Source of the DNA: Dysgonomonas hofstadii | Lineage (GTDB): Bacteria > Bacteroidota > Bacteroidia > Bacteroidales > Dysgonomonadaceae | Assembly: GCF_014196915.1 (NCBI RefSeq) | Contig: NZ_JACIEP010000001.1 | Span: 124,001-188,000 of the forward strand | Reading direction: 5' to 3' | Length of the DNA stretch: 64,000 bases | In this document: positions 1 through 64,000 of the stretch, one piece after another | Layout of the letters: each line of letters starts with the position of its first letter | Position numbering within the stretch: position 1 is the first letter of the stretch | Position numbers and translations under genes: made by a program | Notes under the pieces: generated by a model | The model's database searches: none | Seen by the model: the letters and a program-made list of their open reading frames with translations, nothing else | Told to the model about the DNA's origin: nothing

Positions 1-434
1 TAACGGCAGTATTACAGAATGAGGGAGACAAAGCCGGATTGATAATGATGGGATGGGATTATTCCTATATAGCACTAGTAAAAGCAACAACAGGCTATGA
101 AGTGGAACAGATTGTCTGTAAGGATGTCGAACAGAAAACACCCGAAAAAGAAATAGCCAGAGTTCCTCTGAAAAACCTGAAAACAGAGATAAAATATAAT
201 TACCAGACTAAACTTGAAAATACAGAATTCTATTTCCGCGTACAGGTAAGAGACGGAGCAATATGCACTTTCTCATATAGTACGGACGGAAAGAAGTATC
301 AAAACATAGGTGAACAATTTACTGCACGTCAGGGCAAATGGATAGGAGCTAAAACAGGTATGTTTATTATGAATAAAACACCAAACACGCAGCGTTCCTG
401 GATAGATGTAGACTGGTTCAGAGTTGAAAAATGA
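1..434 (+). CDS. GH43-type glycosidase, C-terminal fragment (5' end outside window)
   Basis: The reading frame is open from base 3 with no start in context, so this is the 3' end of a gene entering from the left. The visible ~144 residues match the C-terminal concanavalin-like beta-sandwich found after the five-bladed propeller in GH43 beta-xylosidases/arabinofuranosidases. The comparison is internal: the GH43 at 39433-41061 ends with the same pattern (FSYSTD.KKY, G..F.A..GKWIGAK.GMF, then DVDWF.V). It lies 20 bp upstream of a GH88 gene, which suggests one operon in a uronate-containing glycan locus. The catalytic propeller is not in view, so exact activity cannot be given; family assignment is by similarity of this ancillary domain only. 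Confidence 0.8.
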   Translation, partial: TAVLQNEGDKAGLIMMGWDYSYIALVKATTGYEVEQIVCKDVEQKTPEKEIARVPLKNLKTEIKYNYQTKLENTEFYFRVQVRDGAICTFSYSTDGKKYQNIGEQFTARQGKWIGAKTGMFIMNKTPNTQRSWIDVDWFRVEK

Positions 435-454
435 AAAAATAAAATATAAGATAT

Positions 455-1663
455 ATGAAATTAAGAAATGTCATTTTAGGGATCAGTTCTTCAATATTAC
501 TGTTATCCTGTTCTCAGAACGATACATCAAACAATTTTGATGTTGATAAAAACCTAACCTATTGTAATACACAAATAGAAAGGACGTTATCCGAAATATC
601 CGGTAAGCAGATGATGCCGCGTAATATTATGGATAGCCTTACTCAATGGAAGCTTGTACCAATTGAGATTAGTGAATGGACAGTCGGGTTCTGGCCAGGT
701 ATACTCTGGTATAATTACGAGAACACAGGAAATACGGCAGATGCAGATGTGGCCACATATTACACCGATTTGCTGGAACCTTTGACCAAGCTTCCCGTTT
801 ATGACCATGATCTCGGATTCCAGATATTTTGCAGTTATGGGAATGCTTATCGTCTGACCGGAAACGAAAAATATAAACAGATTATTCTTAATGCAGCTGA
901 TACACTTGCGATCCTGTTCAATCCAAAGGTGGGAACAATATTGTCATGGCCTCGTGAAGTAGAACCCAATAATTGGCCACACAATACCATTATGGATAAC
1001 ATGATCAATCTGGAAATGTTGTATTGGGCAGCCAAAAACGGAGGCAGCAAGAGGCTTTACGATATTGCTACAAAACACGCCGAAACAACGATGAAATATA
1101 ATTTCCGTGAGGATGGAGGAAATTACCATGTGGCTGTTTATGATACTATCTCAGGGAATTTTATTAAGGGTGTAACTCATCAGGGTTATGCTGATAGCAC
1201 ATTATGGGCAAGGGGACAAGCCTGGGCTATATACGGCTACGCAATGGTATATCGTGAAACACAGGATAAGAAATTCCTGCGCTTTGCAGAAAAAGTGACT
1301 GACTTATATCTAAGCCGTCTTCCAAAAGACGAATTTGTACCATATTGGGATTTCGACGCTCCTAATATACCGAATGAACCGCGGGATGCTTCAGCGGCGG
1401 CTATAGTCGCTTCGGGATTACTTGAGTTATCACAACTGGAAGATGATTCACAAAAAGCAAAAGAATATAAAGATGCAGCAGTAAATATGCTTATAGAGCT
1501 TTCTTCTGACAAATTCCAAAGCAGAGAATCAAAACCTTCATTCCTTCTACATTCGGTAGGACATTGGCCAAACAAATCAGAGGTGGATGCTGCCATTAAT
1601 TATGCAGACTATTATTATATTGAGGCTTTAATAAGATATAAAAAGTTGATAGAGGAGGTTTAA
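455..1663 (+). CDS. GH88 unsaturated glucuronyl/rhamnogalacturonyl hydrolase, lipoprotein
   Basis: 402 aa. Removes the 4,5-unsaturated uronic acid that a polysaccharide lyase leaves on the non-reducing end of an oligosaccharide. A type II signal peptide ends at Cys19 (LLLSC), so it is probably anchored in the periplasm or outer membrane. GH88 alpha/alpha-barrel signatures are present: W-T-x-GFWPG near 75-81, a YDHDLGF segment with Asp119, an MDNMINLEML segment with Asp181 (the two Asp regions used for hydration of the unsaturated sugar), WARGQAWAIYG and DASAAAI. Length is normal for the family. It is paralogous to the GH88 at 15362. It follows the GH43 fragment by 20 bp, so it is likely cotranscribed. 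The exact uronide cannot be told from sequence. Confidence 0.92.
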   Translation: MKLRNVILGISSSILLLSCSQNDTSNNFDVDKNLTYCNTQIERTLSEISGKQMMPRNIMDSLTQWKLVPIEISEWTVGFWPGILWYNYENTGNTADADVATYYTDLLEPLTKLPVYDHDLGFQIFCSYGNAYRLTGNEKYKQIILNAADTLAILFNPKVGTILSWPREVEPNNWPHNTIMDNMINLEMLYWAAKNGGSKRLYDIATKHAETTMKYNFREDGGNYHVAVYDTISGNFIKGVTHQGYADSTLWARGQAWAIYGYAMVYRETQDKKFLRFAEKVTDLYLSRLPKDEFVPYWDFDAPNIPNEPRDASAAAIVASGLLELSQLEDDSQKAKEYKDAAVNMLIELSSDKFQSRESKPSFLLHSVGHWPNKSEVDAAINYADYYYIEALIRYKKLIEEV

Positions 1664-2331
1664 TAAGTAGTCCTCCGGTCAGACGATAAGCATTCCCATA
1701 ACTGCAAATTAGCTGTATATTTGACATGCTACAGGAATATTCATATTCTAGGATAACTGTGTTTTCTTATTATTTACAATAACAGATAGTATATCCGGTT
1801 TGCAGGAATAAATTTTAGCTAATTCTAATTGAGCATTTGTATAATACTGATATAAGATTAAATTATTATCTTTTTATTCTAAAAATTTGTTAATATAAAA
1901 ATACTTCATATATTTGCATCCGTAAAAATGAATGTTTTGAGTAGCGAGCGTGGAAGCCAAGTTTATTTGGATTATGCCGAGTCACGAAAAACATCTAATT
2001 AAAAGAATACTAACCCTTAAAAGTTTAGAGAAAGGGTATAATTATGTTGGTCAAAAAATAGAACACAAAAACACTAAGAAACTAATTTGGTTTATCGGGA
2101 TGGTGAACCGGGCAATATTTGAATATATCTATCACAATTTATGGCTGCAAAGTTGATAGTTATTGGTTAGTTTCAAGCTCATCATTAAATTTTATTATTA
2201 ATTGCTGATATATCGGCTTGCAGGGATCATTATATCCGTTTAGCTGCACTGTATCGCAATCAAAGAATATCTGGTCTTAAATAAGATTAGTTTAATACCT
2301 CTGTATATTCTTATATACCAATCAAACCATT
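1664..2331 (+). other. Intergenic region and long leader of the rtcB operon
   Basis: 668 bp without a convincing gene. A good promoter sits at 1886-1916, so about 400 nt would be transcribed before rtcB. The leader holds a small hairpin (ACCCTT/AAGGGT around 2015-2040) and a possible 24-codon peptide from ATG 1928 to the stop ending at 2002, only a few bases after the expected transcript start. I see no obvious terminator after the GH88 gene. Whether the leader is a regulatory RNA, a decayed gene or plain spacer cannot be decided from this sequence. Confidence 0.45.
1886..1916 (+). promoter_or_regulatory. Bacteroidota-type promoter of the rtcB operon
   Basis: TTTG at 1886-1889 and TATATTTG at 1909-1916 are separated by 19 bp, matching the primary sigma consensus of Bacteroidota (-33 TTTG, 19-21 bp, -7 TAnnTTTG). 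It is the only good match upstream of rtcB. Transcription would start near 1923. Confidence 0.7.
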
Positions 2332-3729
2332 ATGGGCATAAAACCAAAAGAATTAAGTAAACTGGGATATACCGACAATATAGCTCGCAGTCTGGCATTA
2401 AATATAATAAGCAAGTACTGTAAGCACAATACAAAAGAAGTAATTAAAACAACTCTGACCGATTTGTTGGATAACCCTGAAAAATATAAAGGAGACGGGA
2501 TATGGGGTAAACTGGCAGAACATTTCGCCCCAACTATCATTGACAAGCAATTTTCAGTTTATGACCTGTCAGATACACCTTTATCATACAAAACTTACGG
2601 TGGTAAGTTTATCGAAAGCCTGGCAAAGCAACAAATGGAACTGGCTATGCGTCTGCCTGTGACTGTTGGCGGAGCTTTGATGCCGGACGCACATGCAGGT
2701 TACGGACTACCTATCGGGGGTGTACTGGCTGTAGAAAATGCAGTAATCCCTTATGCTGTGGGAGTAGATATCGGTTGTAGAATGAGCCTGACAATATTCG
2801 ATGCGAAGGCCGATTATCTGAAGCGCTATCCGCATCAGATAAAAGAAGCGCTAAAAGAATTTACGCATTTCGGTATGGATGGATGTTTAGGCTTTCCTCA
2901 AGAGCATGAGATACTGGACAGGAAAGAATTTCAGCTGACACCATTACTCAGGATGCTGCATGGAAAAGTTGTTCGTCAATTAGGTTCTTCCGGAGGGGGA
3001 AATCATTTTGTGGAATTCGGCGAAATTGAATTGATTGAAAACAATATCCTGAACCTTCCGTCAGGAAATTACATGGCGTTACTTTCCCATTCAGGTTCAC
3101 GGGGAATGGGCGCGGCTATTGCAAGGCATTATAGTGATATAGCCCGTGAAGTATGCAAATTGCCAAGAGAGGCACAGCACTTTGCATGGCTTGGGCTTGA
3201 TACCGATGCCGGACAGGAATACTGGATGAGTATGAATCTTGCAGGTGATTTTGCGCAGGCCTGCCACGAGCGGATTCATATCAATCTGTCGAAAGCACTT
3301 GGACTGAAAGTAATAGCTAATGTGAATAACCATCACAACTTTGCATGGCGGGAAGAAATTGCCCCTGGCAGGTATGCTATTGTGCATCGCAAAGGTGCTA
3401 CTCCGGCAGGCAAAGGCATTGCGGGGTTTATTCCGGGTAGTATGGCAACAGCCGGTTATCTGGTGTGTGGAAAAGGAAATGCCGATTCTCTCAATTCTGC
3501 TTCACATGGTGCCGGCAGGGCAATGTCGCGTCAAAAGGCAAAAGAGCAGTTTACACAGTCGGCGTTGAAGAAATTGCTTTCGCAACAACAGGTAACGCTG
3601 ATAGGTGGCAGTGTGGAGGAGATGCCATTGGCTTACAAAGATATTGATCGTATAATGCCGGCACAGGAATCATTGGTAGAAATTCACGGCAGGTTTATGC
3701 CGCGGATAGTGAGGATGAATAAGGAATAA
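2332..3729 (+). CDS. rtcB: RNA-splicing ligase RtcB
   Basis: 465 aa. Joins RNA 3'-phosphate or 2',3'-cyclic phosphate ends to 5'-OH ends using GTP and Mn2+. All family landmarks are visible: DAHAGYGLPIGG (119-130), VGVDIGCRM with metal ligands Asp145 and Cys149, GGGNHFVEFG (~221-230), HSGSRG, NHHNFAWRE, the PGSM segment and SASHGAGR, whose His is the residue that becomes guanylylated. The chain is longer than E. coli RtcB (about 408 aa), mainly from an N-terminal segment of about 80 residues. It is the first gene of a five-gene operon with 2-15 bp gaps that ends in kptA. No archease gene is nearby. The job is RNA repair or tRNA splicing-like ligation; which RNA it heals is unknown. Confidence 0.97.
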   Translation: MGIKPKELSKLGYTDNIARSLALNIISKYCKHNTKEVIKTTLTDLLDNPEKYKGDGIWGKLAEHFAPTIIDKQFSVYDLSDTPLSYKTYGGKFIESLAKQQMELAMRLPVTVGGALMPDAHAGYGLPIGGVLAVENAVIPYAVGVDIGCRMSLTIFDAKADYLKRYPHQIKEALKEFTHFGMDGCLGFPQEHEILDRKEFQLTPLLRMLHGKVVRQLGSSGGGNHFVEFGEIELIENNILNLPSGNYMALLSHSGSRGMGAAIARHYSDIAREVCKLPREAQHFAWLGLDTDAGQEYWMSMNLAGDFAQACHERIHINLSKALGLKVIANVNNHHNFAWREEIAPGRYAIVHRKGATPAGKGIAGFIPGSMATAGYLVCGKGNADSLNSASHGAGRAMSRQKAKEQFTQSALKKLLSQQQVTLIGGSVEEMPLAYKDIDRIMPAQESLVEIHGRFMPRIVRMNKE

Positions 3730-3733
3730 CGAT

Positions 3734-4108
3734 ATGTGTAAAATTAGATTAGATAACGATCCACCGCTGGCTACAGAACATTGGGGCTGGAAATATCACC
3801 ATATGGGAATACCGACGGCAGAGGAGAGGGAAGGTGAGAAATATATTTCTCATCTGAAATTTTATGTATCGGGATTTTCGACAAGTCCTTTCGGTGTAGA
3901 ATGGATGCGCTTTGACGATGATTCGCCTATACATCCATTGGTAAAATCAGTTCCACATATCGCTTTTGAGGTGGAAGACCTGGATTATGAATTATCCAGA
4001 CATGAATTTAAGATTATTACAGCCCTGAATCCGCCATCGGAAGGTGTACGGGTGGCAATGATCGAGCACAATGGGGCTCCGATAGAATTAATAGAATTTA
4101 AAATTTAA
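3734..4108 (+). CDS. VOC (glyoxalase/dioxygenase fold) superfamily protein
   Basis: 124 aa, cytoplasmic, no signal peptide. It begins with an HWGWKYHHMGIPT segment and contains PHIAFEVEDLDYEL and a final strand HNGAPIELIEF, a pattern typical of small vicinal-oxygen-chelate proteins in which His and Glu residues on paired beta-alpha-beta-beta-beta modules can bind a metal. It starts 4 bp after rtcB and ends 10 bp before the next gene, so it is an operon member. VOC proteins include lyases, dioxygenases and resistance proteins, and nothing here identifies the substrate. Its position suggests an accessory role in the RNA-repair module, but it could be an unrelated passenger. Confidence 0.75.
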   Translation: MCKIRLDNDPPLATEHWGWKYHHMGIPTAEEREGEKYISHLKFYVSGFSTSPFGVEWMRFDDDSPIHPLVKSVPHIAFEVEDLDYELSRHEFKIITALNPPSEGVRVAMIEHNGAPIELIEFKI

Positions 4109-4118
4109 ACTTACGATT

Positions 4119-4712
4119 ATGTTTGCAAGACGAACAGCAACTAAAATAAAAGATGGGAGAGTAAGCAATAAAAACAGGAATACAAAAACTCCCAACTACT
4201 GGAATACAAGGCAGAATGAGCTTCAAATAGACATTCAGAAACCGGGAAAAGGATATAAACATTTTTTGAAAAAAAGAGATATAAAACAGTTTTGGGAACT
4301 TCTGCCGGATAAAGATAAAATAGAAATTGAGTTGGATGCAATAGTTTTGGCAGAAGGCAATACTATATGTGATGGTTGGTATCAAAACGGGGTTATCTGT
4401 ATATGTGCATGGGAAAAAGAGATGACTAGAGAAATGGGATATAAATATTTTGAAGACCATAAAGACCTATTCGACAGATTAGGAATAAAATATACCCTTA
4501 AAAAAAACTATGTGATCTGCGACTTTAGTGAGAATCAGATTAAAGCATTTCAGTTGCTAAGGGTAATGACCCATGAAATAGGACATCATATCGACAGGAT
4601 AAGAACGCGAAGCAGGAGAAATTGCCCTCAAGGGGAAATCTTTGCCTTTAAGTTGGAAAAAGCATATGAAAAGAAACTTTGGAACAAGTATTTCGAATAC
4701 TTTCCATTCTAA
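4119..4712 (+). CDS. Unrecognised protein with HExxH metallopeptidase-like motif
   Basis: 197 aa, basic N-terminus (rich in Arg, Lys, Asn), no signal peptide or membrane segment. The family is not recognised. The clearest feature is MTHEIGHHID at ~150-159: an HEIGH zinc-binding/catalytic motif on a predicted helix, followed at about 20 residues by GEIFAF, whose Glu173 could be a third metal ligand as in gluzincin-type peptidases. This is a visible motif, not proof of protease activity. The gene lies between the VOC gene (10 bp gap) and the AAA+-M41 gene (15 bp gap), so it is cotranscribed with rtcB. A second putative zinc peptidase in the same operon as an M41 domain is notable. Confidence 0.8.
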   Translation: MFARRTATKIKDGRVSNKNRNTKTPNYWNTRQNELQIDIQKPGKGYKHFLKKRDIKQFWELLPDKDKIEIELDAIVLAEGNTICDGWYQNGVICICAWEKEMTREMGYKYFEDHKDLFDRLGIKYTLKKNYVICDFSENQIKAFQLLRVMTHEIGHHIDRIRTRSRRNCPQGEIFAFKLEKAYEKKLWNKYFEYFPF

Positions 4713-4727
4713 TTGAAAATATAAATA

Positions 4728-6761
4728 ATGGAACAAATAAAAACAGAACAATATAAAAGACATTTGTCCGGAAAGAAAGAGATATTAAATAATGCGATCG
4801 CCCAATTGAAAAAAGAGTTCATAGGTATCGACAGCGTTATCGATCAGATAGCGAATACCCTTACTTCATGGTTCTTTTTTCCGGAAATGCAGGACCGGCC
4901 TGTTATTATTAACCTTTGGGGACTGACAGGCATAGGAAAAACGTCGGTCATCAAACGTTTGGCAGAACTGATCGGTTTTACCGAATATTACTTCCGCTTC
5001 GACCTTGGAGAATGCACCGCACGCTATTTTGATATTCAGGATTCGTTTAAAGATATTTATAATAATTGCGACGGTACGCCTTTTATTGTCGGCTTGGATG
5101 AATTTCAGTTGGCAAGGACAATAAATGAGGATCAGGAAGAAATAGACCGTGCTTCGATACGTGCGGTATGGGATCTGCTCGATTGCGGTAAATTCGATAT
5201 TGTTGACTTCGAATACTGTATGGACTGGTTCAATAAATATATCAAGAAACTCGATCTGGCTCTATACAAAGGTGTTACCGTTAAGAGCGGTTTGGTTACT
5301 GATAACGACAGTATATATTGGGAAACTGTAAACCCAAATAATAAACCCGAAGGAAAGAAAAGTAGGAAAGCTCCGTTTGTATCGGATAGCGATCTTGATA
5401 CCATATTCGATATGGTCGATCATTTATTTCTGGTAAAAAGTGAGTTGCGGGAGAAACTAAATAAGATGGACGGGGATCAGACGGTAGACTACCTGATATA
5501 TCTCTATAAAGCATCGTTGAAGCCAAAGACAGTAGACTGTACCAAATCGTTGATATTTGTTATGGGAAATCTGGATGAAGTATATACAATGAGCCACGAT
5601 TTCAACCCCGATATGAATGCGAATGAATTTCACCGCCAATCGGCAGAAATAACCGTGACCGAAGTGAAACAGGCTTTGCAGAACCGTTTCCGTAGCGAAC
5701 AGATAGCCCGTTTGGGAAATAACCATATTATCTATCCGGCTTTCGATGAGAAGTCATTTTACGGTATTATCCGTCTGGAACTGGATAAAGTGAAAAAGAA
5801 AGTCGCCGGTACTTATGGCTTAAATATGTTGTTCGATGAAAAGGTAGAGCGGTTGATATATGAAGAAGGGGTATATCCTACACAGGGAACCCGCCCTCTG
5901 TTTACCACTGTTCATCAGATTGTGAATACCCGCTTGGGAAAGATACTGAATGAAATCTACCTGAACGGATATGAAGCCGATTCGCTTCGGTTTACGATAA
6001 ACGAAAAGGCATCGGATAAGGATAATACAGCATTACAGATTGATTTTCTGAAAAAAGAGGTTGTTATTCATCATATTATCGACCAACAACCATTGGTATT
6101 GGGAAAACTCCGTCAGGAAAAACAGAATGATGAACAGGCTATTGTTGCTGTCCACGAAAGCGGTCATGCGATCCTGTCATCCATATTGATGAAGACGATC
6201 CCGGATGTTGTATTTTCGGTGACTGCTGATAGCAATAGTGACGGTTTTGTTCTTTCCCGTCCGGAATGGAATTATATCTCCAAAAAGGAGATTATTAACC
6301 GTCTGGCAGTATTACTTGGAGGATTTGTGGCTGAGCGTATCATCTTCGGGGAAGAAAATGTAACTATCGGATCGAGTTCCGATCTGGGTAAGGCTACCCG
6401 TTTGGCTACTTATGTGCTGTATGTATGCGGAATGGGGGATACAAGGGCTTGTTTCGGTAATGAAAATATGAGTAATACTCCATCTGTAATTTTCGACAAC
6501 AGTAGTGAAACCGTAAATAAAGATGCGAAGGAATTACTTGCAAAAGCTGAGCAATTAGCTGAACAAACTTTAAAAGAACAAGAAAAATTATTAATCAAAA
6601 TGGCCGATTATTTAAGTGATAAGCGTACCTTGACAAAGGAACAGGTGAAAGAATTCGTCAGGCAATATGCCGTTGATTTCAATATAAGTGAAATTATTGG
6701 AGATGCCGAACATCTGTTTTATCGCGGTCACTTGAAAAAACTGGCAGAAAAGTATAACTAA
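4728..6761 (+). CDS. AAA+ ATPase fused to FtsH-type (M41) zinc peptidase
   Basis: 677 aa. An N-terminal AAA+ module has Walker A GLTGIGKT (65-72) and Walker B FIVGLDEFQ with Asp124-Glu125. Near 390 a Y-P-T-Q-G-T-R-P-L motif resembles the sensor-2/arginine segment of ClpA/ClpB-like second ATPase domains. The C-terminal ~210 residues carry HESGH (476-480), the M41 zinc site, and SSSDLGKAT with Asp552 at the place of the third zinc ligand of FtsH. Unlike FtsH there is no N-terminal transmembrane pair, so it should be soluble. It resembles an ATP-dependent protease built from a Clp-like motor and an FtsH-like peptidase. It follows the HExxH gene by 15 bp and precedes kptA by 2 bp. Substrates are unknown; regulated proteolysis linked to RNA repair is inference. 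Confidence 0.85.
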   Translation: MEQIKTEQYKRHLSGKKEILNNAIAQLKKEFIGIDSVIDQIANTLTSWFFFPEMQDRPVIINLWGLTGIGKTSVIKRLAELIGFTEYYFRFDLGECTARYFDIQDSFKDIYNNCDGTPFIVGLDEFQLARTINEDQEEIDRASIRAVWDLLDCGKFDIVDFEYCMDWFNKYIKKLDLALYKGVTVKSGLVTDNDSIYWETVNPNNKPEGKKSRKAPFVSDSDLDTIFDMVDHLFLVKSELREKLNKMDGDQTVDYLIYLYKASLKPKTVDCTKSLIFVMGNLDEVYTMSHDFNPDMNANEFHRQSAEITVTEVKQALQNRFRSEQIARLGNNHIIYPAFDEKSFYGIIRLELDKVKKKVAGTYGLNMLFDEKVERLIYEEGVYPTQGTRPLFTTVHQIVNTRLGKILNEIYLNGYEADSLRFTINEKASDKDNTALQIDFLKKEVVIHHIIDQQPLVLGKLRQEKQNDEQAIVAVHESGHAILSSILMKTIPDVVFSVTADSNSDGFVLSRPEWNYISKKEIINRLAVLLGGFVAERIIFGEENVTIGSSSDLGKATRLATYVLYVCGMGDTRACFGNENMSNTPSVIFDNSSETVNKDAKELLAKAEQLAEQTLKEQEKLLIKMADYLSDKRTLTKEQVKEFVRQYAVDFNISEIIGDAEHLFYRGHLKKLAEKYN

Positions 6762-6763
6762 AA

Positions 6764-7306
6764 ATGACAGAACAAGATAAAAAGCGGATCGGTAAATTCC
6801 TGAGCCTTGTGCTCAGGCACGATCCCGATAAAATAGGGTTAGAACTTGACGAAAACGGGTGGACTAACGTAAAAGAACTTATTGAGAAATGTAAAAAGCA
6901 CCGTTATCATTTTTCGATGGAGGATCTTATTGAGATTGTTGAAACCAATGACAAACAACGATATTCGTTTAATGAGAAGCGGAATAAGATCAGGGCTAAC
7001 CAAGGACATTCGATCCATATAGATCTGGCTTTATTGCCTGTTGAACCGCCTGAGTTTCTATATCATGGAACGGCAACCCGTTTCCTCTCCTCGATTATGG
7101 AACAAGGCATTGTAAAAGGTAGCCGTCAGCATGTCCATCTGAGTAGGGATAAGGAAACAGCGACAAAAGTGGGTTCAAGGCACGGAAAGCCTGCGATTCT
7201 GACTATTATGTCGGGTAAGATGTATCAGGCTGGAATCCTGTTTTATCAATCGGATAACGGTGTGTGGCTGACTGATTTTGTAGATGTGAAATACATTTCG
7301 GAATAA
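6764..7306 (+). CDS. kptA: RNA 2'-phosphotransferase Tpt1/KptA
   Basis: 180 aa. Transfers an internal or terminal RNA 2'-phosphate to NAD+, giving ADP-ribose 1'',2''-cyclic phosphate and a 2'-OH RNA. Family motifs: LSLVLRHDP with Arg18 and His19, NGW, an IRANQGHS segment (76-83), YHGT (100-103) of the ADP-ribosyltransferase-like lobe, and HVHLS (~123-127). Length is normal. It starts 2 bp after the AAA+-M41 gene and is the last gene of the operon. Tpt1 acts after a fungal/plant-type ligase that leaves a 2'-phosphate, whereas RtcB does not leave one, so the pairing implies another source of 2'-phosphorylated RNA or a different substrate. Confidence 0.96.
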   Translation: MTEQDKKRIGKFLSLVLRHDPDKIGLELDENGWTNVKELIEKCKKHRYHFSMEDLIEIVETNDKQRYSFNEKRNKIRANQGHSIHIDLALLPVEPPEFLYHGTATRFLSSIMEQGIVKGSRQHVHLSRDKETATKVGSRHGKPAILTIMSGKMYQAGILFYQSDNGVWLTDFVDVKYISE

Positions 7307-7423
7307 AACTTGAATAAGTTTATCTATACTATTTTAATGTGCCGATTAGCAAATATGCCGATATGCCAATGAATTAACTTGAAATGAGAAAATTTGAGAA
7401 TAAAAATAAAGATAGTAAAATCT

Positions 7424-7529
7424 GTTACCTTTATTACTTTTTAGTTAAAATGGATATAACAAGAGAAAGCCAGATTTTTCATTTTTCATTCTTCATTTTT
7501 CGTTACATTCATTACTTTTTAGTTAAAAT
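7424..7529 (+). repeat. Direct repeat pair (28 bp) in the kptA-tatD spacer
   Basis: 7424-7451 and 7502-7529 are 28-bp near-identical copies (two mismatches by eye) spaced 78 bp apart, ending in ATTACTTTTTAGTTAAAAT. The second copy ends 10 bp before the tatD start. It could be a local duplication or a regulatory repeat. No clear TAnnTTTG promoter is visible in the 233-bp spacer. Confidence 0.7.
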
Positions 7530-7539
7530 ATAAAGAACA

Positions 7540-8325
7540 ATGAAAATAATCGATATAGGTATTAATCTGATGCACCGGTCATTCAATGAAGACCGTGAGC
7601 GGGTTGTACAATCTGCAATTGAAGCAGGAGTAAGTCCGTTGATAATAACGGGAACCAGTGAACGGAGTAGTGTGTATGCCGCAAAATATGCATCACAATA
7701 TCCGGGTAAATTATATAGTACGGCTGGGGTACACCCCCATGATGCAAAATCGTGCACGTCAGAAACGATTAAGAATCTGGAAAAACTGACTAAGCAGGAT
7801 TGTGTTGTTGCTATCGGTGAATGCGGGTTGGATTATAACCGCGATTTTTCGCCTCGCGATGTGCAGCGCCAATATTTTGAAGCACAAATAGAACTGGCGT
7901 GTAAAACCGGGCTGCCTCTGTTTTTACATGAAAGAGATGCTTTTGAGGATTTTTACAAGATACTTGAAAAGTACAGGAGTGATATCCCAAATATGGTCGT
8001 ACACTGTTTTACAGGACGGAAAGAAGAGTTACTGGCATATCTTGAACTGGGATGTTATATCGGTATAACAGGGTGGATATGTGACGAACGCAGGGGTAAA
8101 CATCTGATAGATTTGGTAAAGCTGATCCCGCAAGATAAGCTTATGATAGAAACTGATGCTCCATTCCTTACTCCGCGTAATCTGGCTGAAAAGCCAAAAA
8201 ATGGACGGAATGAACCTAAATTTCTGGAACATATTCTGGACGAACTGGCTTATCATCTGGATGAGGATGTACAAGATTTGGCTGATAAGACATATCGAAA
8301 CACAAAGAGCTTCTTTAATATATAG
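7540..8325 (+). CDS. tatD: TatD-family metal-dependent nuclease
   Basis: 261 aa, cytoplasmic TIM-barrel amidohydrolase-like enzyme; characterised TatD proteins are metal-dependent 3'-5' exonucleases on DNA and RNA. The resemblance to E. coli TatD is close along the length: IDIGINL start, ITGTSERSS, STAGVHPHDA, AIGECGLDYNRDF, a LHERDA segment, VHCFTG, ITGWICDERRG and IETDAPFLTPR, which supply the His, Glu and Asp metal ligands. The first-strand HxH of many family members is replaced by GIN, as in E. coli TatD and its close relatives. It is 233 bp downstream of kptA, so it may be a separate unit, though a second nucleic-acid enzyme beside an RNA-repair operon is suggestive. Confidence 0.93.
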   Translation: MKIIDIGINLMHRSFNEDRERVVQSAIEAGVSPLIITGTSERSSVYAAKYASQYPGKLYSTAGVHPHDAKSCTSETIKNLEKLTKQDCVVAIGECGLDYNRDFSPRDVQRQYFEAQIELACKTGLPLFLHERDAFEDFYKILEKYRSDIPNMVVHCFTGRKEELLAYLELGCYIGITGWICDERRGKHLIDLVKLIPQDKLMIETDAPFLTPRNLAEKPKNGRNEPKFLEHILDELAYHLDEDVQDLADKTYRNTKSFFNI

Positions 8326-8480
8326 TTAGTCACAATGCATTTAAAGTTTGAAATCATTTGTTTAATTGACAGTGGATAAGTTCCCTATTTTAGAAATTCT
8401 GGCGGAATATTTCTGTTGGATGAGAAACTCATATATTTATAAACGAAACAATTACAATTATGCTATCACAAAAATATAGC

Positions 8481-11400
8481 CTACTCTGTTTTGTTCTTAT
8501 CTCCATCTCTACGCCAATGCATAGGAGATACACCAAAGAAAGTCCTAAAACATTTACTGAAGTACTTGGCAGATGAGAATCCTAATTGAACTGAAATGTC
8601 AGATACATTCAGGTGCGGAGAATTAACCAACAAGTGCTGTGCTTCGTTCAGCTTAATATTCAGGGCGAATTCATTCGGGGTTAAGCCTGTTATATCTTTA
8701 ATTCTTGTATACAGTCTATTTCTGCCAAGACCTAATTCCGATGCCAGTATATCCATATTAAACTCGGGGGTATCGAAGTTCTCTTTCACAATAGCCGTTG
8801 CCTTGTCGATTAGACTTTGGTCGTGTTCTGATAGGACATTGAATGTAACAACAGAGTTTTCTTGTCTGGCCAAACTTTGGTACAACAACTTGCGGTTTAC
8901 AACAAGACTGTTGCAGCGCGAAATCAGGATATCCATATTGAATGGCTTGGTTACGTAAGCATCAGCGCCATACATATATCCTTCGATAGTTTGCGCTATC
9001 GAATCTTGTGCCGTCAGCAATATTACGGGGATATGCGAGATATTCATATTGTTCTTTATCTTATAGCACATTTCTTTTCCAGACATCTCGGGCATCATAA
9101 CATCACTCAGTACAATGTCGGGCTGCAATTCCTGCACCATATTCAATCCTATCCTGCCATTAACAGCCTCATATACTGTATATCTTTCCGAGAAAGACTC
9201 TGCCAGCATTGCCCTTAATTCTTCATTGTCTTCTACTATCAAAATAGAGTTCTTCGATTTATCTTCATTATTTTCAGCAGCAGATGTATTTATAGTGTTC
9301 TGTGTTAGAACTATCTCGGAGCCTTTGCTCTTCCCGATACTTGTATCTATCTCTTCCTGAAGTAGAAAATCGTCTAAAACATCTGCACTAAAATGAGCTT
9401 TTCCCAATTGTAGCATTACCTCAAAAATGCTGCCTTCATTAATTGTGCTTCTTACTTGTATGTCACCATGGTGGCTCTTTACAATTTCTTTAGCGAGGGC
9501 TAGTCCAATGCCCGATCCTAAGCTAAAGCCAGAGGAGCGATATTCGACCTGATAAAAACGATCAAATATTTTGGATATAGATTCAGCGGGTATACCAATC
9601 CCATTATCTTCGATCTGGATAATGACACTATTGGACTGTAGTACGATTCGTATAATAATTTTTTCCCCCGAGGAAGTATATTTGAATGCATTAGACAATA
9701 GGTTATACACAACCTTTTGCATCTGATCTGGGTCAATATACACTATTATATCTTCATCCAGAGGTTCATAAAGATAGACTATATTGTGTTTTAATGCATA
9801 TTCTTTAAAAAAGTCATAAATGTTATTCAGATAATCAACAAGTTTAACCGGCCGGATTTTCAACTTGGAAAAACCTTGTTCTTGTTTCCTGAAATCGATC
9901 AACTCAGTAATGAGGTTGCGCATATGGCCGGCATTTCTATAGACACTCGATATTTTATTATGTAGCTCTGTGTTTATCTTTTCATTTTGGAGAATGATAT
10001 CTAACTGGCCTAAAATCAAAGTCAAAGGTGTTCTTAGTTCATGAGATACATTGGTAAAGAAGCGCAGTTTAGTCTGATTTAATATTTCATTCTGTTCTTT
10101 CTCTCTGCGTTCCATCTCTAATGCCATGCTTAACTTCGATCTCCAGAGGAAGAAACGTATGATGCCAACCAAAAGCAAGACAAACAATACAAAATACAAT
10201 AGATATGCGATTGTGCTTTTATAAAATGGAGGGTCTATTATTATAGTAATTTCACAAGAAGGTCTGCCATTCTGGCTTCCGTCCTGACTTATTTCTTTCA
10301 GTAGTAGCTTGTAGTTTCCTACAGGTATGTTCGTATATGTTATTATATTAGAACTGGTCTTGTTCCAGTTTTCGTCAAAGCCGACAAGCTTATATTCGTA
10401 ATCTTGAACGGTTGTCATCAAATAGTTTGATGTGGCAAACTTTATCATAACATTATTCTGATTATGTTTAAGACGAATTTCCTTGCTTGCAGATAATGTT
10501 CGATTTAGTATTTGAGTTTCATCGTTAGGTGTTATTTGTTTATTATTGACGAATAGTTTATCGAAATAAAGGTTGTATCTTTTCGTATCCAAGTCACTCA
10601 TTTGAGATTCAAATATAGAGACCAGCCCATTTACCCCTCCAATAAATATTTCATCGTTGTGCGTAACATAAGCGCTGGAACCATGGAAGAAATTAGTCAG
10701 TGGAAAATTAGACGATGATTGGAACACTACCTTTTCTGTGTTCTTGGCATCAAAAATCGAAACTCCGGCATTGCTTAATATAATTAAATTCCCTGATGGA
10801 GCTTCTGCAATGTGGTAGCAGAAATTACTCATCAGCCCGTTTTGTTCCTGTGTATAGTTTTTAAAATTATCAGTTTCGGGCTGATACTTGAATAATCCGG
10901 AGCCTGATGTGCCAAAATAAAGTTGATGATCACCCGTTTCTAAAACTGTTGACACCCGGAATTTTCCTAATGAATATGGATCAGCAGGGTCGTTCCTGTA
11001 ATCCTGGATTTTCTTAGTTCGCAGGTTTATGCATCGCATACCATCTAATAAAGATAACCACATTCGCTCTTGGCTATCGATGTAGAATGAATAGACAAAA
11101 CTCTGTTTCAAGGCTCTTTCTATAATACTGTCTGTACTGAAATCGTACACTTTGTCATCATTGAGGTCAAGCCTGCTAATGCCTGTTGCTGTCAGCAAAA
11201 TAAGGTTGTTATTGTAATATTGCATATCCCTTATAATGTTATCAGGTATCGAGTATTTATCCAGGTTGTTATGAGTTTTGACTTTATAGGTTTTGGTCTT
11301 CAGGTCAAAAATGCGAAGTCCCCCATTGTGTACACCTATATAGAGTTGTTGCTTGTCTTCTCTATACCATATCGATTTAAGATTATATCCTAGAGCCGAT

Positions 11401-12551
11401 ATTTGTTTGTTATTTTCATGAAAGAAGTGAGAAAACTGCCTGGTTTTTAGATCCAAGCAATTCAACCCTCCTCCCTCTGTACATATCCATAAATTGCCAT
11501 ATCCATCCTCCGTCATTTTGCCTACAAACGGATAACTCAGATGGGTTTTACTAAGAGGATTAGATGTATAGAGGCGAAATGTATTAATCGAGGGATTAAA
11601 ATAATTGACCCCTCCGAAATAGGTGCCAACCCATATTGTACCTTGTGTGTCTTCATAAAGTGAAAATATGGAAGTGTGGCTGATGCTATGGGGGATATTG
11701 TCTACATGAACATAGCTTTCCCAACGTTGGGTAGCAGTATCAAAACTATTTAGCCCATAAAAAGTACCTATCCATATTTTGCCGGCACTATCTTCCAGTA
11801 TAGTACGGATCTGATTGTTTGATATAGAGTTTTGATCTGTTTTATGCTCAAAATGTGATATAATCTTCTCATCTTTATTCAGCAGGTATACTCCATTGTT
11901 TGAACTCCCAACCCATATATTATCTTTCTTGTCTTTGTATAAAGTATATATGCTAATATCTCTCAGCACAGGCCGTTCGTTTGTCACATTACTTTGAGGG
12001 ATTATGGTCAGCCCTTTGTCAGAACCTATCCATAAATCATTGTTTTCCGAAACCAGAAAAGAGGAAACCTTACCTATTGTAGCTCCTATAAGACAATATT
12101 CTTTTATTTCATTATTGTCATACTGAAATATTCCCGAATTTCCGGCAAACCAAAGGACGCCGTTTTGATAGGAGATAGCCCTTACATCCCCCTCTTTTAT
12201 CAGATGGAATTTTTCTTCTTTTATGTCATAACGTATAAGGTCAAAATCCGCCTTTATGTATATACTACCTTTGTTATCTCCACAAATTGCGTAAATATTA
12301 TTTTGAGTAAGGCCAGCTTCATTCTTTAACGAACTGAACGCTTCGGTTTCCTTTCCGTTGTATCTGCAAATACCCTCAGCAGTTCCAAACCACATTGCTC
12401 CTGTTTCATCCTGATAAATAGACATTACATTTATTTGAGACAATCCATCCTTGCTCCCAAGGTGATTGAAATATATTCCATTAGCTTGGGCGACTAAAGA
12501 GCATGTCAAAAAAACGAAAGAAATTATTTGCCGCATCATGTCATTGAGCAT
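8481..12551 (-). CDS. Hybrid two-component system regulator (HTCS) of the PL8 PUL
   Basis: 1356 aa from the first ATG; starts at residues 5 and 6 (MMRQ) are also possible and leave the signal peptide intact. Order: signal peptide, two-bladed-propeller-type periplasmic sensor with many Reg_prop repeats (MWFGT, WIGT, WVGT), Y_Y_Y domain (~680-780), one transmembrane helix (~785-805), HisKA with His837 in FTNVSHELRTP, HATPase with N and G boxes (GIGLALAKEIV), receiver with Asp1150 in LSDVMMPEM, and a C-terminal AraC-type helix-turn-helix. Senses an oligosaccharide in the periplasm and activates PUL genes. It is divergent from the PL8 gene across 288 bp and probably binds the element at 12742 and 15087. 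Confidence 0.96.
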   Translation of the reverse strand: MLNDMMRQIISFVFLTCSLVAQANGIYFNHLGSKDGLSQINVMSIYQDETGAMWFGTAEGICRYNGKETEAFSSLKNEAGLTQNNIYAICGDNKGSIYIKADFDLIRYDIKEEKFHLIKEGDVRAISYQNGVLWFAGNSGIFQYDNNEIKEYCLIGATIGKVSSFLVSENNDLWIGSDKGLTIIPQSNVTNERPVLRDISIYTLYKDKKDNIWVGSSNNGVYLLNKDEKIISHFEHKTDQNSISNNQIRTILEDSAGKIWIGTFYGLNSFDTATQRWESYVHVDNIPHSISHTSIFSLYEDTQGTIWVGTYFGGVNYFNPSINTFRLYTSNPLSKTHLSYPFVGKMTEDGYGNLWICTEGGGLNCLDLKTRQFSHFFHENNKQISALGYNLKSIWYREDKQQLYIGVHNGGLRIFDLKTKTYKVKTHNNLDKYSIPDNIIRDMQYYNNNLILLTATGISRLDLNDDKVYDFSTDSIIERALKQSFVYSFYIDSQERMWLSLLDGMRCINLRTKKIQDYRNDPADPYSLGKFRVSTVLETGDHQLYFGTSGSGLFKYQPETDNFKNYTQEQNGLMSNFCYHIAEAPSGNLIILSNAGVSIFDAKNTEKVVFQSSSNFPLTNFFHGSSAYVTHNDEIFIGGVNGLVSIFESQMSDLDTKRYNLYFDKLFVNNKQITPNDETQILNRTLSASKEIRLKHNQNNVMIKFATSNYLMTTVQDYEYKLVGFDENWNKTSSNIITYTNIPVGNYKLLLKEISQDGSQNGRPSCEITIIIDPPFYKSTIAYLLYFVLFVLLLVGIIRFFLWRSKLSMALEMERREKEQNEILNQTKLRFFTNVSHELRTPLTLILGQLDIILQNEKINTELHNKISSVYRNAGHMRNLITELIDFRKQEQGFSKLKIRPVKLVDYLNNIYDFFKEYALKHNIVYLYEPLDEDIIVYIDPDQMQKVVYNLLSNAFKYTSSGEKIIIRIVLQSNSVIIQIEDNGIGIPAESISKIFDRFYQVEYRSSGFSLGSGIGLALAKEIVKSHHGDIQVRSTINEGSIFEVMLQLGKAHFSADVLDDFLLQEEIDTSIGKSKGSEIVLTQNTINTSAAENNEDKSKNSILIVEDNEELRAMLAESFSERYTVYEAVNGRIGLNMVQELQPDIVLSDVMMPEMSGKEMCYKIKNNMNISHIPVILLTAQDSIAQTIEGYMYGADAYVTKPFNMDILISRCNSLVVNRKLLYQSLARQENSVVTFNVLSEHDQSLIDKATAIVKENFDTPEFNMDILASELGLGRNRLYTRIKDITGLTPNEFALNIKLNEAQHLLVNSPHLNVSDISVQLGFSSAKYFSKCFRTFFGVSPMHWRRDGDKNKTE

Positions 12552-12741
12552 ATCCTAATATTAGTAAAGGCCAGGGTTTATTATTTTATTAAAAAAATAA
12601 ATTGTCCAGTCTGGTATAAATCGATGTATCTGATTGTCTGCTAAAATCTAATAGCAAGATTAATTTTACTGCAAATTACATAATAATTCTAAATATAACT
12701 TGTGAAAGGTAGAAAATTAATAATGATATATCCATTCTAGT

Positions 12742-12804
12742 ACAAAACTACCCCATAACAAAAACAAAAAGAGGAAAAGTATCTCTTTACAATGTGTACT
12801 TTTA
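12742..12804 (+). promoter_or_regulatory. Putative HTCS operator and promoter of PL8
   Basis: ACAAAACTACCCCAT at 12742-12756 matches ACAAAATTCCCCCAT at 15087-15101 at 13 of 15 positions. A -7-like TACTTTTA (12797-12804) lies 55 bp after its start; the copy before GH88 has TACATTTG at 56 bp. No good -33 TTTG is present, as expected for an activator-dependent promoter. It lies in the divergent HTCS/PL8 spacer (12552-12839). Confidence 0.55.
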
Positions 12805-12839
12805 GATAACTTTTTTAACATCATATTATTTTGTGAAAC

Positions 12840-15038
12840 ATGAAAACCTTTACCTCCATCACTAAATACCTTTATTATTATACTTCTTGTTGGCAATCAA
12901 TAGTGATTTTCATGTTTTTGTTACTTTGCTTCTTCTCTATTGAGGCTAAATCAATCAATAATATTGAACTGATTATAGAAAGAATTCAAGCTACCCAGAA
13001 GGTTGTAAATATTGAGTCTGTGGAACGGGAAACAAAAGACTGCATGGCGCAACTACAAGACGATGGGGCACTTCTCTCTGTGAATTACAAGGATAGACAT
13101 CAGACAAACTGGAAACCTTTGGAACATCTGGATGAATTGAAGAGCATTGTGCTGGCTTATACCGTGGATGGCAGTAAATACTTTGGAGATGCAAAGGTCT
13201 ATAAAGCAATTGAAAAAATGCTTCAATACTGGTACGATACAGCTCCTACAAGCACAAACTGGTATATGCAACAAATTGCGGTTCCTCAACGTATGGGCAT
13301 TATACTGATTCTCATGCGGTCGGGAGTACAGGCCCTGCCTGCCCGGTTAGAGAACCAGTTAATTGAACGCATGGAAAAAACAGGAGGAAGGCCCGATCAG
13401 TCAGGCTCACTTGGAACAGCGGCCAACAAACTGGATATAGCTACCCATTGGATATATAGAGGCTGTTTATTAAATGATGATACTATCTTATCTTTTGGGG
13501 TACAACAAGCATTCGCCCCTTTGGTGCTGACAACAGACGAAGGATTGCAGCATGATTTTTCATACCAGCAACACGGAACACAATTATATATAGGAGGGTA
13601 TGGTGATGTTCTTGCCGGTGGTATTGCCAATCTGGCTTTATATATGGCAGGTACACCTTATGCATTGTCCGAAGAGAAGTTAGAACTCCTTAGTGACTTT
13701 GTTCGCAAATCTTATATTCCTGTTACAAGAGGGCAATATTTTTTGTACAATGTAATAGGACGAGGGCTGAGCCGGAAAAATGCATTGAATAATATTTCTT
13801 CGGCTGCCTTGATGCAACAAATGATGATCCTTGATCCTGCTAACAAACAGTATTATGAAGATGCAGTATTCAGGTTAAAGGGAGAAAGAAGTCCGGGCTA
13901 TGGTATCTTGGCAGAGAATGCTCATTTTTGGCGTTCCGATTATACTCTCCATCAGCGACCGGCATATACGTTCGATGTAAGGCTGGCTTCAATATATACA
14001 TCCAGAAGCGAGAATGGGAATGGCGAAAACATGAAAGGATACTTCCTGACCGATGGTGCCACCAGCCTGACATTGCAAGGAGATGAGTATAATAATATTT
14101 TTCCTGTGTGGGATTGGGCCAGGATACCCGGAGTAACAAATCCTATTGTCGAAGATATTCCACAGCCTAGGGCTTGGCAGACTCCGGGAACAAGTAAATT
14201 TGCGGGAGGTGTATCCAATGGCAAATATGGAGTCTCGGCCTATTTTCTGGACGATAAAAACTTTGGAGTAAACACATCTGCTAAAAAAGCATGGTTCTTT
14301 TTTGATGAGGAGATCGTTTGTCTTGGCGCAGGTATCACCTCAACGTCTCCTCAATCTATAAATACAACAGTAAATCAGTGTTTACTCAAGAGTGATGTTG
14401 TTGCATGTATTGATGGGCATGAGATTAAGGTAGACGGAGTTTTACAGTCACAGAACAACTTGTCATGGGTGTTACACGATGGAATTTGGTACTATTTCCC
14501 CGAAAAAGGAAATATATTTATTAGCAATCAGATACAAAAAGGTACATGGAAATCTATAAACACATCTTTATCGGACGACACGGTACAAAAAGAGGTGTTT
14601 AAATTATGGTTCGATCATGGATCTTCCCCCAAAAACGAAAAATATTCTTACATCATTGTGCCCAATAAAGGGACTATCGCTGAACCGAAGAAATACACTC
14701 CGGATGATGTCGTAATATTATCTAATACTGATTCTATTCAAGCGGTAGCCCATCGCAAATTAAATATTTACGGGATTGTTTTCTACAAAGCAAGTACGTT
14801 TTCGGACGACAAATATTCAATAACGACGGATAAGCCGTGTACTATTCTTCTTGATTATAATTCTGAGCCAAAGACAAGAATTTATCTGGCAGATCCGTCA
14901 CGTATCGAGTCGAATATTAGGGTAAAACTAGAAATACTATCTTCAGGCTATTCGCAAGAAATAGAATGTAAATTACCTGTTGTTCCCGATCCTTATGCGG
15001 GAGCATCTGCTCTGTACACCATTCACGAATTGCCATAA
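12840..15038 (+). CDS. PL8 family polysaccharide lyase (hyaluronate/chondroitin/xanthan lyase type)
   Basis: 732 aa. Cleaves a uronic-acid glycosidic bond by beta-elimination, leaving the unsaturated uronide that the next gene (GH88) would remove. N-terminal hydrophobic segment (20-36) for secretion, then an alpha/alpha toroid with the PL8 catalytic set: Asn196 in TAANKLD, His245 and Tyr254 in the QQHGTQLYIGGYG segment, Arg308 and Arg312 in GRGLSR. The C-terminal half is the beta-sandwich typical of the family. Length is normal. Family members act on hyaluronan, chondroitin sulfates or xanthan; the substrate cannot be fixed from motifs. No sulfatase gene is in the locus, which argues mildly against a sulfated glycosaminoglycan. 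Confidence 0.93.
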   Translation: MKTFTSITKYLYYYTSCWQSIVIFMFLLLCFFSIEAKSINNIELIIERIQATQKVVNIESVERETKDCMAQLQDDGALLSVNYKDRHQTNWKPLEHLDELKSIVLAYTVDGSKYFGDAKVYKAIEKMLQYWYDTAPTSTNWYMQQIAVPQRMGIILILMRSGVQALPARLENQLIERMEKTGGRPDQSGSLGTAANKLDIATHWIYRGCLLNDDTILSFGVQQAFAPLVLTTDEGLQHDFSYQQHGTQLYIGGYGDVLAGGIANLALYMAGTPYALSEEKLELLSDFVRKSYIPVTRGQYFLYNVIGRGLSRKNALNNISSAALMQQMMILDPANKQYYEDAVFRLKGERSPGYGILAENAHFWRSDYTLHQRPAYTFDVRLASIYTSRSENGNGENMKGYFLTDGATSLTLQGDEYNNIFPVWDWARIPGVTNPIVEDIPQPRAWQTPGTSKFAGGVSNGKYGVSAYFLDDKNFGVNTSAKKAWFFFDEEIVCLGAGITSTSPQSINTTVNQCLLKSDVVACIDGHEIKVDGVLQSQNNLSWVLHDGIWYYFPEKGNIFISNQIQKGTWKSINTSLSDDTVQKEVFKLWFDHGSSPKNEKYSYIIVPNKGTIAEPKKYTPDDVVILSNTDSIQAVAHRKLNIYGIVFYKASTFSDDKYSITTDKPCTILLDYNSEPKTRIYLADPSRIESNIRVKLEILSSGYSQEIECKLPVVPDPYAGASALYTIHELP

Positions 15039-15361
15039 CAGAGTGAACTTTTGCCGATAGGAAAAGGGTTAATTAGGAAAATATAAACAAAATTCCCCCA
15101 TTTAAAGTATAAAAATGTCCTGTCTCATGTGGGTGTTTAATCTACATTTGTAATGATAATTTAATGATTTAAACAAAAAGAAGTAATATCGGAAAATCTT
15201 GAATAACCCTAAACCCAATAAAATGAATTTCTCTAAAATATGCTTCTTGTGACCTAATATATTAGCTGCATGATTGGATATCTACCTACAATATATGTTA
15301 TAAGAAAATTAAGACAGAGAAAAGAAATCTATAATAAGGAACCATAAATTTAATCTTGAAG
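15039..15361 (+). other. Intergenic region with operator, promoter and ~200-nt leader
   Basis: 323 bp between PL8 and GH88. It contains the conserved element at 15087-15101, a -7 element at 15143-15150, and then a leader of about 200 nt. No open reading frame of note and no strong terminator for PL8; only a weak CTTTT/AAAAG hairpin near 15050-15067. Confidence 0.6.
15087..15150 (+). promoter_or_regulatory. Putative HTCS operator and promoter of the GH88-SusCD operon
   Basis: ACAAAATTCCCCCAT (15087-15101) is the partner of the element before PL8. A similar half-site, AAAAATGTCC, occurs 22 bp after AAAATTCCCC, the direct-repeat spacing expected for AraC-type dimers. TACATTTG at 15143-15150 matches the -7 consensus and lies 56 bp after the element start. 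Confidence 0.6.
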
Positions 15362-16600
15362 ATGAATAAATTGAAATGTATCTGTATTTCTATATTAGTT
15401 GGTATTATGTCCATATCTTGTGAGAAGAAGGGCAATGAAAAAGAAGCATTTATAAGCGACAATATAAATTTTTCTGTTCTCCAAACAACTTTGATGTTGA
15501 AAAACCTGGGAGAACCTACAGGGAAGAATTATCCGCGAACAATGGATGATGAAGGCAAATTAGTGACAACTCAGATGAAAGACTGGACACCAGGCTTCTT
15601 TCCTGGTTCGCTTTGGTATCTTTATGAACTGACAGGTGATACCCTGTGGCGTCGTCATGCTGAAGAATGGACACATAGTCTGGAACCTCTCAAAACATTT
15701 ACAGGACATCATGATTTGGGTTTTATGATGTATTGCAGCTATGGCAATGCAAATCGATTGGCTCCTAAACCAGAATATAGAGACATTTTGATTCAAAGTT
15801 CAAAATCTTTATCATCACGTTTCAGTGAAAATACAAAAGCCATTAAATCATGGAATTACCGTAAAGCCTGGAACGATACCGTCGAGTGGTTTTATCCTGT
15901 TATCATAGACAATATGATGAATTTGGAGATGTTGTTTAACGGAACTAGATTGTCAGGAAATGAAAGGTTCAAGGATGTTGCGATTGCACATGCTAATACA
16001 ACGCTCAAAAATCACTTTAGAGAAGACTATAGTAGCTATCATGTTGTTGACTACGATACAATAACAGGAGTCGTGAAGGATCAGGCAACTTGCCAGGGGT
16101 ATAGTGATAATTCTACATGGGCACGAGGACAGGCTTGGGCAATATATGGATATACAATGATGTATCGCGAAACAAAAGATAAAACTTATCTGGATGCAGC
16201 TATAAAAATGACAGACTGGTATCTGGCCCACCTTCCGGAAGATCTTATTCCTCTTTGGGATTTTAATGTCAATACTGAAGGTTATATGGCTGAAGGTAAA
16301 TCGTATGCAGTAGAATTTAAGGGGGAGAACCTAAAAGATGCATCAGCGGCTGCAATTACATGTTCTGCCCTATTTGAGCTGGGGGAAATTACTCAAGACA
16401 AAAAATATTTGGATAGCGCAGTCAAAATGCTTCACACTTTGGCCTCTCCTGAATATAGAGCAGAACTTGGCACTAACGCCAACTTTCTTTTGAAGCATAG
16501 TGTGGGGAGCATTCCCCATATCAATGAAATAGACAAACCACTTGTATATGCCGACTATTATTTCTTAGAAGCATTAGTCAGATATAGAAATATGAAATGA
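15362..16600 (+). CDS. GH88 unsaturated glucuronyl hydrolase, lipoprotein
   Basis: 412 aa from ATG 15362; a TTG two codons upstream is less likely. Hydrolyses the unsaturated uronide made by the PL8 lyase. Lipoprotein signal ends at Cys20 (MSISC). Signatures: W-T-P-GFFPGSLWYLYE, a GHHDLGFMMYCSYGN segment with the first catalytic-region Asp, an IDNMMNLEMLF segment with the second, WARGQAWAIYG, DASAAAI, and a C-terminal YADYYFLEAL. Same architecture as the GH88 at 455 and likely a paralog serving a different locus. It is the first gene of a run GH88, GH2, SusC, SusD, BACON lipoprotein, GH16 on one strand, driven from the element at 15087. Confidence 0.94.
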   Translation: MNKLKCICISILVGIMSISCEKKGNEKEAFISDNINFSVLQTTLMLKNLGEPTGKNYPRTMDDEGKLVTTQMKDWTPGFFPGSLWYLYELTGDTLWRRHAEEWTHSLEPLKTFTGHHDLGFMMYCSYGNANRLAPKPEYRDILIQSSKSLSSRFSENTKAIKSWNYRKAWNDTVEWFYPVIIDNMMNLEMLFNGTRLSGNERFKDVAIAHANTTLKNHFREDYSSYHVVDYDTITGVVKDQATCQGYSDNSTWARGQAWAIYGYTMMYRETKDKTYLDAAIKMTDWYLAHLPEDLIPLWDFNVNTEGYMAEGKSYAVEFKGENLKDASAAAITCSALFELGEITQDKKYLDSAVKMLHTLASPEYRAELGTNANFLLKHSVGSIPHINEIDKPLVYADYYFLEALVRYRNMK

Positions 16601-16622
16601 ATGCGTTTCATGTGACTATTGA

Positions 16623-20072
<3,450 letters not shown>

Positions 20073-20165
20073 GATGAAAAGATGATATTGAAAAATAGTC
20101 AGTTTTGAAGAAAACGGCACTAAGACCTTTTATATTAATAACAACTTAATAAAAATGAAAAACAA

Positions 20166-23100
20166 ATGAGATTTAAAATGAAAAACAAGTGGCTTTTATG
20201 GTGGAAACCATTATGCCTGATACTTCTTTTGGTCACAATATTACCATTAAGAGTAGATGCAAAAGAAGATATAGAACAACAATCTGATATAACAGTCAGA
20301 GGAATTGTATCTAGTGAAAGCGGAGAGACTCTCGTTGGAGTCAGTGTAGCTGTCAAAGGAACTACTATTGGTACATTTACAGGGGTTGATGGAGATTATA
20401 TGATTAAAATTCCTTCACAAGGAGGAACGCTTGTCTTTTCTTACATAGGCTTCACTACTAAAGAAGTAAAAGTGACTAGTGAGACAATCCTGAATGTGAC
20501 ACTAACTGAGGAGTCAGAACTTTTGTCCGAAGTTGTAGTAGTCGGTTATGGAGTGCAAAAGAAAGTAAATCTTACAGGATCAGTTTCAGCAGTTGGTTCC
20601 GAAAGACTTACGAATAGAGCTAATGCAAGTTTGTCAACTTCTTTGTCCGGTTTATCTACAGGTTTGAGTGTATCGCAAGCTAGTGGTAATCCGGGATCGG
20701 AGGATGTTAGTTTTACAATTCGTGGTGCGGGATCTTTTAATAACAGTAGCCCGATGGTAATAATAGACGGAGCTCAGGCTTCGATGAGTGATATTAATCC
20801 GGACGATGTGGAAAATATATCTATTTTGAAAGACGGGGCATCAGCAGCAATCTATGGCGCCCGGGCAGCAAATGGAGTTATATTGATTACTACGAAAAAA
20901 GGAACAAAAGAAACAGCGCCTAAAATAACATATAGTAACTTATTTGCTTCTCAAAAACCGGTGACAAGCTTAAAGCTTATGTCTGACATGCCTTCATGGA
21001 TGGAATGGCATAATACGGCACAGCGCAATAATGATGTAAATGCCAGTGTATGGTATAGCGACTATCTGATAGACACATGGAGAGCTGCAAACTCTAATCC
21101 GTACGGGGTTGACAACGGATATGGCATACCAAACTGGATGGCTTATCCAAATACAGACTGGTCTGAAGAAATGTTCAAATCGAGCTTTTTCCAAAGGCAC
21201 AGCCTGTCTGTCTCGGGAGGTTCCGAAAACAGCACTTATTTAGTGTCGGTAGGGTATCAGGACAATCCCGGAACTCTTACAAACACCAGTCAGGAAAGAT
21301 TCAACGTTCGCGTCAATACAGAATCTACAATTGCTAAGATTCTGAAATTCGGGACTCAAACGTATTTAACCAAAACCAAAAAAGATCCGGGGAATGCATC
21401 CATGTCCTTCTTGCTGCAAGCATATCCGGGCATGATTCCTGAATACAATGGATACTATGGGGCAGGCGAAGACCCTACTCAGTACGACAGGCAGAATGTA
21501 CTGAGGAATGTTGCTGCGGCAGGAGGTAAGAATGAGAATACCACTATCAATACTACTTGGTATCTAAAAGGTGATATTTGGAACGGTATTAGCGGAGAGG
21601 TGAAATTTAATTATCAGGAAATAACTGAAGATTCGGAAGGCTATAATAAAAACCTGCCTATGTACAGCTTCCGTTTGGGAACCGAAAACCCGGTGAATGT
21701 AATGAACACATTGGATAATACTCCTATAACAAGGAGCCATGCAAAAACGTCGAGCTACTTGTTAAACTTCTTCTTATACTACGATAAGAAAATTGGAGAT
21801 CATAATATAAACGCGTTATTGGGATACGAACAAATGTTTTGGGAAAAATCCGGCTTCAGAGGTCGGAGCGAAGGCATGATAGACTGGAATATAACCGATC
21901 TTCCTGCTTCAGCAGGAGAAAACGATCAATTCTATGCCAGTCCCGCAAAAGGTGATTATGCTATGATTTCATATTTCGGGCGGGTAAATTACAATTATAA
22001 AGGCAGATACCTATTCGAAGCCAATCTTCGCGCCGATGCTTCATCGAGGTATGCACCGGGACACAGATGGGGTTACTTTCCTTCATTCTCGGCCGGATGG
22101 CGTATTTCGGATGAAGAATTCTTCGCCCCATTGAAAGAAAGCATCAACGACCTGAAAATTAGAGGTTCGTGGGGAAAACTGGGAAATATAATATCTGACT
22201 ATTATCCTTGGCAAGCGCTTTATGGTGAAACGAATGGAGTTCTCGGCGGGGCAATTTCAAACGGTTTGGCTCAGAGCCAGCCATCCAATTATAACCTTAC
22301 CTGGGAAAAAGTATCCACTTTCGACCTTGGGTTCGATGTTTTTGTACTCAACAACAGGATGAACCTATCAATGGACTACTACGAACGGCATTCTACAGAC
22401 ATTCTGGACAAGCCTGCAATGTCTTTGACACTGGGCGTTATACCGAATAATCAATGGCTCAACACTTCCGATATGGTCAATAAAGGGATAGAAGTATCAA
22501 TAGGTTGGAATGATAGAATAAAAGATTTCAAATACGGCGCTATGCTAAATGTGTCATACAATACCAATAAAATAACCCAATTTAGGGGGGCTTTAGATTA
22601 CGGGGCTGTTGGTGGACAGTACGACATCTGGGGACGTCCTGTGTATGGATACACTAACCTGGGAGATGCATCAACCGTGAATGGCAATACGAGAAGAGTA
22701 GAAGGACATATGATAGACGAATACTATATGAATGTCCCATACCAAGGGTCCGGTAGTTATTACACCTCTAATGGACAAGTAGATCCGAAAGGAGGGCCAA
22801 AAGATGGGATGATCAGGACAAAGGCCGATTTGGAATGGGTAAAGAGCATGATTGCCGCCGGATATGATTTTGGGTATCAGGTCGGATCTCCTACAGTAGA
22901 TGCTAACGGGAATGTAACCGGTGGGTCTGGAGGTACATTGTGGTATGGAGATCAAATTATGGCCGACCTGAATGGAGACGGCATATACGGAGATAGCAAC
23001 GATCAAAAATTCACAGGCAAATCGGCTACCCCGAAGTGGAACCTGGGAGCAGTTTTCACGGCTGAGTGGAAAGGATTCGATTTCAGTATGTCATGGGAAG

Positions 23101-23564
23101 CCAGACTGGGATCATATGGTTATGTGGACAGCAAAGGTGTGAACGGAAATATTTCATTGTCATACGATGCTATTCCTGCAGACGCGGCATCTGTATACTA
23201 TACATATGATGCCTACCAGTCTGTTTACAACTACGATAACTATGATCCTGCGACAGACCCTAATGCGAATATAAATGGGAAGTATCCACGTCTGTTGGCT
23301 GCAAGTAGCAAATCTCCGGCAAACACACTTTATTTGCAAAATACGTCATTCCTGAAACTCAGAACGTTGCAAATAGGATATACACTTCCCAAAAAATGGA
23401 TTAAATCGGCCCGGTTGAGTAATGTCAGGATTTTTGCAACAGGAGAAAACCTGTTAACAATCAAAAGTAAAAACTTCAGAGGGGTTGATCCGGAACTGGG
23501 AAGCAGCGTAATCGTATATCCTTTGTCAAGAATGTTCTCAGGGGGAGTAAATATTACATTTTAA
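20166..23564 (+). CDS. SusC-like TonB-dependent outer-membrane transporter
   Basis: 1132 aa; start at 20166 or four codons later. Imports oligosaccharides across the outer membrane with the SusD-like lid encoded next. Signal peptide (~1-37), carboxypeptidase-regulatory-like domain (~45-120, VRGIVSSESGETLVGVSV), the SusC linker with VVVVGYGVQKK (~125-135), plug (~135-245) and a beta-barrel ending in an aromatic residue (NITF). Full length for the family. The susD start is 11 bp downstream. Confidence 0.97.
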   Translation: MRFKMKNKWLLWWKPLCLILLLVTILPLRVDAKEDIEQQSDITVRGIVSSESGETLVGVSVAVKGTTIGTFTGVDGDYMIKIPSQGGTLVFSYIGFTTKEVKVTSETILNVTLTEESELLSEVVVVGYGVQKKVNLTGSVSAVGSERLTNRANASLSTSLSGLSTGLSVSQASGNPGSEDVSFTIRGAGSFNNSSPMVIIDGAQASMSDINPDDVENISILKDGASAAIYGARAANGVILITTKKGTKETAPKITYSNLFASQKPVTSLKLMSDMPSWMEWHNTAQRNNDVNASVWYSDYLIDTWRAANSNPYGVDNGYGIPNWMAYPNTDWSEEMFKSSFFQRHSLSVSGGSENSTYLVSVGYQDNPGTLTNTSQERFNVRVNTESTIAKILKFGTQTYLTKTKKDPGNASMSFLLQAYPGMIPEYNGYYGAGEDPTQYDRQNVLRNVAAAGGKNENTTINTTWYLKGDIWNGISGEVKFNYQEITEDSEGYNKNLPMYSFRLGTENPVNVMNTLDNTPITRSHAKTSSYLLNFFLYYDKKIGDHNINALLGYEQMFWEKSGFRGRSEGMIDWNITDLPASAGENDQFYASPAKGDYAMISYFGRVNYNYKGRYLFEANLRADASSRYAPGHRWGYFPSFSAGWRISDEEFFAPLKESINDLKIRGSWGKLGNIISDYYPWQALYGETNGVLGGAISNGLAQSQPSNYNLTWEKVSTFDLGFDVFVLNNRMNLSMDYYERHSTDILDKPAMSLTLGVIPNNQWLNTSDMVNKGIEVSIGWNDRIKDFKYGAMLNVSYNTNKITQFRGALDYGAVGGQYDIWGRPVYGYTNLGDASTVNGNTRRVEGHMIDEYYMNVPYQGSGSYYTSNGQVDPKGGPKDGMIRTKADLEWVKSMIAAGYDFGYQVGSPTVDANGNVTGGSGGTLWYGDQIMADLNGDGIYGDSNDQKFTGKSATPKWNLGAVFTAEWKGFDFSMSWEARLGSYGYVDSKGVNGNISLSYDAIPADAASVYYTYDAYQSVYNYDNYDPATDPNANINGKYPRLLAASSKSPANTLYLQNTSFLKLRTLQIGYTLPKKWIKSARLSNVRIFATGENLLTIKSKNFRGVDPELGSSVIVYPLSRMFSGGVNITF

Positions 23565-23575
23565 ATAATACACTT

Positions 23576-25483
23576 ATGAAAAAATATATATATTCAGTAA
23601 TAATTATAATTTGCATATCACTTTTTTCTTGCACCGATATTCTGGATAGGAATTCGTCCGGGGAAATTGACTCCGGCTCTATATGGTCTTCCGAGAATCT
23701 GGCCGCGCAAGGAGTTAATGGAATGTATCAGGCTTTACGTATGCCTGTGTGGTCCGGTAGTTTTGTCGGGGCAACTACCAATCTGGGATATTATGCATGG
23801 GAAGCATTTGGGATGACAGGACAAACAAATAAATCGGCATACGGTTTATTTAGTGACGGAAATGCCGGAAATACGCAGTTTTCATCCGTTTGGAAATGGT
23901 GCTTTACAGGTATCAACAGAGCGAATGATGCCATCAATGGATTACCGGATACACCTATGGATGAAGCGAAAAAAGAACAATGGATAGCTGAAGCTAAAAC
24001 ACTCAGGGCTTTTTTCTATATGCGGTTGACAGAACTTTATGGCAGAGGCATCGGAGTGCCTATTTACGATGAGGTGGTTACTGGTAGTACTTCTACTAAA
24101 GGACAAAGTTCCGAAAGTGAGGCTTGGGATTTCATTATCCAGAGCTTAACAGATGCTATCAACTCCCCGAATTTTCCGGATAATACGATCGGAAGTAGCG
24201 GAAGGGTCTCTAAAGGTACGGCGTATGCTCTCAGAGGAAAAGCTTACCTTATGCGTAGCATGAGCCTGAATGAAAACCATTACGCTGCCGCGGTAGCTGA
24301 TTTCGAGGATGTGGAAGCTATGGGCTATGGGCTATTCGGCGACTATGCCGGGATTTTTAAGGAAAGCAATGAAGGCAATAATGAAATGTTACTGGTAGTT
24401 CAGAATATTGCCACGCAGGTTTGGGCTGACGCAAGTGGTATAGAACCTATGTATGGCTCATCTGTCCAAAAATATTGTGCGCCATATCAAGCCGGCTCCA
24501 AAGACTCCAGAGGATGTTGGAATGATATTCAGATTACACCTGCTGCTGTAGATAATTTTGAGGTTTTAGTAGATGCCAATACAGTAAAAACATTCAATTG
24601 GAATGACTTTATTCCCGGATATAATGAAACCGGCTACGCAGACAGGATGGTTTATTTCTTACGTAATACTCAAAATAGCGCAGGTGTGGATATTCATGCT
24701 AATATAACGAGAGAGGTTAACTTAAAATTGAGTGGCATTTCCGCAGCAAATATATCTAAATATCTACCTTCGGGAAACGAAGATCGGATAAGTGCTGCAT
24801 ATGCCAATAGAGATCCAAGATTGGAAGCAAGTATTATAACTCCATACAGTTCATTTATAGGTGTCAATAGCAGTTCAAGTGCAGTCGGTGAATATATTTA
24901 CAGATGGCCGGCGCTAGGGGCAATATATTTTGATGGAGCCAATGCGGAAAGTTCTTTAGTGTCAGGTATGAAAAGTACTCTTACATCAAATAATACCGCT
25001 GTATTAGTGTATATGTTCCGCAAATTTGTATCTGAGGGTGTAGAACTAGAGTATAGAAACACTAGCCCTGTCGACGAACCTATATTACGCTATGCTGATG
25101 TATTACTGATGAAGGCTGAAGCATTGGTAGAACTAAATGATTTGTCGGGAGCGAAAGCCGCGGTAGAACGAATAAGAAATAGAGTGGGAATGCCTACAAT
25201 GGCTCAGTCTTTTGCAAGCCAGACTATTGCCCGCGATTATGTGAGAGACGAAAGAAGACGTGAATTTGTAGGAGAAGGGGTTAACTTCTTTGACGAAATG
25301 CGTTGGGAAACATTGAAGGAAACGAAATTTGAGTATGCCTCGAAATCTGCTTTGCAAGTTACAGGAGCCAGTGCACCTGGTCCGACTTATGTTTGGAGAG
25401 ATTCATGGTATACATGGCCTGTGCCAAAAGATGAAGTGGAAATGAATTCGAACTTAAAAAGAACACCAGGCTGGACATATTAA
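23576..25483 (+). CDS. SusD/RagB-like surface glycan-binding lipoprotein
   Basis: 635 aa, type II signal peptide with Cys19 (SLFSC). Caps the SusC transporter and binds glycan at the cell surface. Features of the family: N-terminal region with tetratricopeptide-like helices (WIAEAKTLRAFFYMRLTELYG) and the C-terminal signature ILRYADVLLMKAEALVELND followed by RRREFVGEGVNFFDEMRWE. Follows susC by 11 bp; the next lipoprotein gene begins 18 bp downstream. Confidence 0.96.
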   Translation: MKKYIYSVIIIICISLFSCTDILDRNSSGEIDSGSIWSSENLAAQGVNGMYQALRMPVWSGSFVGATTNLGYYAWEAFGMTGQTNKSAYGLFSDGNAGNTQFSSVWKWCFTGINRANDAINGLPDTPMDEAKKEQWIAEAKTLRAFFYMRLTELYGRGIGVPIYDEVVTGSTSTKGQSSESEAWDFIIQSLTDAINSPNFPDNTIGSSGRVSKGTAYALRGKAYLMRSMSLNENHYAAAVADFEDVEAMGYGLFGDYAGIFKESNEGNNEMLLVVQNIATQVWADASGIEPMYGSSVQKYCAPYQAGSKDSRGCWNDIQITPAAVDNFEVLVDANTVKTFNWNDFIPGYNETGYADRMVYFLRNTQNSAGVDIHANITREVNLKLSGISAANISKYLPSGNEDRISAAYANRDPRLEASIITPYSSFIGVNSSSSAVGEYIYRWPALGAIYFDGANAESSLVSGMKSTLTSNNTAVLVYMFRKFVSEGVELEYRNTSPVDEPILRYADVLLMKAEALVELNDLSGAKAAVERIRNRVGMPTMAQSFASQTIARDYVRDERRREFVGEGVNFFDEMRWETLKETKFEYASKSALQVTGASAPGPTYVWRDSWYTWPVPKDEVEMNSNLKRTPGWTY

Positions 25484-25501
25484 TACTCTAAATTTTTTAT
25501 T

Positions 25502-26911
25502 ATGAAAACAAATAAATATTCAATCATATTAATTCTGATCTTAGGGTCGCTATTTAGTTGCAATAGTTACGATGATCCAACACTTGATCAAAATGAATTT
25601 ATCGGTAACCCGGTATTTGAAGTGTCAGAGGAGAAATTAGATCTGGATCTAAATGCTACGACAACTCAAATAGATGTAACTACCAATACAGTATGGTGGA
25701 CAATACAATCCAGCCAGAGTTGGGTGACGGTAACTTCTGATACATTATATGGAAATGCAAATGTCAAAATTGAAATTTTGGAGAATACTACAGCAGATAC
25801 CAGAGTTGCAGACCTGACACTGAAATCAGGGACTAACGGTCCTGAAAAAACAATAGTTGTGACACAAAAAGGACTTCCTTCTCATATTGATATATCTACT
25901 TCCAATATAACAACAACAGGATACGGAGGTACTTATGAAGTGGACATTACAAGTAATGCAACATGGACTGTGAATGTGAATAAACTGGCAGAGCCAAATA
26001 CCGATTGGATTACGGTATCGCCTATGTCGGGACAAGGAGACGGCAAAATAGTGATAACAATTATCAAAAATGTTAGCAATGTCGATAATCTGAATGCCAT
26101 TGTAACTGTTAGTGTTGCCGATGAAATGAAGGAAATATCAGTAGAGCAAAATGGCAGTGCTTCGTGCGATGCTCCGGACAACACAACAACACTTTACTTC
26201 AACGAGTTCTTCCCTTGCGAAGATGCTCCTGTGGGATCTACCTGGACACTGACAGACCCTCGTGATGACAAAGAATATAGAGTACGTTTGATGGCCGACG
26301 GTAATATCTGGATGATAGACGACCTTAGATTCTCGGGTGATACAGGTGCACAAAAAGCTAATCTGGAATCGGTTACCGGATTTGATGGTAACGGTCACGC
26401 AACCTTAGGAAACTATTTCCCTAACTACTATGGCGACGTAACCAATATGAGACAATACTCTTATATACCGGCAGAAAGAGGCTATTTCTACGGATGGCAA
26501 ACTGTTATTCAATCAGCATACGCCCGTAATGCCGGAGGTTACTCAACCAACCTGGTTCTTGAACCGGAATACCAGGGTATCGCTCCTGATGGATGGCAGG
26601 TGCCATCCATCGGACAGTTTGAAGAGTTGTATGCCAAAATAGGATTCAGTGGTTTTATGAACGACTGGGAAGCTGTCCTCGGCGGTAATATGAACTATGG
26701 CCAGAGTGCTGCTGCTAACTGGGGTGTAAACAGCTATGGTTCATACTGGACTATTACACAAAAAGTCAGGGATATAGGTGCTCCTGCAAGTGCAGATAAC
26801 AATACAATTCTTGTATGGAGGGTCAACTCAGGAAGTTCCGATTGTGCTACGGCCGAATCGCCACGAAATTATGGTAATATTGTACGTTTATTAAAAAAGA
26901 AAAGTAATTAA
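25502..26911 (+). CDS. BACON-domain lipoprotein with Fib_succ_major-type C-terminal domain
   Basis: 469 aa, lipoprotein (Cys20, GSLFSC). Two consecutive BACON-like beta-sandwich domains (~35-120 and ~125-220; note WWTIQSSQSWVTV and NATWTVNV... ITVSP segments), followed by a ~220-residue domain with the pattern of the Fibrobacter succinogenes major paralogous domain (TWTLTDPRDDKEYRVRL, NIWMIDDLR, GWQVPSIGQFEELY). Its place right after SusCD and before GH16 is that of a surface glycan-binding protein; BACON domains usually act as spacers that hold binding or catalytic domains off the membrane. No catalytic motif was seen. Direct glycan binding is inference. Confidence 0.85.
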   Translation: MKTNKYSIILILILGSLFSCNSYDDPTLDQNEFIGNPVFEVSEEKLDLDLNATTTQIDVTTNTVWWTIQSSQSWVTVTSDTLYGNANVKIEILENTTADTRVADLTLKSGTNGPEKTIVVTQKGLPSHIDISTSNITTTGYGGTYEVDITSNATWTVNVNKLAEPNTDWITVSPMSGQGDGKIVITIIKNVSNVDNLNAIVTVSVADEMKEISVEQNGSASCDAPDNTTTLYFNEFFPCEDAPVGSTWTLTDPRDDKEYRVRLMADGNIWMIDDLRFSGDTGAQKANLESVTGFDGNGHATLGNYFPNYYGDVTNMRQYSYIPAERGYFYGWQTVIQSAYARNAGGYSTNLVLEPEYQGIAPDGWQVPSIGQFEELYAKIGFSGFMNDWEAVLGGNMNYGQSAAANWGVNSYGSYWTITQKVRDIGAPASADNNTILVWRVNSGSSDCATAESPRNYGNIVRLLKKKSN

Positions 26912-26916
26912 TAGGG

Positions 26917-26946
26917 TAAATAGGAGGGTACCTCCCCTCCTATTTA
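26917..26946 (+). terminator. Strong hairpin between BACON lipoprotein and GH16
   Basis: TAAATAGGAGG (26917-26927) pairs perfectly with CCTCCTATTTA (26936-26946) around an 8-nt loop, 5 bp after the stop codon. There is no long T tract after it, so it may be an attenuator or an mRNA-stabilising 3' end rather than a full terminator. GH16 starts 20 bp later. Confidence 0.7.
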
Positions 26947-26966
26947 CTTAATATAGAAGGAAAAAT

Positions 26967-27896
26967 ATGAAAAAAATAATTATTGTTTTGCCGGTAGTTT
27001 TTATACTAATGTGCTCTTGCAGTAGCGATGAACACGATAGTACACAACCTACGCCATGGCCTAAAGATCCGAATGAACAAGAGAATGGGGATAAATCCGG
27101 AATTGATAAAACATACGCAATAGGTCAGCAGCTTGAAAATGCTCAGATTCAACTAGTTTGGGCTGATGAATTTGATGCTGATGAGTTGAACCTCGACTAT
27201 TGGACCTATGAGAGAGGTTATGTGAGGAACAGCGAAGTGCAATATTACACTGTTGGCAGAAAAGAGAATTGTAAGTTAGAGAACGGAATGCTTGTACTCA
27301 CCGGACGAAAAGAAGAAGCTTCGTTTGAAGATCAGGATGGATCTCATAATGATTCATACACTTCGGCCAGTATTATCACCAACACAAAAAAATCATGGAA
27401 ATATGGACGTTTCGAAATACGTGCCAAAGTGCCGGGTGGAACAACTGGTATATGGCCGGCATTCTGGGCTAAAGGAGATAGCCAGAATTCGGGAGCATCA
27501 TGGCCTAGTTGCGGAGAGATCGATATCATGGAATATGCGGTAAAAAGTCCGTATGAGATGATCAATAATGTGATATGGGGAGAATCGTCCTCGGCATCGA
27601 AAAGCAGTACAAAGAAAGTGCCATCTAATGCGAAATACTCAGACGCATTCCACATATATTCTCTCAATTGGAGTTCTACCCAAATTACATTTGCTATTGA
27701 TAATAAGGTTACACATGTGGTCGAGATGTCTGATATTTCGCCAAATCCTTTTCATCAGCCTTTCTCAATCTTATTAAACTTAGCACTGGGTACTCCTACC
27801 GACTCCAGCCTGGGAGGGAAGTTTGATGAATCGAACTTACCGGTACAATTTTTTGTTGAATATGTTAGAATATATCAAACTTCTACTGAAGACTAA
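26967..27896 (+). CDS. GH16 endo-glycosidase, lipoprotein (laminarinase-like)
   Basis: 309 aa. Cleaves internal beta-1,3 or beta-1,4 linkages with retention. Lipoprotein signal with Cys16 or Cys18 (MCSCSS), followed by an acidic/proline-rich linker. The jelly-roll domain has the active site GEIDIMEY with nucleophile Glu184, Asp186 and acid/base Glu189, and upstream SWKYGRFEIRAKVPGGTTGIWPAFW. The extra residue in the EIDIME signature is the beta-bulge form seen in laminarinases and related subfamilies, rather than lichenase-type or carrageenase-type sites. It closes the locus and is followed by a strong terminator. It probably makes the surface endo-cut; the backbone it attacks is not identifiable. 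Confidence 0.94.
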   Translation: MKKIIIVLPVVFILMCSCSSDEHDSTQPTPWPKDPNEQENGDKSGIDKTYAIGQQLENAQIQLVWADEFDADELNLDYWTYERGYVRNSEVQYYTVGRKENCKLENGMLVLTGRKEEASFEDQDGSHNDSYTSASIITNTKKSWKYGRFEIRAKVPGGTTGIWPAFWAKGDSQNSGASWPSCGEIDIMEYAVKSPYEMINNVIWGESSSASKSSTKKVPSNAKYSDAFHIYSLNWSSTQITFAIDNKVTHVVEMSDISPNPFHQPFSILLNLALGTPTDSSLGGKFDESNLPVQFFVEYVRIYQTSTED

Positions 27897-27920
27897 TCCA
27901 TAGAGTAAAATGTTCTACTT

Positions 27921-27950
27921 AAGGGGGGTATTCTAAAGATACCCCTTTTA
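27921..27950 (+). terminator. Rho-independent terminator after GH16
   Basis: GGGGTAT (27925-27931) pairs with ATACCCC (27939-27945), extended by AA/TT with a small bulge, then TTTTATTATT. It lies 25 bp after the GH16 stop and marks the end of the PUL transcript. Confidence 0.85.
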
Positions 27951-28025
27951 TTATTAATAAATTGGCCTACCTAAATATATATAAGGTTTCAATTTTAATA
28001 TACAGGTTATTTTTAATAAGTATCC

Positions 28026-28059
28026 TTTGTCCCAATTTTCTGTAAAATCTATATCTTTG
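28026..28059 (+). promoter_or_regulatory. Promoter of the MATE transporter gene
   Basis: TTTG at 28026-28029 and TATCTTTG at 28052-28059 with a 22-bp spacer, close to the Bacteroidota consensus. It leaves a leader of about 195 nt before the start at 28263. The leader contains a CAGTACC/GGTACTG hairpin at 28216-28235 followed by GTAGAGACATGCC, which resembles half of a palindromic intergenic repeat. The rest of the 27897-28262 gap shows nothing recognisable. Confidence 0.6.
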
Positions 28060-28262
28060 CATTCGTAATTCAATTTATTGTCTCATTTATGAAGTGGCAA
28101 CTCTGTATATAGCTATTCAGCTTCGGGTTTGTCGGGGAATATCTCTCCGGCATTAAATTATTATGCCCGTGTTCCTCACAGAGTTTAATTAATAAAAAAT
28201 ATTAATGATTGTTTGCAGTACCTTGAATGGTACTGTAGAGACATGCCGTTTTATAAAAACAA

Positions 28263-29582
28263 ATGAATTATACATATAAACAAATATGGCTCATCAATTT
28301 GCCCATAATGGTGAGTCTGCTCATGGAGCAGTTAATAAATTTAACGGATTCCATTTTCTTGGGGCACGTCAGTCAAATAGATTTAGGGGCTTCCGCATTA
28401 GCTACAATGTATTATACAGCTATTTATATGCTCGGGTTTGGTTTTAGCCTTGGGACTCAAGTTGTTATTGCAAGGAGGAATGGAGAGGGACGATATACCG
28501 AAGCCGGCCGGGTGTTCTATCAGGCTATAATTTTTTTATCTGTTTTTGCCGTTGCCGTTTTTGTATTGTCCAAACTGTTTTCTCCTTCATTACTACGTAT
28601 GTTGATTTCATCGGATAATGTTTATCAGGCTACTGTACGATATATGGAGTGGCGGGATTACAGTTTCTTGTTTGCTTTCCCTTTGTTGGCGATCCGTGCT
28701 TTTTTTATCGGAACTACAAATACCAAAGTTCTCACCTCCACCTCCATTGTAATGATAGTCTGCAACATTGTATTCAACTATCTGCTGATTTTTGGAAAAG
28801 CAGGGTTTCCCCGTTTGGAAATCAGTGGGGCTGCTATATCTTCTTCCCTTACAGGGCTGCTCGGATTACTGTTCCTTATTATTTATATGTGGAAACATGT
28901 AGACAAAAAACAATACGGGATACATGCTGTATTTGATCCGAGATTATCACTACATCTGTTAAGTATATCCGTTTGGACAATGGTAAGGCAATTTTTTTGT
29001 ATTGCCCCGTGGTTCCTGTTCTTTGTGGCGATTGAACATTTAGGTGAATGTGAACTGGCGGCTGCAAACGTGGTGCGAAGTATTTCTATGCTCTTTTTTG
29101 TGATTGTCAATTCATTTGCAACCACCACAATTTCATTGGTTAGTAATCTTATCGGTGCAAAGAAACCGGAACAGGTTATGCCAACCTGCCGTTGCGTTAT
29201 TGCGCTGGATTATTTAATAGGCGTTCCGCTTATCTTGTTGGCTTTCCTTTTTTCAGATACTCTTTTGGGGCTGTTTACGAATGATGCAGAGATTATCAGG
29301 ACAGCATTTTATCCATATTGTGTAATGCTCTCTACTTTTATTTTTTCTGTACCCGCCTATACTTGCTGTAATACGGTTATCGGTACAGGTAATACAAAGA
29401 TAGCATTCCTGTTTCAGATGATAAATATAGTTGTCTATTTGCTTTATCTGTTTATATTATCACGTTCGTCAAACATTCCGCTAGCAGTGTATTGGACTGC
29501 CGAGCAGTTATATGTTCTCGTGTTATTGATGCTATCCCTGGCCTATCTTAAACGGAATAAATGGCAGAATAGGATTTTATAG
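28263..29582 (+). CDS. MATE family multidrug/toxin efflux transporter
   Basis: 439 aa, about 12 hydrophobic segments. It opens with QIWLINLPIMVSLLMEQLINLTDSIFLGHVS, the typical first helices of MATE antiporters with the VD/TD motif, and repeats the pattern in the second half (MVRQFFCIAPWF..., ATTTISLVSNLIGAKKPEQV). Exports cationic or other small compounds using Na+ or H+. It stands alone between the PL8 PUL and the nuclease operon, with its own promoter. Substrate is not predictable. Confidence 0.93.
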   Translation: MNYTYKQIWLINLPIMVSLLMEQLINLTDSIFLGHVSQIDLGASALATMYYTAIYMLGFGFSLGTQVVIARRNGEGRYTEAGRVFYQAIIFLSVFAVAVFVLSKLFSPSLLRMLISSDNVYQATVRYMEWRDYSFLFAFPLLAIRAFFIGTTNTKVLTSTSIVMIVCNIVFNYLLIFGKAGFPRLEISGAAISSSLTGLLGLLFLIIYMWKHVDKKQYGIHAVFDPRLSLHLLSISVWTMVRQFFCIAPWFLFFVAIEHLGECELAAANVVRSISMLFFVIVNSFATTTISLVSNLIGAKKPEQVMPTCRCVIALDYLIGVPLILLAFLFSDTLLGLFTNDAEIIRTAFYPYCVMLSTFIFSVPAYTCCNTVIGTGNTKIAFLFQMINIVVYLLYLFILSRSSNIPLAVYWTAEQLYVLVLLMLSLAYLKRNKWQNRIL

Positions 29583-29996
29583 TTCTGTGAGATATATCCT
29601 TAGCAGGAGTAATATGTGATTTTTCAGATACTTTGTATCTGAAGTTTAAATATTGTTAATGTAGTATAATTAGGTTACGGACTCTTTACATAATAGTTAT
29701 TTTTTTGATAATAATAATTTCATTTTTTGTCGCATAAGACATATTTACATATAATCATTTAACTATTAATGATTTGGCTTTATTTCTTGGATTTGGTATA
29801 TTATCTTTAACTGATATTTAATATAAATTCTATTGATTAGTTTTAAGGTTTGTTGTATCTTTATTTAATTAAAAGTAATAAATGCGAATATTCGAAAAGC
29901 AAATATTTTGTCTTTATTGTAAATCTATTGCAAATATTAACGTATCAAACAACAAAAATATCAAATTGTATCAATAATTATCTAAAACATTTTAAA
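29583..29996 (+). other. Intergenic region before the nuclease/TonB operon
   Basis: 414 bp, very AT-rich. It contains the hairpin at 29623-29643. The only weak promoter-like string is TATCTTTA near 29857, with no convincing -33. The frame of the next gene is open upstream from 29850, but the translated sequence before 29997 does not look like a secreted-protein N-terminus, so this part is treated as leader. Confidence 0.5.
29623..29643 (+). terminator. Hairpin downstream of the MATE gene
   Basis: TTCAGATAC (29623-29631), a TTT loop and GTATCTGAA (29635-29643) form a perfect 9-bp stem 41 bp after the stop codon. The following bases are AT-rich but not a clean T run, so this is a probable terminator. 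Confidence 0.6.
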
Positions 29997-32975
29997 ATGA
30001 GAAAGAGTATTTTTGCAAAGTTGTCGATGGCATTTGCCCTCGCTCTTCTTATTGGCTTTGTAGGCTGTAATCGTGAAGATATAGACTATGAACAGCCTGT
30101 ACTTGAAATAAATAAAACTCAGTTAGAATTTGATGAATTGGGAGTTGCAGTAGACAATAACGATTCTTTTACAATTCAAACAAATCGGGAGTGGTCTATC
30201 AGTGTTCCTGATGCAGCAAGCGAATGGGTCCGGATTTCCAAGTCGGAAGGAGAAGGTTCACAAACAATTAGTGTTACAGTACTATCAAATGCAGGAGAAC
30301 CTCGTTCGGCAAAATTAAAGGTTTCTTCAAGTATCAACTATGAATATATAGACATTATACAGAGTGGAGCTTTAGCTGCTACACCTATATATAATGAAAA
30401 AGTAGGAGATAGTGTCGAAAAGACTAATGATTCGTGGCCGTACGCAGATCAGTTTACAGGTTGGTCGCGTGGAGGATCACTCGATCAAAGTGCTGTAACC
30501 TATGGCGGTTCTGGTGCCAATGTGAGTAACAGTGGCGCAGCATTCCAGCCAGCCGATGGGTCAGCTATTACAGGAGCTCCGTATGTAGGACTTAATTATA
30601 GCGGAGGCAATCAAAGAACATTTACTATAAGCAAAATAAATGTATCAGAATCATCTAATCTAAGATTGAAGTTTGCTTCTCTTTTCCAGAGTGATTATTC
30701 CGGAGGTGCTCAGTTTGGAGAGATAAATGATCAATCATTCCAGGTTAGTGGAAGTCTTGATGGTAGCGCATGGACAGAATTAACTTATAGTGTGAGCAAA
30801 GATCCGGCAGGTGGTAGCTGGTATATACTAACATCTGAATTTAAAGTACCGGAAGGTGCAACAGAATTATATTTGAAGTTTGATGCAACACCTCAGAGTA
30901 ATCAGGGATATCGTATCGATGATATTAAACTAACAAGAGAGGGAACCGGTCAGACTGAAATAGGAGGAGGTGTAATACCTCCAACAGGAGCCATCCTTTC
31001 GGAAAATGTAGGAGATACCGAAGTCGCTGCAAACACACAGGTAGATGCTTTTACCGGATGGTTGAAGAGTGGTAGTGGAGCTTCGGGTGTAACATATGCC
31101 GGCTCAGCGAAAACTGATGTTCGTAAATCTGTCGTATCTTCAGGATATACAGGTGCTACAGGTGGTAACAATATATTCTTTGGTAGTGAAGATAATGGTA
31201 CATTCGAGATCAAGGATATAGATGTTACAGGAAAGACGCAGTTAACATTCAGCTTTGGAATCAGTTGGCAAGCAAACTATCCTGATTTTTCAGCGGTAGA
31301 CAATAATACGATCAAACTATCGGCTAGTATCGATGGTACTAATTATACGACGCTGACTTTCAGTAATGCTGCCACAGCAGGATGGGTATTAGCTACATCA
31401 GAATTTAAAGTTCCAAGCGGAACAACAAAACTTTATATCAAATTTGCCGATCCTGCAGCTAAGAGTCAGATACGTTTAGATGACTTTACTCTTGAAGAAG
31501 GAGGCTCTGGTACAACAGTAATTGGAGGAGGAACTACTCCGGCAGGAGCCATCCTTTCCGATAATATGGGAGATACCGAAGTTGCTGCAAACACACAGGT
31601 AGATGCTTTTACCGGATGGTTGAAGAGCGGTAGTGGCGCTTCAGGAGTAACATATACAGGTTCTGCCAAAACCGACGTTCGTAAATCTGTCGCATCTTCA
31701 GGATATACAGGCGCTTCAGGAGGTAACAATATATTCTTTGGTAGTGAAGACAATGGTACATTCGAGATAAAAAATATAGATGTCACAGGAAAGACACAGT
31801 TGTCATTCAGTTTTGGAATCAGCTGGCAGTCAGCCTATCCGGATTTTTCGTCAATAGATAATAATACAATCAAACTATCGGCCAGTATAGACGGAACTAG
31901 TTATACAGATCTTACATTCAGCAATGCTGCCACTGCAGGATGGGTATTAGCTACATCAGAATTTAAGATACCAAGCGGAACAACAAAACTTTATATCAAA
32001 TTTGCCGATCCGGCTGCCAAGAGCCAGGTGCGTCTGGATGACTTCACTCTTGCAGAAGGAGGAAGCGGCCAGACTGAAATCGGTAGTGGCGGATCAACAC
32101 CACAGCTTACATTCGGTAATCCGGCTTTTTCAGGTACAATGACCGCCGGAACAGCTCTGTCCGGAGCTAAAATAACAATACCTTATAGTAATGCCAAAGC
32201 GGAGTCGTTTACCGTAAACGTTGCTATTTCCGGTACAGGTGCAGCTGGTATAGATGCGGTGACTGCTAAGAATGTCGTATTAGGAACCGGTTCAGGGAAT
32301 GTAGAGCTTGATATAGCAGGAACTCCTACTACCGCTGGAGATGTAGTCTTTACTATTACAGGCCTAACGGGATTAGCTACCACAACTGTTAATGCAACAG
32401 TTCAGTCGGGAGGATCATCAGGAGGAGATTTCTCCGCTTTATGGGATATGACGGGTATTCCGGCATGGGGAGACTCTCCGATGAATGCTACAGATGTAAC
32501 AGGTAGTGGAGTCACAGTAGGAGGATTGACTAAAGAAGGCTTTACGATATCCGGGACTCCAGGCAATAATAACTGGGGTGGAGTAGACTTTAGTGCAAAT
32601 GCAGAAGGTATTTCACTATCGGCACCTGAAAAGTATGCATATTTCACAGTTACTTCAACCTCATCGTTCTCTATCAGTTCGCTGGAGGCAACAATCAGAC
32701 TAACAAAGACAGGCCCTACTAAAACATCTGTTCAATATAGTATCGATGGTGGTGCTTATGCACAAGCCGGTGCGATAGAGCTTGAAAGACCCACTGCGAC
32801 AAAGACGTTCCCTAAGGAAACTGTTGATTTGAGCGGAGTTTCAGCTTTACAGAATATCTCATCCGGAAAAACTGTGACTATACGTTTGGTACCGGTTGCA
32901 ACAGAAGGTACAACAACGGGTAACTGGTATTTGACTGGTGCGGAAGCATTATCAATAAATGGAAGTACCAATTAA
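29997..32975 (+). CDS. Large surface lipoprotein with BACON-like domain and ~186-aa tandem repeats
   Basis: 992 aa from ATG 29997, chosen because it gives a proper lipoprotein signal (Cys24, GFVGC); an open frame 49 codons further upstream lacks such a signal. After a BACON-like domain (~30-125) come three beta-rich modules: a diverged one (~132-329) and two almost identical ones (~330-516 and ~517-698), each with D.FTGW, GASGVTY, SF.ISWQ and KLYIKFADPA..SQ.RLDDFTL. Then a ~105-residue Ig-like domain and a C-terminal ~185-residue beta domain. No catalytic motif seen. It is the first gene of an operon with two nucleases and a TonB receptor, so a surface binding or scaffold role is likely; ligand unknown. 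Confidence 0.85.
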   Translation: MRKSIFAKLSMAFALALLIGFVGCNREDIDYEQPVLEINKTQLEFDELGVAVDNNDSFTIQTNREWSISVPDAASEWVRISKSEGEGSQTISVTVLSNAGEPRSAKLKVSSSINYEYIDIIQSGALAATPIYNEKVGDSVEKTNDSWPYADQFTGWSRGGSLDQSAVTYGGSGANVSNSGAAFQPADGSAITGAPYVGLNYSGGNQRTFTISKINVSESSNLRLKFASLFQSDYSGGAQFGEINDQSFQVSGSLDGSAWTELTYSVSKDPAGGSWYILTSEFKVPEGATELYLKFDATPQSNQGYRIDDIKLTREGTGQTEIGGGVIPPTGAILSENVGDTEVAANTQVDAFTGWLKSGSGASGVTYAGSAKTDVRKSVVSSGYTGATGGNNIFFGSEDNGTFEIKDIDVTGKTQLTFSFGISWQANYPDFSAVDNNTIKLSASIDGTNYTTLTFSNAATAGWVLATSEFKVPSGTTKLYIKFADPAAKSQIRLDDFTLEEGGSGTTVIGGGTTPAGAILSDNMGDTEVAANTQVDAFTGWLKSGSGASGVTYTGSAKTDVRKSVASSGYTGASGGNNIFFGSEDNGTFEIKNIDVTGKTQLSFSFGISWQSAYPDFSSIDNNTIKLSASIDGTSYTDLTFSNAATAGWVLATSEFKIPSGTTKLYIKFADPAAKSQVRLDDFTLAEGGSGQTEIGSGGSTPQLTFGNPAFSGTMTAGTALSGAKITIPYSNAKAESFTVNVAISGTGAAGIDAVTAKNVVLGTGSGNVELDIAGTPTTAGDVVFTITGLTGLATTTVNATVQSGGSSGGDFSALWDMTGIPAWGDSPMNATDVTGSGVTVGGLTKEGFTISGTPGNNNWGGVDFSANAEGISLSAPEKYAYFTVTSTSSFSISSLEATIRLTKTGPTKTSVQYSIDGGAYAQAGAIELERPTATKTFPKETVDLSGVSALQNISSGKTVTIRLVPVATEGTTTGNWYLTGAEALSINGSTN
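30986..31543 (+). repeat. Tandem repeat unit 1 (558 bp) inside the 29997 lipoprotein gene
   Basis: It starts at AGGAGCCATCCTTTC and runs to the next copy of the same string at 31544. The period of 558 bp is a whole number of codons (186), so frame is kept. The unit encodes one beta-rich module. Confidence 0.9.
31544..32088 (+). repeat. Tandem repeat unit 2 inside the 29997 lipoprotein gene
   Basis: Second copy of the 558-bp unit, slightly shorter at its end where the linker changes. Differences from unit 1 are mostly scattered silent or conservative changes, showing a recent but not brand-new duplication with maintained protein sequence. The right edge is approximate. Confidence 0.85.
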
Positions 32976-33001
32976 TTAAGATCACGTTAATAGTTTAATT
33001 A

Positions 33002-33029
33002 TCTCCATCATCAGTTTTGGTGATGGAGA
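33002..33029 (+). terminator. Hairpin between repeat lipoprotein and nuclease genes
   Basis: TCTCCATCA (33002-33010) pairs with TGATGGAGA (33021-33029) around a 10-nt loop. No T tract follows. It overlaps the alternative starts of the next gene at 33017-33023, which supports the downstream ATG at 33044. It may act as an attenuator or processing site. Confidence 0.55.
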
Positions 33030-33043
33030 ATAATCTACAAAAT

Positions 33044-34228
33044 ATGTTAGATATAAGAAAAAACTTTAAATATATAGTATACCTGATCTGTTTTGGTATA
33101 TTCACTTTTACGAGTTGTTCTGATGACGATTCTGATACATCCTCTATAGGTATTGTATTAGATAAAACAATCGTTGATGCATCGGCCGGAGAACAGTTTA
33201 TAGAAATAAAGGCTTCCGCGGACTGGACTTTATCTATCGATTTCCCTCCGGGAACAGGACAATGGTGTATGATAAACAATTCTAAGACACAAGGTACAGG
33301 TAATACATTTGTTGTTCTTAAAACTTATGCGAACCTCGATCCTGAAGAACGTACAGCAACGATTATACTCGAATCCGGTTCTGAAAGGATATATCAGGAT
33401 ATAACGCAAAAAGGAAAAAGTTCGACCGATCCTGATCCCGATCCGGAACCTACACCGCAAGGTAACTGGCTCGAGTTGCCGGAGATAATATCTCAGGATG
33501 GGCAAAAAGCCATTACACACTATACAAGTATGACAGAAGGTAGTGTAAATAAGACTGTACGCAACTATAGTATGCTCTTCGATACAAAAGAAAAAATAGC
33601 ATACTGGGTAGCTTATCCATTACATAGTTCTTACATAGGATCTGCTGATCGTACTGACGACTGGGCTTTTGACCCGGTATTGGCTCAGGCAGAGCAAGGT
33701 AATTTCATCAAGGGTTTTGTAAGTCTGGGGTACAGTGATTTTGACAGAGGCCATCAAATACCATCGGCAGATAGAACTCATACAAGGGCTGCTAATCAGC
33801 AAACTTTCTATTACACCAATATAACGCCTCAAAACTCAACCTTAAATCAAGGTGTTTGGGCTAATTTGGAAACTCAATGCCGTAGTTGGATGTCTAAGTA
33901 TGATACATTGTATGTTGTAACGGGTGCATTGCTGAAAACCGTAGGCAATAATGAAACAGTAACCTATTTGAAAGACCATAGTAATAATCAGATTGCAAAA
34001 CCAAACTACTATTACAAAGTATTACTGGGGAAAAAAGGCAGTACATACAAATCGGTCGGTTTCTGGTTCGAAAATAAATCTTACGTGAGCAATAAAGATT
34101 TTATAAATTATGCCAAGAATGTGCGCGAGATAGAGACTCTTTCTGGATTCAACTTCTTCTCTAATTTACCACAAAGTACACAGGATGAGGTTGAGACTGC
34201 ATACAAAGCTCAGGATTGGGGATTATAA
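33044..34228 (+). CDS. DNA/RNA non-specific endonuclease (DRGH/NUC1 type), lipoprotein
   Basis: 394 aa from ATG 33044, which gives a lipoprotein signal with Cys25 (TFTSC); TTG 33017, GTG 33020 and ATG 33023 are in frame but lie in a hairpin. An N-terminal BACON-like domain (~35-130) and a proline/aspartate-rich linker (DPDPDPEPTP) precede a beta-beta-alpha metal nuclease domain with FDRGHQIPSADRT (His237 general base) and the metal-binding Asn in TNITPQNSTLNQGVWANLE. It would cut DNA and RNA outside the cell or on its surface. It lies 15 bp upstream of a second nuclease-type gene and in the same operon as a TonB receptor, which suggests nucleic-acid scavenging rather than defence. Confidence 0.93.
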   Translation: MLDIRKNFKYIVYLICFGIFTFTSCSDDDSDTSSIGIVLDKTIVDASAGEQFIEIKASADWTLSIDFPPGTGQWCMINNSKTQGTGNTFVVLKTYANLDPEERTATIILESGSERIYQDITQKGKSSTDPDPDPEPTPQGNWLELPEIISQDGQKAITHYTSMTEGSVNKTVRNYSMLFDTKEKIAYWVAYPLHSSYIGSADRTDDWAFDPVLAQAEQGNFIKGFVSLGYSDFDRGHQIPSADRTHTRAANQQTFYYTNITPQNSTLNQGVWANLETQCRSWMSKYDTLYVVTGALLKTVGNNETVTYLKDHSNNQIAKPNYYYKVLLGKKGSTYKSVGFWFENKSYVSNKDFINYAKNVREIETLSGFNFFSNLPQSTQDEVETAYKAQDWGL

Positions 34229-34243
34229 CCAAATATAAAGATT

Positions 34244-35275
34244 ATGAAGAAGAATTTTATAATATTTGTTTTTGCGCTGATCCTTACATGGGGTAATTCT
34301 CAAGCTCAGGATAAACATCTGGTCATGTTCTATAATGTCGAAAATTTATTTGACACCATACCATCGCCAGGTGTATCTGATAGAGAATTTACTCCCGGAG
34401 GCACCAAAAACTGGAATAGCTTCAAGTACTGGAAGAAGATAGCCAATATAGAAGATGTATTGTACAAAATAGCTTATCAGGAGCGTACATTTCCGGCTAT
34501 TATAGGTCTGTCCGAAATAGAAAACAGGAATGTACTGGAAGATATCGTATCTGCGTCTAAACTGGCGAAGGTTAATTACCAGATTGCTCATTACGATTCA
34601 CCTGATGACCGTGGAGTTGATGTCGCTTTATTGTACAGACCTGATGTTTTCAAATATGAAGGAAGTTATCCTATAAAGACAGTAGTTCCGGGATTACCTG
34701 ATTTTAGAACCCGCGATATCCTGTCTGTATGGGGCACTATCGAAAATGAACCATTTTGCTTCTTCGTATGCCATCTACCATCCCGGTTAGGAGGGCAAGC
34801 CGCATCCGAATTTAAGCGCATTGCAGGGGCTCAGATTATAAAAAATGCAGTTGATTCTATTCGTCTCGAAAGGCCTGATACCCGGTTTGTTATCATGGGA
34901 GATATGAATGATGAACCTACAGACAAAAGCCTTAGTCAGGCTTTGGGTGCAAAGGGTGATCCTTCAAAATTAAACTCAGGAGATTTGTTTAATCCGTTTG
35001 TAGCTATGTTCAAAGATGGTTTAGGCACATTAGCTTATCAGGATGCATGGAGTTTATTCGATAATATGATTGTAAGCGAAAATCTTATAAATGCACCACA
35101 AGATGGTCTCTCTCTGTTGAAAAAGAAGAAATATTACGGATATATCTTCAATAAGTCTTTCCTGACAGAACAACGGGGGCAATACAAAGGATATCCGTTC
35201 AGGACATTCAACGGAGATAATTTTGTGAATGGCTATAGCGATCACTTTCCGGTTTATATTCTACTCTCAAAATAA
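34244..35275 (+). CDS. Secreted endonuclease/exonuclease/phosphatase family protein
   Basis: 343 aa, signal peptide ending near NSQA/QD (~22), so periplasmic or secreted. Motifs of the EEP (DNase I/AP endonuclease-like) fold: FYNVENLFDT with the first Asn, LSEIENRNVLED with the metal-binding Glu, DDRGVDVALLYR, MGDMNDEPTDKSL with the Asp-x-Asn pair, and C-terminal GYSDHFPVYI with the catalytic Asp-His. The fold covers DNases, phosphodiesterases and phosphatases; beside a DRGH endonuclease, degradation of nucleic acid fragments is the simplest reading. Gap to the upstream gene is 15 bp, to the TonB receptor 50 bp. Confidence 0.9.
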   Translation: MKKNFIIFVFALILTWGNSQAQDKHLVMFYNVENLFDTIPSPGVSDREFTPGGTKNWNSFKYWKKIANIEDVLYKIAYQERTFPAIIGLSEIENRNVLEDIVSASKLAKVNYQIAHYDSPDDRGVDVALLYRPDVFKYEGSYPIKTVVPGLPDFRTRDILSVWGTIENEPFCFFVCHLPSRLGGQAASEFKRIAGAQIIKNAVDSIRLERPDTRFVIMGDMNDEPTDKSLSQALGAKGDPSKLNSGDLFNPFVAMFKDGLGTLAYQDAWSLFDNMIVSENLINAPQDGLSLLKKKKYYGYIFNKSFLTEQRGQYKGYPFRTFNGDNFVNGYSDHFPVYILLSK

Positions 35276-35325
35276 GCAGATGAAGGTAGGATATCTTTTA
35301 AATTAGAATAAAAAAGTATATAAAT

Positions 35326-38136
35326 ATGAAAAAGCAATTCTTACTGTTATTTGTATTGATACTGTTGCCGGTCGTTGCTTTTTCCCAGAATGGAAGCATT
35401 ACGGGGAAAGTGATAGATCGCTTAAGCAGGCAACCGATTCAGGGTGCGCAGATAACACTGCAAACAACAAATCCGCAGACGGTGAAAACCGATGCTCAGG
35501 GAGTCTTTAATTTTTATTCAGTTGAGTATGGCCATTATAATGTAGATATATCTATGTTGGACTATCTGCCGATACAACTGATGATAGATGTGAGAAAAGT
35601 TGAACAAGATATGGGAACGATCTCACTTTCTACAATGTTTGTTGAGAACAGAAATATAGACGACTTCACCATTGATGAATTAGATACGGAGTTCGAGGAT
35701 GAGCAGTCTATGCCTAGTATATTGTCAGCCTCAAAAGATGTATTTGACAATGTAGCCGGATTTAAATTCAGTTCTATGCGATTCCGCACACGTGGTTATG
35801 ATTCGGAAACAGCTGGAGTTTACCTTAATGGTATTTATTTCAATGATGCATTGACAGGATACAATCCATGGTCATTGTGGTCGGGCCTGAATGATGCTAC
35901 CCGTACACAGGAAGTTACCTCCGGATCAAAAATTGCAGACTATGGTGTTGGTGGGATAAATGGTTCGACGAATATTTATGCTACTGCATCTAAGATACGT
36001 AAAGGTGGCCGGGTAAGCTTTGTAAATTCAAGTGGACAATATCGTTACCGTGTGATGGCTACTTATGGATCGGGCTTGCTGGACAATGGGTGGGCATATG
36101 CAGTTTCGGTATCTACCAGACAAGGAGGTAATAGTTGGACAAAAGGCACATATTACGATAACTGGGGATACTTTGTTTCGTTAGAAAAGTATTTTGCCAA
36201 TCACCATAATTTAGCGTTAACGGTTCTGGGAACACCAGGCGAAAGAGCTATTCAGGGTGCTTCCACTCAGGAAGTGTATGATTTGGTAGGCAGCAACACA
36301 TATAATCCAAACTGGGGATATCAGGATGGAAAGAAACGTAATGCACGGGTCAGAGACAATCATGAGCCTATTATTACGCTTAACTACAATTATGAACCGA
36401 ATGCCAAATTTAATTTGGCTTCAGCCTTTTCTTTCCGTTTTGGAAAGAATGGATATTCTGCTTTAGACTGGCATGGAGGACAAGATCCTCGTCCGGATTA
36501 TTATCGTAACCTGCCAAGCTACTTCTTACGTCCGGGAAGCTATTATGATCCGTATAAAGCAGCACTTGCCGCCGAAGGCTGGAAATCAGACTGGAATATT
36601 CGTCAGATAAATTGGGATAAAATGTATCATTCCAATAGAAACAGCTACTTCGGGAATGATGGAACGCAATATTATAATGGAGTAGATCCTAACGGGAAAC
36701 GCCGTTCGGAGATAGTATTACAGGACCGCCGCACCGATCAGCGTGATTTCAGAGCAACAATAAGCTTCAAACAGGCTCTGACAAACAATAGTACGCTGAG
36801 AGGAGGGCTTAATCTGAACATAAATCGTACAGAGTATTTTACTACAATAAAGGATTTATTAGGCGGGGACTATTATCTGGACATAGATAAATATGTAGAA
36901 CGTGATCAGGGTGATGTGGCTGCAATCCACAGCAATATGAATACACCTTACCGTCTGGTGGAAAAAGGTGATAAATATGGTTATGACTATTACGGACATG
37001 TACAAAGTCAAAATACATGGTTAACGTATAAATTAGCGGTTGCTGGTTTTGAAATAGATCTGGGAGGCGAAACAGGATTTACCCGTATGTGGAGGGAAGG
37101 TCTTTACAAAAAAGGACTATTCCCTGATAACTCGGAAGGAAATTCTGAGAAAAAAGGATTCTGGACTTATACTGCTAAAGCCGGGCTCAATTACAGGATA
37201 TCAGGCTCACAAATGGTATATGCTAATTTTGTCAGGAAGCAGGATGCACCTCAATTCAAGAATGCTTTTGTATCGCCACGTACAAGGAATGAGTATGTTT
37301 CAAATCTTAGTACAGAGAAGACAACAAGCGTTGACTTGAATTATGAATTGCGTTTGCCTTCTGTAAAAATGCGTTTGAGTGGTTTTTATACCGATATCAG
37401 GGATAAAATGAATGTCATTAATTTTTACGATGATTTGAGCGGTAGTTTCACAAACTTCTCGATGAGCGGGATAGATGAATTATATACAGGTATGGAGTTC
37501 GGTATATCGGTGCCAATTACTCAAAGTCTTACAGCAACAGGAGTGTTCAGCTATGGATATTATAAATATAATTCTAACCCATATGTTACTCAGACACGCG
37601 ATAATAGTGCAGAGGTCATATTGAAAGACGAACGCGTTCGTTGGAAAGATATGAAAATAGCCGGTACACCGCAAACTGCGGCAAGTATTGGCCTGAACTA
37701 CCGTGGGCCGAACAATATATATGCCAGTATAGACGGAAACTTTTTTGATGCCATGTATTTGAGCATGAATCCAATGTATCGTACAGATAAAGCGATGCAA
37801 GGTCTTGAAGATGATCCCGAAGGTACTTTAAACTGGATGTCTAAAGAAGACAAAATACAGGAAATGGCTCATCAGGAAAGATTTGGCCGGGCTTTTGTAT
37901 TCAATGCCAGCGTAGGTAAATCATGGAGACTTCCTCATGGTTTATTCTTGGGAGCTAATCTCGATGTTCGTAATATTTTCAACCGGAAATCGATTAAAAC
38001 CGGAGGTTATGAACAAATGCGATTCAGTAAGATGAGTGATAACGGGGAGTATAATACACATTATAGCCGTTTCGATTCGAAATACTATTATATGTATGGT
38101 ACCACCTATTACCTGAATGTTTATTTACGTTTCTAA
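35326..38136 (+). CDS. TonB-dependent outer-membrane receptor (no SusD partner)
   Basis: 936 aa. Signal peptide (to ~21, AFS/QN), carboxypeptidase-regulatory-like domain (~24-105), plug beginning near 125 with FKFSSMRFRTRGYDSE, and a beta-barrel ending ...YYLNVYLRF with a terminal Phe. It lacks the VVVVGYG linker of SusC proteins and has no SusD gene next to it, so it is a different TonB receptor class. Flanked by the nuclease pair and a DUF5689-type lipoprotein; it would import the products of extracellular nucleic acid cleavage (oligonucleotides, nucleosides or phosphate). The imported compound is inference from context. Confidence 0.93.
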   Translation: MKKQFLLLFVLILLPVVAFSQNGSITGKVIDRLSRQPIQGAQITLQTTNPQTVKTDAQGVFNFYSVEYGHYNVDISMLDYLPIQLMIDVRKVEQDMGTISLSTMFVENRNIDDFTIDELDTEFEDEQSMPSILSASKDVFDNVAGFKFSSMRFRTRGYDSETAGVYLNGIYFNDALTGYNPWSLWSGLNDATRTQEVTSGSKIADYGVGGINGSTNIYATASKIRKGGRVSFVNSSGQYRYRVMATYGSGLLDNGWAYAVSVSTRQGGNSWTKGTYYDNWGYFVSLEKYFANHHNLALTVLGTPGERAIQGASTQEVYDLVGSNTYNPNWGYQDGKKRNARVRDNHEPIITLNYNYEPNAKFNLASAFSFRFGKNGYSALDWHGGQDPRPDYYRNLPSYFLRPGSYYDPYKAALAAEGWKSDWNIRQINWDKMYHSNRNSYFGNDGTQYYNGVDPNGKRRSEIVLQDRRTDQRDFRATISFKQALTNNSTLRGGLNLNINRTEYFTTIKDLLGGDYYLDIDKYVERDQGDVAAIHSNMNTPYRLVEKGDKYGYDYYGHVQSQNTWLTYKLAVAGFEIDLGGETGFTRMWREGLYKKGLFPDNSEGNSEKKGFWTYTAKAGLNYRISGSQMVYANFVRKQDAPQFKNAFVSPRTRNEYVSNLSTEKTTSVDLNYELRLPSVKMRLSGFYTDIRDKMNVINFYDDLSGSFTNFSMSGIDELYTGMEFGISVPITQSLTATGVFSYGYYKYNSNPYVTQTRDNSAEVILKDERVRWKDMKIAGTPQTAASIGLNYRGPNNIYASIDGNFFDAMYLSMNPMYRTDKAMQGLEDDPEGTLNWMSKEDKIQEMAHQERFGRAFVFNASVGKSWRLPHGLFLGANLDVRNIFNRKSIKTGGYEQMRFSKMSDNGEYNTHYSRFDSKYYYMYGTTYYLNVYLRF

Positions 38137-38158
38137 AATTAATAAAGATTGTAGAATT

Positions 38159-39265
38159 ATGAAAAGGATAATATATATATTAATCTTATCACTAATATCT
38201 GTCGCATTTATCAGTTGCCATGATTATGACGAACCGGGACCGGAAAAACTATATACCGACTCTGACTTTAGTGATTACAACATTATATCAATAAAAGAGC
38301 TGAAAAGCATGTATGCAGCTTCTCACGGTAACACAATAGGACAGGGCGTCGAACTGATGGACAAGAGCCTGATGATTAAAGGAAGAGTCACAAGCAGTGA
38401 TGAATCAGGTAATATATACCGTGTACTATATATACAGGACGAGACCGGAGGTATTGAAATAAAGATAGGAACCACTTCTAATTATACTGAATATCTTGTA
38501 GGCCAAACTATTTATGTGAGCTTGTATCGTTTAACTTTAGGGGACTATCGCTATAACCTGAGCATTGGAATTCCGGGAACTGCCGACAGCGATTATCCAA
38601 ATGGTTATCTGGATACCAAACTGGCCATCAACCAGCATATATTCAAAGGAGAGATACCTGAAGAACCGGTAAATCCCATTGTCGTTACTTCTCCAGACCA
38701 ATTAAACGATGATATGCTCGGTATGTTGGTTCGGTTCGAAGGTGTACAAAGCAAATGGGGAAGTGTTACAATTGTAGACGAAGGTTCAGGTAGTTCGTCT
38801 ACTGATAAGTATCCGTCTTTTCTGGAAAGTAAACAAGAATTAGGACAAGAAACAGTATATACTTCCTATGCCTTTGTAGACGTTATAGAAGAATGGAAGA
38901 AATATATTGGAGATATGGCTGTTTGGGAAGCTAATGGAAAGCCAGCGGGATCTCAACCACAAGAACCTGCTTCTCCGCGACCTGAGACATTGGAATACCC
39001 GACCTACGCATTCAAGAATTTTTCTGAAAATGTCAGTTATTATGGCTCTGCAATGTTCCAGTTTGGAGAATCGAGTACAAAAGCAACTCACAATCTGATT
39101 TTACGTTCCAGTGGTTATTCACATTTTGCACTTAAGCCGATTCCGGCAGATGGTAAAAAGGCTGACATAACAGCTATATATACAAAATACAGTTCAAGAA
39201 CTGGATCTTATATCAAATATCAGCTAGTAATCAATGATTTAAGCGATGTCGAAATAGCGAACTAA
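38159..39265 (+). CDS. DUF5689-type lipoprotein
   Basis: 368 aa from ATG 38159, preferred over the frame beginning at 38117 because it yields a lipoprotein signal with Cys20 (AFISC). Residues ~40-230 show the pattern I associate with DUF5689: SIKELKSMY..., LMIKGRVTSSDESGNIYRVLYIQDETGGIEIKIG..., VGQTIYVSL.L.LGDYR, an OB-like beta-barrel reminiscent of nucleic-acid-binding folds. The C-terminal part (~285-365) is another small beta domain. The start is 22 bp after the TonB receptor gene and the gene ends the operon before a strong terminator. A surface ligand-binding partner of the receptor is likely; DNA binding is untested. Confidence 0.82.
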   Translation: MKRIIYILILSLISVAFISCHDYDEPGPEKLYTDSDFSDYNIISIKELKSMYAASHGNTIGQGVELMDKSLMIKGRVTSSDESGNIYRVLYIQDETGGIEIKIGTTSNYTEYLVGQTIYVSLYRLTLGDYRYNLSIGIPGTADSDYPNGYLDTKLAINQHIFKGEIPEEPVNPIVVTSPDQLNDDMLGMLVRFEGVQSKWGSVTIVDEGSGSSSTDKYPSFLESKQELGQETVYTSYAFVDVIEEWKKYIGDMAVWEANGKPAGSQPQEPASPRPETLEYPTYAFKNFSENVSYYGSAMFQFGESSTKATHNLILRSSGYSHFALKPIPADGKKADITAIYTKYSSRTGSYIKYQLVINDLSDVEIAN

Positions 39266-39311
39266 GTTTAAACCAGAAAGAGAAGATATATTATAAGGCC
39301 TTATTGAAAAT

Positions 39312-39348
39312 AAAGCCGGACTTTTTAGGGGTCCGGCTTTGTTTTTTG
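39312..39348 (+). terminator. Rho-independent terminator of the nuclease/TonB operon
   Basis: AAAGCCGGAC (39312-39321) pairs perfectly with GTCCGGCTTT (39331-39340), 9-nt loop, followed by GTTTTTTG. A clear terminator for the plus-strand operon; the GH43 gene on the other strand ends at 39433. Confidence 0.92.
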
Positions 39349-39432
39349 AGACAGTGTCCGTAATTATGTCTCATATAAAGTATCATTCTCAGCATGCCCA
39401 TCCTATGACCTCGGACAATTCTTGTTGCTTTA

Positions 39433-41061
39433 TTATTTATCTACCTTAAACCAATCGATATCCACTCTTCCGCCGTCATTTTTCGTAATAGGACGGCTAC
39501 AGAACATTCCGATCTTCGCTCCTATCCATTTGCCTTCTTTAGCCTTAAATGTTGTACCGAGACTTGTGTATTTTTTATTATCGGTACTATAACTGAAATC
39601 ACAGGTTGCATCAGGAGATACTTTTACACGCAGGTATAGTGTCCCCTCCTTTATTGGCACAGATGCGTTTACCTTCTCTGCTCCGCCTTTGTCTGCCTTC
39701 AGGCATTCATTTTGTGATAAAACCAGTCCGTCCTTTGTGTTTTCGAGGGAAAGTAATCCATAATCCAAGCCCATGACAACCAGGCCTGTGCGCTCTCCCT
39801 CTATGCCCGGATTAGGAATAAATGTCAATTTCATTGTTGCTGTAAACGATGGGGCAGGTGTTTTCTGAAGGAGTAAATTTGGAACATCCCAAAGGTTCTT
39901 GTAATCTTCAGATACAGGAACGGAATACAGGCTTAAGCATCCTTTCTCCTGATTGGTAAAATACCACCACGACATAGGGTTAGAATGCCATTGCCACTGC
40001 AATCCCAGTTCATTGGTATTAAATTCATCGCTTTCTGCCGGAGTAGCAACCGGATAGGTTTTCCCTATATTCGGTTTTTTATATGTCAAAACAGGATCGC
40101 CGCAACCATCACCATCTTTATCTTCACCGATAACAGGCCAGTCATTCTTCCATACCATCGGTTGCAGGTGTACAAGGCGGCCAAAGGTTCCCACATCCTG
40201 AAAATGTATAAACCAGTCTTCTCCTGTTTGGGTGTCTATCCATGCTCCCTGATGAGGGCCATTGATGATGGTATTACCCTGAGCCATCACTATTTTTCGT
40301 TCGTATGGGCCAAATACATCCTTCGAGCGCATCGCCAGTTGCCATCCTGTGGCAACGCCACCTGCCGGTGCAAAGATGTAATAGTAACCATTCCGTTTAT
40401 AAAATTTAGGCCCTTCGATAGTTGGATCGAGGTCGTGTCCGTCGTATATTATTTTTGATTCTCCTACCGCCTTTTTCCCGTCAGGAGTCAGGCGGGTGAC
40501 TGCCAGCAGACTCTTTATCTCTGCACGGCTTCCGGCATACGCATGGGCAAGATATACATCGCCATTATCATCGAAGAACGGACAGGCGTCGATCAGTCCT
40601 TTTCCTTCTTTCACTAAAACAAGTGGCTCCCATTCCCCCGCAGGATCTTTAGTTTTAGTCATAAAAATACCTATATCGGGATCGCCATAATAGATGTAAA
40701 ACTCTCCTTTATGATGCCGTATGGCCGGAGCCCAGACATTCCCTCCGTGATTGACACTACTTTCTCCAAACACTGCATTCTTTGGCATCTTATCGATGGC
40801 ATGTCCTATAATTGTCCAGTTCACAAGGTCTTTCGAATGAAGAATGGGAAGACCGGGAATACAATTGAAACTGGATGCTGTCATATAGTAATCGTCTCCT
40901 ACCCGACAAGCATCGGGGTCGGAATAATCGGCATATAACACAGGATTTTTGTAAGTTCCGTTACCCTGGTCAGCTACCCATACCTTAGATACATAATTTT
41001 CCTGACCAACCAGATCACTAAAGAAAAGTACCAGAAATAAAGTAAAAAGTGTTTTTCTCAT
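39433..41061 (-). CDS. GH43 beta-xylosidase/alpha-L-arabinofuranosidase
   Basis: 542 aa, signal peptide ending near residue 20 (LVGQ). The five-bladed propeller carries the GH43 triad: Asp48 in YSDPD (general base), Asp158 in GLIDACPFFDDNG (pKa modulator) and Glu216 in TIEGPKF (general acid). The C-terminal ~200 residues form the concanavalin-like sandwich also seen in the gene fragment at the left edge. It removes xylose or arabinose side groups. The gene is divergent from the HTCS at 41594 and has its own copy of the PUL operator at 41378-41442, so it belongs to the pectin regulon despite its orientation. Xylosidase versus arabinofuranosidase is not decided. Confidence 0.95.
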   Translation of the reverse strand: MRKTLFTLFLVLFFSDLVGQENYVSKVWVADQGNGTYKNPVLYADYSDPDACRVGDDYYMTASSFNCIPGLPILHSKDLVNWTIIGHAIDKMPKNAVFGESSVNHGGNVWAPAIRHHKGEFYIYYGDPDIGIFMTKTKDPAGEWEPLVLVKEGKGLIDACPFFDDNGDVYLAHAYAGSRAEIKSLLAVTRLTPDGKKAVGESKIIYDGHDLDPTIEGPKFYKRNGYYYIFAPAGGVATGWQLAMRSKDVFGPYERKIVMAQGNTIINGPHQGAWIDTQTGEDWFIHFQDVGTFGRLVHLQPMVWKNDWPVIGEDKDGDGCGDPVLTYKKPNIGKTYPVATPAESDEFNTNELGLQWQWHSNPMSWWYFTNQEKGCLSLYSVPVSEDYKNLWDVPNLLLQKTPAPSFTATMKLTFIPNPGIEGERTGLVVMGLDYGLLSLENTKDGLVLSQNECLKADKGGAEKVNASVPIKEGTLYLRVKVSPDATCDFSYSTDNKKYTSLGTTFKAKEGKWIGAKIGMFCSRPITKNDGGRVDIDWFKVDK

Positions 41062-41151
41062 TATTATTATATCATTGATTAGTTATACAAATTACTAACT
41101 ATAATTGTTAAAAGTTGACAAAGTTGACACATATTTTAATTTTTATATTCT

Positions 41152-41209
41152 TGTCATCCTGAGGTACGAAAGATCTCCTCTAGATGCTTCGCTTCGCTCC
41201 AGCATGACA
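41152..41209. repeat. REP-like palindromic intergenic element
   Basis: Ends in inverted TGTCAT...ATGACA, with TCCTGAGG near the left end and GCTTCGCTTCGCTCCAG near the right. This matches the style of short palindromic repeats often scattered between genes in Bacteroidota (TGTCATCCTGA ... CAGCATGACA). Only one copy is in the window, so copy number cannot be judged. Confidence 0.65.
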
Positions 41210-41377
41210 GAGAGTAAAACCTGACACATCTTACATATTTTATTATTTTCCAAGTTGTTCATTTTTCAAATTTTCATTGGCACAGCGGCATATTATTACA
41301 TTCGCTCATTGTTTTCCCTATTGATAAAGATATTAAAGAAAAATTCAGATCTGATCTTTGATTTTGATTACATATTA

Positions 41378-41442
41378 CAATATTAAAATATGATAATCGC
41401 ATATTACCGTGGTTTTTTGGTTTTTCTTTGATGTTAAATTGG
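41378..41442 (-). promoter_or_regulatory. Putative HTCS operator and promoter of GH43
   Basis: Read on the minus strand: CCAATTTAAC begins at 41442, the second half-site CCAAAAAACCAC begins at 41420 (22 bp later), and TAATATTG occupies 41385-41378, 57 bp after the first C. Spacing and sequence match the plus-strand copies at 46098, 50526 and 62828. Confidence 0.75.
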
Positions 41443-41559
41443 AATTTCGACATCAGGGTTTGTAGTTAATGTGCTTATTGTTAGATGTATGTCTTTTAAA
41501 ATCTCATTTAACTTCTTTATAACTCTTATCTGGTTCTTTTATTTACCAATAAAGAAAAT

Positions 41560-41567
41560 TATATTTG
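41560..41567 (+). promoter_or_regulatory. -7 element of the pectin HTCS gene
   Basis: TATATTTG at 41560-41567 matches TAnnTTTG and is 26 bp upstream of the start codon. The -33 region is T-rich (TTCTTTT) without a clean TTTG. Confidence 0.5.
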
Positions 41568-41593
41568 TTATATCTTCTTCAGCTATATAAACT

Positions 41594-44500
41594 ATGAAAA
41601 CATACAGTACTATACTTCTTATTCTCCTCTTATTTCCCTTTCCCGTATTCGGGCAACCGAAATCGCATATCGATCATTATAATCTGGAAGAAGGATTACC
41701 TCAACGTTCTATAATGAGTATAATGCAGGATAAAAAGGGATTTATCTGGCTTGCTACATGGGATGGACTATGTAAATTCGATGGTTACAATTTCACCGGT
41801 TATAAAACCACGGTGAACGACTCTGTCATAATGGGGAATAACCGTATCCACCGCATAGTAGAGGATGCGTATGGTTATATATGGCTGAATGCATATAGTC
41901 ATGAAGTCTTTAAATTCGATCCCAAGACAGAAAAATATATAGCTACCTATAATGCAGGAAAAATACCTTTCAAAGCTTCAAAGATAATACCCATGCCTTC
42001 GGGTAAAGTATGGCTTATCTCGGAAACAATGGGAACGATTTGCGTTCCCGACTCAATTAGTCCTCCCATTCAGTTCTCTCTTGAAGAAAAGAACCTGCCG
42101 GATAATAAGGTTAATGCTGTTTTTGAGGATAGCAACAACTTTTCATGGATATTGACGGACAATGGATTGCTAAAGATACCACCATCAGTCAATCCGGAAG
42201 GAGAATATGAGGTCTTTTTCCCTGGTGGGAAAAAATCTGATAAAGTGAAGCCCTTTTTCTCAGCTATGGAGACTGCTTCGGAAATATGGTTCGGGGCAGG
42301 CAATGGTGAAATATGGTGTTATAACAAGAATGATAAAACATTTAATCTGTTCGAAACAGGAGTTGATTCTGATATTATTTCCATAAAAAAGATATATGAG
42401 AAGCTATTCATTATATTAACATCAAAGGATGGATTTTTAGTAAGTGACATAAACCGGACATATTTAAAGAGATTTGATAAATCAAATCTTAAAGAATTAC
42501 CTACCAATGAAATGCTATCCTGTTTTATCGACAGTAACAATAATATATGGCTCGAAACAAATTCGAAAGGCATAGCAAAATTCAATCTGATAGACAATAA
42601 GCTAAAGTATTATTTACCCAATGATTATGGTAACAACCGCATCCTTTTCCCTTCGTTTTTCATTGTCGAAGATAAAATAGGGCATATATGGGTGCATCCG
42701 CATGGCGGTTTTTCTTTTTATGATGAGAAATCGGATAGGCTGGTACCTTTTTATAATAATCCTCATTCACCGGAATGGAAATTCTCGGATATACTTCATC
42801 ACGCCTTTTTAGATAAGCAAGGCAATTTATGGTTAAGCACGCGTAGCGGAGGACTTGAGAAAGTCGTTTTCGATAATTCATTGTTTAAGTTGAACGACTT
42901 CTATTCCAATAAGCTTTCCATTACCGGGCTCGAAGTCAGGGCTATTCTCGAAGATTCCGGTAATAATATATGGCTGGGTAACTTGAATGGTATAATATCG
43001 ATATACGATCCGAAACGTAATCTCAAAGGATATTTATCAAGGAGCGGTTCCATATCAAAATCAGGAGATCTGCTTAAAACGATGGCCTACACTTTTTTGC
43101 AGGATACAAAAGGAAATGTCTGGATTGGAACAAAAGGTGACGGGGTATTTTTATTAAGGCCGAAAGACAGTACCAGAACATCATTTTTTATAGAGCAGTA
43201 TAAACACGATCCTGCCGATATTTTTAGTTTGAGCAACGACATTGTGTACTCGATCCATGAAGACAGGCAGGGGCGGATATGGATAGGTTCGTATGGCGGA
43301 GGCATAAACCTGTTCGACCATCAGAATAAGAAGTTTATCAATGCAAATAATAATTTCAAAAATTATCCTGTCGAGACAGGAGCCCAGATAAGAACAGTAC
43401 AAAGCCATGACGGAAAAATATATATAGGCTCAACACTGGGACTGATTGTCCTTTCTATCGATGACGAGGATAATAGTATATCAAGCTACAAAAGATATTC
43501 GAAAACCTACAAAATTGAGGATGGTATAAGGGCCAATGATATACACAACATACTTGTGACCAAAGAAAACAATATATATATCGCAACATTCGGAGGTGGC
43601 ATGTCTAAAATCACAGAGTGGGATCGCAATGGCTTTCCTTCTAAATTTAAAACGTATGATACCCAAAATGGATTACACTCTGATATCGTATTATCGATAA
43701 CCGAAGATAATAAGAACTGTTTATGGATAAACAGCGAAGGCAGCCTGTCGCGGTTCAATCCCGAAGACGAATCATTTCAACTGTTCAATGATGTCAGCCG
43801 GACAATCAGTAATCAGTATTTTATGGAAACATTGCCCTTGTTGACCAACGACGGAGAGCTAATTTATGGTTGCGCACATGGAACATTATCTTTCTTTCCT
43901 GACAAAATAACACAGAACACTTACTCTCCATATCTGGCTTTGATTAAGTTTAAGGTCTCAAACAACGATTACCCATTAAAGACCAAAATAGACGATGTCA
44001 ACGAAGTTATATTAACTCATAAGGAGAATATATTCAGTCTGGAATTTGCAGCATTGGATTACTCCAATCCCAATGGTATTTCTTATGCATATATGCTTGA
44101 GGGATTTGATACCGAATGGATTAATTGCCAGTCGCAAAGGGTTGCAAACTATACGAATATTCCGCCGGGTGAGTATATTTTCAAAGTGAGGTCGACAAAT
44201 AGTAACGGAACGTGGGTCGGCAATGAGCGCCATCTTTCAATAATAATAACTCCTTCGTTCTGGCAGACAAAATGGGCATACCTGTTGTATATTATTTCTT
44301 TCATTACTGTTCTGTATATTATCCTCAGATCGATATTTATTTTCTACCGTATGAGAGATAAAGTTTTGCTGGAACATGAGCAAACCGAAATGAAGACGCG
44401 TTTCTTTACAGATATATCGCATGAGATCCGTACACCTCTCACTATGATTGTGTCGCCAATAGAAAACATTCTGGATAATCCGAAGACTCACCCCGACATA

Positions 44501-45970
44501 AAACCACAGCTTCAGTTGATATTAAGGAATGCCAGCAGAATGCTCAATATGGTAAACCAGATACTCGATTTCAGGAAGATACAAAAACAAAAGTTACAGG
44601 TAAAAGAAATTTCTGTCGGACAACATATTGACAGTCTATGTAATACATTGTTCAAGATAGCCGAGAATCAGAATATCGAGATAGAATTTAATAATGCGAT
44701 TGGCAATCAAAAGATGTGGGCCGATCCGGACAGTATCGATAAACTGGTTTCAAACCTGATCTCCAATTCTATAAAATATACGGATAAAGGAAGTAAAATA
44801 GAAGTAAACCTTTTCTGGAAAGACAAGGATATCGCCATACAGGTGAAAGACGAGGGACGTGGCATGAGTAAAGAGGTTTTGAATAAACTGTTTACCCGTT
44901 TTGCTTCATACAATAATGATAAAAGCAAACCCAGTACGGGTATCGGATTGTCGATAGTAAAGGAAATTACAGACAAGCATCATGCGAAAATAATAGTTGA
45001 TAGCAATGTAGATGAGGGATCTTGTTTTACATGCTTGTTCCAGACAGGATTGGAGCATTTTTCGAAGGATGAGAATGTGGAGATCATTCACGAAGAAACC
45101 AGTATAAGTGACGAAGTGAAGGTTTCCGGGCAGGTTTATAATGAAAAAATTATACCTTCTGAGGAACACGTGCAGGAGAAAAACCGTTTATCGGTTCTGG
45201 TTGTTGAGGATGACCACGAATTGAGAGGCTTTATTAAATCTGTCTTGTTGGATTACTATGATGTCCATGAAGCACAGGATGGCAAAGAAGGATATGATAA
45301 TACAGTAAAATATATGCCCGATTTTATACTGAGCGACATAATGATGCCTAAAATAGATGGAATGGAGTTCCTCCAGAAAGTAAGGGAAAATCAGGAGACC
45401 AGTCATATACCATTCATCCTGTTAACCGCCAAAACCAATATCGATGACCAATTGGAGGGCATAACATCGGGGGCTAACGATTATATAACAAAACCGTTCA
45501 GTGTTAAGCTGTTGATAGCCAAGATAAATAACATTATTAAGCAGAGGAAGTTATATGCGGCCTATGTGGGAAATGACCATTCCGGCGAAATACAAGGAGA
45601 GGAGCAAAAGCTGGTAGAGCAGAGCAAAATAACAGAACAGGATGAACTGTTTATCCGCAGGCTGAAAGATGATATATATAATAATCTGGACAACAGTGAT
45701 TTCACGATAGATAGTTTGGTGGCCAATACGAATCTGAGCCGCAGAGTCTTTTTTAATAAAGTGAAAAGCCTGACAGGACAGGCTCCGGTAGAGTTTGTCA
45801 GAGAAATAAGAATAAGCCATGCCGCGCAGTTATTGAAAACACAACAGTACAGAATAAAGGAAGTAACCTATATGGTTGGATTTTCCGATATCCGGTATTT
45901 TACACAGTGCTTTAAAGATATGTTCGGGATGACGCCCAGCCAGTATAAAGACCAGTTTAAAGAAAGCTGA
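41594..45970 (+). CDS. Hybrid two-component system regulator (HTCS) of the pectin PUL
   Basis: 1458 aa. Signal peptide (to ~21, VFGQ), periplasmic sensor with repeated propeller blades (GFIWLATWDGL, NIWLGN, VWIGTKGDG, IWIGSYGGG), Y_Y_Y domain (~795-875), one membrane helix (~890-915), HisKA with His943 in FTDISHEIRTP, HATPase (STGIGLSIVKEI), receiver with Asp1248 in LSDIMMP, and an AraC-type DNA-binding domain at the C-terminus (VGFSDIRYFTQCFKDMFGMTPSQYK). It senses pectin-derived oligosaccharides. It sits between the divergent GH43 and the GH28-GH3 genes. The repeated 22-bp-spaced operator found at four promoters of this locus is its likely target. Confidence 0.96.
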   Translation: MKTYSTILLILLLFPFPVFGQPKSHIDHYNLEEGLPQRSIMSIMQDKKGFIWLATWDGLCKFDGYNFTGYKTTVNDSVIMGNNRIHRIVEDAYGYIWLNAYSHEVFKFDPKTEKYIATYNAGKIPFKASKIIPMPSGKVWLISETMGTICVPDSISPPIQFSLEEKNLPDNKVNAVFEDSNNFSWILTDNGLLKIPPSVNPEGEYEVFFPGGKKSDKVKPFFSAMETASEIWFGAGNGEIWCYNKNDKTFNLFETGVDSDIISIKKIYEKLFIILTSKDGFLVSDINRTYLKRFDKSNLKELPTNEMLSCFIDSNNNIWLETNSKGIAKFNLIDNKLKYYLPNDYGNNRILFPSFFIVEDKIGHIWVHPHGGFSFYDEKSDRLVPFYNNPHSPEWKFSDILHHAFLDKQGNLWLSTRSGGLEKVVFDNSLFKLNDFYSNKLSITGLEVRAILEDSGNNIWLGNLNGIISIYDPKRNLKGYLSRSGSISKSGDLLKTMAYTFLQDTKGNVWIGTKGDGVFLLRPKDSTRTSFFIEQYKHDPADIFSLSNDIVYSIHEDRQGRIWIGSYGGGINLFDHQNKKFINANNNFKNYPVETGAQIRTVQSHDGKIYIGSTLGLIVLSIDDEDNSISSYKRYSKTYKIEDGIRANDIHNILVTKENNIYIATFGGGMSKITEWDRNGFPSKFKTYDTQNGLHSDIVLSITEDNKNCLWINSEGSLSRFNPEDESFQLFNDVSRTISNQYFMETLPLLTNDGELIYGCAHGTLSFFPDKITQNTYSPYLALIKFKVSNNDYPLKTKIDDVNEVILTHKENIFSLEFAALDYSNPNGISYAYMLEGFDTEWINCQSQRVANYTNIPPGEYIFKVRSTNSNGTWVGNERHLSIIITPSFWQTKWAYLLYIISFITVLYIILRSIFIFYRMRDKVLLEHEQTEMKTRFFTDISHEIRTPLTMIVSPIENILDNPKTHPDIKPQLQLILRNASRMLNMVNQILDFRKIQKQKLQVKEISVGQHIDSLCNTLFKIAENQNIEIEFNNAIGNQKMWADPDSIDKLVSNLISNSIKYTDKGSKIEVNLFWKDKDIAIQVKDEGRGMSKEVLNKLFTRFASYNNDKSKPSTGIGLSIVKEITDKHHAKIIVDSNVDEGSCFTCLFQTGLEHFSKDENVEIIHEETSISDEVKVSGQVYNEKIIPSEEHVQEKNRLSVLVVEDDHELRGFIKSVLLDYYDVHEAQDGKEGYDNTVKYMPDFILSDIMMPKIDGMEFLQKVRENQETSHIPFILLTAKTNIDDQLEGITSGANDYITKPFSVKLLIAKINNIIKQRKLYAAYVGNDHSGEIQGEEQKLVEQSKITEQDELFIRRLKDDIYNNLDNSDFTIDSLVANTNLSRRVFFNKVKSLTGQAPVEFVREIRISHAAQLLKTQQYRIKEVTYMVGFSDIRYFTQCFKDMFGMTPSQYKDQFKES

Positions 45971-45999
45971 TGTATTAATAATATACTGTAGTGTAAAAA

Positions 46000-46048
46000 C
46001 ATTGTGCTCTTTGTGGTTGGCCGTTTTCTTACCACAAAGAGCACAATG
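46000..46048. terminator. Very strong hairpin after the HTCS gene
   Basis: An 18-bp perfect stem: CATTGTGCTCTTTGTGGT (46000-46017) with its complement at 46031-46048, 13-nt loop. It lies 29 bp after the HTCS stop. No T tract follows; it may be a Rho-independent-like terminator or a REP-like element that isolates the HTCS transcript from GH28. Confidence 0.75.
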
Positions 46049-46097
46049 ATAAATAAGAAGATTATGTGTTGATAATCAGTGTCCTTCCATGATGATG

Positions 46098-46162
46098 CCA
46101 ATTTGACTACAAATAAATGCCAAAAAAACAACACAGGTATTTATGCCGATAGTATAATATTG
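46098..46162 (+). promoter_or_regulatory. Putative HTCS operator and promoter of GH28
   Basis: CCAATTTGAC at 46098, CCAAAAAAACAAC at 46120 (22 bp later), and -7-like TAATATTG at 46155-46162, exactly 57 bp after the first C. Start codon is 43 bp after the -7 element. Confidence 0.75.
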
Positions 46163-46205
46163 CAGCATAGCAAAAAATACTATTAATCGCTTTTATTTAT
46201 AAAAA

Positions 46206-47804
46206 ATGGCAACTGTATTAAAGAAAAACACTCACAATCTATTCTGCGTAATGATATTATTGACAATAAGCATTCAGTCTCTTAATTGCACAAATAGAAA
46301 TTCAGATAACAAATACAATCATTTATATAAAGATCTCCCTTTTGAAATGCAGATACTTGAAAAGCCTTCCTTCCCTGATAATAAAGTATATATTACAGAA
46401 TATGGAGGAGTTTCCGACGGAAAGACCTTAAATACCGCTGCATTTGAAAGTGCGATGCAAAGCTTGTCGAAAAAGGGTGGCGGCACATTAATTGTCCCTT
46501 CCGGTATCTGGTTTACCGGGCCAATTGTCTTCCGGTCGAATATAAATTTACATCTGGAAAAAGGAGCATTGATATTGTTTTCTCCCGATTTCGATCTTTA
46601 TCCTCTTGTAAAAACGGTTTATGAAGGGAGTGAAACCCGGCGGTGTCAGTCACCGGTTTCAGCAAAGGATATTGAGAATATTGCTATAACCGGAGAGGGG
46701 GTGATAAATGGTTCGGGAGACGCATGGCGTCCATTAAAAAAAATGAAAGTTACGGAAAGTCATTGGAAGGCTGTTGTAAGATCCGGCGGCGTATTAAAGG
46801 ATCAGAATATGTGGTTTCCGTCAGAAAAGGCGCTGAAAGGAGATGGCATGGATAAGGCATCCTTAACAGAAGAAGAATGGCTGTCGATAAAAGATTTTTT
46901 GCGTCCGGTGATGGTTAGCTTTATCAATTGTAAAAACATTCTGCTGGAAGGAGTCCTTTTCGAAAACTCGCCCAGTTGGAACATACATCCTTTAATGTGC
47001 GAAAACCTGATTATGGATAATGTGAATGTAAGAAATCCTTCCTATGCGCAGAATGGCGACGGAGTAGACATCGAATCATGCAAAGATGTGATCGTTGTAA
47101 ACTGTTCTTTCGATGTGGGCGATGACGCCATATGTATAAAATCGGGAAAAGATGAAGAAGGCCGTAAGCGTGGACGTCCTACCGAAAATGTAATAATCGA
47201 AAATTGCAGGGTATTCAAAGGACATGGGGGATTTGTTGTCGGCAGTGAAATGTCCGGTGGAGTAAAAAACATATCCGTCTCGAATTGCCAGTTTATGGGA
47301 ACGAACATCGGATTGCGTTTCAAAAGTGCGCGTGGCCGGGGTGGGGTAGTAGAAAATATCTATGTAAAGAATATTAATATGTTCGACATCATATACGAAC
47401 CGCTATCTTTCGACTTGTATTACTTTACCAAAAGAAAAGAAGATGAGATACCTCTTGTCAATGAGACTACGCCTGTATTCAGAAACATTTATATAGACGG
47501 CATTATTTCACGGAACTCAAATAAAGCAATGCTTTTTAACGGCCTTCCCGAAATGAATATTTCCAATATCAATATAGAAAACACAGTTATCACCGCCAAG
47601 CTGGGTGCCGAACTTTCCGATGCTGATAAAGTCAGTTTCAGGAATGTAGAGATTTACCCTGAAACGGGCCCTGCTTTAATTTTAAACAATGTAAAGAATA
47701 TGAATGTAGAAGGATTTAAGCATCCTGATAAAATAGAACGGACAGTAATGATAAACGGAGACAGGTCTGACAACATAAACATACCTGGATATCTGTCGAA
47801 ATAA
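46206..47804 (+). CDS. GH28 polygalacturonase-type glycosidase, lipoprotein
   Basis: 532 aa, likely lipoprotein (Cys28, SLNC). Inverting hydrolase of alpha-1,4-galacturonan or rhamnogalacturonan on a right-handed parallel beta-helix. N-terminal YGGVSDGKTLNTAAFESAM and GGGTLIVPSGIWFTGPI are typical of bacterial GH28. Catalytic Asp residues: Asp285 in NGDGVD, Asp306-Asp307 in GDDAICIKSG, with His340 in GHGG and a RFK segment further on. Some GH28 members are exo-acting; there is an extra ~50-residue insertion around 180-225 that could shape such a pocket. The first gene after the HTCS, with its own operator; GH3 follows by 26 bp. Confidence 0.95.
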   Translation: MATVLKKNTHNLFCVMILLTISIQSLNCTNRNSDNKYNHLYKDLPFEMQILEKPSFPDNKVYITEYGGVSDGKTLNTAAFESAMQSLSKKGGGTLIVPSGIWFTGPIVFRSNINLHLEKGALILFSPDFDLYPLVKTVYEGSETRRCQSPVSAKDIENIAITGEGVINGSGDAWRPLKKMKVTESHWKAVVRSGGVLKDQNMWFPSEKALKGDGMDKASLTEEEWLSIKDFLRPVMVSFINCKNILLEGVLFENSPSWNIHPLMCENLIMDNVNVRNPSYAQNGDGVDIESCKDVIVVNCSFDVGDDAICIKSGKDEEGRKRGRPTENVIIENCRVFKGHGGFVVGSEMSGGVKNISVSNCQFMGTNIGLRFKSARGRGGVVENIYVKNINMFDIIYEPLSFDLYYFTKRKEDEIPLVNETTPVFRNIYIDGIISRNSNKAMLFNGLPEMNISNINIENTVITAKLGAELSDADKVSFRNVEIYPETGPALILNNVKNMNVEGFKHPDKIERTVMINGDRSDNINIPGYLSK

Positions 47805-47830
47805 CCATATAAATAAAGAAATACCAAACC

Positions 47831-50434
47831 ATGAAAAAAATAGCGATAACGACTCTGATTCTTTTAATTTCCTCTGTTGCATGTATAAATTCTATTGCGC
47901 AGGAAGCTTATAAGAATCAGCAATTAAGCTTCGATGAGCGTGTGGAGGATTTACTGAGTCGGTTGACATTAGAAGAAAAAGTGCTTTTGATGCAGGATGC
48001 GTCGAGGCCGATAGAAAGGTTGGGCATCAAACCGTATAACTGGTGGAACGAAGCTCTGCACGGTGTCGCCCGTGCCGGACTGGCTACGGTTTTTCCTCAG
48101 CCGATAGGTATGGCTGCGACATTTGATGACAAAGCAGTTCTGGAAGTATTCGACGCCGTGTCGGACGAAGGACGGGCCAAACATAATTATTTTTCATCAC
48201 AAGGTGATTTCGGAAGGTATCAGGGTTTAACGATGTGGACTCCTACTATAAATATTTTCCGTGATCCACGATGGGGAAGAGGTATCGAAACTTATGGAGA
48301 AGATCCATATCTGACCAGTCTGATGGGAATTGCCGCTGTCAGAGGACTTCAGGGGGTGTCCGGTGAAAAGTATGATAAGCTACATGCGTGCGCCAAGCAT
48401 TTTGCAGTACACTCAGGGCCAGAATGGAACAGGCATTCTTTCAATGCAAAAAATATCAATCCGCGCGATTTGTGGGAAACATATCTTCCCGCTTTCGAAG
48501 CATTGGTAAAGGAAGCCGGAGTAAAAGAAGTGATGTGTGCTTACAACCGCTTCGAAGACGAACCTTGTTGTGGAAGCAACAGATTGCTAAATCGGATATT
48601 GCGTGAAAAATGGGGTTTCTCTGGGATTGTAGTGGCAGATTGTGGTGCTATTCGCGATTTTTACGGGGAAAATGCTCATGGCACCCACCCCGATGCGGCA
48701 ACAGCTTCGGCCGCAGCTGTGCTGAGCGGGACAGATCTCGATTGCGGATCAAGTTACAAGGCATTGGTAGAGAGTGCAAGGAAAGGATATATAAAAGAAG
48801 AAGATATAGATGTTTCTGTAAGGAGGTTACTTAAAGCCCGTTTTCAGTTAGGAGAAATGGATAGGAATGAAGATGTTTCATGGTCTAAGATTCCATATTC
48901 GGTAGTGGCTTCTGAGAAGCATGACGCAATTGCATTGGATATAGCCAGAAAGTCGATGACACTTCTCCTCAACAAAAATGGTGTTCTACCATTGAAGCAG
49001 GGAGGATTGACAGTCGCCGTGATGGGGCCGAACGCAAATGATTCGGTAATGCAGTGGGGAAATTACAATGGGACTCCGGCCCGGACAATTACAATATTAG
49101 AAGGCATACGTGCTGCTTTAGGGGTAAATGATAAACTGATATACGAACAGGGGTGTGCTTTAGTCGAAAACACATTGATGGAAAGTGCATTCAATCAATG
49201 CCGCTCGGAAAATGGGCAGGGCTTTAGTGCAAAATACTGGAATAATATGGACAGGAGCGGACAACCCGATGTTACAACACAAATATCCACTCCTTTCAAT
49301 TTCTGTACATTAGGAGCTACAGTGTTTGCATCAGGGGTTAACCTGACTGACTTCTCAGCCTCTTACAATACGACATTTACTCCCGAAAAATCAGGAGAAG
49401 TTGTTTTTGACTTTTATGTGAATGGTACTGTCAATTTATTGATAGATAAAAAAGAAGTAAAAGGTACCCGGGCAAATCACGGAAGCCGTAAGATGGGACA
49501 TTCCATGAAGGTGGAGGCCGGAAAGCCATACGATATACAGATAGATTTTGATTATAACAGAGGTGACGCCCAGTTGAATTTCGATTTTGGTTATAAGGAA
49601 GAAATAAATATTGATAAGTCTGTGGCAAAAGTAAAAGATGCCGGGGTAGTGATCTTTGTCGGGGGTATTTCTCCTTTACTGGAAGGGGAAGAAATGGGAG
49701 TGAATTTACCCGGATTTAAAAAAGGTGATCGCACAGATATCGAATTGCCTGCCATACAACGTGAGTTTATCAGAGCATTGCATGAAGCAGGTAAAAAAGT
49801 AGTCTTCGTTAATTGCTCGGGTTCTCCTATCGGTATGGAGCCGGAAATAGAAAATTGCGAAGCTATTCTGCAGGCATGGTATCCGGGACAATCGGGAGGT
49901 AAAGCCGTAGCGGATGTCCTTTTTGGTAATTATAATCCGGCAGGGCGTTTGCCAGTTACATTCTATCGTAATGTTGATCAGCTCCCCGATTTTGAAAATT
50001 ATGACATGAAAGGACGTACTTACCGCTATATGGCTGAGACTCCACTTTTCCCATTCGGATATGGTTTAAGCTATACAAGCTTTCAGTATGGTAAACCCGC
50101 ATTAAATAAAAATAAGGTAAAAGCCGGTGAAAAAGTAAAACTGACTATCCCTGTAACAAACAAGGGGAAAATCGACGGAGAGGAAGTAGTGCAGGTTTAT
50201 CTGAGAAAGAAAAATGACATATCCGGCCCTATTAAAACATTGCGTGCCTTTGAACGTGTTTTCATCCCTTCGGGAAAAACCAAAACTGTGGTTTTTGAAC
50301 TTACCGGCAAACAATTTGAGTGGTGGAATGAAAATAATCAGGCAGTAGAAATATCAGCAGGAGATTTCGATATTTTAGTAGGAGGTAGTTCCGGAGATGA
50401 AGATCTTGTTAAGATGAATGTAAAACTGCAATAA
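47831..50434 (+). CDS. GH3 beta-glycosidase with PA14 insertion (beta-xylosidase/beta-glucosidase)
   Basis: 867 aa. Signal sequence ends near 18-23 (SSVAC or SIAQ). GH3 N-terminal TIM barrel (~30-330) with WWNEALHGVAR, KHFAVHSGPE and nucleophile Asp270 in VVADCGAI; C-terminal alpha/beta sandwich split by a PA14-like beta-barrel (~460-600, GFSAKYWNN ... FDFYVNGTVNLLIDKKEV), and a C-terminal fibronectin-III-like domain. The WWNEALHG form is common in GH3 beta-xylosidases. Inserted PA14 domains shape substrate recognition. With GH43 and GH28, removal of xylose from xylogalacturonan or of another beta-linked side chain is plausible. Cotranscribed with GH28. Confidence 0.94.
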   Translation: MKKIAITTLILLISSVACINSIAQEAYKNQQLSFDERVEDLLSRLTLEEKVLLMQDASRPIERLGIKPYNWWNEALHGVARAGLATVFPQPIGMAATFDDKAVLEVFDAVSDEGRAKHNYFSSQGDFGRYQGLTMWTPTINIFRDPRWGRGIETYGEDPYLTSLMGIAAVRGLQGVSGEKYDKLHACAKHFAVHSGPEWNRHSFNAKNINPRDLWETYLPAFEALVKEAGVKEVMCAYNRFEDEPCCGSNRLLNRILREKWGFSGIVVADCGAIRDFYGENAHGTHPDAATASAAAVLSGTDLDCGSSYKALVESARKGYIKEEDIDVSVRRLLKARFQLGEMDRNEDVSWSKIPYSVVASEKHDAIALDIARKSMTLLLNKNGVLPLKQGGLTVAVMGPNANDSVMQWGNYNGTPARTITILEGIRAALGVNDKLIYEQGCALVENTLMESAFNQCRSENGQGFSAKYWNNMDRSGQPDVTTQISTPFNFCTLGATVFASGVNLTDFSASYNTTFTPEKSGEVVFDFYVNGTVNLLIDKKEVKGTRANHGSRKMGHSMKVEAGKPYDIQIDFDYNRGDAQLNFDFGYKEEINIDKSVAKVKDAGVVIFVGGISPLLEGEEMGVNLPGFKKGDRTDIELPAIQREFIRALHEAGKKVVFVNCSGSPIGMEPEIENCEAILQAWYPGQSGGKAVADVLFGNYNPAGRLPVTFYRNVDQLPDFENYDMKGRTYRYMAETPLFPFGYGLSYTSFQYGKPALNKNKVKAGEKVKLTIPVTNKGKIDGEEVVQVYLRKKNDISGPIKTLRAFERVFIPSGKTKTVVFELTGKQFEWWNENNQAVEISAGDFDILVGGSSGDEDLVKMNVKLQ

Positions 50435-50756
50435 AAAGAATGATGTCTGTTAGGTATAAATAGGGGGTGATGGGCAATTTATTTATTGTTAAATGTTTAC
50501 ATATTTATGGCTGAGATTATTTCTTCCAATTTACCCCCTGAAAAATGCCGAAAAACCACTATATGAATTTGTGAATAACCTTTAATATTGCATAACAGAT
50601 ATTATAGAAATTAACCTGAATCGATAAAAATGAAACACAATGAATGCACTGAACAAACTCCATTATTGAACAAATCACATTTATTCTTCGGTAAGAAGTA
50701 TTGAGTAAAAACGAAAAAAAAAAAATAACTAACCCTAAATTAAAAGCTAATGCATT
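50435..50756 (+). other. Intergenic region with operator/promoter and leader
   Basis: 322 bp between GH3 and the next lipoprotein gene. Apart from the operator/promoter at 50526-50590 it contains an AT-rich leader of about 160 nt with an A12 tract near 50715 and ACCCTAAA just before the start. No gene or strong terminator seen. Confidence 0.6.
50526..50590 (+). promoter_or_regulatory. Putative HTCS operator and promoter of the lipoprotein-PL1-SusCD operon
   Basis: CCAATTTACC at 50526, CCGAAAAACCAC at 50548 (22 bp later), and TAATATTG at 50583-50590, exactly 57 bp after the first C. It would drive the run from 50757 to 62729. Confidence 0.75.
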
Positions 50757-51635
50757 ATGAAACATTTAATTAGTTTATTGTTTCTGTCAGCCTTGATTCT
50801 AATATCTTCCTGCTCTGGTCAGGATGATAATGAATGGGATTATAACGGGCAACAGGATACTCAACCAACTAAAAAATCGATGAGTATAGGCTTTAGTCAA
50901 GCCAGTCTCTTAACATTTGCGGAGAATAACATCACCGAATTGGGAATTTATGTGTACCTGAATGATTCATTGGTATATGGGAAAAATCTTCCTGTAAATA
51001 ATGGAGAATTGCAGATAGAGGTACCTCTGGGCGAAAATCTCAAAACTTTTGCTGTGGCCAATGCAGGAGAGGTTCTCGATGCAGATAGCCTTACGAAAGT
51101 TGCCGTGTATCAGGATGAGAATTGCCAGAAAGAAATCTTTATGTCGGAAATCAAATCTTTTGTATCGGATAAATCGGTTAATGAAGTAACATTGGAACTG
51201 AAACGAATGGTAGGACAGGCTCTTTTGCAACCGACTGAAACTTCGGCGGAACTTTCAGCCATAACAGCCTTCGATGCATTGGATGTGGTATTCAATAACG
51301 TGGTTATCGGATATAAGCCGGGCACAGGAGAGTATATTACAGGCAATGCGACAGTAAATACCAGGCTGGCGGATGGGTATAAAGCATCGGTATATTCTTA
51401 TCCTTCGCCCGCTGATATTCTTGGAAATATAGAGGTTATTTATTTGAAAGAGAATAATGAAGTAACCCGCACTTTGCGTCCGTTGGATGTATCTCTCGCT
51501 TATGTAGCATCGAAGCGTATTGTGGTTAACATGCCGATTCTGGATAGCGATTATCTGGAAAATCCTCTTCCAACCACACGTTTGAAGAGTGTGAATACCT
51601 CTCGTGGAATAAGTGTTCAGGAATATCAATTTTAA
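50757..51635 (+). CDS. Surface lipoprotein of the pectin PUL (family not firmly recognised)
   Basis: 292 aa, lipoprotein (Cys19, ISSC) with an acidic Asp/Asn-rich linker after the Cys. The middle part (GIYVYLNDSLVYGKNLP, LQIEVPLGENLKTFAVANAGEV) looks like the beta-sandwich of FimB/Mfa2-type fimbrial accessory proteins, a fold also used by PUL surface proteins. No catalytic motif. It is first in a transcript with a beta-helix lipoprotein, PL1 and SusCD and is preceded by the shared operator, so a surface pectin-binding role is likely but inferred. Confidence 0.75.
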   Translation: MKHLISLLFLSALILISSCSGQDDNEWDYNGQQDTQPTKKSMSIGFSQASLLTFAENNITELGIYVYLNDSLVYGKNLPVNNGELQIEVPLGENLKTFAVANAGEVLDADSLTKVAVYQDENCQKEIFMSEIKSFVSDKSVNEVTLELKRMVGQALLQPTETSAELSAITAFDALDVVFNNVVIGYKPGTGEYITGNATVNTRLADGYKASVYSYPSPADILGNIEVIYLKENNEVTRTLRPLDVSLAYVASKRIVVNMPILDSDYLENPLPTTRLKSVNTSRGISVQEYQF

Positions 51636-51650
51636 CTTTTATTGAATCTT

Positions 51651-53468
51651 ATGAAAAGAAACATACTATATACAATAACAGGTCTGTTTATTTTATTCCT
51701 TTCTTTTGCCTGTTCCGAGGACTATAAATATGAGACCTCTGTCGTCCGGCAATTCGATTTGACCCTGAATGGTAAAGCATGGAGTTTAAATCCCGGAATA
51801 TCGACCAAGCCATTTTTTATATATAAGGCAAATGAAGGCGATTTTGTAGCCAATTACAGTAGCCATTATCGTTTTTCTCTTGAAAATGGGGGCTACCGCT
51901 TTGTTGCAACCCCGGCTCCTGCAACGCTAATACCGGATTCGGTCATTGCTACTAATCTCAATAATCTTGTAATAAAACAGTTTCCAAATGCCGACCAAAA
52001 AGTAGAAATTTCGGCGGCAGTGCAATATAATTCTCCTTTCGATGAGATACTGAAACTCGATATGATTAGCCGGACAGGGACTTTGCGCCTGAGGGCTACC
52101 GACACCAAAGCCGATAAGAGTTATACGACAGTGCGTGCTGTAGTTACAGTCCAGAGGTCGGGTTATAATGTTATAGATGAAACTTATATAGAATCTCCGG
52201 TAGATATAACCCGTTCGAAGGCGACGGCTACCGGTGGTGTGAATTATACAGATGATTTCATTATTTTCAAAACGAAGGATGCGCAGAATGGAGTTGATGT
52301 CCGTTTCGAAATGCTGGATAATAACGGGAATATTGTACATAGCCGCGAGCTTGGCGGATCGGTGCAGGTATGGGGCGATACCATCACATTGGTAGAATTC
52401 CAGCTCAACGACACGGATAATCCTGTTATTCAGGATTACAAGGTTACTATTCTGGCAGAAGACTGGACAGATGAAGAACTCAACCCTGCACCTCCGTTTA
52501 TCGTGCCCGATGGATATACCTATGTAGCTCCTACCGATGATATACAGGCCATATATAATGAAATGGCTGGCGATGCATCTATAACCGAAATCAAACTTTA
52601 TCTGAAAGCGGATGCTACATATAACCTCGGACGGATAACAGTATCAAAAAGCCTTTCGATTCTGGGACAGATACCGAAAGAAGGAGAAGCAAAGGCTATA
52701 TTGAACTTTGGCATAAATAATATAGAGGGAAATATGGACTATATCAATATCGAAGGTTTAGATGTACAGGCAGCCGAGAGCTATCTTTTCAATCTGAATT
52801 CGACTTCTGCTTTCTATGTTAAAGATATTATACTTCGTGGTTGTTATATCGATAATATTGTAAGGAATATTTTCCGTGGACAGGCATCAACTGCCGATCT
52901 TCAGTTTATAGATAATTTCATTATTGATGACGTGAGGATGCTTAACCTTGCCACTGAGCAAAATTATTCTACTATAAGTATGGCTAACGGTAATCCTATC
53001 CGCAATATTGTGATAAATAATACTACGATGCACGTATTAGGAACTGGTTTACGGAACTCGTATATAGGAGGAACACGAGGGCAGACCGAATCAATGACTG
53101 TAACAATTACTAACAGCACCTTTATTCGCGAAGGTAATGCCAATATAACAATATTTGACTTACGTGCCGATGGTGGTGCGCCGACTATCACAGTCACTTG
53201 CCGGAATAATCTGTTCTCGGGGATCTCGGTTGCCGGACAAGGACGTTGGATGTACCTATCTGGTAATACAGTCAAAGACATTACCAATAATTATTACACA
53301 AGTGATTTTGTAATGAGCAACTGGGGTGTGGATACATCGGAACTGCCTATAGTTACTGTCGCAAAAGATGCCCTCTTTAATAACGTTGCTACAGGTGACC
53401 TCACTATCAAGGATAAAACCTCAGCAGTATATACAAACAGAATTGGCGACCCTCGCTGGTTAGATTAA
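51651..53468 (+). CDS. Lipoprotein with C-terminal beta-helix (DUF4957/DUF5123-like)
   Basis: 605 aa from ATG 51651; a TTG three codons upstream is unlikely. Lipoprotein Cys21 (SFAC). The N-terminal ~270 residues are beta-rich and FimB-like in flavour. From ~285 a parallel beta-helix pattern appears (repeated short strands such as ITEIKLYLKADATYNLG, SLSILGQIP, IVINNTTMHVLG, FIDNFIIDD), ending with GDLTIKDKTSAVYTNRIGDPRWL. The same ending occurs in the protein at 61095 (GDLTIKDANSPIVTNRVGDTRWL). I see no lyase or hydrolase triad. Probably a surface pectin-binding protein; an unusual enzyme cannot be excluded. Confidence 0.8.
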   Translation: MKRNILYTITGLFILFLSFACSEDYKYETSVVRQFDLTLNGKAWSLNPGISTKPFFIYKANEGDFVANYSSHYRFSLENGGYRFVATPAPATLIPDSVIATNLNNLVIKQFPNADQKVEISAAVQYNSPFDEILKLDMISRTGTLRLRATDTKADKSYTTVRAVVTVQRSGYNVIDETYIESPVDITRSKATATGGVNYTDDFIIFKTKDAQNGVDVRFEMLDNNGNIVHSRELGGSVQVWGDTITLVEFQLNDTDNPVIQDYKVTILAEDWTDEELNPAPPFIVPDGYTYVAPTDDIQAIYNEMAGDASITEIKLYLKADATYNLGRITVSKSLSILGQIPKEGEAKAILNFGINNIEGNMDYINIEGLDVQAAESYLFNLNSTSAFYVKDIILRGCYIDNIVRNIFRGQASTADLQFIDNFIIDDVRMLNLATEQNYSTISMANGNPIRNIVINNTTMHVLGTGLRNSYIGGTRGQTESMTVTITNSTFIREGNANITIFDLRADGGAPTITVTCRNNLFSGISVAGQGRWMYLSGNTVKDITNNYYTSDFVMSNWGVDTSELPIVTVAKDALFNNVATGDLTIKDKTSAVYTNRIGDPRWLD

Positions 53469-53531
53469 CAGCTATTCATTTACGAAGGATGGGGAATAGA
53501 ATATCCTCATCCTTATAAAAACCGAATAAAA

Positions 53532-55877
53532 ATGAAGAAAATTCTTATTATAATAATATCAGGAATCTTATTCTTTAGCTGTTCCGATGACGATGCTGCA
53601 AGTAACGCCGAATCGGCAAAAGAATTTGCGTTGTCCAAAGAAACCGTAAATCTGGCTAATATAGAGGGTTCCGGAACAATATCAGTAACCTCCGGCGGAT
53701 CCTGGACTGCCACGGTAGAAAGCGGTGCCGACTGGATAAACCTTTCCCCTTCTTCGGGAAATGGGGACAGTCCCATTCGCATTATGGTAACTGAGAATAT
53801 AGACGGTGATACCCGCAAAGGGAAAATCAAGGTGTCGCAAAGCCTGAATGGTTCTACTACATCTAAGGAGCTGGAAGTAAATCAACTGGGAGCCAATCCT
53901 GACATTCTGATAGAATATTCTAAGGATATCCTGCCTTTCCAGGGAGGAGAGATTTTAGTCAGTATTACTTCCAATACCGAGTGGGAAGTATCCATTGATG
54001 AAGAATATGACTGGATTACAGTTGAGGATAAAGAGAAAGTAAAAGCTGCGTTTGTGACCGAAGAATGTAAACTTATAATAGCGCCTAACTCCGATGTGAA
54101 GAGGACAGGGAAAGCAGTTATACGTTCGAAAGAAGGGTATGTTATAAACCGGACTATTGAAATAGTTCAGGAAGAATCCGTTGCATTCTTGAGTCTTGAA
54201 CAAGATGAGTTTATTGTTCCGTTCCGTTGCGAAACCCTGGCTATACCTGTTGATCTGGGAGAATTTGCCACGAAATACAGTATCACGACTGATGAAGACT
54301 GGATAACGTGGGATGAAGAAGCTTCTACTTCCACTCAAATTGTATTGAAGTTGAAAGATAATGATCAATCCGATTTTCCAAGGACAGCCGATGTAAAAAT
54401 AACAAATGTCACCCTTTCCGAAACAGTGACATTGTTCCAGTACGGCAAACCGAATCCTCGTATCGGAGATGATATAAGTGTCTCGGCTCTTGCCTTTCCG
54501 GGAGCAGAAGGGGGAGGCCGGTTTACTACAGGTGGACGTGGAGGAATAGTTTACCATGTGACTAACCTGAAAGACTATGCAAAAGGAGAAACTTCTATTC
54601 CGGGAAGCCTGAGATACGGCCTCGATATAACAGAGCCAAGAATTATAGTATTCGACGTTTCGGGAACTATCGAACTGAAAAGAAAACTGGGAATTGTAGA
54701 GCCGAATGTGAGTATTGTGGGACAAACAGCTCCGGGGGATGGTATAACACTGAAAAACTATCAGCTCGAAATCGGTTCCAATATCGATAATGTATCAATA
54801 CGTTTCATCCGTTGTCGCACAGGAGATGACAAAGATGACCATGAGGATGACGGGATCAGTGGAAGGTGGTTCAAACAAGGGATAGTAGACCATGTAAGTT
54901 CCAGTTGGTGTGTCGACGAATGTGTTTCTTTCTACGGAGTAAAAGATTTCACTGTGCAATGGACTATCGGTTCCGAAAGCCTGAACGAATCGCAACACGA
55001 AAAAGGTGCCCATGGCTATGGCGGCATGTTTAGCGGAGATAATGCCTCTTGCCACCATATATTACTGGCTCATCACGGAAGCCGTGTTCCCCGCATCTCG
55101 GATCTGTCTGCCGATGGCCCTTCGCTGGCTAATGATTATCAGGGCTATTTCGACGTAAGGAATAATGTTTATTACAATTGGAGTGGTAGCGGGCAAGGCG
55201 CGTACGGCGGAGCTTACGCAAAATTTAATCTGGTAAACAGTTATTATAAGGCCGGACCTGCAACAAACAGTAAAACTGCGAGAATCTTATCAAGTGACCC
55301 TAGTGCAAGAATCTTCGCAGAAGGTAATTATGCGACAGCCGATCCTAATGTGGTTAATGATAACTGGACTACGGGAATATGGAATGAATTTTTTCATTCG
55401 GTGAGCGTAACAGAAGAAGAAAAACAAGCTATGAAAATGAATGAGCCATTCCCATTCGATAGAGTTACCACTCATACGCCGGAAGATGCATATCTGCGTG
55501 TCGTCGAATATGTGGGAGCGTCACTTCGCCGCGATGCGGTAGACAAACGTATTATCGATGAGTTAAAGGCCGGAACGGCTACATACACCGGATCTATTTC
55601 GACAAGCCCTAAACCGGGTATTATCGATAAAGTATCCGACACCGAAGGGTATCCGGTACTTAAATCACTACCGGCTCTGGCCGATACCGATGGAGACGGC
55701 ATACCCGATATCTGGGAAGATGCTTACGGGCTGGATAAGAATAACGCAAGCGATGCCAATACATACAGCCTCGACAACTTGGGACGCTATTCCAATCTGG
55801 AAATATATTTCCATAATCTGGTTCAACATATTGTGTATCATCAGAATCTGGGAGGTACTCCTCTGGAAAAGAAATAA
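53532..55877 (+). CDS. PL1-family pectate lyase with BACON domains, lipoprotein
   Basis: 781 aa, lipoprotein Cys17 (LFFSC). Two or three BACON-like domains (~35-120, ~125-215, ~215-310), then a right-handed beta-helix lyase domain (~318-650) that begins ALAFPGAEGGGRFTTGGRGG and holds FDVSGTIELK, the Asp-rich calcium-binding stretch CRTGDDKDDHEDDG, DHVSSSWCVDE and an AHHGSRVPR segment carrying the likely catalytic Arg. Near the C-terminus DTDGDGIPDIWED (~715-728) is a calcium-binding thrombospondin-3/dockerin-like loop. Cleaves polygalacturonate by beta-elimination, probably at the cell surface. Cotranscribed upstream of susC. Confidence 0.94.
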   Translation: MKKILIIIISGILFFSCSDDDAASNAESAKEFALSKETVNLANIEGSGTISVTSGGSWTATVESGADWINLSPSSGNGDSPIRIMVTENIDGDTRKGKIKVSQSLNGSTTSKELEVNQLGANPDILIEYSKDILPFQGGEILVSITSNTEWEVSIDEEYDWITVEDKEKVKAAFVTEECKLIIAPNSDVKRTGKAVIRSKEGYVINRTIEIVQEESVAFLSLEQDEFIVPFRCETLAIPVDLGEFATKYSITTDEDWITWDEEASTSTQIVLKLKDNDQSDFPRTADVKITNVTLSETVTLFQYGKPNPRIGDDISVSALAFPGAEGGGRFTTGGRGGIVYHVTNLKDYAKGETSIPGSLRYGLDITEPRIIVFDVSGTIELKRKLGIVEPNVSIVGQTAPGDGITLKNYQLEIGSNIDNVSIRFIRCRTGDDKDDHEDDGISGRWFKQGIVDHVSSSWCVDECVSFYGVKDFTVQWTIGSESLNESQHEKGAHGYGGMFSGDNASCHHILLAHHGSRVPRISDLSADGPSLANDYQGYFDVRNNVYYNWSGSGQGAYGGAYAKFNLVNSYYKAGPATNSKTARILSSDPSARIFAEGNYATADPNVVNDNWTTGIWNEFFHSVSVTEEEKQAMKMNEPFPFDRVTTHTPEDAYLRVVEYVGASLRRDAVDKRIIDELKAGTATYTGSISTSPKPGIIDKVSDTEGYPVLKSLPALADTDGDGIPDIWEDAYGLDKNNASDANTYSLDNLGRYSNLEIYFHNLVQHIVYHQNLGGTPLEKK

Positions 55878-55930
55878 GAAATACGTATAAGTTTTATTCT
55901 ATAAAATAATCTTAAATCATAAGCTAATAT

Positions 55931-58900
55931 ATGACAATGAATAGATTTATAATAAGCTTTTTTGCAATGCTGCTCTTTTCAATAGCCTCTTTTGCACAAA
56001 TTACCGTAACTGGTACAGTAACAGATAGCTATGGGCCGTTGCAGGGTGCAACTGTTTCCTTGCAGGGGACTACAGTGGGGAGTATGGCCGATGAGAAGGG
56101 GAACTTTTCAATTAAAGTACCCAATGCACAAACGGCAGTGTTATTATTCCGGTTTATAGGGATGAACGAGATTGTAGAGCCCTTGCATGGGCGTACATCG
56201 GGAATCAACGTTAAAATGATCGAACAGGCCAACCAGATGGAAGATATCGTTGTGGTAGGTTATGGAACTCAAAAAAGGGTAAATATTACCGGTTCGGTAG
56301 CGTCTGTGTCGGGCGATGTTCTGGTTAAGACTCCCGCAAATTCTGTTGCTGAGGCCATGGTAGGGAAATTGCCGGGCGTTCAGATCACATCAGTAGATGG
56401 TTCGCCTGACGCTGATATAATGATCCGGGTTCGCGGCGGCGGGTCTATAACTCAGGATAATTCGCCTTTAATTCTGGTGGATGGTTTTGAAGTTGCTAAC
56501 TTGAATGATATTCCGCCCAGCGATATCGAATCTATCGATGTTCTTAAAGATGCTTCCACAAAATCTATCTATGGAGCACGTGGAGCCAATGGGGTTATAC
56601 TTGTTACTACCAAGCAGCCTACAGAAGGAAGGGTGACTGTAAATGTAAATTCTTACTGGCAGATAAAAACACTGGCAAACAGGCTTGATGTTATGGATCC
56701 GTACGAATTCGTTCTGATGCAGTATGAATATGAGCGGCAGCGTTCTTCAAATCCAACCGGATTTTATAATAAATACGGTCAGGCATACGAACTTTACAAG
56801 TATCAGGGCATAGAAGGCGTTGACTGGCAGGATGAGATCTTCGGATCGAATCCGGTCGCACGGTTTACTGATATAAATATAAACGGAGGAACTCAAAGGA
56901 CGAAATATAAATTATCCCTGGCAAATCAGGATCAGCCGGGAGTATTGGTTGGTAGCGGACTAAAGCAAACCAATATAAATTTTACCCTGAACACTAAACT
57001 CACCGACCGTCTGACATTGGAATACCGAACTCGTTTTACAAACAAAGCTGTGGATGGAGACGGTACAGACGGAGTTAATTTGCTGGATGCCCTTCGTACA
57101 GCACCTACCGAAGGACTCGACGATTTTATGACCCTGCCCGAGGATAACTCCTATTTTGATCCTGATGAATATACTCAGGTGACCAGAATGAATCCGAAAG
57201 AAAAAGCGGAGAATAATTACCGGAAACGTATCAGGAGGACATTCAATACGAGCGCGGCATTGACATGGAATGTATGGGATAAACTATCTTTCAGAACAGA
57301 GTTTGTTTATAATTATGGCTTCAACGAGAATAAGCGGTTCTGGGGTAAGGATGAAAAAACAGCACTCGACAATAAAGGGTTGCCTGTTATCCGCTGGGAA
57401 TCGGGAAACAGTAGAGGATGGCAGTTTACCAACAGGCTGAATTATGACTTCAAGGTGGATATGCATAGTTTCGACCTGATGGTCGGACAAGAGATAAATC
57501 AGAGTGAAAGTAAAAATAAATCATTCTCGGTACGGTATTTCCCGGATGATATTACTGCTTCCAAGGCATTTGACAATATCAGTCTGGGTAAAGTATACAA
57601 TGGTACTTCCACAGCAGGATCTCCGGAAAAATTATCTTCTTTCTTTGGCCGTCTCTTCTATGGCTACAATGACAGGTACCTGGCTACATTTACGATGCGT
57701 GCCGACGGTTCTTCAAAGTTTGCTAAAGGCAACCAGTGGGGAATATTCCCGGCAGGATCTCTTGCCTGGCGCATCTCACAGGAAGAATTTATGGCCAATG
57801 TTAAGGCCGTGTCCAATCTGAAGTTGCGTCTGGATTATGGTATATCGGGAAATAACCGCATCGAAAGTGACCTTTTTGCAAAATATTATACAGTAAACGG
57901 AAACAACCGTCCGGTGGGCTGGGGTGATAGCGACGAGGAGAATCATTATTTTTATAGTTCTTACCATAAAACTTTATATAACCCCGATCTGAAATGGGAA
58001 ACAACTATTGGGCGGGGTATTGGTGTCGATTTCGGATTTTTCAGGGAGAAAATAAACGGTACAATCGATGTTTATTGGAATACGGTGAAAGACCTTCTTG
58101 TTCCTTCAGAGATACCCGGACATTCGGGATATACAAGCATGATGAAGAATATCGGACAGACCTCCAACAAAGGTATAGACTTAGCCCTGAATGCATGGGT
58201 AGTGGAAACCAAAGACTTCACTCTGAATCTTAACTTTAATATAGGTTATAACAAAAATAAGATTGACAAACTGGCCGATGGTGAGCAGGAATGGATTCTT
58301 TCATCGGGATGGGCGGGTACCCAGTTATTGAATACTGACGACTACAGAGCATACGTAGGTGGCAGAAGAGGGCTTATATACGGCTTTGTCAACGATGGTT
58401 TCTATACAATGGACGATTTCGAGTCTTTCGATTCAGGTACCCGTACATGGACACTGAAAGACGGGGTTGCCAATTCAAAAAATCTGTCGGGTGATCCCCG
58501 TCCCGGAAATGCCAAGTTCAAGAAACTTACGCCGGTAGATCCGAATGATCCGAATACTTACGTAATCGGGGATAACGACCGTCAGGTAATAGGTGATACA
58601 AATCCTGATTTTTCAGGTGGTTTCGGACTAAACGCGACATACAAAGGTTTCGACCTGACATTGTTCTTCAACTATATGTACGGATTCGATGTGTACAATG
58701 CCAATAAGATCATGATGACATCATGGTACCAGAATACCAGTAACAACCTGAGTATGGATGTCTCGATGAACAACCGCTGGCGGAATTTCGATAATATGGG
58801 GAATGAGATCCGTTATAATCCTGAAGCACTTGCTAAGTTCAATGAGAATGCGACCATGTGGAACCCGACTTCCATAGGCCGGCCGATAGCTATGTCTTAT

Positions 58901-59152
58901 GCGATTGAGGATGGTTCGTTCCTTCGCCTGAATACAGCTTCGATAGGATACACTCTTCCTGCCGCTCTTACACGCAAAGCAGGAGTGACCCGTGCCCGGA
59001 TTTATGCAACTGGATATAACTTGTTTACAATCACAAGCTATTCTGGATATGATCCGGAAGTAAATATCGAAACGGGGTTAACTCCGAATATCGATAACAA
59101 TGCTTATCCGAGAAGCCGTTCCTATACTTTTGGAGTGCAACTTACATTTTAA
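55931..59152 (+). CDS. SusC-like TonB-dependent transporter of the pectin PUL
   Basis: 1073 aa; start at 55931 or two codons later. Signal peptide to ~23 (SFAQ), carboxypeptidase-regulatory-like domain (~25-100), linker with IVVVGYGTQKRVNITGS, plug with VRGGGSITQDNSPLILVDGF and SIYGARGANGVILVTTK, barrel ending VQLTF. Imports oligogalacturonides generated by PL1 and GH28. The susD start is 23 bp downstream. Confidence 0.97.
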   Translation: MTMNRFIISFFAMLLFSIASFAQITVTGTVTDSYGPLQGATVSLQGTTVGSMADEKGNFSIKVPNAQTAVLLFRFIGMNEIVEPLHGRTSGINVKMIEQANQMEDIVVVGYGTQKRVNITGSVASVSGDVLVKTPANSVAEAMVGKLPGVQITSVDGSPDADIMIRVRGGGSITQDNSPLILVDGFEVANLNDIPPSDIESIDVLKDASTKSIYGARGANGVILVTTKQPTEGRVTVNVNSYWQIKTLANRLDVMDPYEFVLMQYEYERQRSSNPTGFYNKYGQAYELYKYQGIEGVDWQDEIFGSNPVARFTDININGGTQRTKYKLSLANQDQPGVLVGSGLKQTNINFTLNTKLTDRLTLEYRTRFTNKAVDGDGTDGVNLLDALRTAPTEGLDDFMTLPEDNSYFDPDEYTQVTRMNPKEKAENNYRKRIRRTFNTSAALTWNVWDKLSFRTEFVYNYGFNENKRFWGKDEKTALDNKGLPVIRWESGNSRGWQFTNRLNYDFKVDMHSFDLMVGQEINQSESKNKSFSVRYFPDDITASKAFDNISLGKVYNGTSTAGSPEKLSSFFGRLFYGYNDRYLATFTMRADGSSKFAKGNQWGIFPAGSLAWRISQEEFMANVKAVSNLKLRLDYGISGNNRIESDLFAKYYTVNGNNRPVGWGDSDEENHYFYSSYHKTLYNPDLKWETTIGRGIGVDFGFFREKINGTIDVYWNTVKDLLVPSEIPGHSGYTSMMKNIGQTSNKGIDLALNAWVVETKDFTLNLNFNIGYNKNKIDKLADGEQEWILSSGWAGTQLLNTDDYRAYVGGRRGLIYGFVNDGFYTMDDFESFDSGTRTWTLKDGVANSKNLSGDPRPGNAKFKKLTPVDPNDPNTYVIGDNDRQVIGDTNPDFSGGFGLNATYKGFDLTLFFNYMYGFDVYNANKIMMTSWYQNTSNNLSMDVSMNNRWRNFDNMGNEIRYNPEALAKFNENATMWNPTSIGRPIAMSYAIEDGSFLRLNTASIGYTLPAALTRKAGVTRARIYATGYNLFTITSYSGYDPEVNIETGLTPNIDNNAYPRSRSYTFGVQLTF

Positions 59153-59175
59153 TTAATGACTAAAACGAAATAACA

Positions 59176-61071
59176 ATGAATAAAAAATCATTATATGCCA
59201 TTTTTGCAAGCCTGATCATTTTATTCTCCTCGTGTGACGATTATCTGGAAGTTACACCTCCGACAGGATTCACCGGTGAATATATATTTTCCTCCGAAGC
59301 TGAAATTAAGGCGGCAATAACAGGTGTTTATTCCATAATGCTGAATGACGATGCATACGGGAACAGACTGGCCTATGTGTATAATCCGAATACTGATGTG
59401 GAAATGTCAGGTATTACCACAAGTGCAGTAAGTGTAAACGGGGGAGACTTTGCCTGTTACGAACCTAAGCCGTACTGGACTACGCTGAACGGAACATGGA
59501 ATACTATGTATTCGATTATTAACCAGGCAAATGATATAATCGAAGGAATCGAAACCAGCGATTTGTATACACAGGCGGATAAGACGAAAACCTCGGAAAT
59601 TACCCAGCTGTATGGCGAGGTGAAAACCTTGCGGGCAATGTTGTATCTCGATCTTATCCGTATATGGGGAGATGTCGTATTCCGTACAAAACCCTCAACC
59701 TCAGATGAGAACTTTTTTGTCGGAGTTACCGACCGTAACGAAATTCTGGAATATCTTATCGGTGATCTGAAATCTGTAGAACCGGCCATGTCTTATGCTG
59801 CCGATCTAGATTATGGAGTAGAAAGGGCATCCCGTGAATTCTGCCAGGGATTGATAGGATTGCTGGCGATGAACCGTGGAGGATGGATGTTAAGACCAGA
59901 TACCAGTGATCCTGCCGGCATTGGATATATGGAACGCGGAGAGAATCATGAACACTATTATGATATTGCTATTGAATATCTTGGAAAGGTGATTGATGAA
60001 GGAAAGCATGACCTGAATATGAGTTTCGAAGAACTGTGGTATGAGCAGTGTAACTGGAATACTCCATCAAATGACGATATATTGTTTTCGATTCCTCTGA
60101 TGAAAAATTCATCCGGCCAGTTTGGTTATTATATCGGAGTTCCGATAACGGCCGGAACTCATCCTTACGGAAGCGCTTCGGGTAACCTTAACTTATCTGG
60201 AATCTATTTGTACTCGTTCGATAAAGACGACCTGCGTCGCGATGTTACCTGTGCTCCTTATCGTTACAGTGATAAACTGAATCAGGAAATTCGTCTCGAT
60301 ATTGCTACACTGCCTACCGGCAAATGGTCGAAACTAAAGATGAACACTCCGTTAGGAGCTACCAGTACAGCCGGCACAGGGATCAATTTCACATGGATGC
60401 GTTTTGCCGATGTACTTTTACTGTATGCCGAAGCAGTCAATGAGCGTTTCGGGCCTCGCGATGATGCGAAAGATTGTTTGAAACGGGTAAGGAACAGGGC
60501 CTTTGATCCGTCTGTACAGGGCGAAAAGGTAGAAGCTTATGTAGATCGTTTAGGTACAAAGGACGATTTCTTCAAGGCCCTAATGAACGAACGTAAATGG
60601 GAATTCGGCGGCGAAGGCATCCGTAAGTTTGATTTGGCACGTTGGAATAAATTCAGTGAAGTGATTTATAATCTTTACCATGATCTGATCACATGGGGAA
60701 AAGTAGCTAATGGGGCACACGACCCTGTTATTACAGAAGTAGCCGAAAGCGTTTATTATAAATCAGTGACAGATCCGCAGAATCCTGACAGGACGATTCT
60801 GGATATTGTAGGCATTGATGAATTTGTTCACGCCCGCCCTTCAGGTTATACCGAACATGAATTTGCGAAAAAATGGTATGCGCTTGATAACCAGACAGAA
60901 AGTTATGAGCCAATTACGACGATACGCTGGAGTTTCAGGGGCTTTATTAATTACAATAATGCATCTGTGGTTAAACCGACAGACCCATTGAGATATTTAT
61001 GCCCCTATCCAACTAAAGTGATAACTGACCATCGGGGGAAGATACAGAATTATTATGGTTTCAATTATTAA
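59176..61071 (+). CDS. SusD/RagB-like glycan-binding lipoprotein of the pectin PUL
   Basis: 631 aa, lipoprotein Cys20 (LFSSC). SusD features: N-terminal SSEAEIKAAITGVYS, helical repeat region with EVKTLRAMLYLDLIRIWGDV, and C-terminal FADVLLLYAEAVNERFGP, NERKWEFGGEGIRKFDLARWN. Partner of the SusC encoded upstream. Confidence 0.96.
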   Translation: MNKKSLYAIFASLIILFSSCDDYLEVTPPTGFTGEYIFSSEAEIKAAITGVYSIMLNDDAYGNRLAYVYNPNTDVEMSGITTSAVSVNGGDFACYEPKPYWTTLNGTWNTMYSIINQANDIIEGIETSDLYTQADKTKTSEITQLYGEVKTLRAMLYLDLIRIWGDVVFRTKPSTSDENFFVGVTDRNEILEYLIGDLKSVEPAMSYAADLDYGVERASREFCQGLIGLLAMNRGGWMLRPDTSDPAGIGYMERGENHEHYYDIAIEYLGKVIDEGKHDLNMSFEELWYEQCNWNTPSNDDILFSIPLMKNSSGQFGYYIGVPITAGTHPYGSASGNLNLSGIYLYSFDKDDLRRDVTCAPYRYSDKLNQEIRLDIATLPTGKWSKLKMNTPLGATSTAGTGINFTWMRFADVLLLYAEAVNERFGPRDDAKDCLKRVRNRAFDPSVQGEKVEAYVDRLGTKDDFFKALMNERKWEFGGEGIRKFDLARWNKFSEVIYNLYHDLITWGKVANGAHDPVITEVAESVYYKSVTDPQNPDRTILDIVGIDEFVHARPSGYTEHEFAKKWYALDNQTESYEPITTIRWSFRGFINYNNASVVKPTDPLRYLCPYPTKVITDHRGKIQNYYGFNY

Positions 61072-61094
61072 GACGAATATAAAAAGAGACGAAA

Positions 61095-62729
61095 ATGAAA
61101 CAAATAAATATATTACTTACGATACTATATGTATGTTTTTCGGGTTTGTTTTTCAGTGCCTGCGAAGATGACAAATACCGTGAAGAACTGGATTTGTTCC
61201 AACCGAGATTCGTTTTAGATGAACCTAAAGTTGAAGGGAACTCGATAGCCTTGGTCTGGTACAAAGTGAACGATGCTACATCCTATACTGTTGAATTGCA
61301 TCTGGATAATTTTTACAACAGTCTGTTTGCGGCATACAATACAACAGATCCTCAACTGTTTATTGATGATATACCTTATGCTACCCGCTATTATATTCGC
61401 CTAAAATCGGTAGCTTCGGATAGTCTTCATAATTCGCATTGGACTTATACCAATGCTCTCACAGAGTCTCGTCCTGCTTTTGCCAATCTTTTAGAGAGAG
61501 TTGCCAAAGCTGACATTATGGAAACAAGTGTGACTATACGGTGGCAAATCGATCCTGAAAATCCGGTAGACAGTATTGGTGTAGTACCTGCTATGGGAGC
61601 AGATACAATACCAAGTGTCACCCGCTTCCTTACTTCAGAGGAAATCGGTCAGGGTTATGCCGAAATAGACGGATTGGAGAGAAATACACTCTATAATGTT
61701 AATATATACGATACAAGTAAACCCCGTAAATACGACAAACCTTATAATACGGTTAACTTCCGTACGGCCGGGCCGTCTGCCGAAACTATAATTATCAGCC
61801 GTGATGACGATTTGTCGGCGATATTGTCAGCGGCAAACAATAACACTGATGTTCCTGAAGGGACTGAATATTACCTTCCTGCCGGCTCATACTTTAAAGT
61901 ATCACCATTTACTATCAAAAAAGGATTTAAACTGACCGGAAGTACAGATGGCGAGAGAGTGCAGATAGAACTTACTGGTAGCTGGAATACCGAATCGGAT
62001 GTATATATCTCAAGTCTGGAATTTGAAAATATCGAATTTTTCCAGACTATCGATGCCGGATACTTCTTTAACAGTGGTAATGCATGGAATATGGAGCAGG
62101 TCATATTCTTTAATTGTACATTCAAACATTTCAAACGTGGATTCTGGCGTCATCAGGGAAGTGATAAGCTGAAACGTATCGGACGTCTCGAAATGGAAAA
62201 TTGTATGCTCGACGAGTGTGGTGGCCACACAGGACCTTATGGTACATTCTCTATTAATTCAGGTGGTGCGGATAATATCGAAAATGCAATATTCACAAAT
62301 TGTACATTTATGAGAGACCACTATCAGACTGACGATGTGACCCGTAATATGCGGCATCTGTTCGATTACGGTTCCTCGGCTTATCCTATCAATCTGGAAT
62401 ACAGGAATATTACGATTTACGATTATGCATATAATCAGCGGCTGATCAATATTGCAGCAGCAGAGAATTCTACTCTTGTATTTGAAAAAGTATTGGTTGC
62501 AGCTGCCTGTGGAAACATATATTCCTTAGCAGCAAAAACAACGACCAGCTTTGCTGACAATTATGTCACCGCCGATTATCTGGTAGGCCCCGCTTCTATA
62601 AATGCGACAGAGTTGGGCATAAGTGCCAATAACTTGTTTGTTAATCCTACAGCTGGCGATCTTACAATAAAAGATGCTAATTCGCCTATCGTGACCAACC
62701 GCGTAGGTGACACGCGCTGGTTACCATAA
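61095..62729 (+). CDS. Lipoprotein with fibronectin-like N-terminus and beta-helix (DUF4957/DUF5123-like)
   Basis: 544 aa, lipoprotein Cys23 (FFSAC). Two fibronectin-III-like domains (~40-225; note IALVWYKVNDATSYTVELH and YIRLKSVA), followed by a parallel beta-helix region (~230-540) with Asn ladders (ENCMLDECGGHTGPYG, IENAIFTNCTFMRDH) and the ending GDLTIKDANSPIVTNRVGDTRWL shared with the protein at 51651. It is 24 bp after susD and precedes the strong palindromic terminator. Probably a surface glycan-binding protein specific to the pectin locus; no catalytic residues identified. Confidence 0.82.
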   Translation: MKQINILLTILYVCFSGLFFSACEDDKYREELDLFQPRFVLDEPKVEGNSIALVWYKVNDATSYTVELHLDNFYNSLFAAYNTTDPQLFIDDIPYATRYYIRLKSVASDSLHNSHWTYTNALTESRPAFANLLERVAKADIMETSVTIRWQIDPENPVDSIGVVPAMGADTIPSVTRFLTSEEIGQGYAEIDGLERNTLYNVNIYDTSKPRKYDKPYNTVNFRTAGPSAETIIISRDDDLSAILSAANNNTDVPEGTEYYLPAGSYFKVSPFTIKKGFKLTGSTDGERVQIELTGSWNTESDVYISSLEFENIEFFQTIDAGYFFNSGNAWNMEQVIFFNCTFKHFKRGFWRHQGSDKLKRIGRLEMENCMLDECGGHTGPYGTFSINSGGADNIENAIFTNCTFMRDHYQTDDVTRNMRHLFDYGSSAYPINLEYRNITIYDYAYNQRLINIAAAENSTLVFEKVLVAAACGNIYSLAAKTTTSFADNYVTADYLVGPASINATELGISANNLFVNPTAGDLTIKDANSPIVTNRVGDTRWLP

Positions 62730-62774
62730 AAAGCGAGCATAGTTTTTTAGAGTACATTTTATAATTTAGTTTTG

Positions 62775-62806
62775 AGGCCGGTTCTTATGATCATAAGAAC
62801 CGGCCT
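62775..62806. terminator. Perfect 32-bp palindrome, likely bidirectional-looking terminator
   Basis: AGGCCGGTTCTTATGA (62775-62790) is followed immediately by its exact reverse complement (62791-62806). A third AACCGGC copy lies at ~62816-62822. Follows the 61095 gene by 46 bp and ends before the CE8 operator. Confidence 0.85.
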
Positions 62807-62827
62807 TGTATTTAGAACCGGCTAATT

Positions 62828-62892
62828 CCAATTTATCCCCTAATAAATACCAAAATACCACTGTTCGGATATCTGATTTTATGATTACTTTG
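62828..62892 (+). promoter_or_regulatory. Putative HTCS operator and promoter of CE8
   Basis: CCAATTTATC at 62828, CCAAAATACCAC at 62850 (22 bp later), and -7-like TTACTTTG at 62885-62892, exactly 57 bp after the first C. The start codon is 28 bp after the -7 element. Confidence 0.75.
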
Positions 62893-62920
62893 TAGTAAAT
62901 CACGCTATAATACCAATGCC

Positions 62921-63886
62921 ATGTTTTTAAAAACTTTTTACCTTTCCTTTTTCTTTATTTTAATTTCTTTGTCCATATCCGGACAGGATTCTCCGGAATA
63001 CGATATCGTGGTTGACCGCAATGGCAGAGGTCACTTCCGTAATATACAACAGGCTATCGATTCGGTTCGGGCTTTTAATCCGGAAAAGACAGTCACTGTT
63101 TTTATCCACGCAGGAGTGTATAAGGAAAAACTGGTCTTGCCGACTCACGTCTGTAATCTGAAGTTGATAGGGGAAAATATGGAAAAGACTATTATAACTT
63201 TCGACGATCATGCCAACATAAACAAGATGGGTACTTTCCGTACCTATACTTTCCTTTTGCAGGGAAATGATATAACGGTAGAGAATCTGACAATAGAGAA
63301 CTCTTCGCTCCAGTTGGGACAAGCTGTAGCCCTGCATATCGAAGGTGACAGAATCGTGTTTCGTAAATGCCGCATGCTCGGGCATCAGGATACAGTGTTT
63401 ACCGGAAGAGAAGCATCCCGCATGTATTTCGAGGATTGTTATATTGAGGGGACGACCGATTTTATCTTCGGCCCATCAACTTGTTGGTTCGAAAGATGTG
63501 AAATCCATTGTAAAAGGAATTCATATATTACGGCAGCGAGTACACCTGAATACATCGAGTTCGGCTATATTTTCAATAATTGCAAAGTGACATTTGCCGA
63601 TGGAATTAATAAAATGTATCTTGGACGTCCATGGAGAGCTTATGCGATGGTTCTGTTTATGAATACAGAGTTACCGGAAGGCATCAGACCTGAAGGCTGG
63701 CACAACTGGGGACGTGAAGAAAATGAAAAAACAGCCCGTTATATGGAGTATAACAATAGGGGAGGAGGTGCTGAAGCCGGTAAGCGCGTGAAATGGGCAA
63801 AGATGCTGACAGTAAAAGATGCCGGAAAATACACGCTGGAAAATGTGATGAAAGGAAGTGATAACTGGAATCCGCTAAATAAATAA
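62921..63886 (+). CDS. Pectin methylesterase (CE8)
   Basis: 321 aa, signal peptide ending near SISG/QD (~21). Removes methyl esters from homogalacturonan so that PL1 and GH28 can cut it. Beta-helix CE8 motifs: VDRNGRGHFRNIQQAID at the N-terminus, GHQDTVF with Asp157, GTTDFIFG with Asp180 (the catalytic Asp pair) and YLGRPW with Arg237, which positions the nucleophile. Length is usual for secreted bacterial CE8 without extra domains. It has its own operator copy and begins a further transcript that continues past the window. Confidence 0.96.
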   Translation: MFLKTFYLSFFFILISLSISGQDSPEYDIVVDRNGRGHFRNIQQAIDSVRAFNPEKTVTVFIHAGVYKEKLVLPTHVCNLKLIGENMEKTIITFDDHANINKMGTFRTYTFLLQGNDITVENLTIENSSLQLGQAVALHIEGDRIVFRKCRMLGHQDTVFTGREASRMYFEDCYIEGTTDFIFGPSTCWFERCEIHCKRNSYITAASTPEYIEFGYIFNNCKVTFADGINKMYLGRPWRAYAMVLFMNTELPEGIRPEGWHNWGREENEKTARYMEYNNRGGGAEAGKRVKWAKMLTVKDAGKYTLENVMKGSDNWNPLNK

Positions 63887-63905
63887 AACAGAGATAAAAA
63901 CGACT

Positions 63906-64000
63906 ATGAAACGACTATTCGCTTTGTTAATACTATTGGTTTCTTTCCTTTTTGTGCAGGGAAAAGTATATAATATGCAATCGTTAGGTGCAGATGTTAC
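63906..64000 (+). CDS. Start of a secreted protein, likely beta-helix pectinolytic enzyme (partial)
   Basis: Only 31 codons are in the window. ATG 63906 is 19 bp after the CE8 stop. The N-terminus is a clear signal peptide (MKRLFALLILLVSFLFVQG) followed by KVYNMQSLGADV, a phrase that resembles the first strand of GH28 and related beta-helix proteins (Y-N-V-x-x-Y-G-A). Cotranscribed with CE8 by spacing. The family call is tentative. Confidence 0.6.
   Translation, partial: MKRLFALLILLVSFLFVQGKVYNMQSLGADV

What the first reader, a model, noticed from the sequence alone, without database searches (positions are those of the whole stretch)
41378..62892. Four copies of a two-half-site operator, each exactly 57 bp from a -7 element, define the pectin HTCS regulon
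CCAATTT plus CCRAAAWAMCA half-sites spaced 22 bp occur at 41442 (minus strand), 46098, 50526 and 62828. In all four, the -7-like octamer (TAATATTG three times, TTACTTTG once) begins 57 bp after the first C. These precede GH43, GH28, the 50757 operon and CE8. Direct repeats two helical turns apart suit a dimeric AraC-type output domain of the HTCS at 41594. The rigid spacing and lack of -33 TTTG suggest class-II-like activation.
Basis: seen in the sequence. Interest (0 to 1): 0.8.

Follow-up and report, generated by a model that had tools for sequence, protein, structure and literature searches.

The report
Pectin sensor operators at fixed promoter distance
Four pectin-degradation promoters carry the same two-part switch sequence at a fixed distance from the polymerase contact site, very probably where the neighbouring pectin-sensing regulator docks; it is a clear new example of a known kind of switch, and relatives keep nearly the same spacing.

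Summary
CCAATTT-N15-CCRAAAWAMCA occurs four times without mismatch in the 5.04-Mb genome, only at these promoters. The -7 octamer begins 57 bp after the first C in 4 of 4; 100 shuffles of the window gave none.

A half-site model trained only on the window was run on promoters divergent from related HTCSs, with spacing left free. The best repeat has a 22-bp period in 18 of 27, and a -7 octamer lies 34-35 bp after the start of half-site 2 in 18 of 27. The window has 35.

Best explanation: a tandem operator for the AraC-type output domain of the HTCS at 41594. Half-site 2 sits about where a -33 element would lie, so activation is class-II-like.

HTCS operators as 21-bp direct repeats were predicted in 2013 (Ravcheev), and binding by a rhamnogalacturonan-locus HTCS was shown in 2024 (Gao). 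This is a new member of a known kind. The addition is the conserved promoter geometry. Binding and transcription starts are untested, and a 50%-identical paralogue may read overlapping sites.

The parts
41430..41442 (-). half-site 1 of the GH43 operator, CCAATTTAACATC
41408..41420 (-). half-site 2 of the GH43 operator, CCAAAAAACCACG
41378..41385 (-). -7 octamer TAATATTG, 324 bp from the GH43 ATG
46098..46110 (+). half-site 1 of the GH28 operator, CCAATTTGACTAC
46120..46132 (+). half-site 2 of the GH28 operator, CCAAAAAAACAAC
   Evidence: 1 difference of 35 operator and octamer positions against 39 of 200 other intergenic positions versus G007
46155..46162 (+). -7 octamer TAATATTG
50526..50538 (+). 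half-site 1 of the 50757-operon operator, CCAATTTACCCCC
50548..50560 (+). half-site 2 of the 50757-operon operator, CCGAAAAACCACT
50583..50590 (+). -7 octamer TAATATTG
62828..62840 (+). half-site 1 of the CE8 operator, CCAATTTATCCCC
62850..62862 (+). half-site 2 of the CE8 operator, CCAAAATACCACT
62885..62892 (+). -7 octamer TTACTTTG
41594..45970 (+). hybrid two-component system P0001: Reg_prop sensor, Y_Y_Y, HisKA, HATPase, receiver, AraC-type HTH; carries the SHIP motif in the receiver
   Evidence: Pfam; sequence; S/CHIP motif described in PMC11253607 section 7
39433..41061 (-). GH43 (NCBIfam: weak arabinanase similarity, below cut-off)
46206..47804 (+). GH28 (polygalacturonase family)
47831..50434 (+). 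GH3, 27 bp after GH28, probably same transcript
   Evidence: co-transcription inferred
50757..62729 (+). gene run: unknown 292 aa, DUF5123, BACON protein with weak PelZ similarity, SusC, SusD, DUF5123
62921..63886 (+). CE8 pectinesterase

Best explanation
The four sites are the operators of the pectin HTCS encoded at 41594 (P0001). On sensing a pectin oligosaccharide, the protein phosphorylates its own receiver domain, which frees the AraC-type DNA-binding domain. Two such domains bind head to tail, one per half-site, on the same DNA face two helical turns apart (22 bp). Each 13-bp half-site has two conserved blocks (YCAATTT-like, then C-N2-C or CMC), as expected if each AraC domain places two helix-turn-helices in successive grooves. 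Half-site 2 starts 35 bp before the -7 octamer; if the octamer lies at about -11 to -4, it covers about -46 to -34. It thus abuts or replaces the missing -33 contact, and the bound protein recruits RNA polymerase in a class-II-like way. Shown here: sites, spacing, uniqueness, conservation with the HTCS clade. Inferred: binding, phosphorylation control, polymerase contact, ligand.
For: Four perfect sites in the genome, all at this locus. The motif is conserved while the octamer-proximal spacer is not (motif 23-29 of 35 identical between site pairs, spacer 7-11 of 22), so these are not recent promoter duplications. In the 101-genome family scan (up to 3 mismatches) 8 genomes hit: own, near-relative G007 and six others. 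Of the six, G015 precedes a GH28, G382 a SusC divergent from an HTCS, G253 an unassigned fragment and SusC divergent from an HTCS, G324 a pectate lyase and G351 an acetyl-xylan-esterase-family protein; G337 looks like chance. Hits occur in 7 of 43 genomes with a clade HTCS and 1 of 58 without (Fisher p 0.01; without own and G007, 5 of 41 against 1 of 58, p 0.043). G007 was added to the 43 by hand because its HTCS is truncated by a contig end (95% identical tail). P0001's closest relative (G382, 54%, support 100/100) has the operator in its divergent SusC promoter with the octamer at +57. With spacing free, a half-site model from the window gives a 22-bp period in 18 of 27 clade promoters and an octamer at 34-35 bp in 18 of 27; both together in 13. 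Other HTCS-linked promoters of the genus carry different sequences but the same period (21 bp: 24 strand-merged clusters, 2-9 at the 14 other lags), which points to the HTCS and not to sigma.
Against: No binding, footprint or start-site data. G015 has a P0001-like operator before GH28 but only a P0002-type HTCS, so paralogues may share sites. In the scored clade set 5 of 29 promoters did not beat the best of 20 shuffles, including the genome's own P0002 promoter L048. In P0002-type promoters of the genus, the 8 sites found in 12 regions have the octamer equivalent at +56 in 7 and +57 in 1, and half-site 2 reads differently. The operator-HTCS association is modest (p 0.043 without own and G007). 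In the 279 promoter regions the 22-bp lag alone is not above the highest control after merging strands (8 clusters; lag 25 has 9). No site lies before the HTCS gene on its own strand.
Confidence: 0.82

Rival explanations
1. The operators are read mainly, or also, by the paralogous pectin HTCS P0002 (G000:C2:533120), so the four promoters belong to a shared regulon of two sensors.
For: Full length 50% and DNA-binding tail 60% identical. G015 has a P0001-like operator at GH28 but only a P0002-type HTCS. Ravcheev 2013 proposed shared sites for the paralogue pairs BT4111/BT4124 and BT4178/BT4182.
Against: P0002's own promoter has a different half-site 2 (TATTTT-type) and octamer equivalent at +56. 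No match within 4 mismatches with the octamer was found in L053-L055 around P0002.
Confidence: 0.25
2. The conserved block is an extended promoter element read by a sigma factor, not an activator site.
For: Fixed distance to the -7 octamer, and no -33 TTTG.
Against: Other HTCS-linked promoters keep the direct-repeat period and zone but use other sequences. The element follows the HTCS clade. Four sites per genome is too few for a housekeeping element.
Confidence: 0.05
3. Copies of one promoter spread by recent duplication, without selection for the repeat.
For: Four sites in one locus.
Against: Spacer between half-site 2 and octamer 7-11 of 22 identical, motif 23-29 of 35. Against G007 the GH28 intergenic region differs at 1 of 35 motif positions and 39 of 200 others, p 0.008; the second comparable region is nearly identical throughout (0 of 35, 1 of 287) and says nothing. 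Recurs in other genera.
Confidence: 0.03

Closest known systems
HTCS operators predicted in Bacteroides thetaiotaomicron, in particular HTCS_Rgu-1 (BT4111/BT4124) and HTCS_Rgu-2 (Ravcheev et al. 2013, PMC3878776; abstract, sections 7-8 and search passages seen)
   Same: Direct repeat of two sites, mean distance 21 bp, upstream of pectin or rhamnogalacturonan PUL operons next to the HTCS; dimer binding on one DNA face two turns apart already proposed there. HTCS_Rgu-1: 12-bp sites with a 9-bp spacer.
   Different: Other organism and sequence (motif logos are in figures and a supplement not held, so letters could not be compared). Period 22 bp here. The parts I saw state no distance to the -7 element.
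BT4124 receiver-DBD binding the bt4114 promoter (Gao et al. 2024, PMC11253607; abstract, sections 7 and 10 and search passages seen)
   Same: HTCS of a rhamnogalacturonan-induced locus, SusCD promoter, phosphorylation-dependent DNA binding; S/CHIP motif, which P0001 also has.
   Different: Binding shown there, not here; no half-site or spacing mapped in the passages seen.
AraC at araI1-araI2 of pBAD, and XylS at Pm (recalled, from no call)
   Same: Tandem direct half-sites about 21 bp apart with the proximal one next to or overlapping the -35 region.
   Different: Soluble one-component regulators with sigma-70 promoters, not membrane HTCS with sigma-ABfr-type promoters.
PDB 12aw_A, hybrid two-component system protein, receiver plus DBD
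   Same: Best solved match to P0001 residues 1198-1456 (E 2.5e-69).
   Different: The entry's paper and any DNA content were not seen.

Membership tests
HTCS-controlled PUL operator (as described by Ravcheev 2013) | HTCS with receiver and AraC-type HTH encoded in the locus | tested here: met
   Pfam
HTCS-controlled PUL operator (as described by Ravcheev 2013) | direct repeat of two sites about 21 bp apart | tested here: met
   22 bp in 4 of 4
HTCS-controlled PUL operator (as described by Ravcheev 2013) | upstream of co-localised SusC/SusD and degradation genes | tested here: met
HTCS-controlled PUL operator (as described by Ravcheev 2013) | conserved at loci of related HTCSs in other species | tested here: met
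   24 of 29 clade promoters beat their shuffles
HTCS-controlled PUL operator (as described by Ravcheev 2013) | bound by the HTCS output domain; induction by the glycan | not testable with these tools
   needs EMSA or footprint, and reporter
sigma-ABfr-type promoter (TAnnTTTG at -7, TTTG at -33) | -7 octamer | tested here: met
   5 of 6 fixed letters in 4 of 4
sigma-ABfr-type promoter (TAnnTTTG at -7, TTTG at -33) | -33 TTTG | tested here: not met
   no TTTG at a suitable distance in 4 of 4
class-II AraC-type activation (araI1-I2, XylS-Pm; recalled) | proximal half-site next to or overlapping the -33/-35 region | tested here: inconclusive
   half-site 2 spans 35 to 23 bp before the octamer; transcription start not mapped

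The most novel reading that the evidence does not exclude
HTCS promoters in this family follow one geometric code: two 12-14-bp direct half-sites with a 21-22-bp period, the proximal one 25-48 bp before the -7 octamer in place of a -33 element, the sequence changing with the HTCS while the geometry stays. Operators, and so regulons, of unstudied HTCSs could then be read from promoter DNA alone.
Probability: 0.5. Interest if true: 0.6.

Novelty: new member of a known kind. Interest (0 to 1): 0.45.

Why it matters
It gives a precise, testable operator for a pectin-sensing HTCS with a promoter-distance rule kept across seven genera of one family. If that rule extends to other HTCSs, as the genus-wide 21-bp signal suggests, the regulons of hundreds of unassigned glycan sensors become predictable from sequence. 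The duplicated P0001/P0002 pair, with a shared half-site 1 and divergent half-site 2, is a natural case for studying how paralogous sensors separate their targets.

Tried and rejected
Rejected: L024 (C1:551367, 3 mismatches) looked operator-like but has no octamer at +57 and lies in front of a 181-aa reading frame beside an rRNA-methyltransferase-like gene by my reading. L005 lies at the 3' end of a coding frame. The order-level hit G100 lies partly in a long reading frame and shows no pectin gene. G337 lies beside rubrerythrin-like and ABC-protein-like frames by my reading.

The first octamer check read minus-strand hits on the wrong strand; one search repeats it correctly. The first search for P0002 sites used a wrong pattern and found 1; one search mends it.

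A first scan of HTCS-linked promoters of the own genome was dominated by one exact 21-bp repeat and simple repeats. In the own genome alone the profile is not decisive: lag 25 is as high as lag 21 in one bin, 0.37 each. In the 60 further loci, counts count divergent regions twice and include AG runs at lag 22; one search merges strands and drops the simple repeats (lag 21: 24 clusters; lag 22: 8; 13 other lags 2-9). The Poisson values were made on the unmerged clusters and are not used.

The combined score limited the octamer to 56-58, so it is not evidence for the distance; one search left it free. One search used 27 of 29 promoters (L215 too short, L219 identical to L217). The 29 are of 47 clade matches; P0001 itself, L218 and 16 matches without a locus were left out.
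Full report
CHECK. The composite pattern gives 4 of 4 perfect hits in the window and none in 100 dinucleotide shuffles. In the whole genome the half-site pair gives only these four perfect hits; hits with 2-3 mismatches are no more frequent than the reversed-pattern control (57 against 57 in total), and none of the 26 such hits fetched has a 5-of-6 octamer at +57.

ANATOMY. Aligning the four sites with six sites from other genomes shows that half-site 1 runs on to a C at +9 and C/T at +12, and that half-site 2 has a C at +31, exactly 22 bp later. The whole is a 13-bp direct repeat with a 9-bp gap, followed by a 22-bp variable stretch and the octamer. Position +9 and its 22-bp partner are invariant in 10 of 10. 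Two conserved blocks per half-site fit the two helix-turn-helices of an AraC domain (inference). No -33 TTTG is present. Published -7/-33 promoters: PMC7366714, section 8 and passages seen.

GENES. GH43, HTCS, GH28, GH3, a SusC/SusD run with DUF5123 proteins and a weakly PelZ-like BACON protein, and CE8 indicate pectin, probably homogalacturonan with side chains. The substrate is inferred.

CONSERVATION. In 25 genomes of the genus only the near-relative G007 keeps P0001 (95% identical tail). Its two sites on the contig held are conserved; the GH28 region differs at 1 of 35 motif and 39 of 200 other positions. All other genus relatives found have at most the P0002-type paralogue. In a tree of 18 HTCSs, P0001 groups with the HTCS of G382, another genus, with support 100/100. 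In 101 genomes of the family, 8 have the composite pattern with up to 3 mismatches; of the eight places outside the own genome, G337 looks like chance and the other seven lie before GH28, pectate lyase, acetyl-xylan-esterase-family, SusC or (G253) an unassigned fragment followed by a SusC-like gene, or are the two G007 orthologues. In 295 genomes drawn over the order only the own genome, G253 and one chance-looking hit (G100) match, so the exact operator is a family-level trait.

Clade promoters: the window-trained score beats the best of 20 shuffles in 24 of 29 divergent promoters. With period and octamer distance free, 22 bp is best in 18 of 27 (21 in 2, 23 in 3, other in 4) and an octamer lies at 34-35 bp in 18 of 27; both hold in 13, over seven genera (g1, g18, g19, g184, g187, g190, g192). 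Typical: ACAATTTGTCACC-CCTTAAAAA-CCAATTTATCACC, a near-perfect repeat, so the window's form with a diverged half-site 2 is probably derived (inference). P0002-type promoters of the genus read TCAATTTNTCCCC and TATTTTAACACC with the octamer equivalent at +56 in 7 of 8 sites.

GENERALITY. Sixty HTCS loci of other genus members gave 279 promoter regions. Repeats of at least 11 of 14 letters occur at lag 21 in 38 regions (24 clusters with strands merged) and at lag 22 in 18 (8 clusters); the 13 other lags from 15 to 29 give 2-9 clusters. Lag 21 stands out; lag 22 alone does not. Around 177 perfect TAnnTTTG octamers, identity at lags 21-22 in the zone 25-48 bp upstream exceeds control lags by 0.060 (bootstrap 95% interval 0.045-0.076). 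The register varies among regulons, so the zone, not one exact distance, is general. Loci were chosen by HTCS similarity, and relatedness between genomes is only partly removed.

LITERATURE. Ravcheev 2013 (abstract, sections 7-8, passages) predicted 16 HTCS motifs, all direct repeats with mean distance 21 bp, and proposed dimer binding two turns apart. Gao 2024 (abstract, sections 7 and 10, passages) showed phosphorylation-dependent binding by BT4124 and BT4663. I found no statement of a fixed distance from an HTCS operator to the -7 element in searches; figures, supplements and most subscription papers were not available, so this is weak evidence of absence. Passages of PMC10994844 and PMC12596196 and PMC12125979 bore little on it.

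VERDICT. A real, well-conserved operator set of a pectin HTCS; a new member of a known kind, with a promoter geometry worth testing.

Noticed in passing
window 41182-41209 (-), leader of GH43: A dispersed repeat (TGTCATGCTGGAGCGAAGCGAAGCATCT) lies between the GH43 octamer and its ATG; 22 places in the genome with up to 3 mismatches against 0 for the reversed control. It may explain the long leader.
   Followed up: partly
window 41594-45970 and G382:C43: P0001 is nearly absent from its genus (only G007 of the 24 others searched), and its closest relative is in another genus: lateral gain or repeated loss.
   Followed up: partly
L062:983 (G015:C4): P0001-like operator with octamer at +57 before a GH28 in a genome with only a P0002-type HTCS, which suggests overlapping specificity.
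   Followed up: partly
window 29850-39265: Cluster of a secreted DNA/RNA non-specific endonuclease, an endonuclease/exonuclease/phosphatase, a TonB-dependent receptor and DUF5689: looks like a nucleic-acid scavenging locus.
   Followed up: no
window 8481-27896: A second HTCS locus with polysaccharide lyase 8, a GH88-like protein, GH2, SusC, SusD and GH16; no matching operator found in the regions looked at.
   Followed up: partly
L120, upstream of 13911 (-): Exact 12-letter direct repeat AGAAATGTTGCA with a 21-bp period at another HTCS of the same genome.
   Followed up: no
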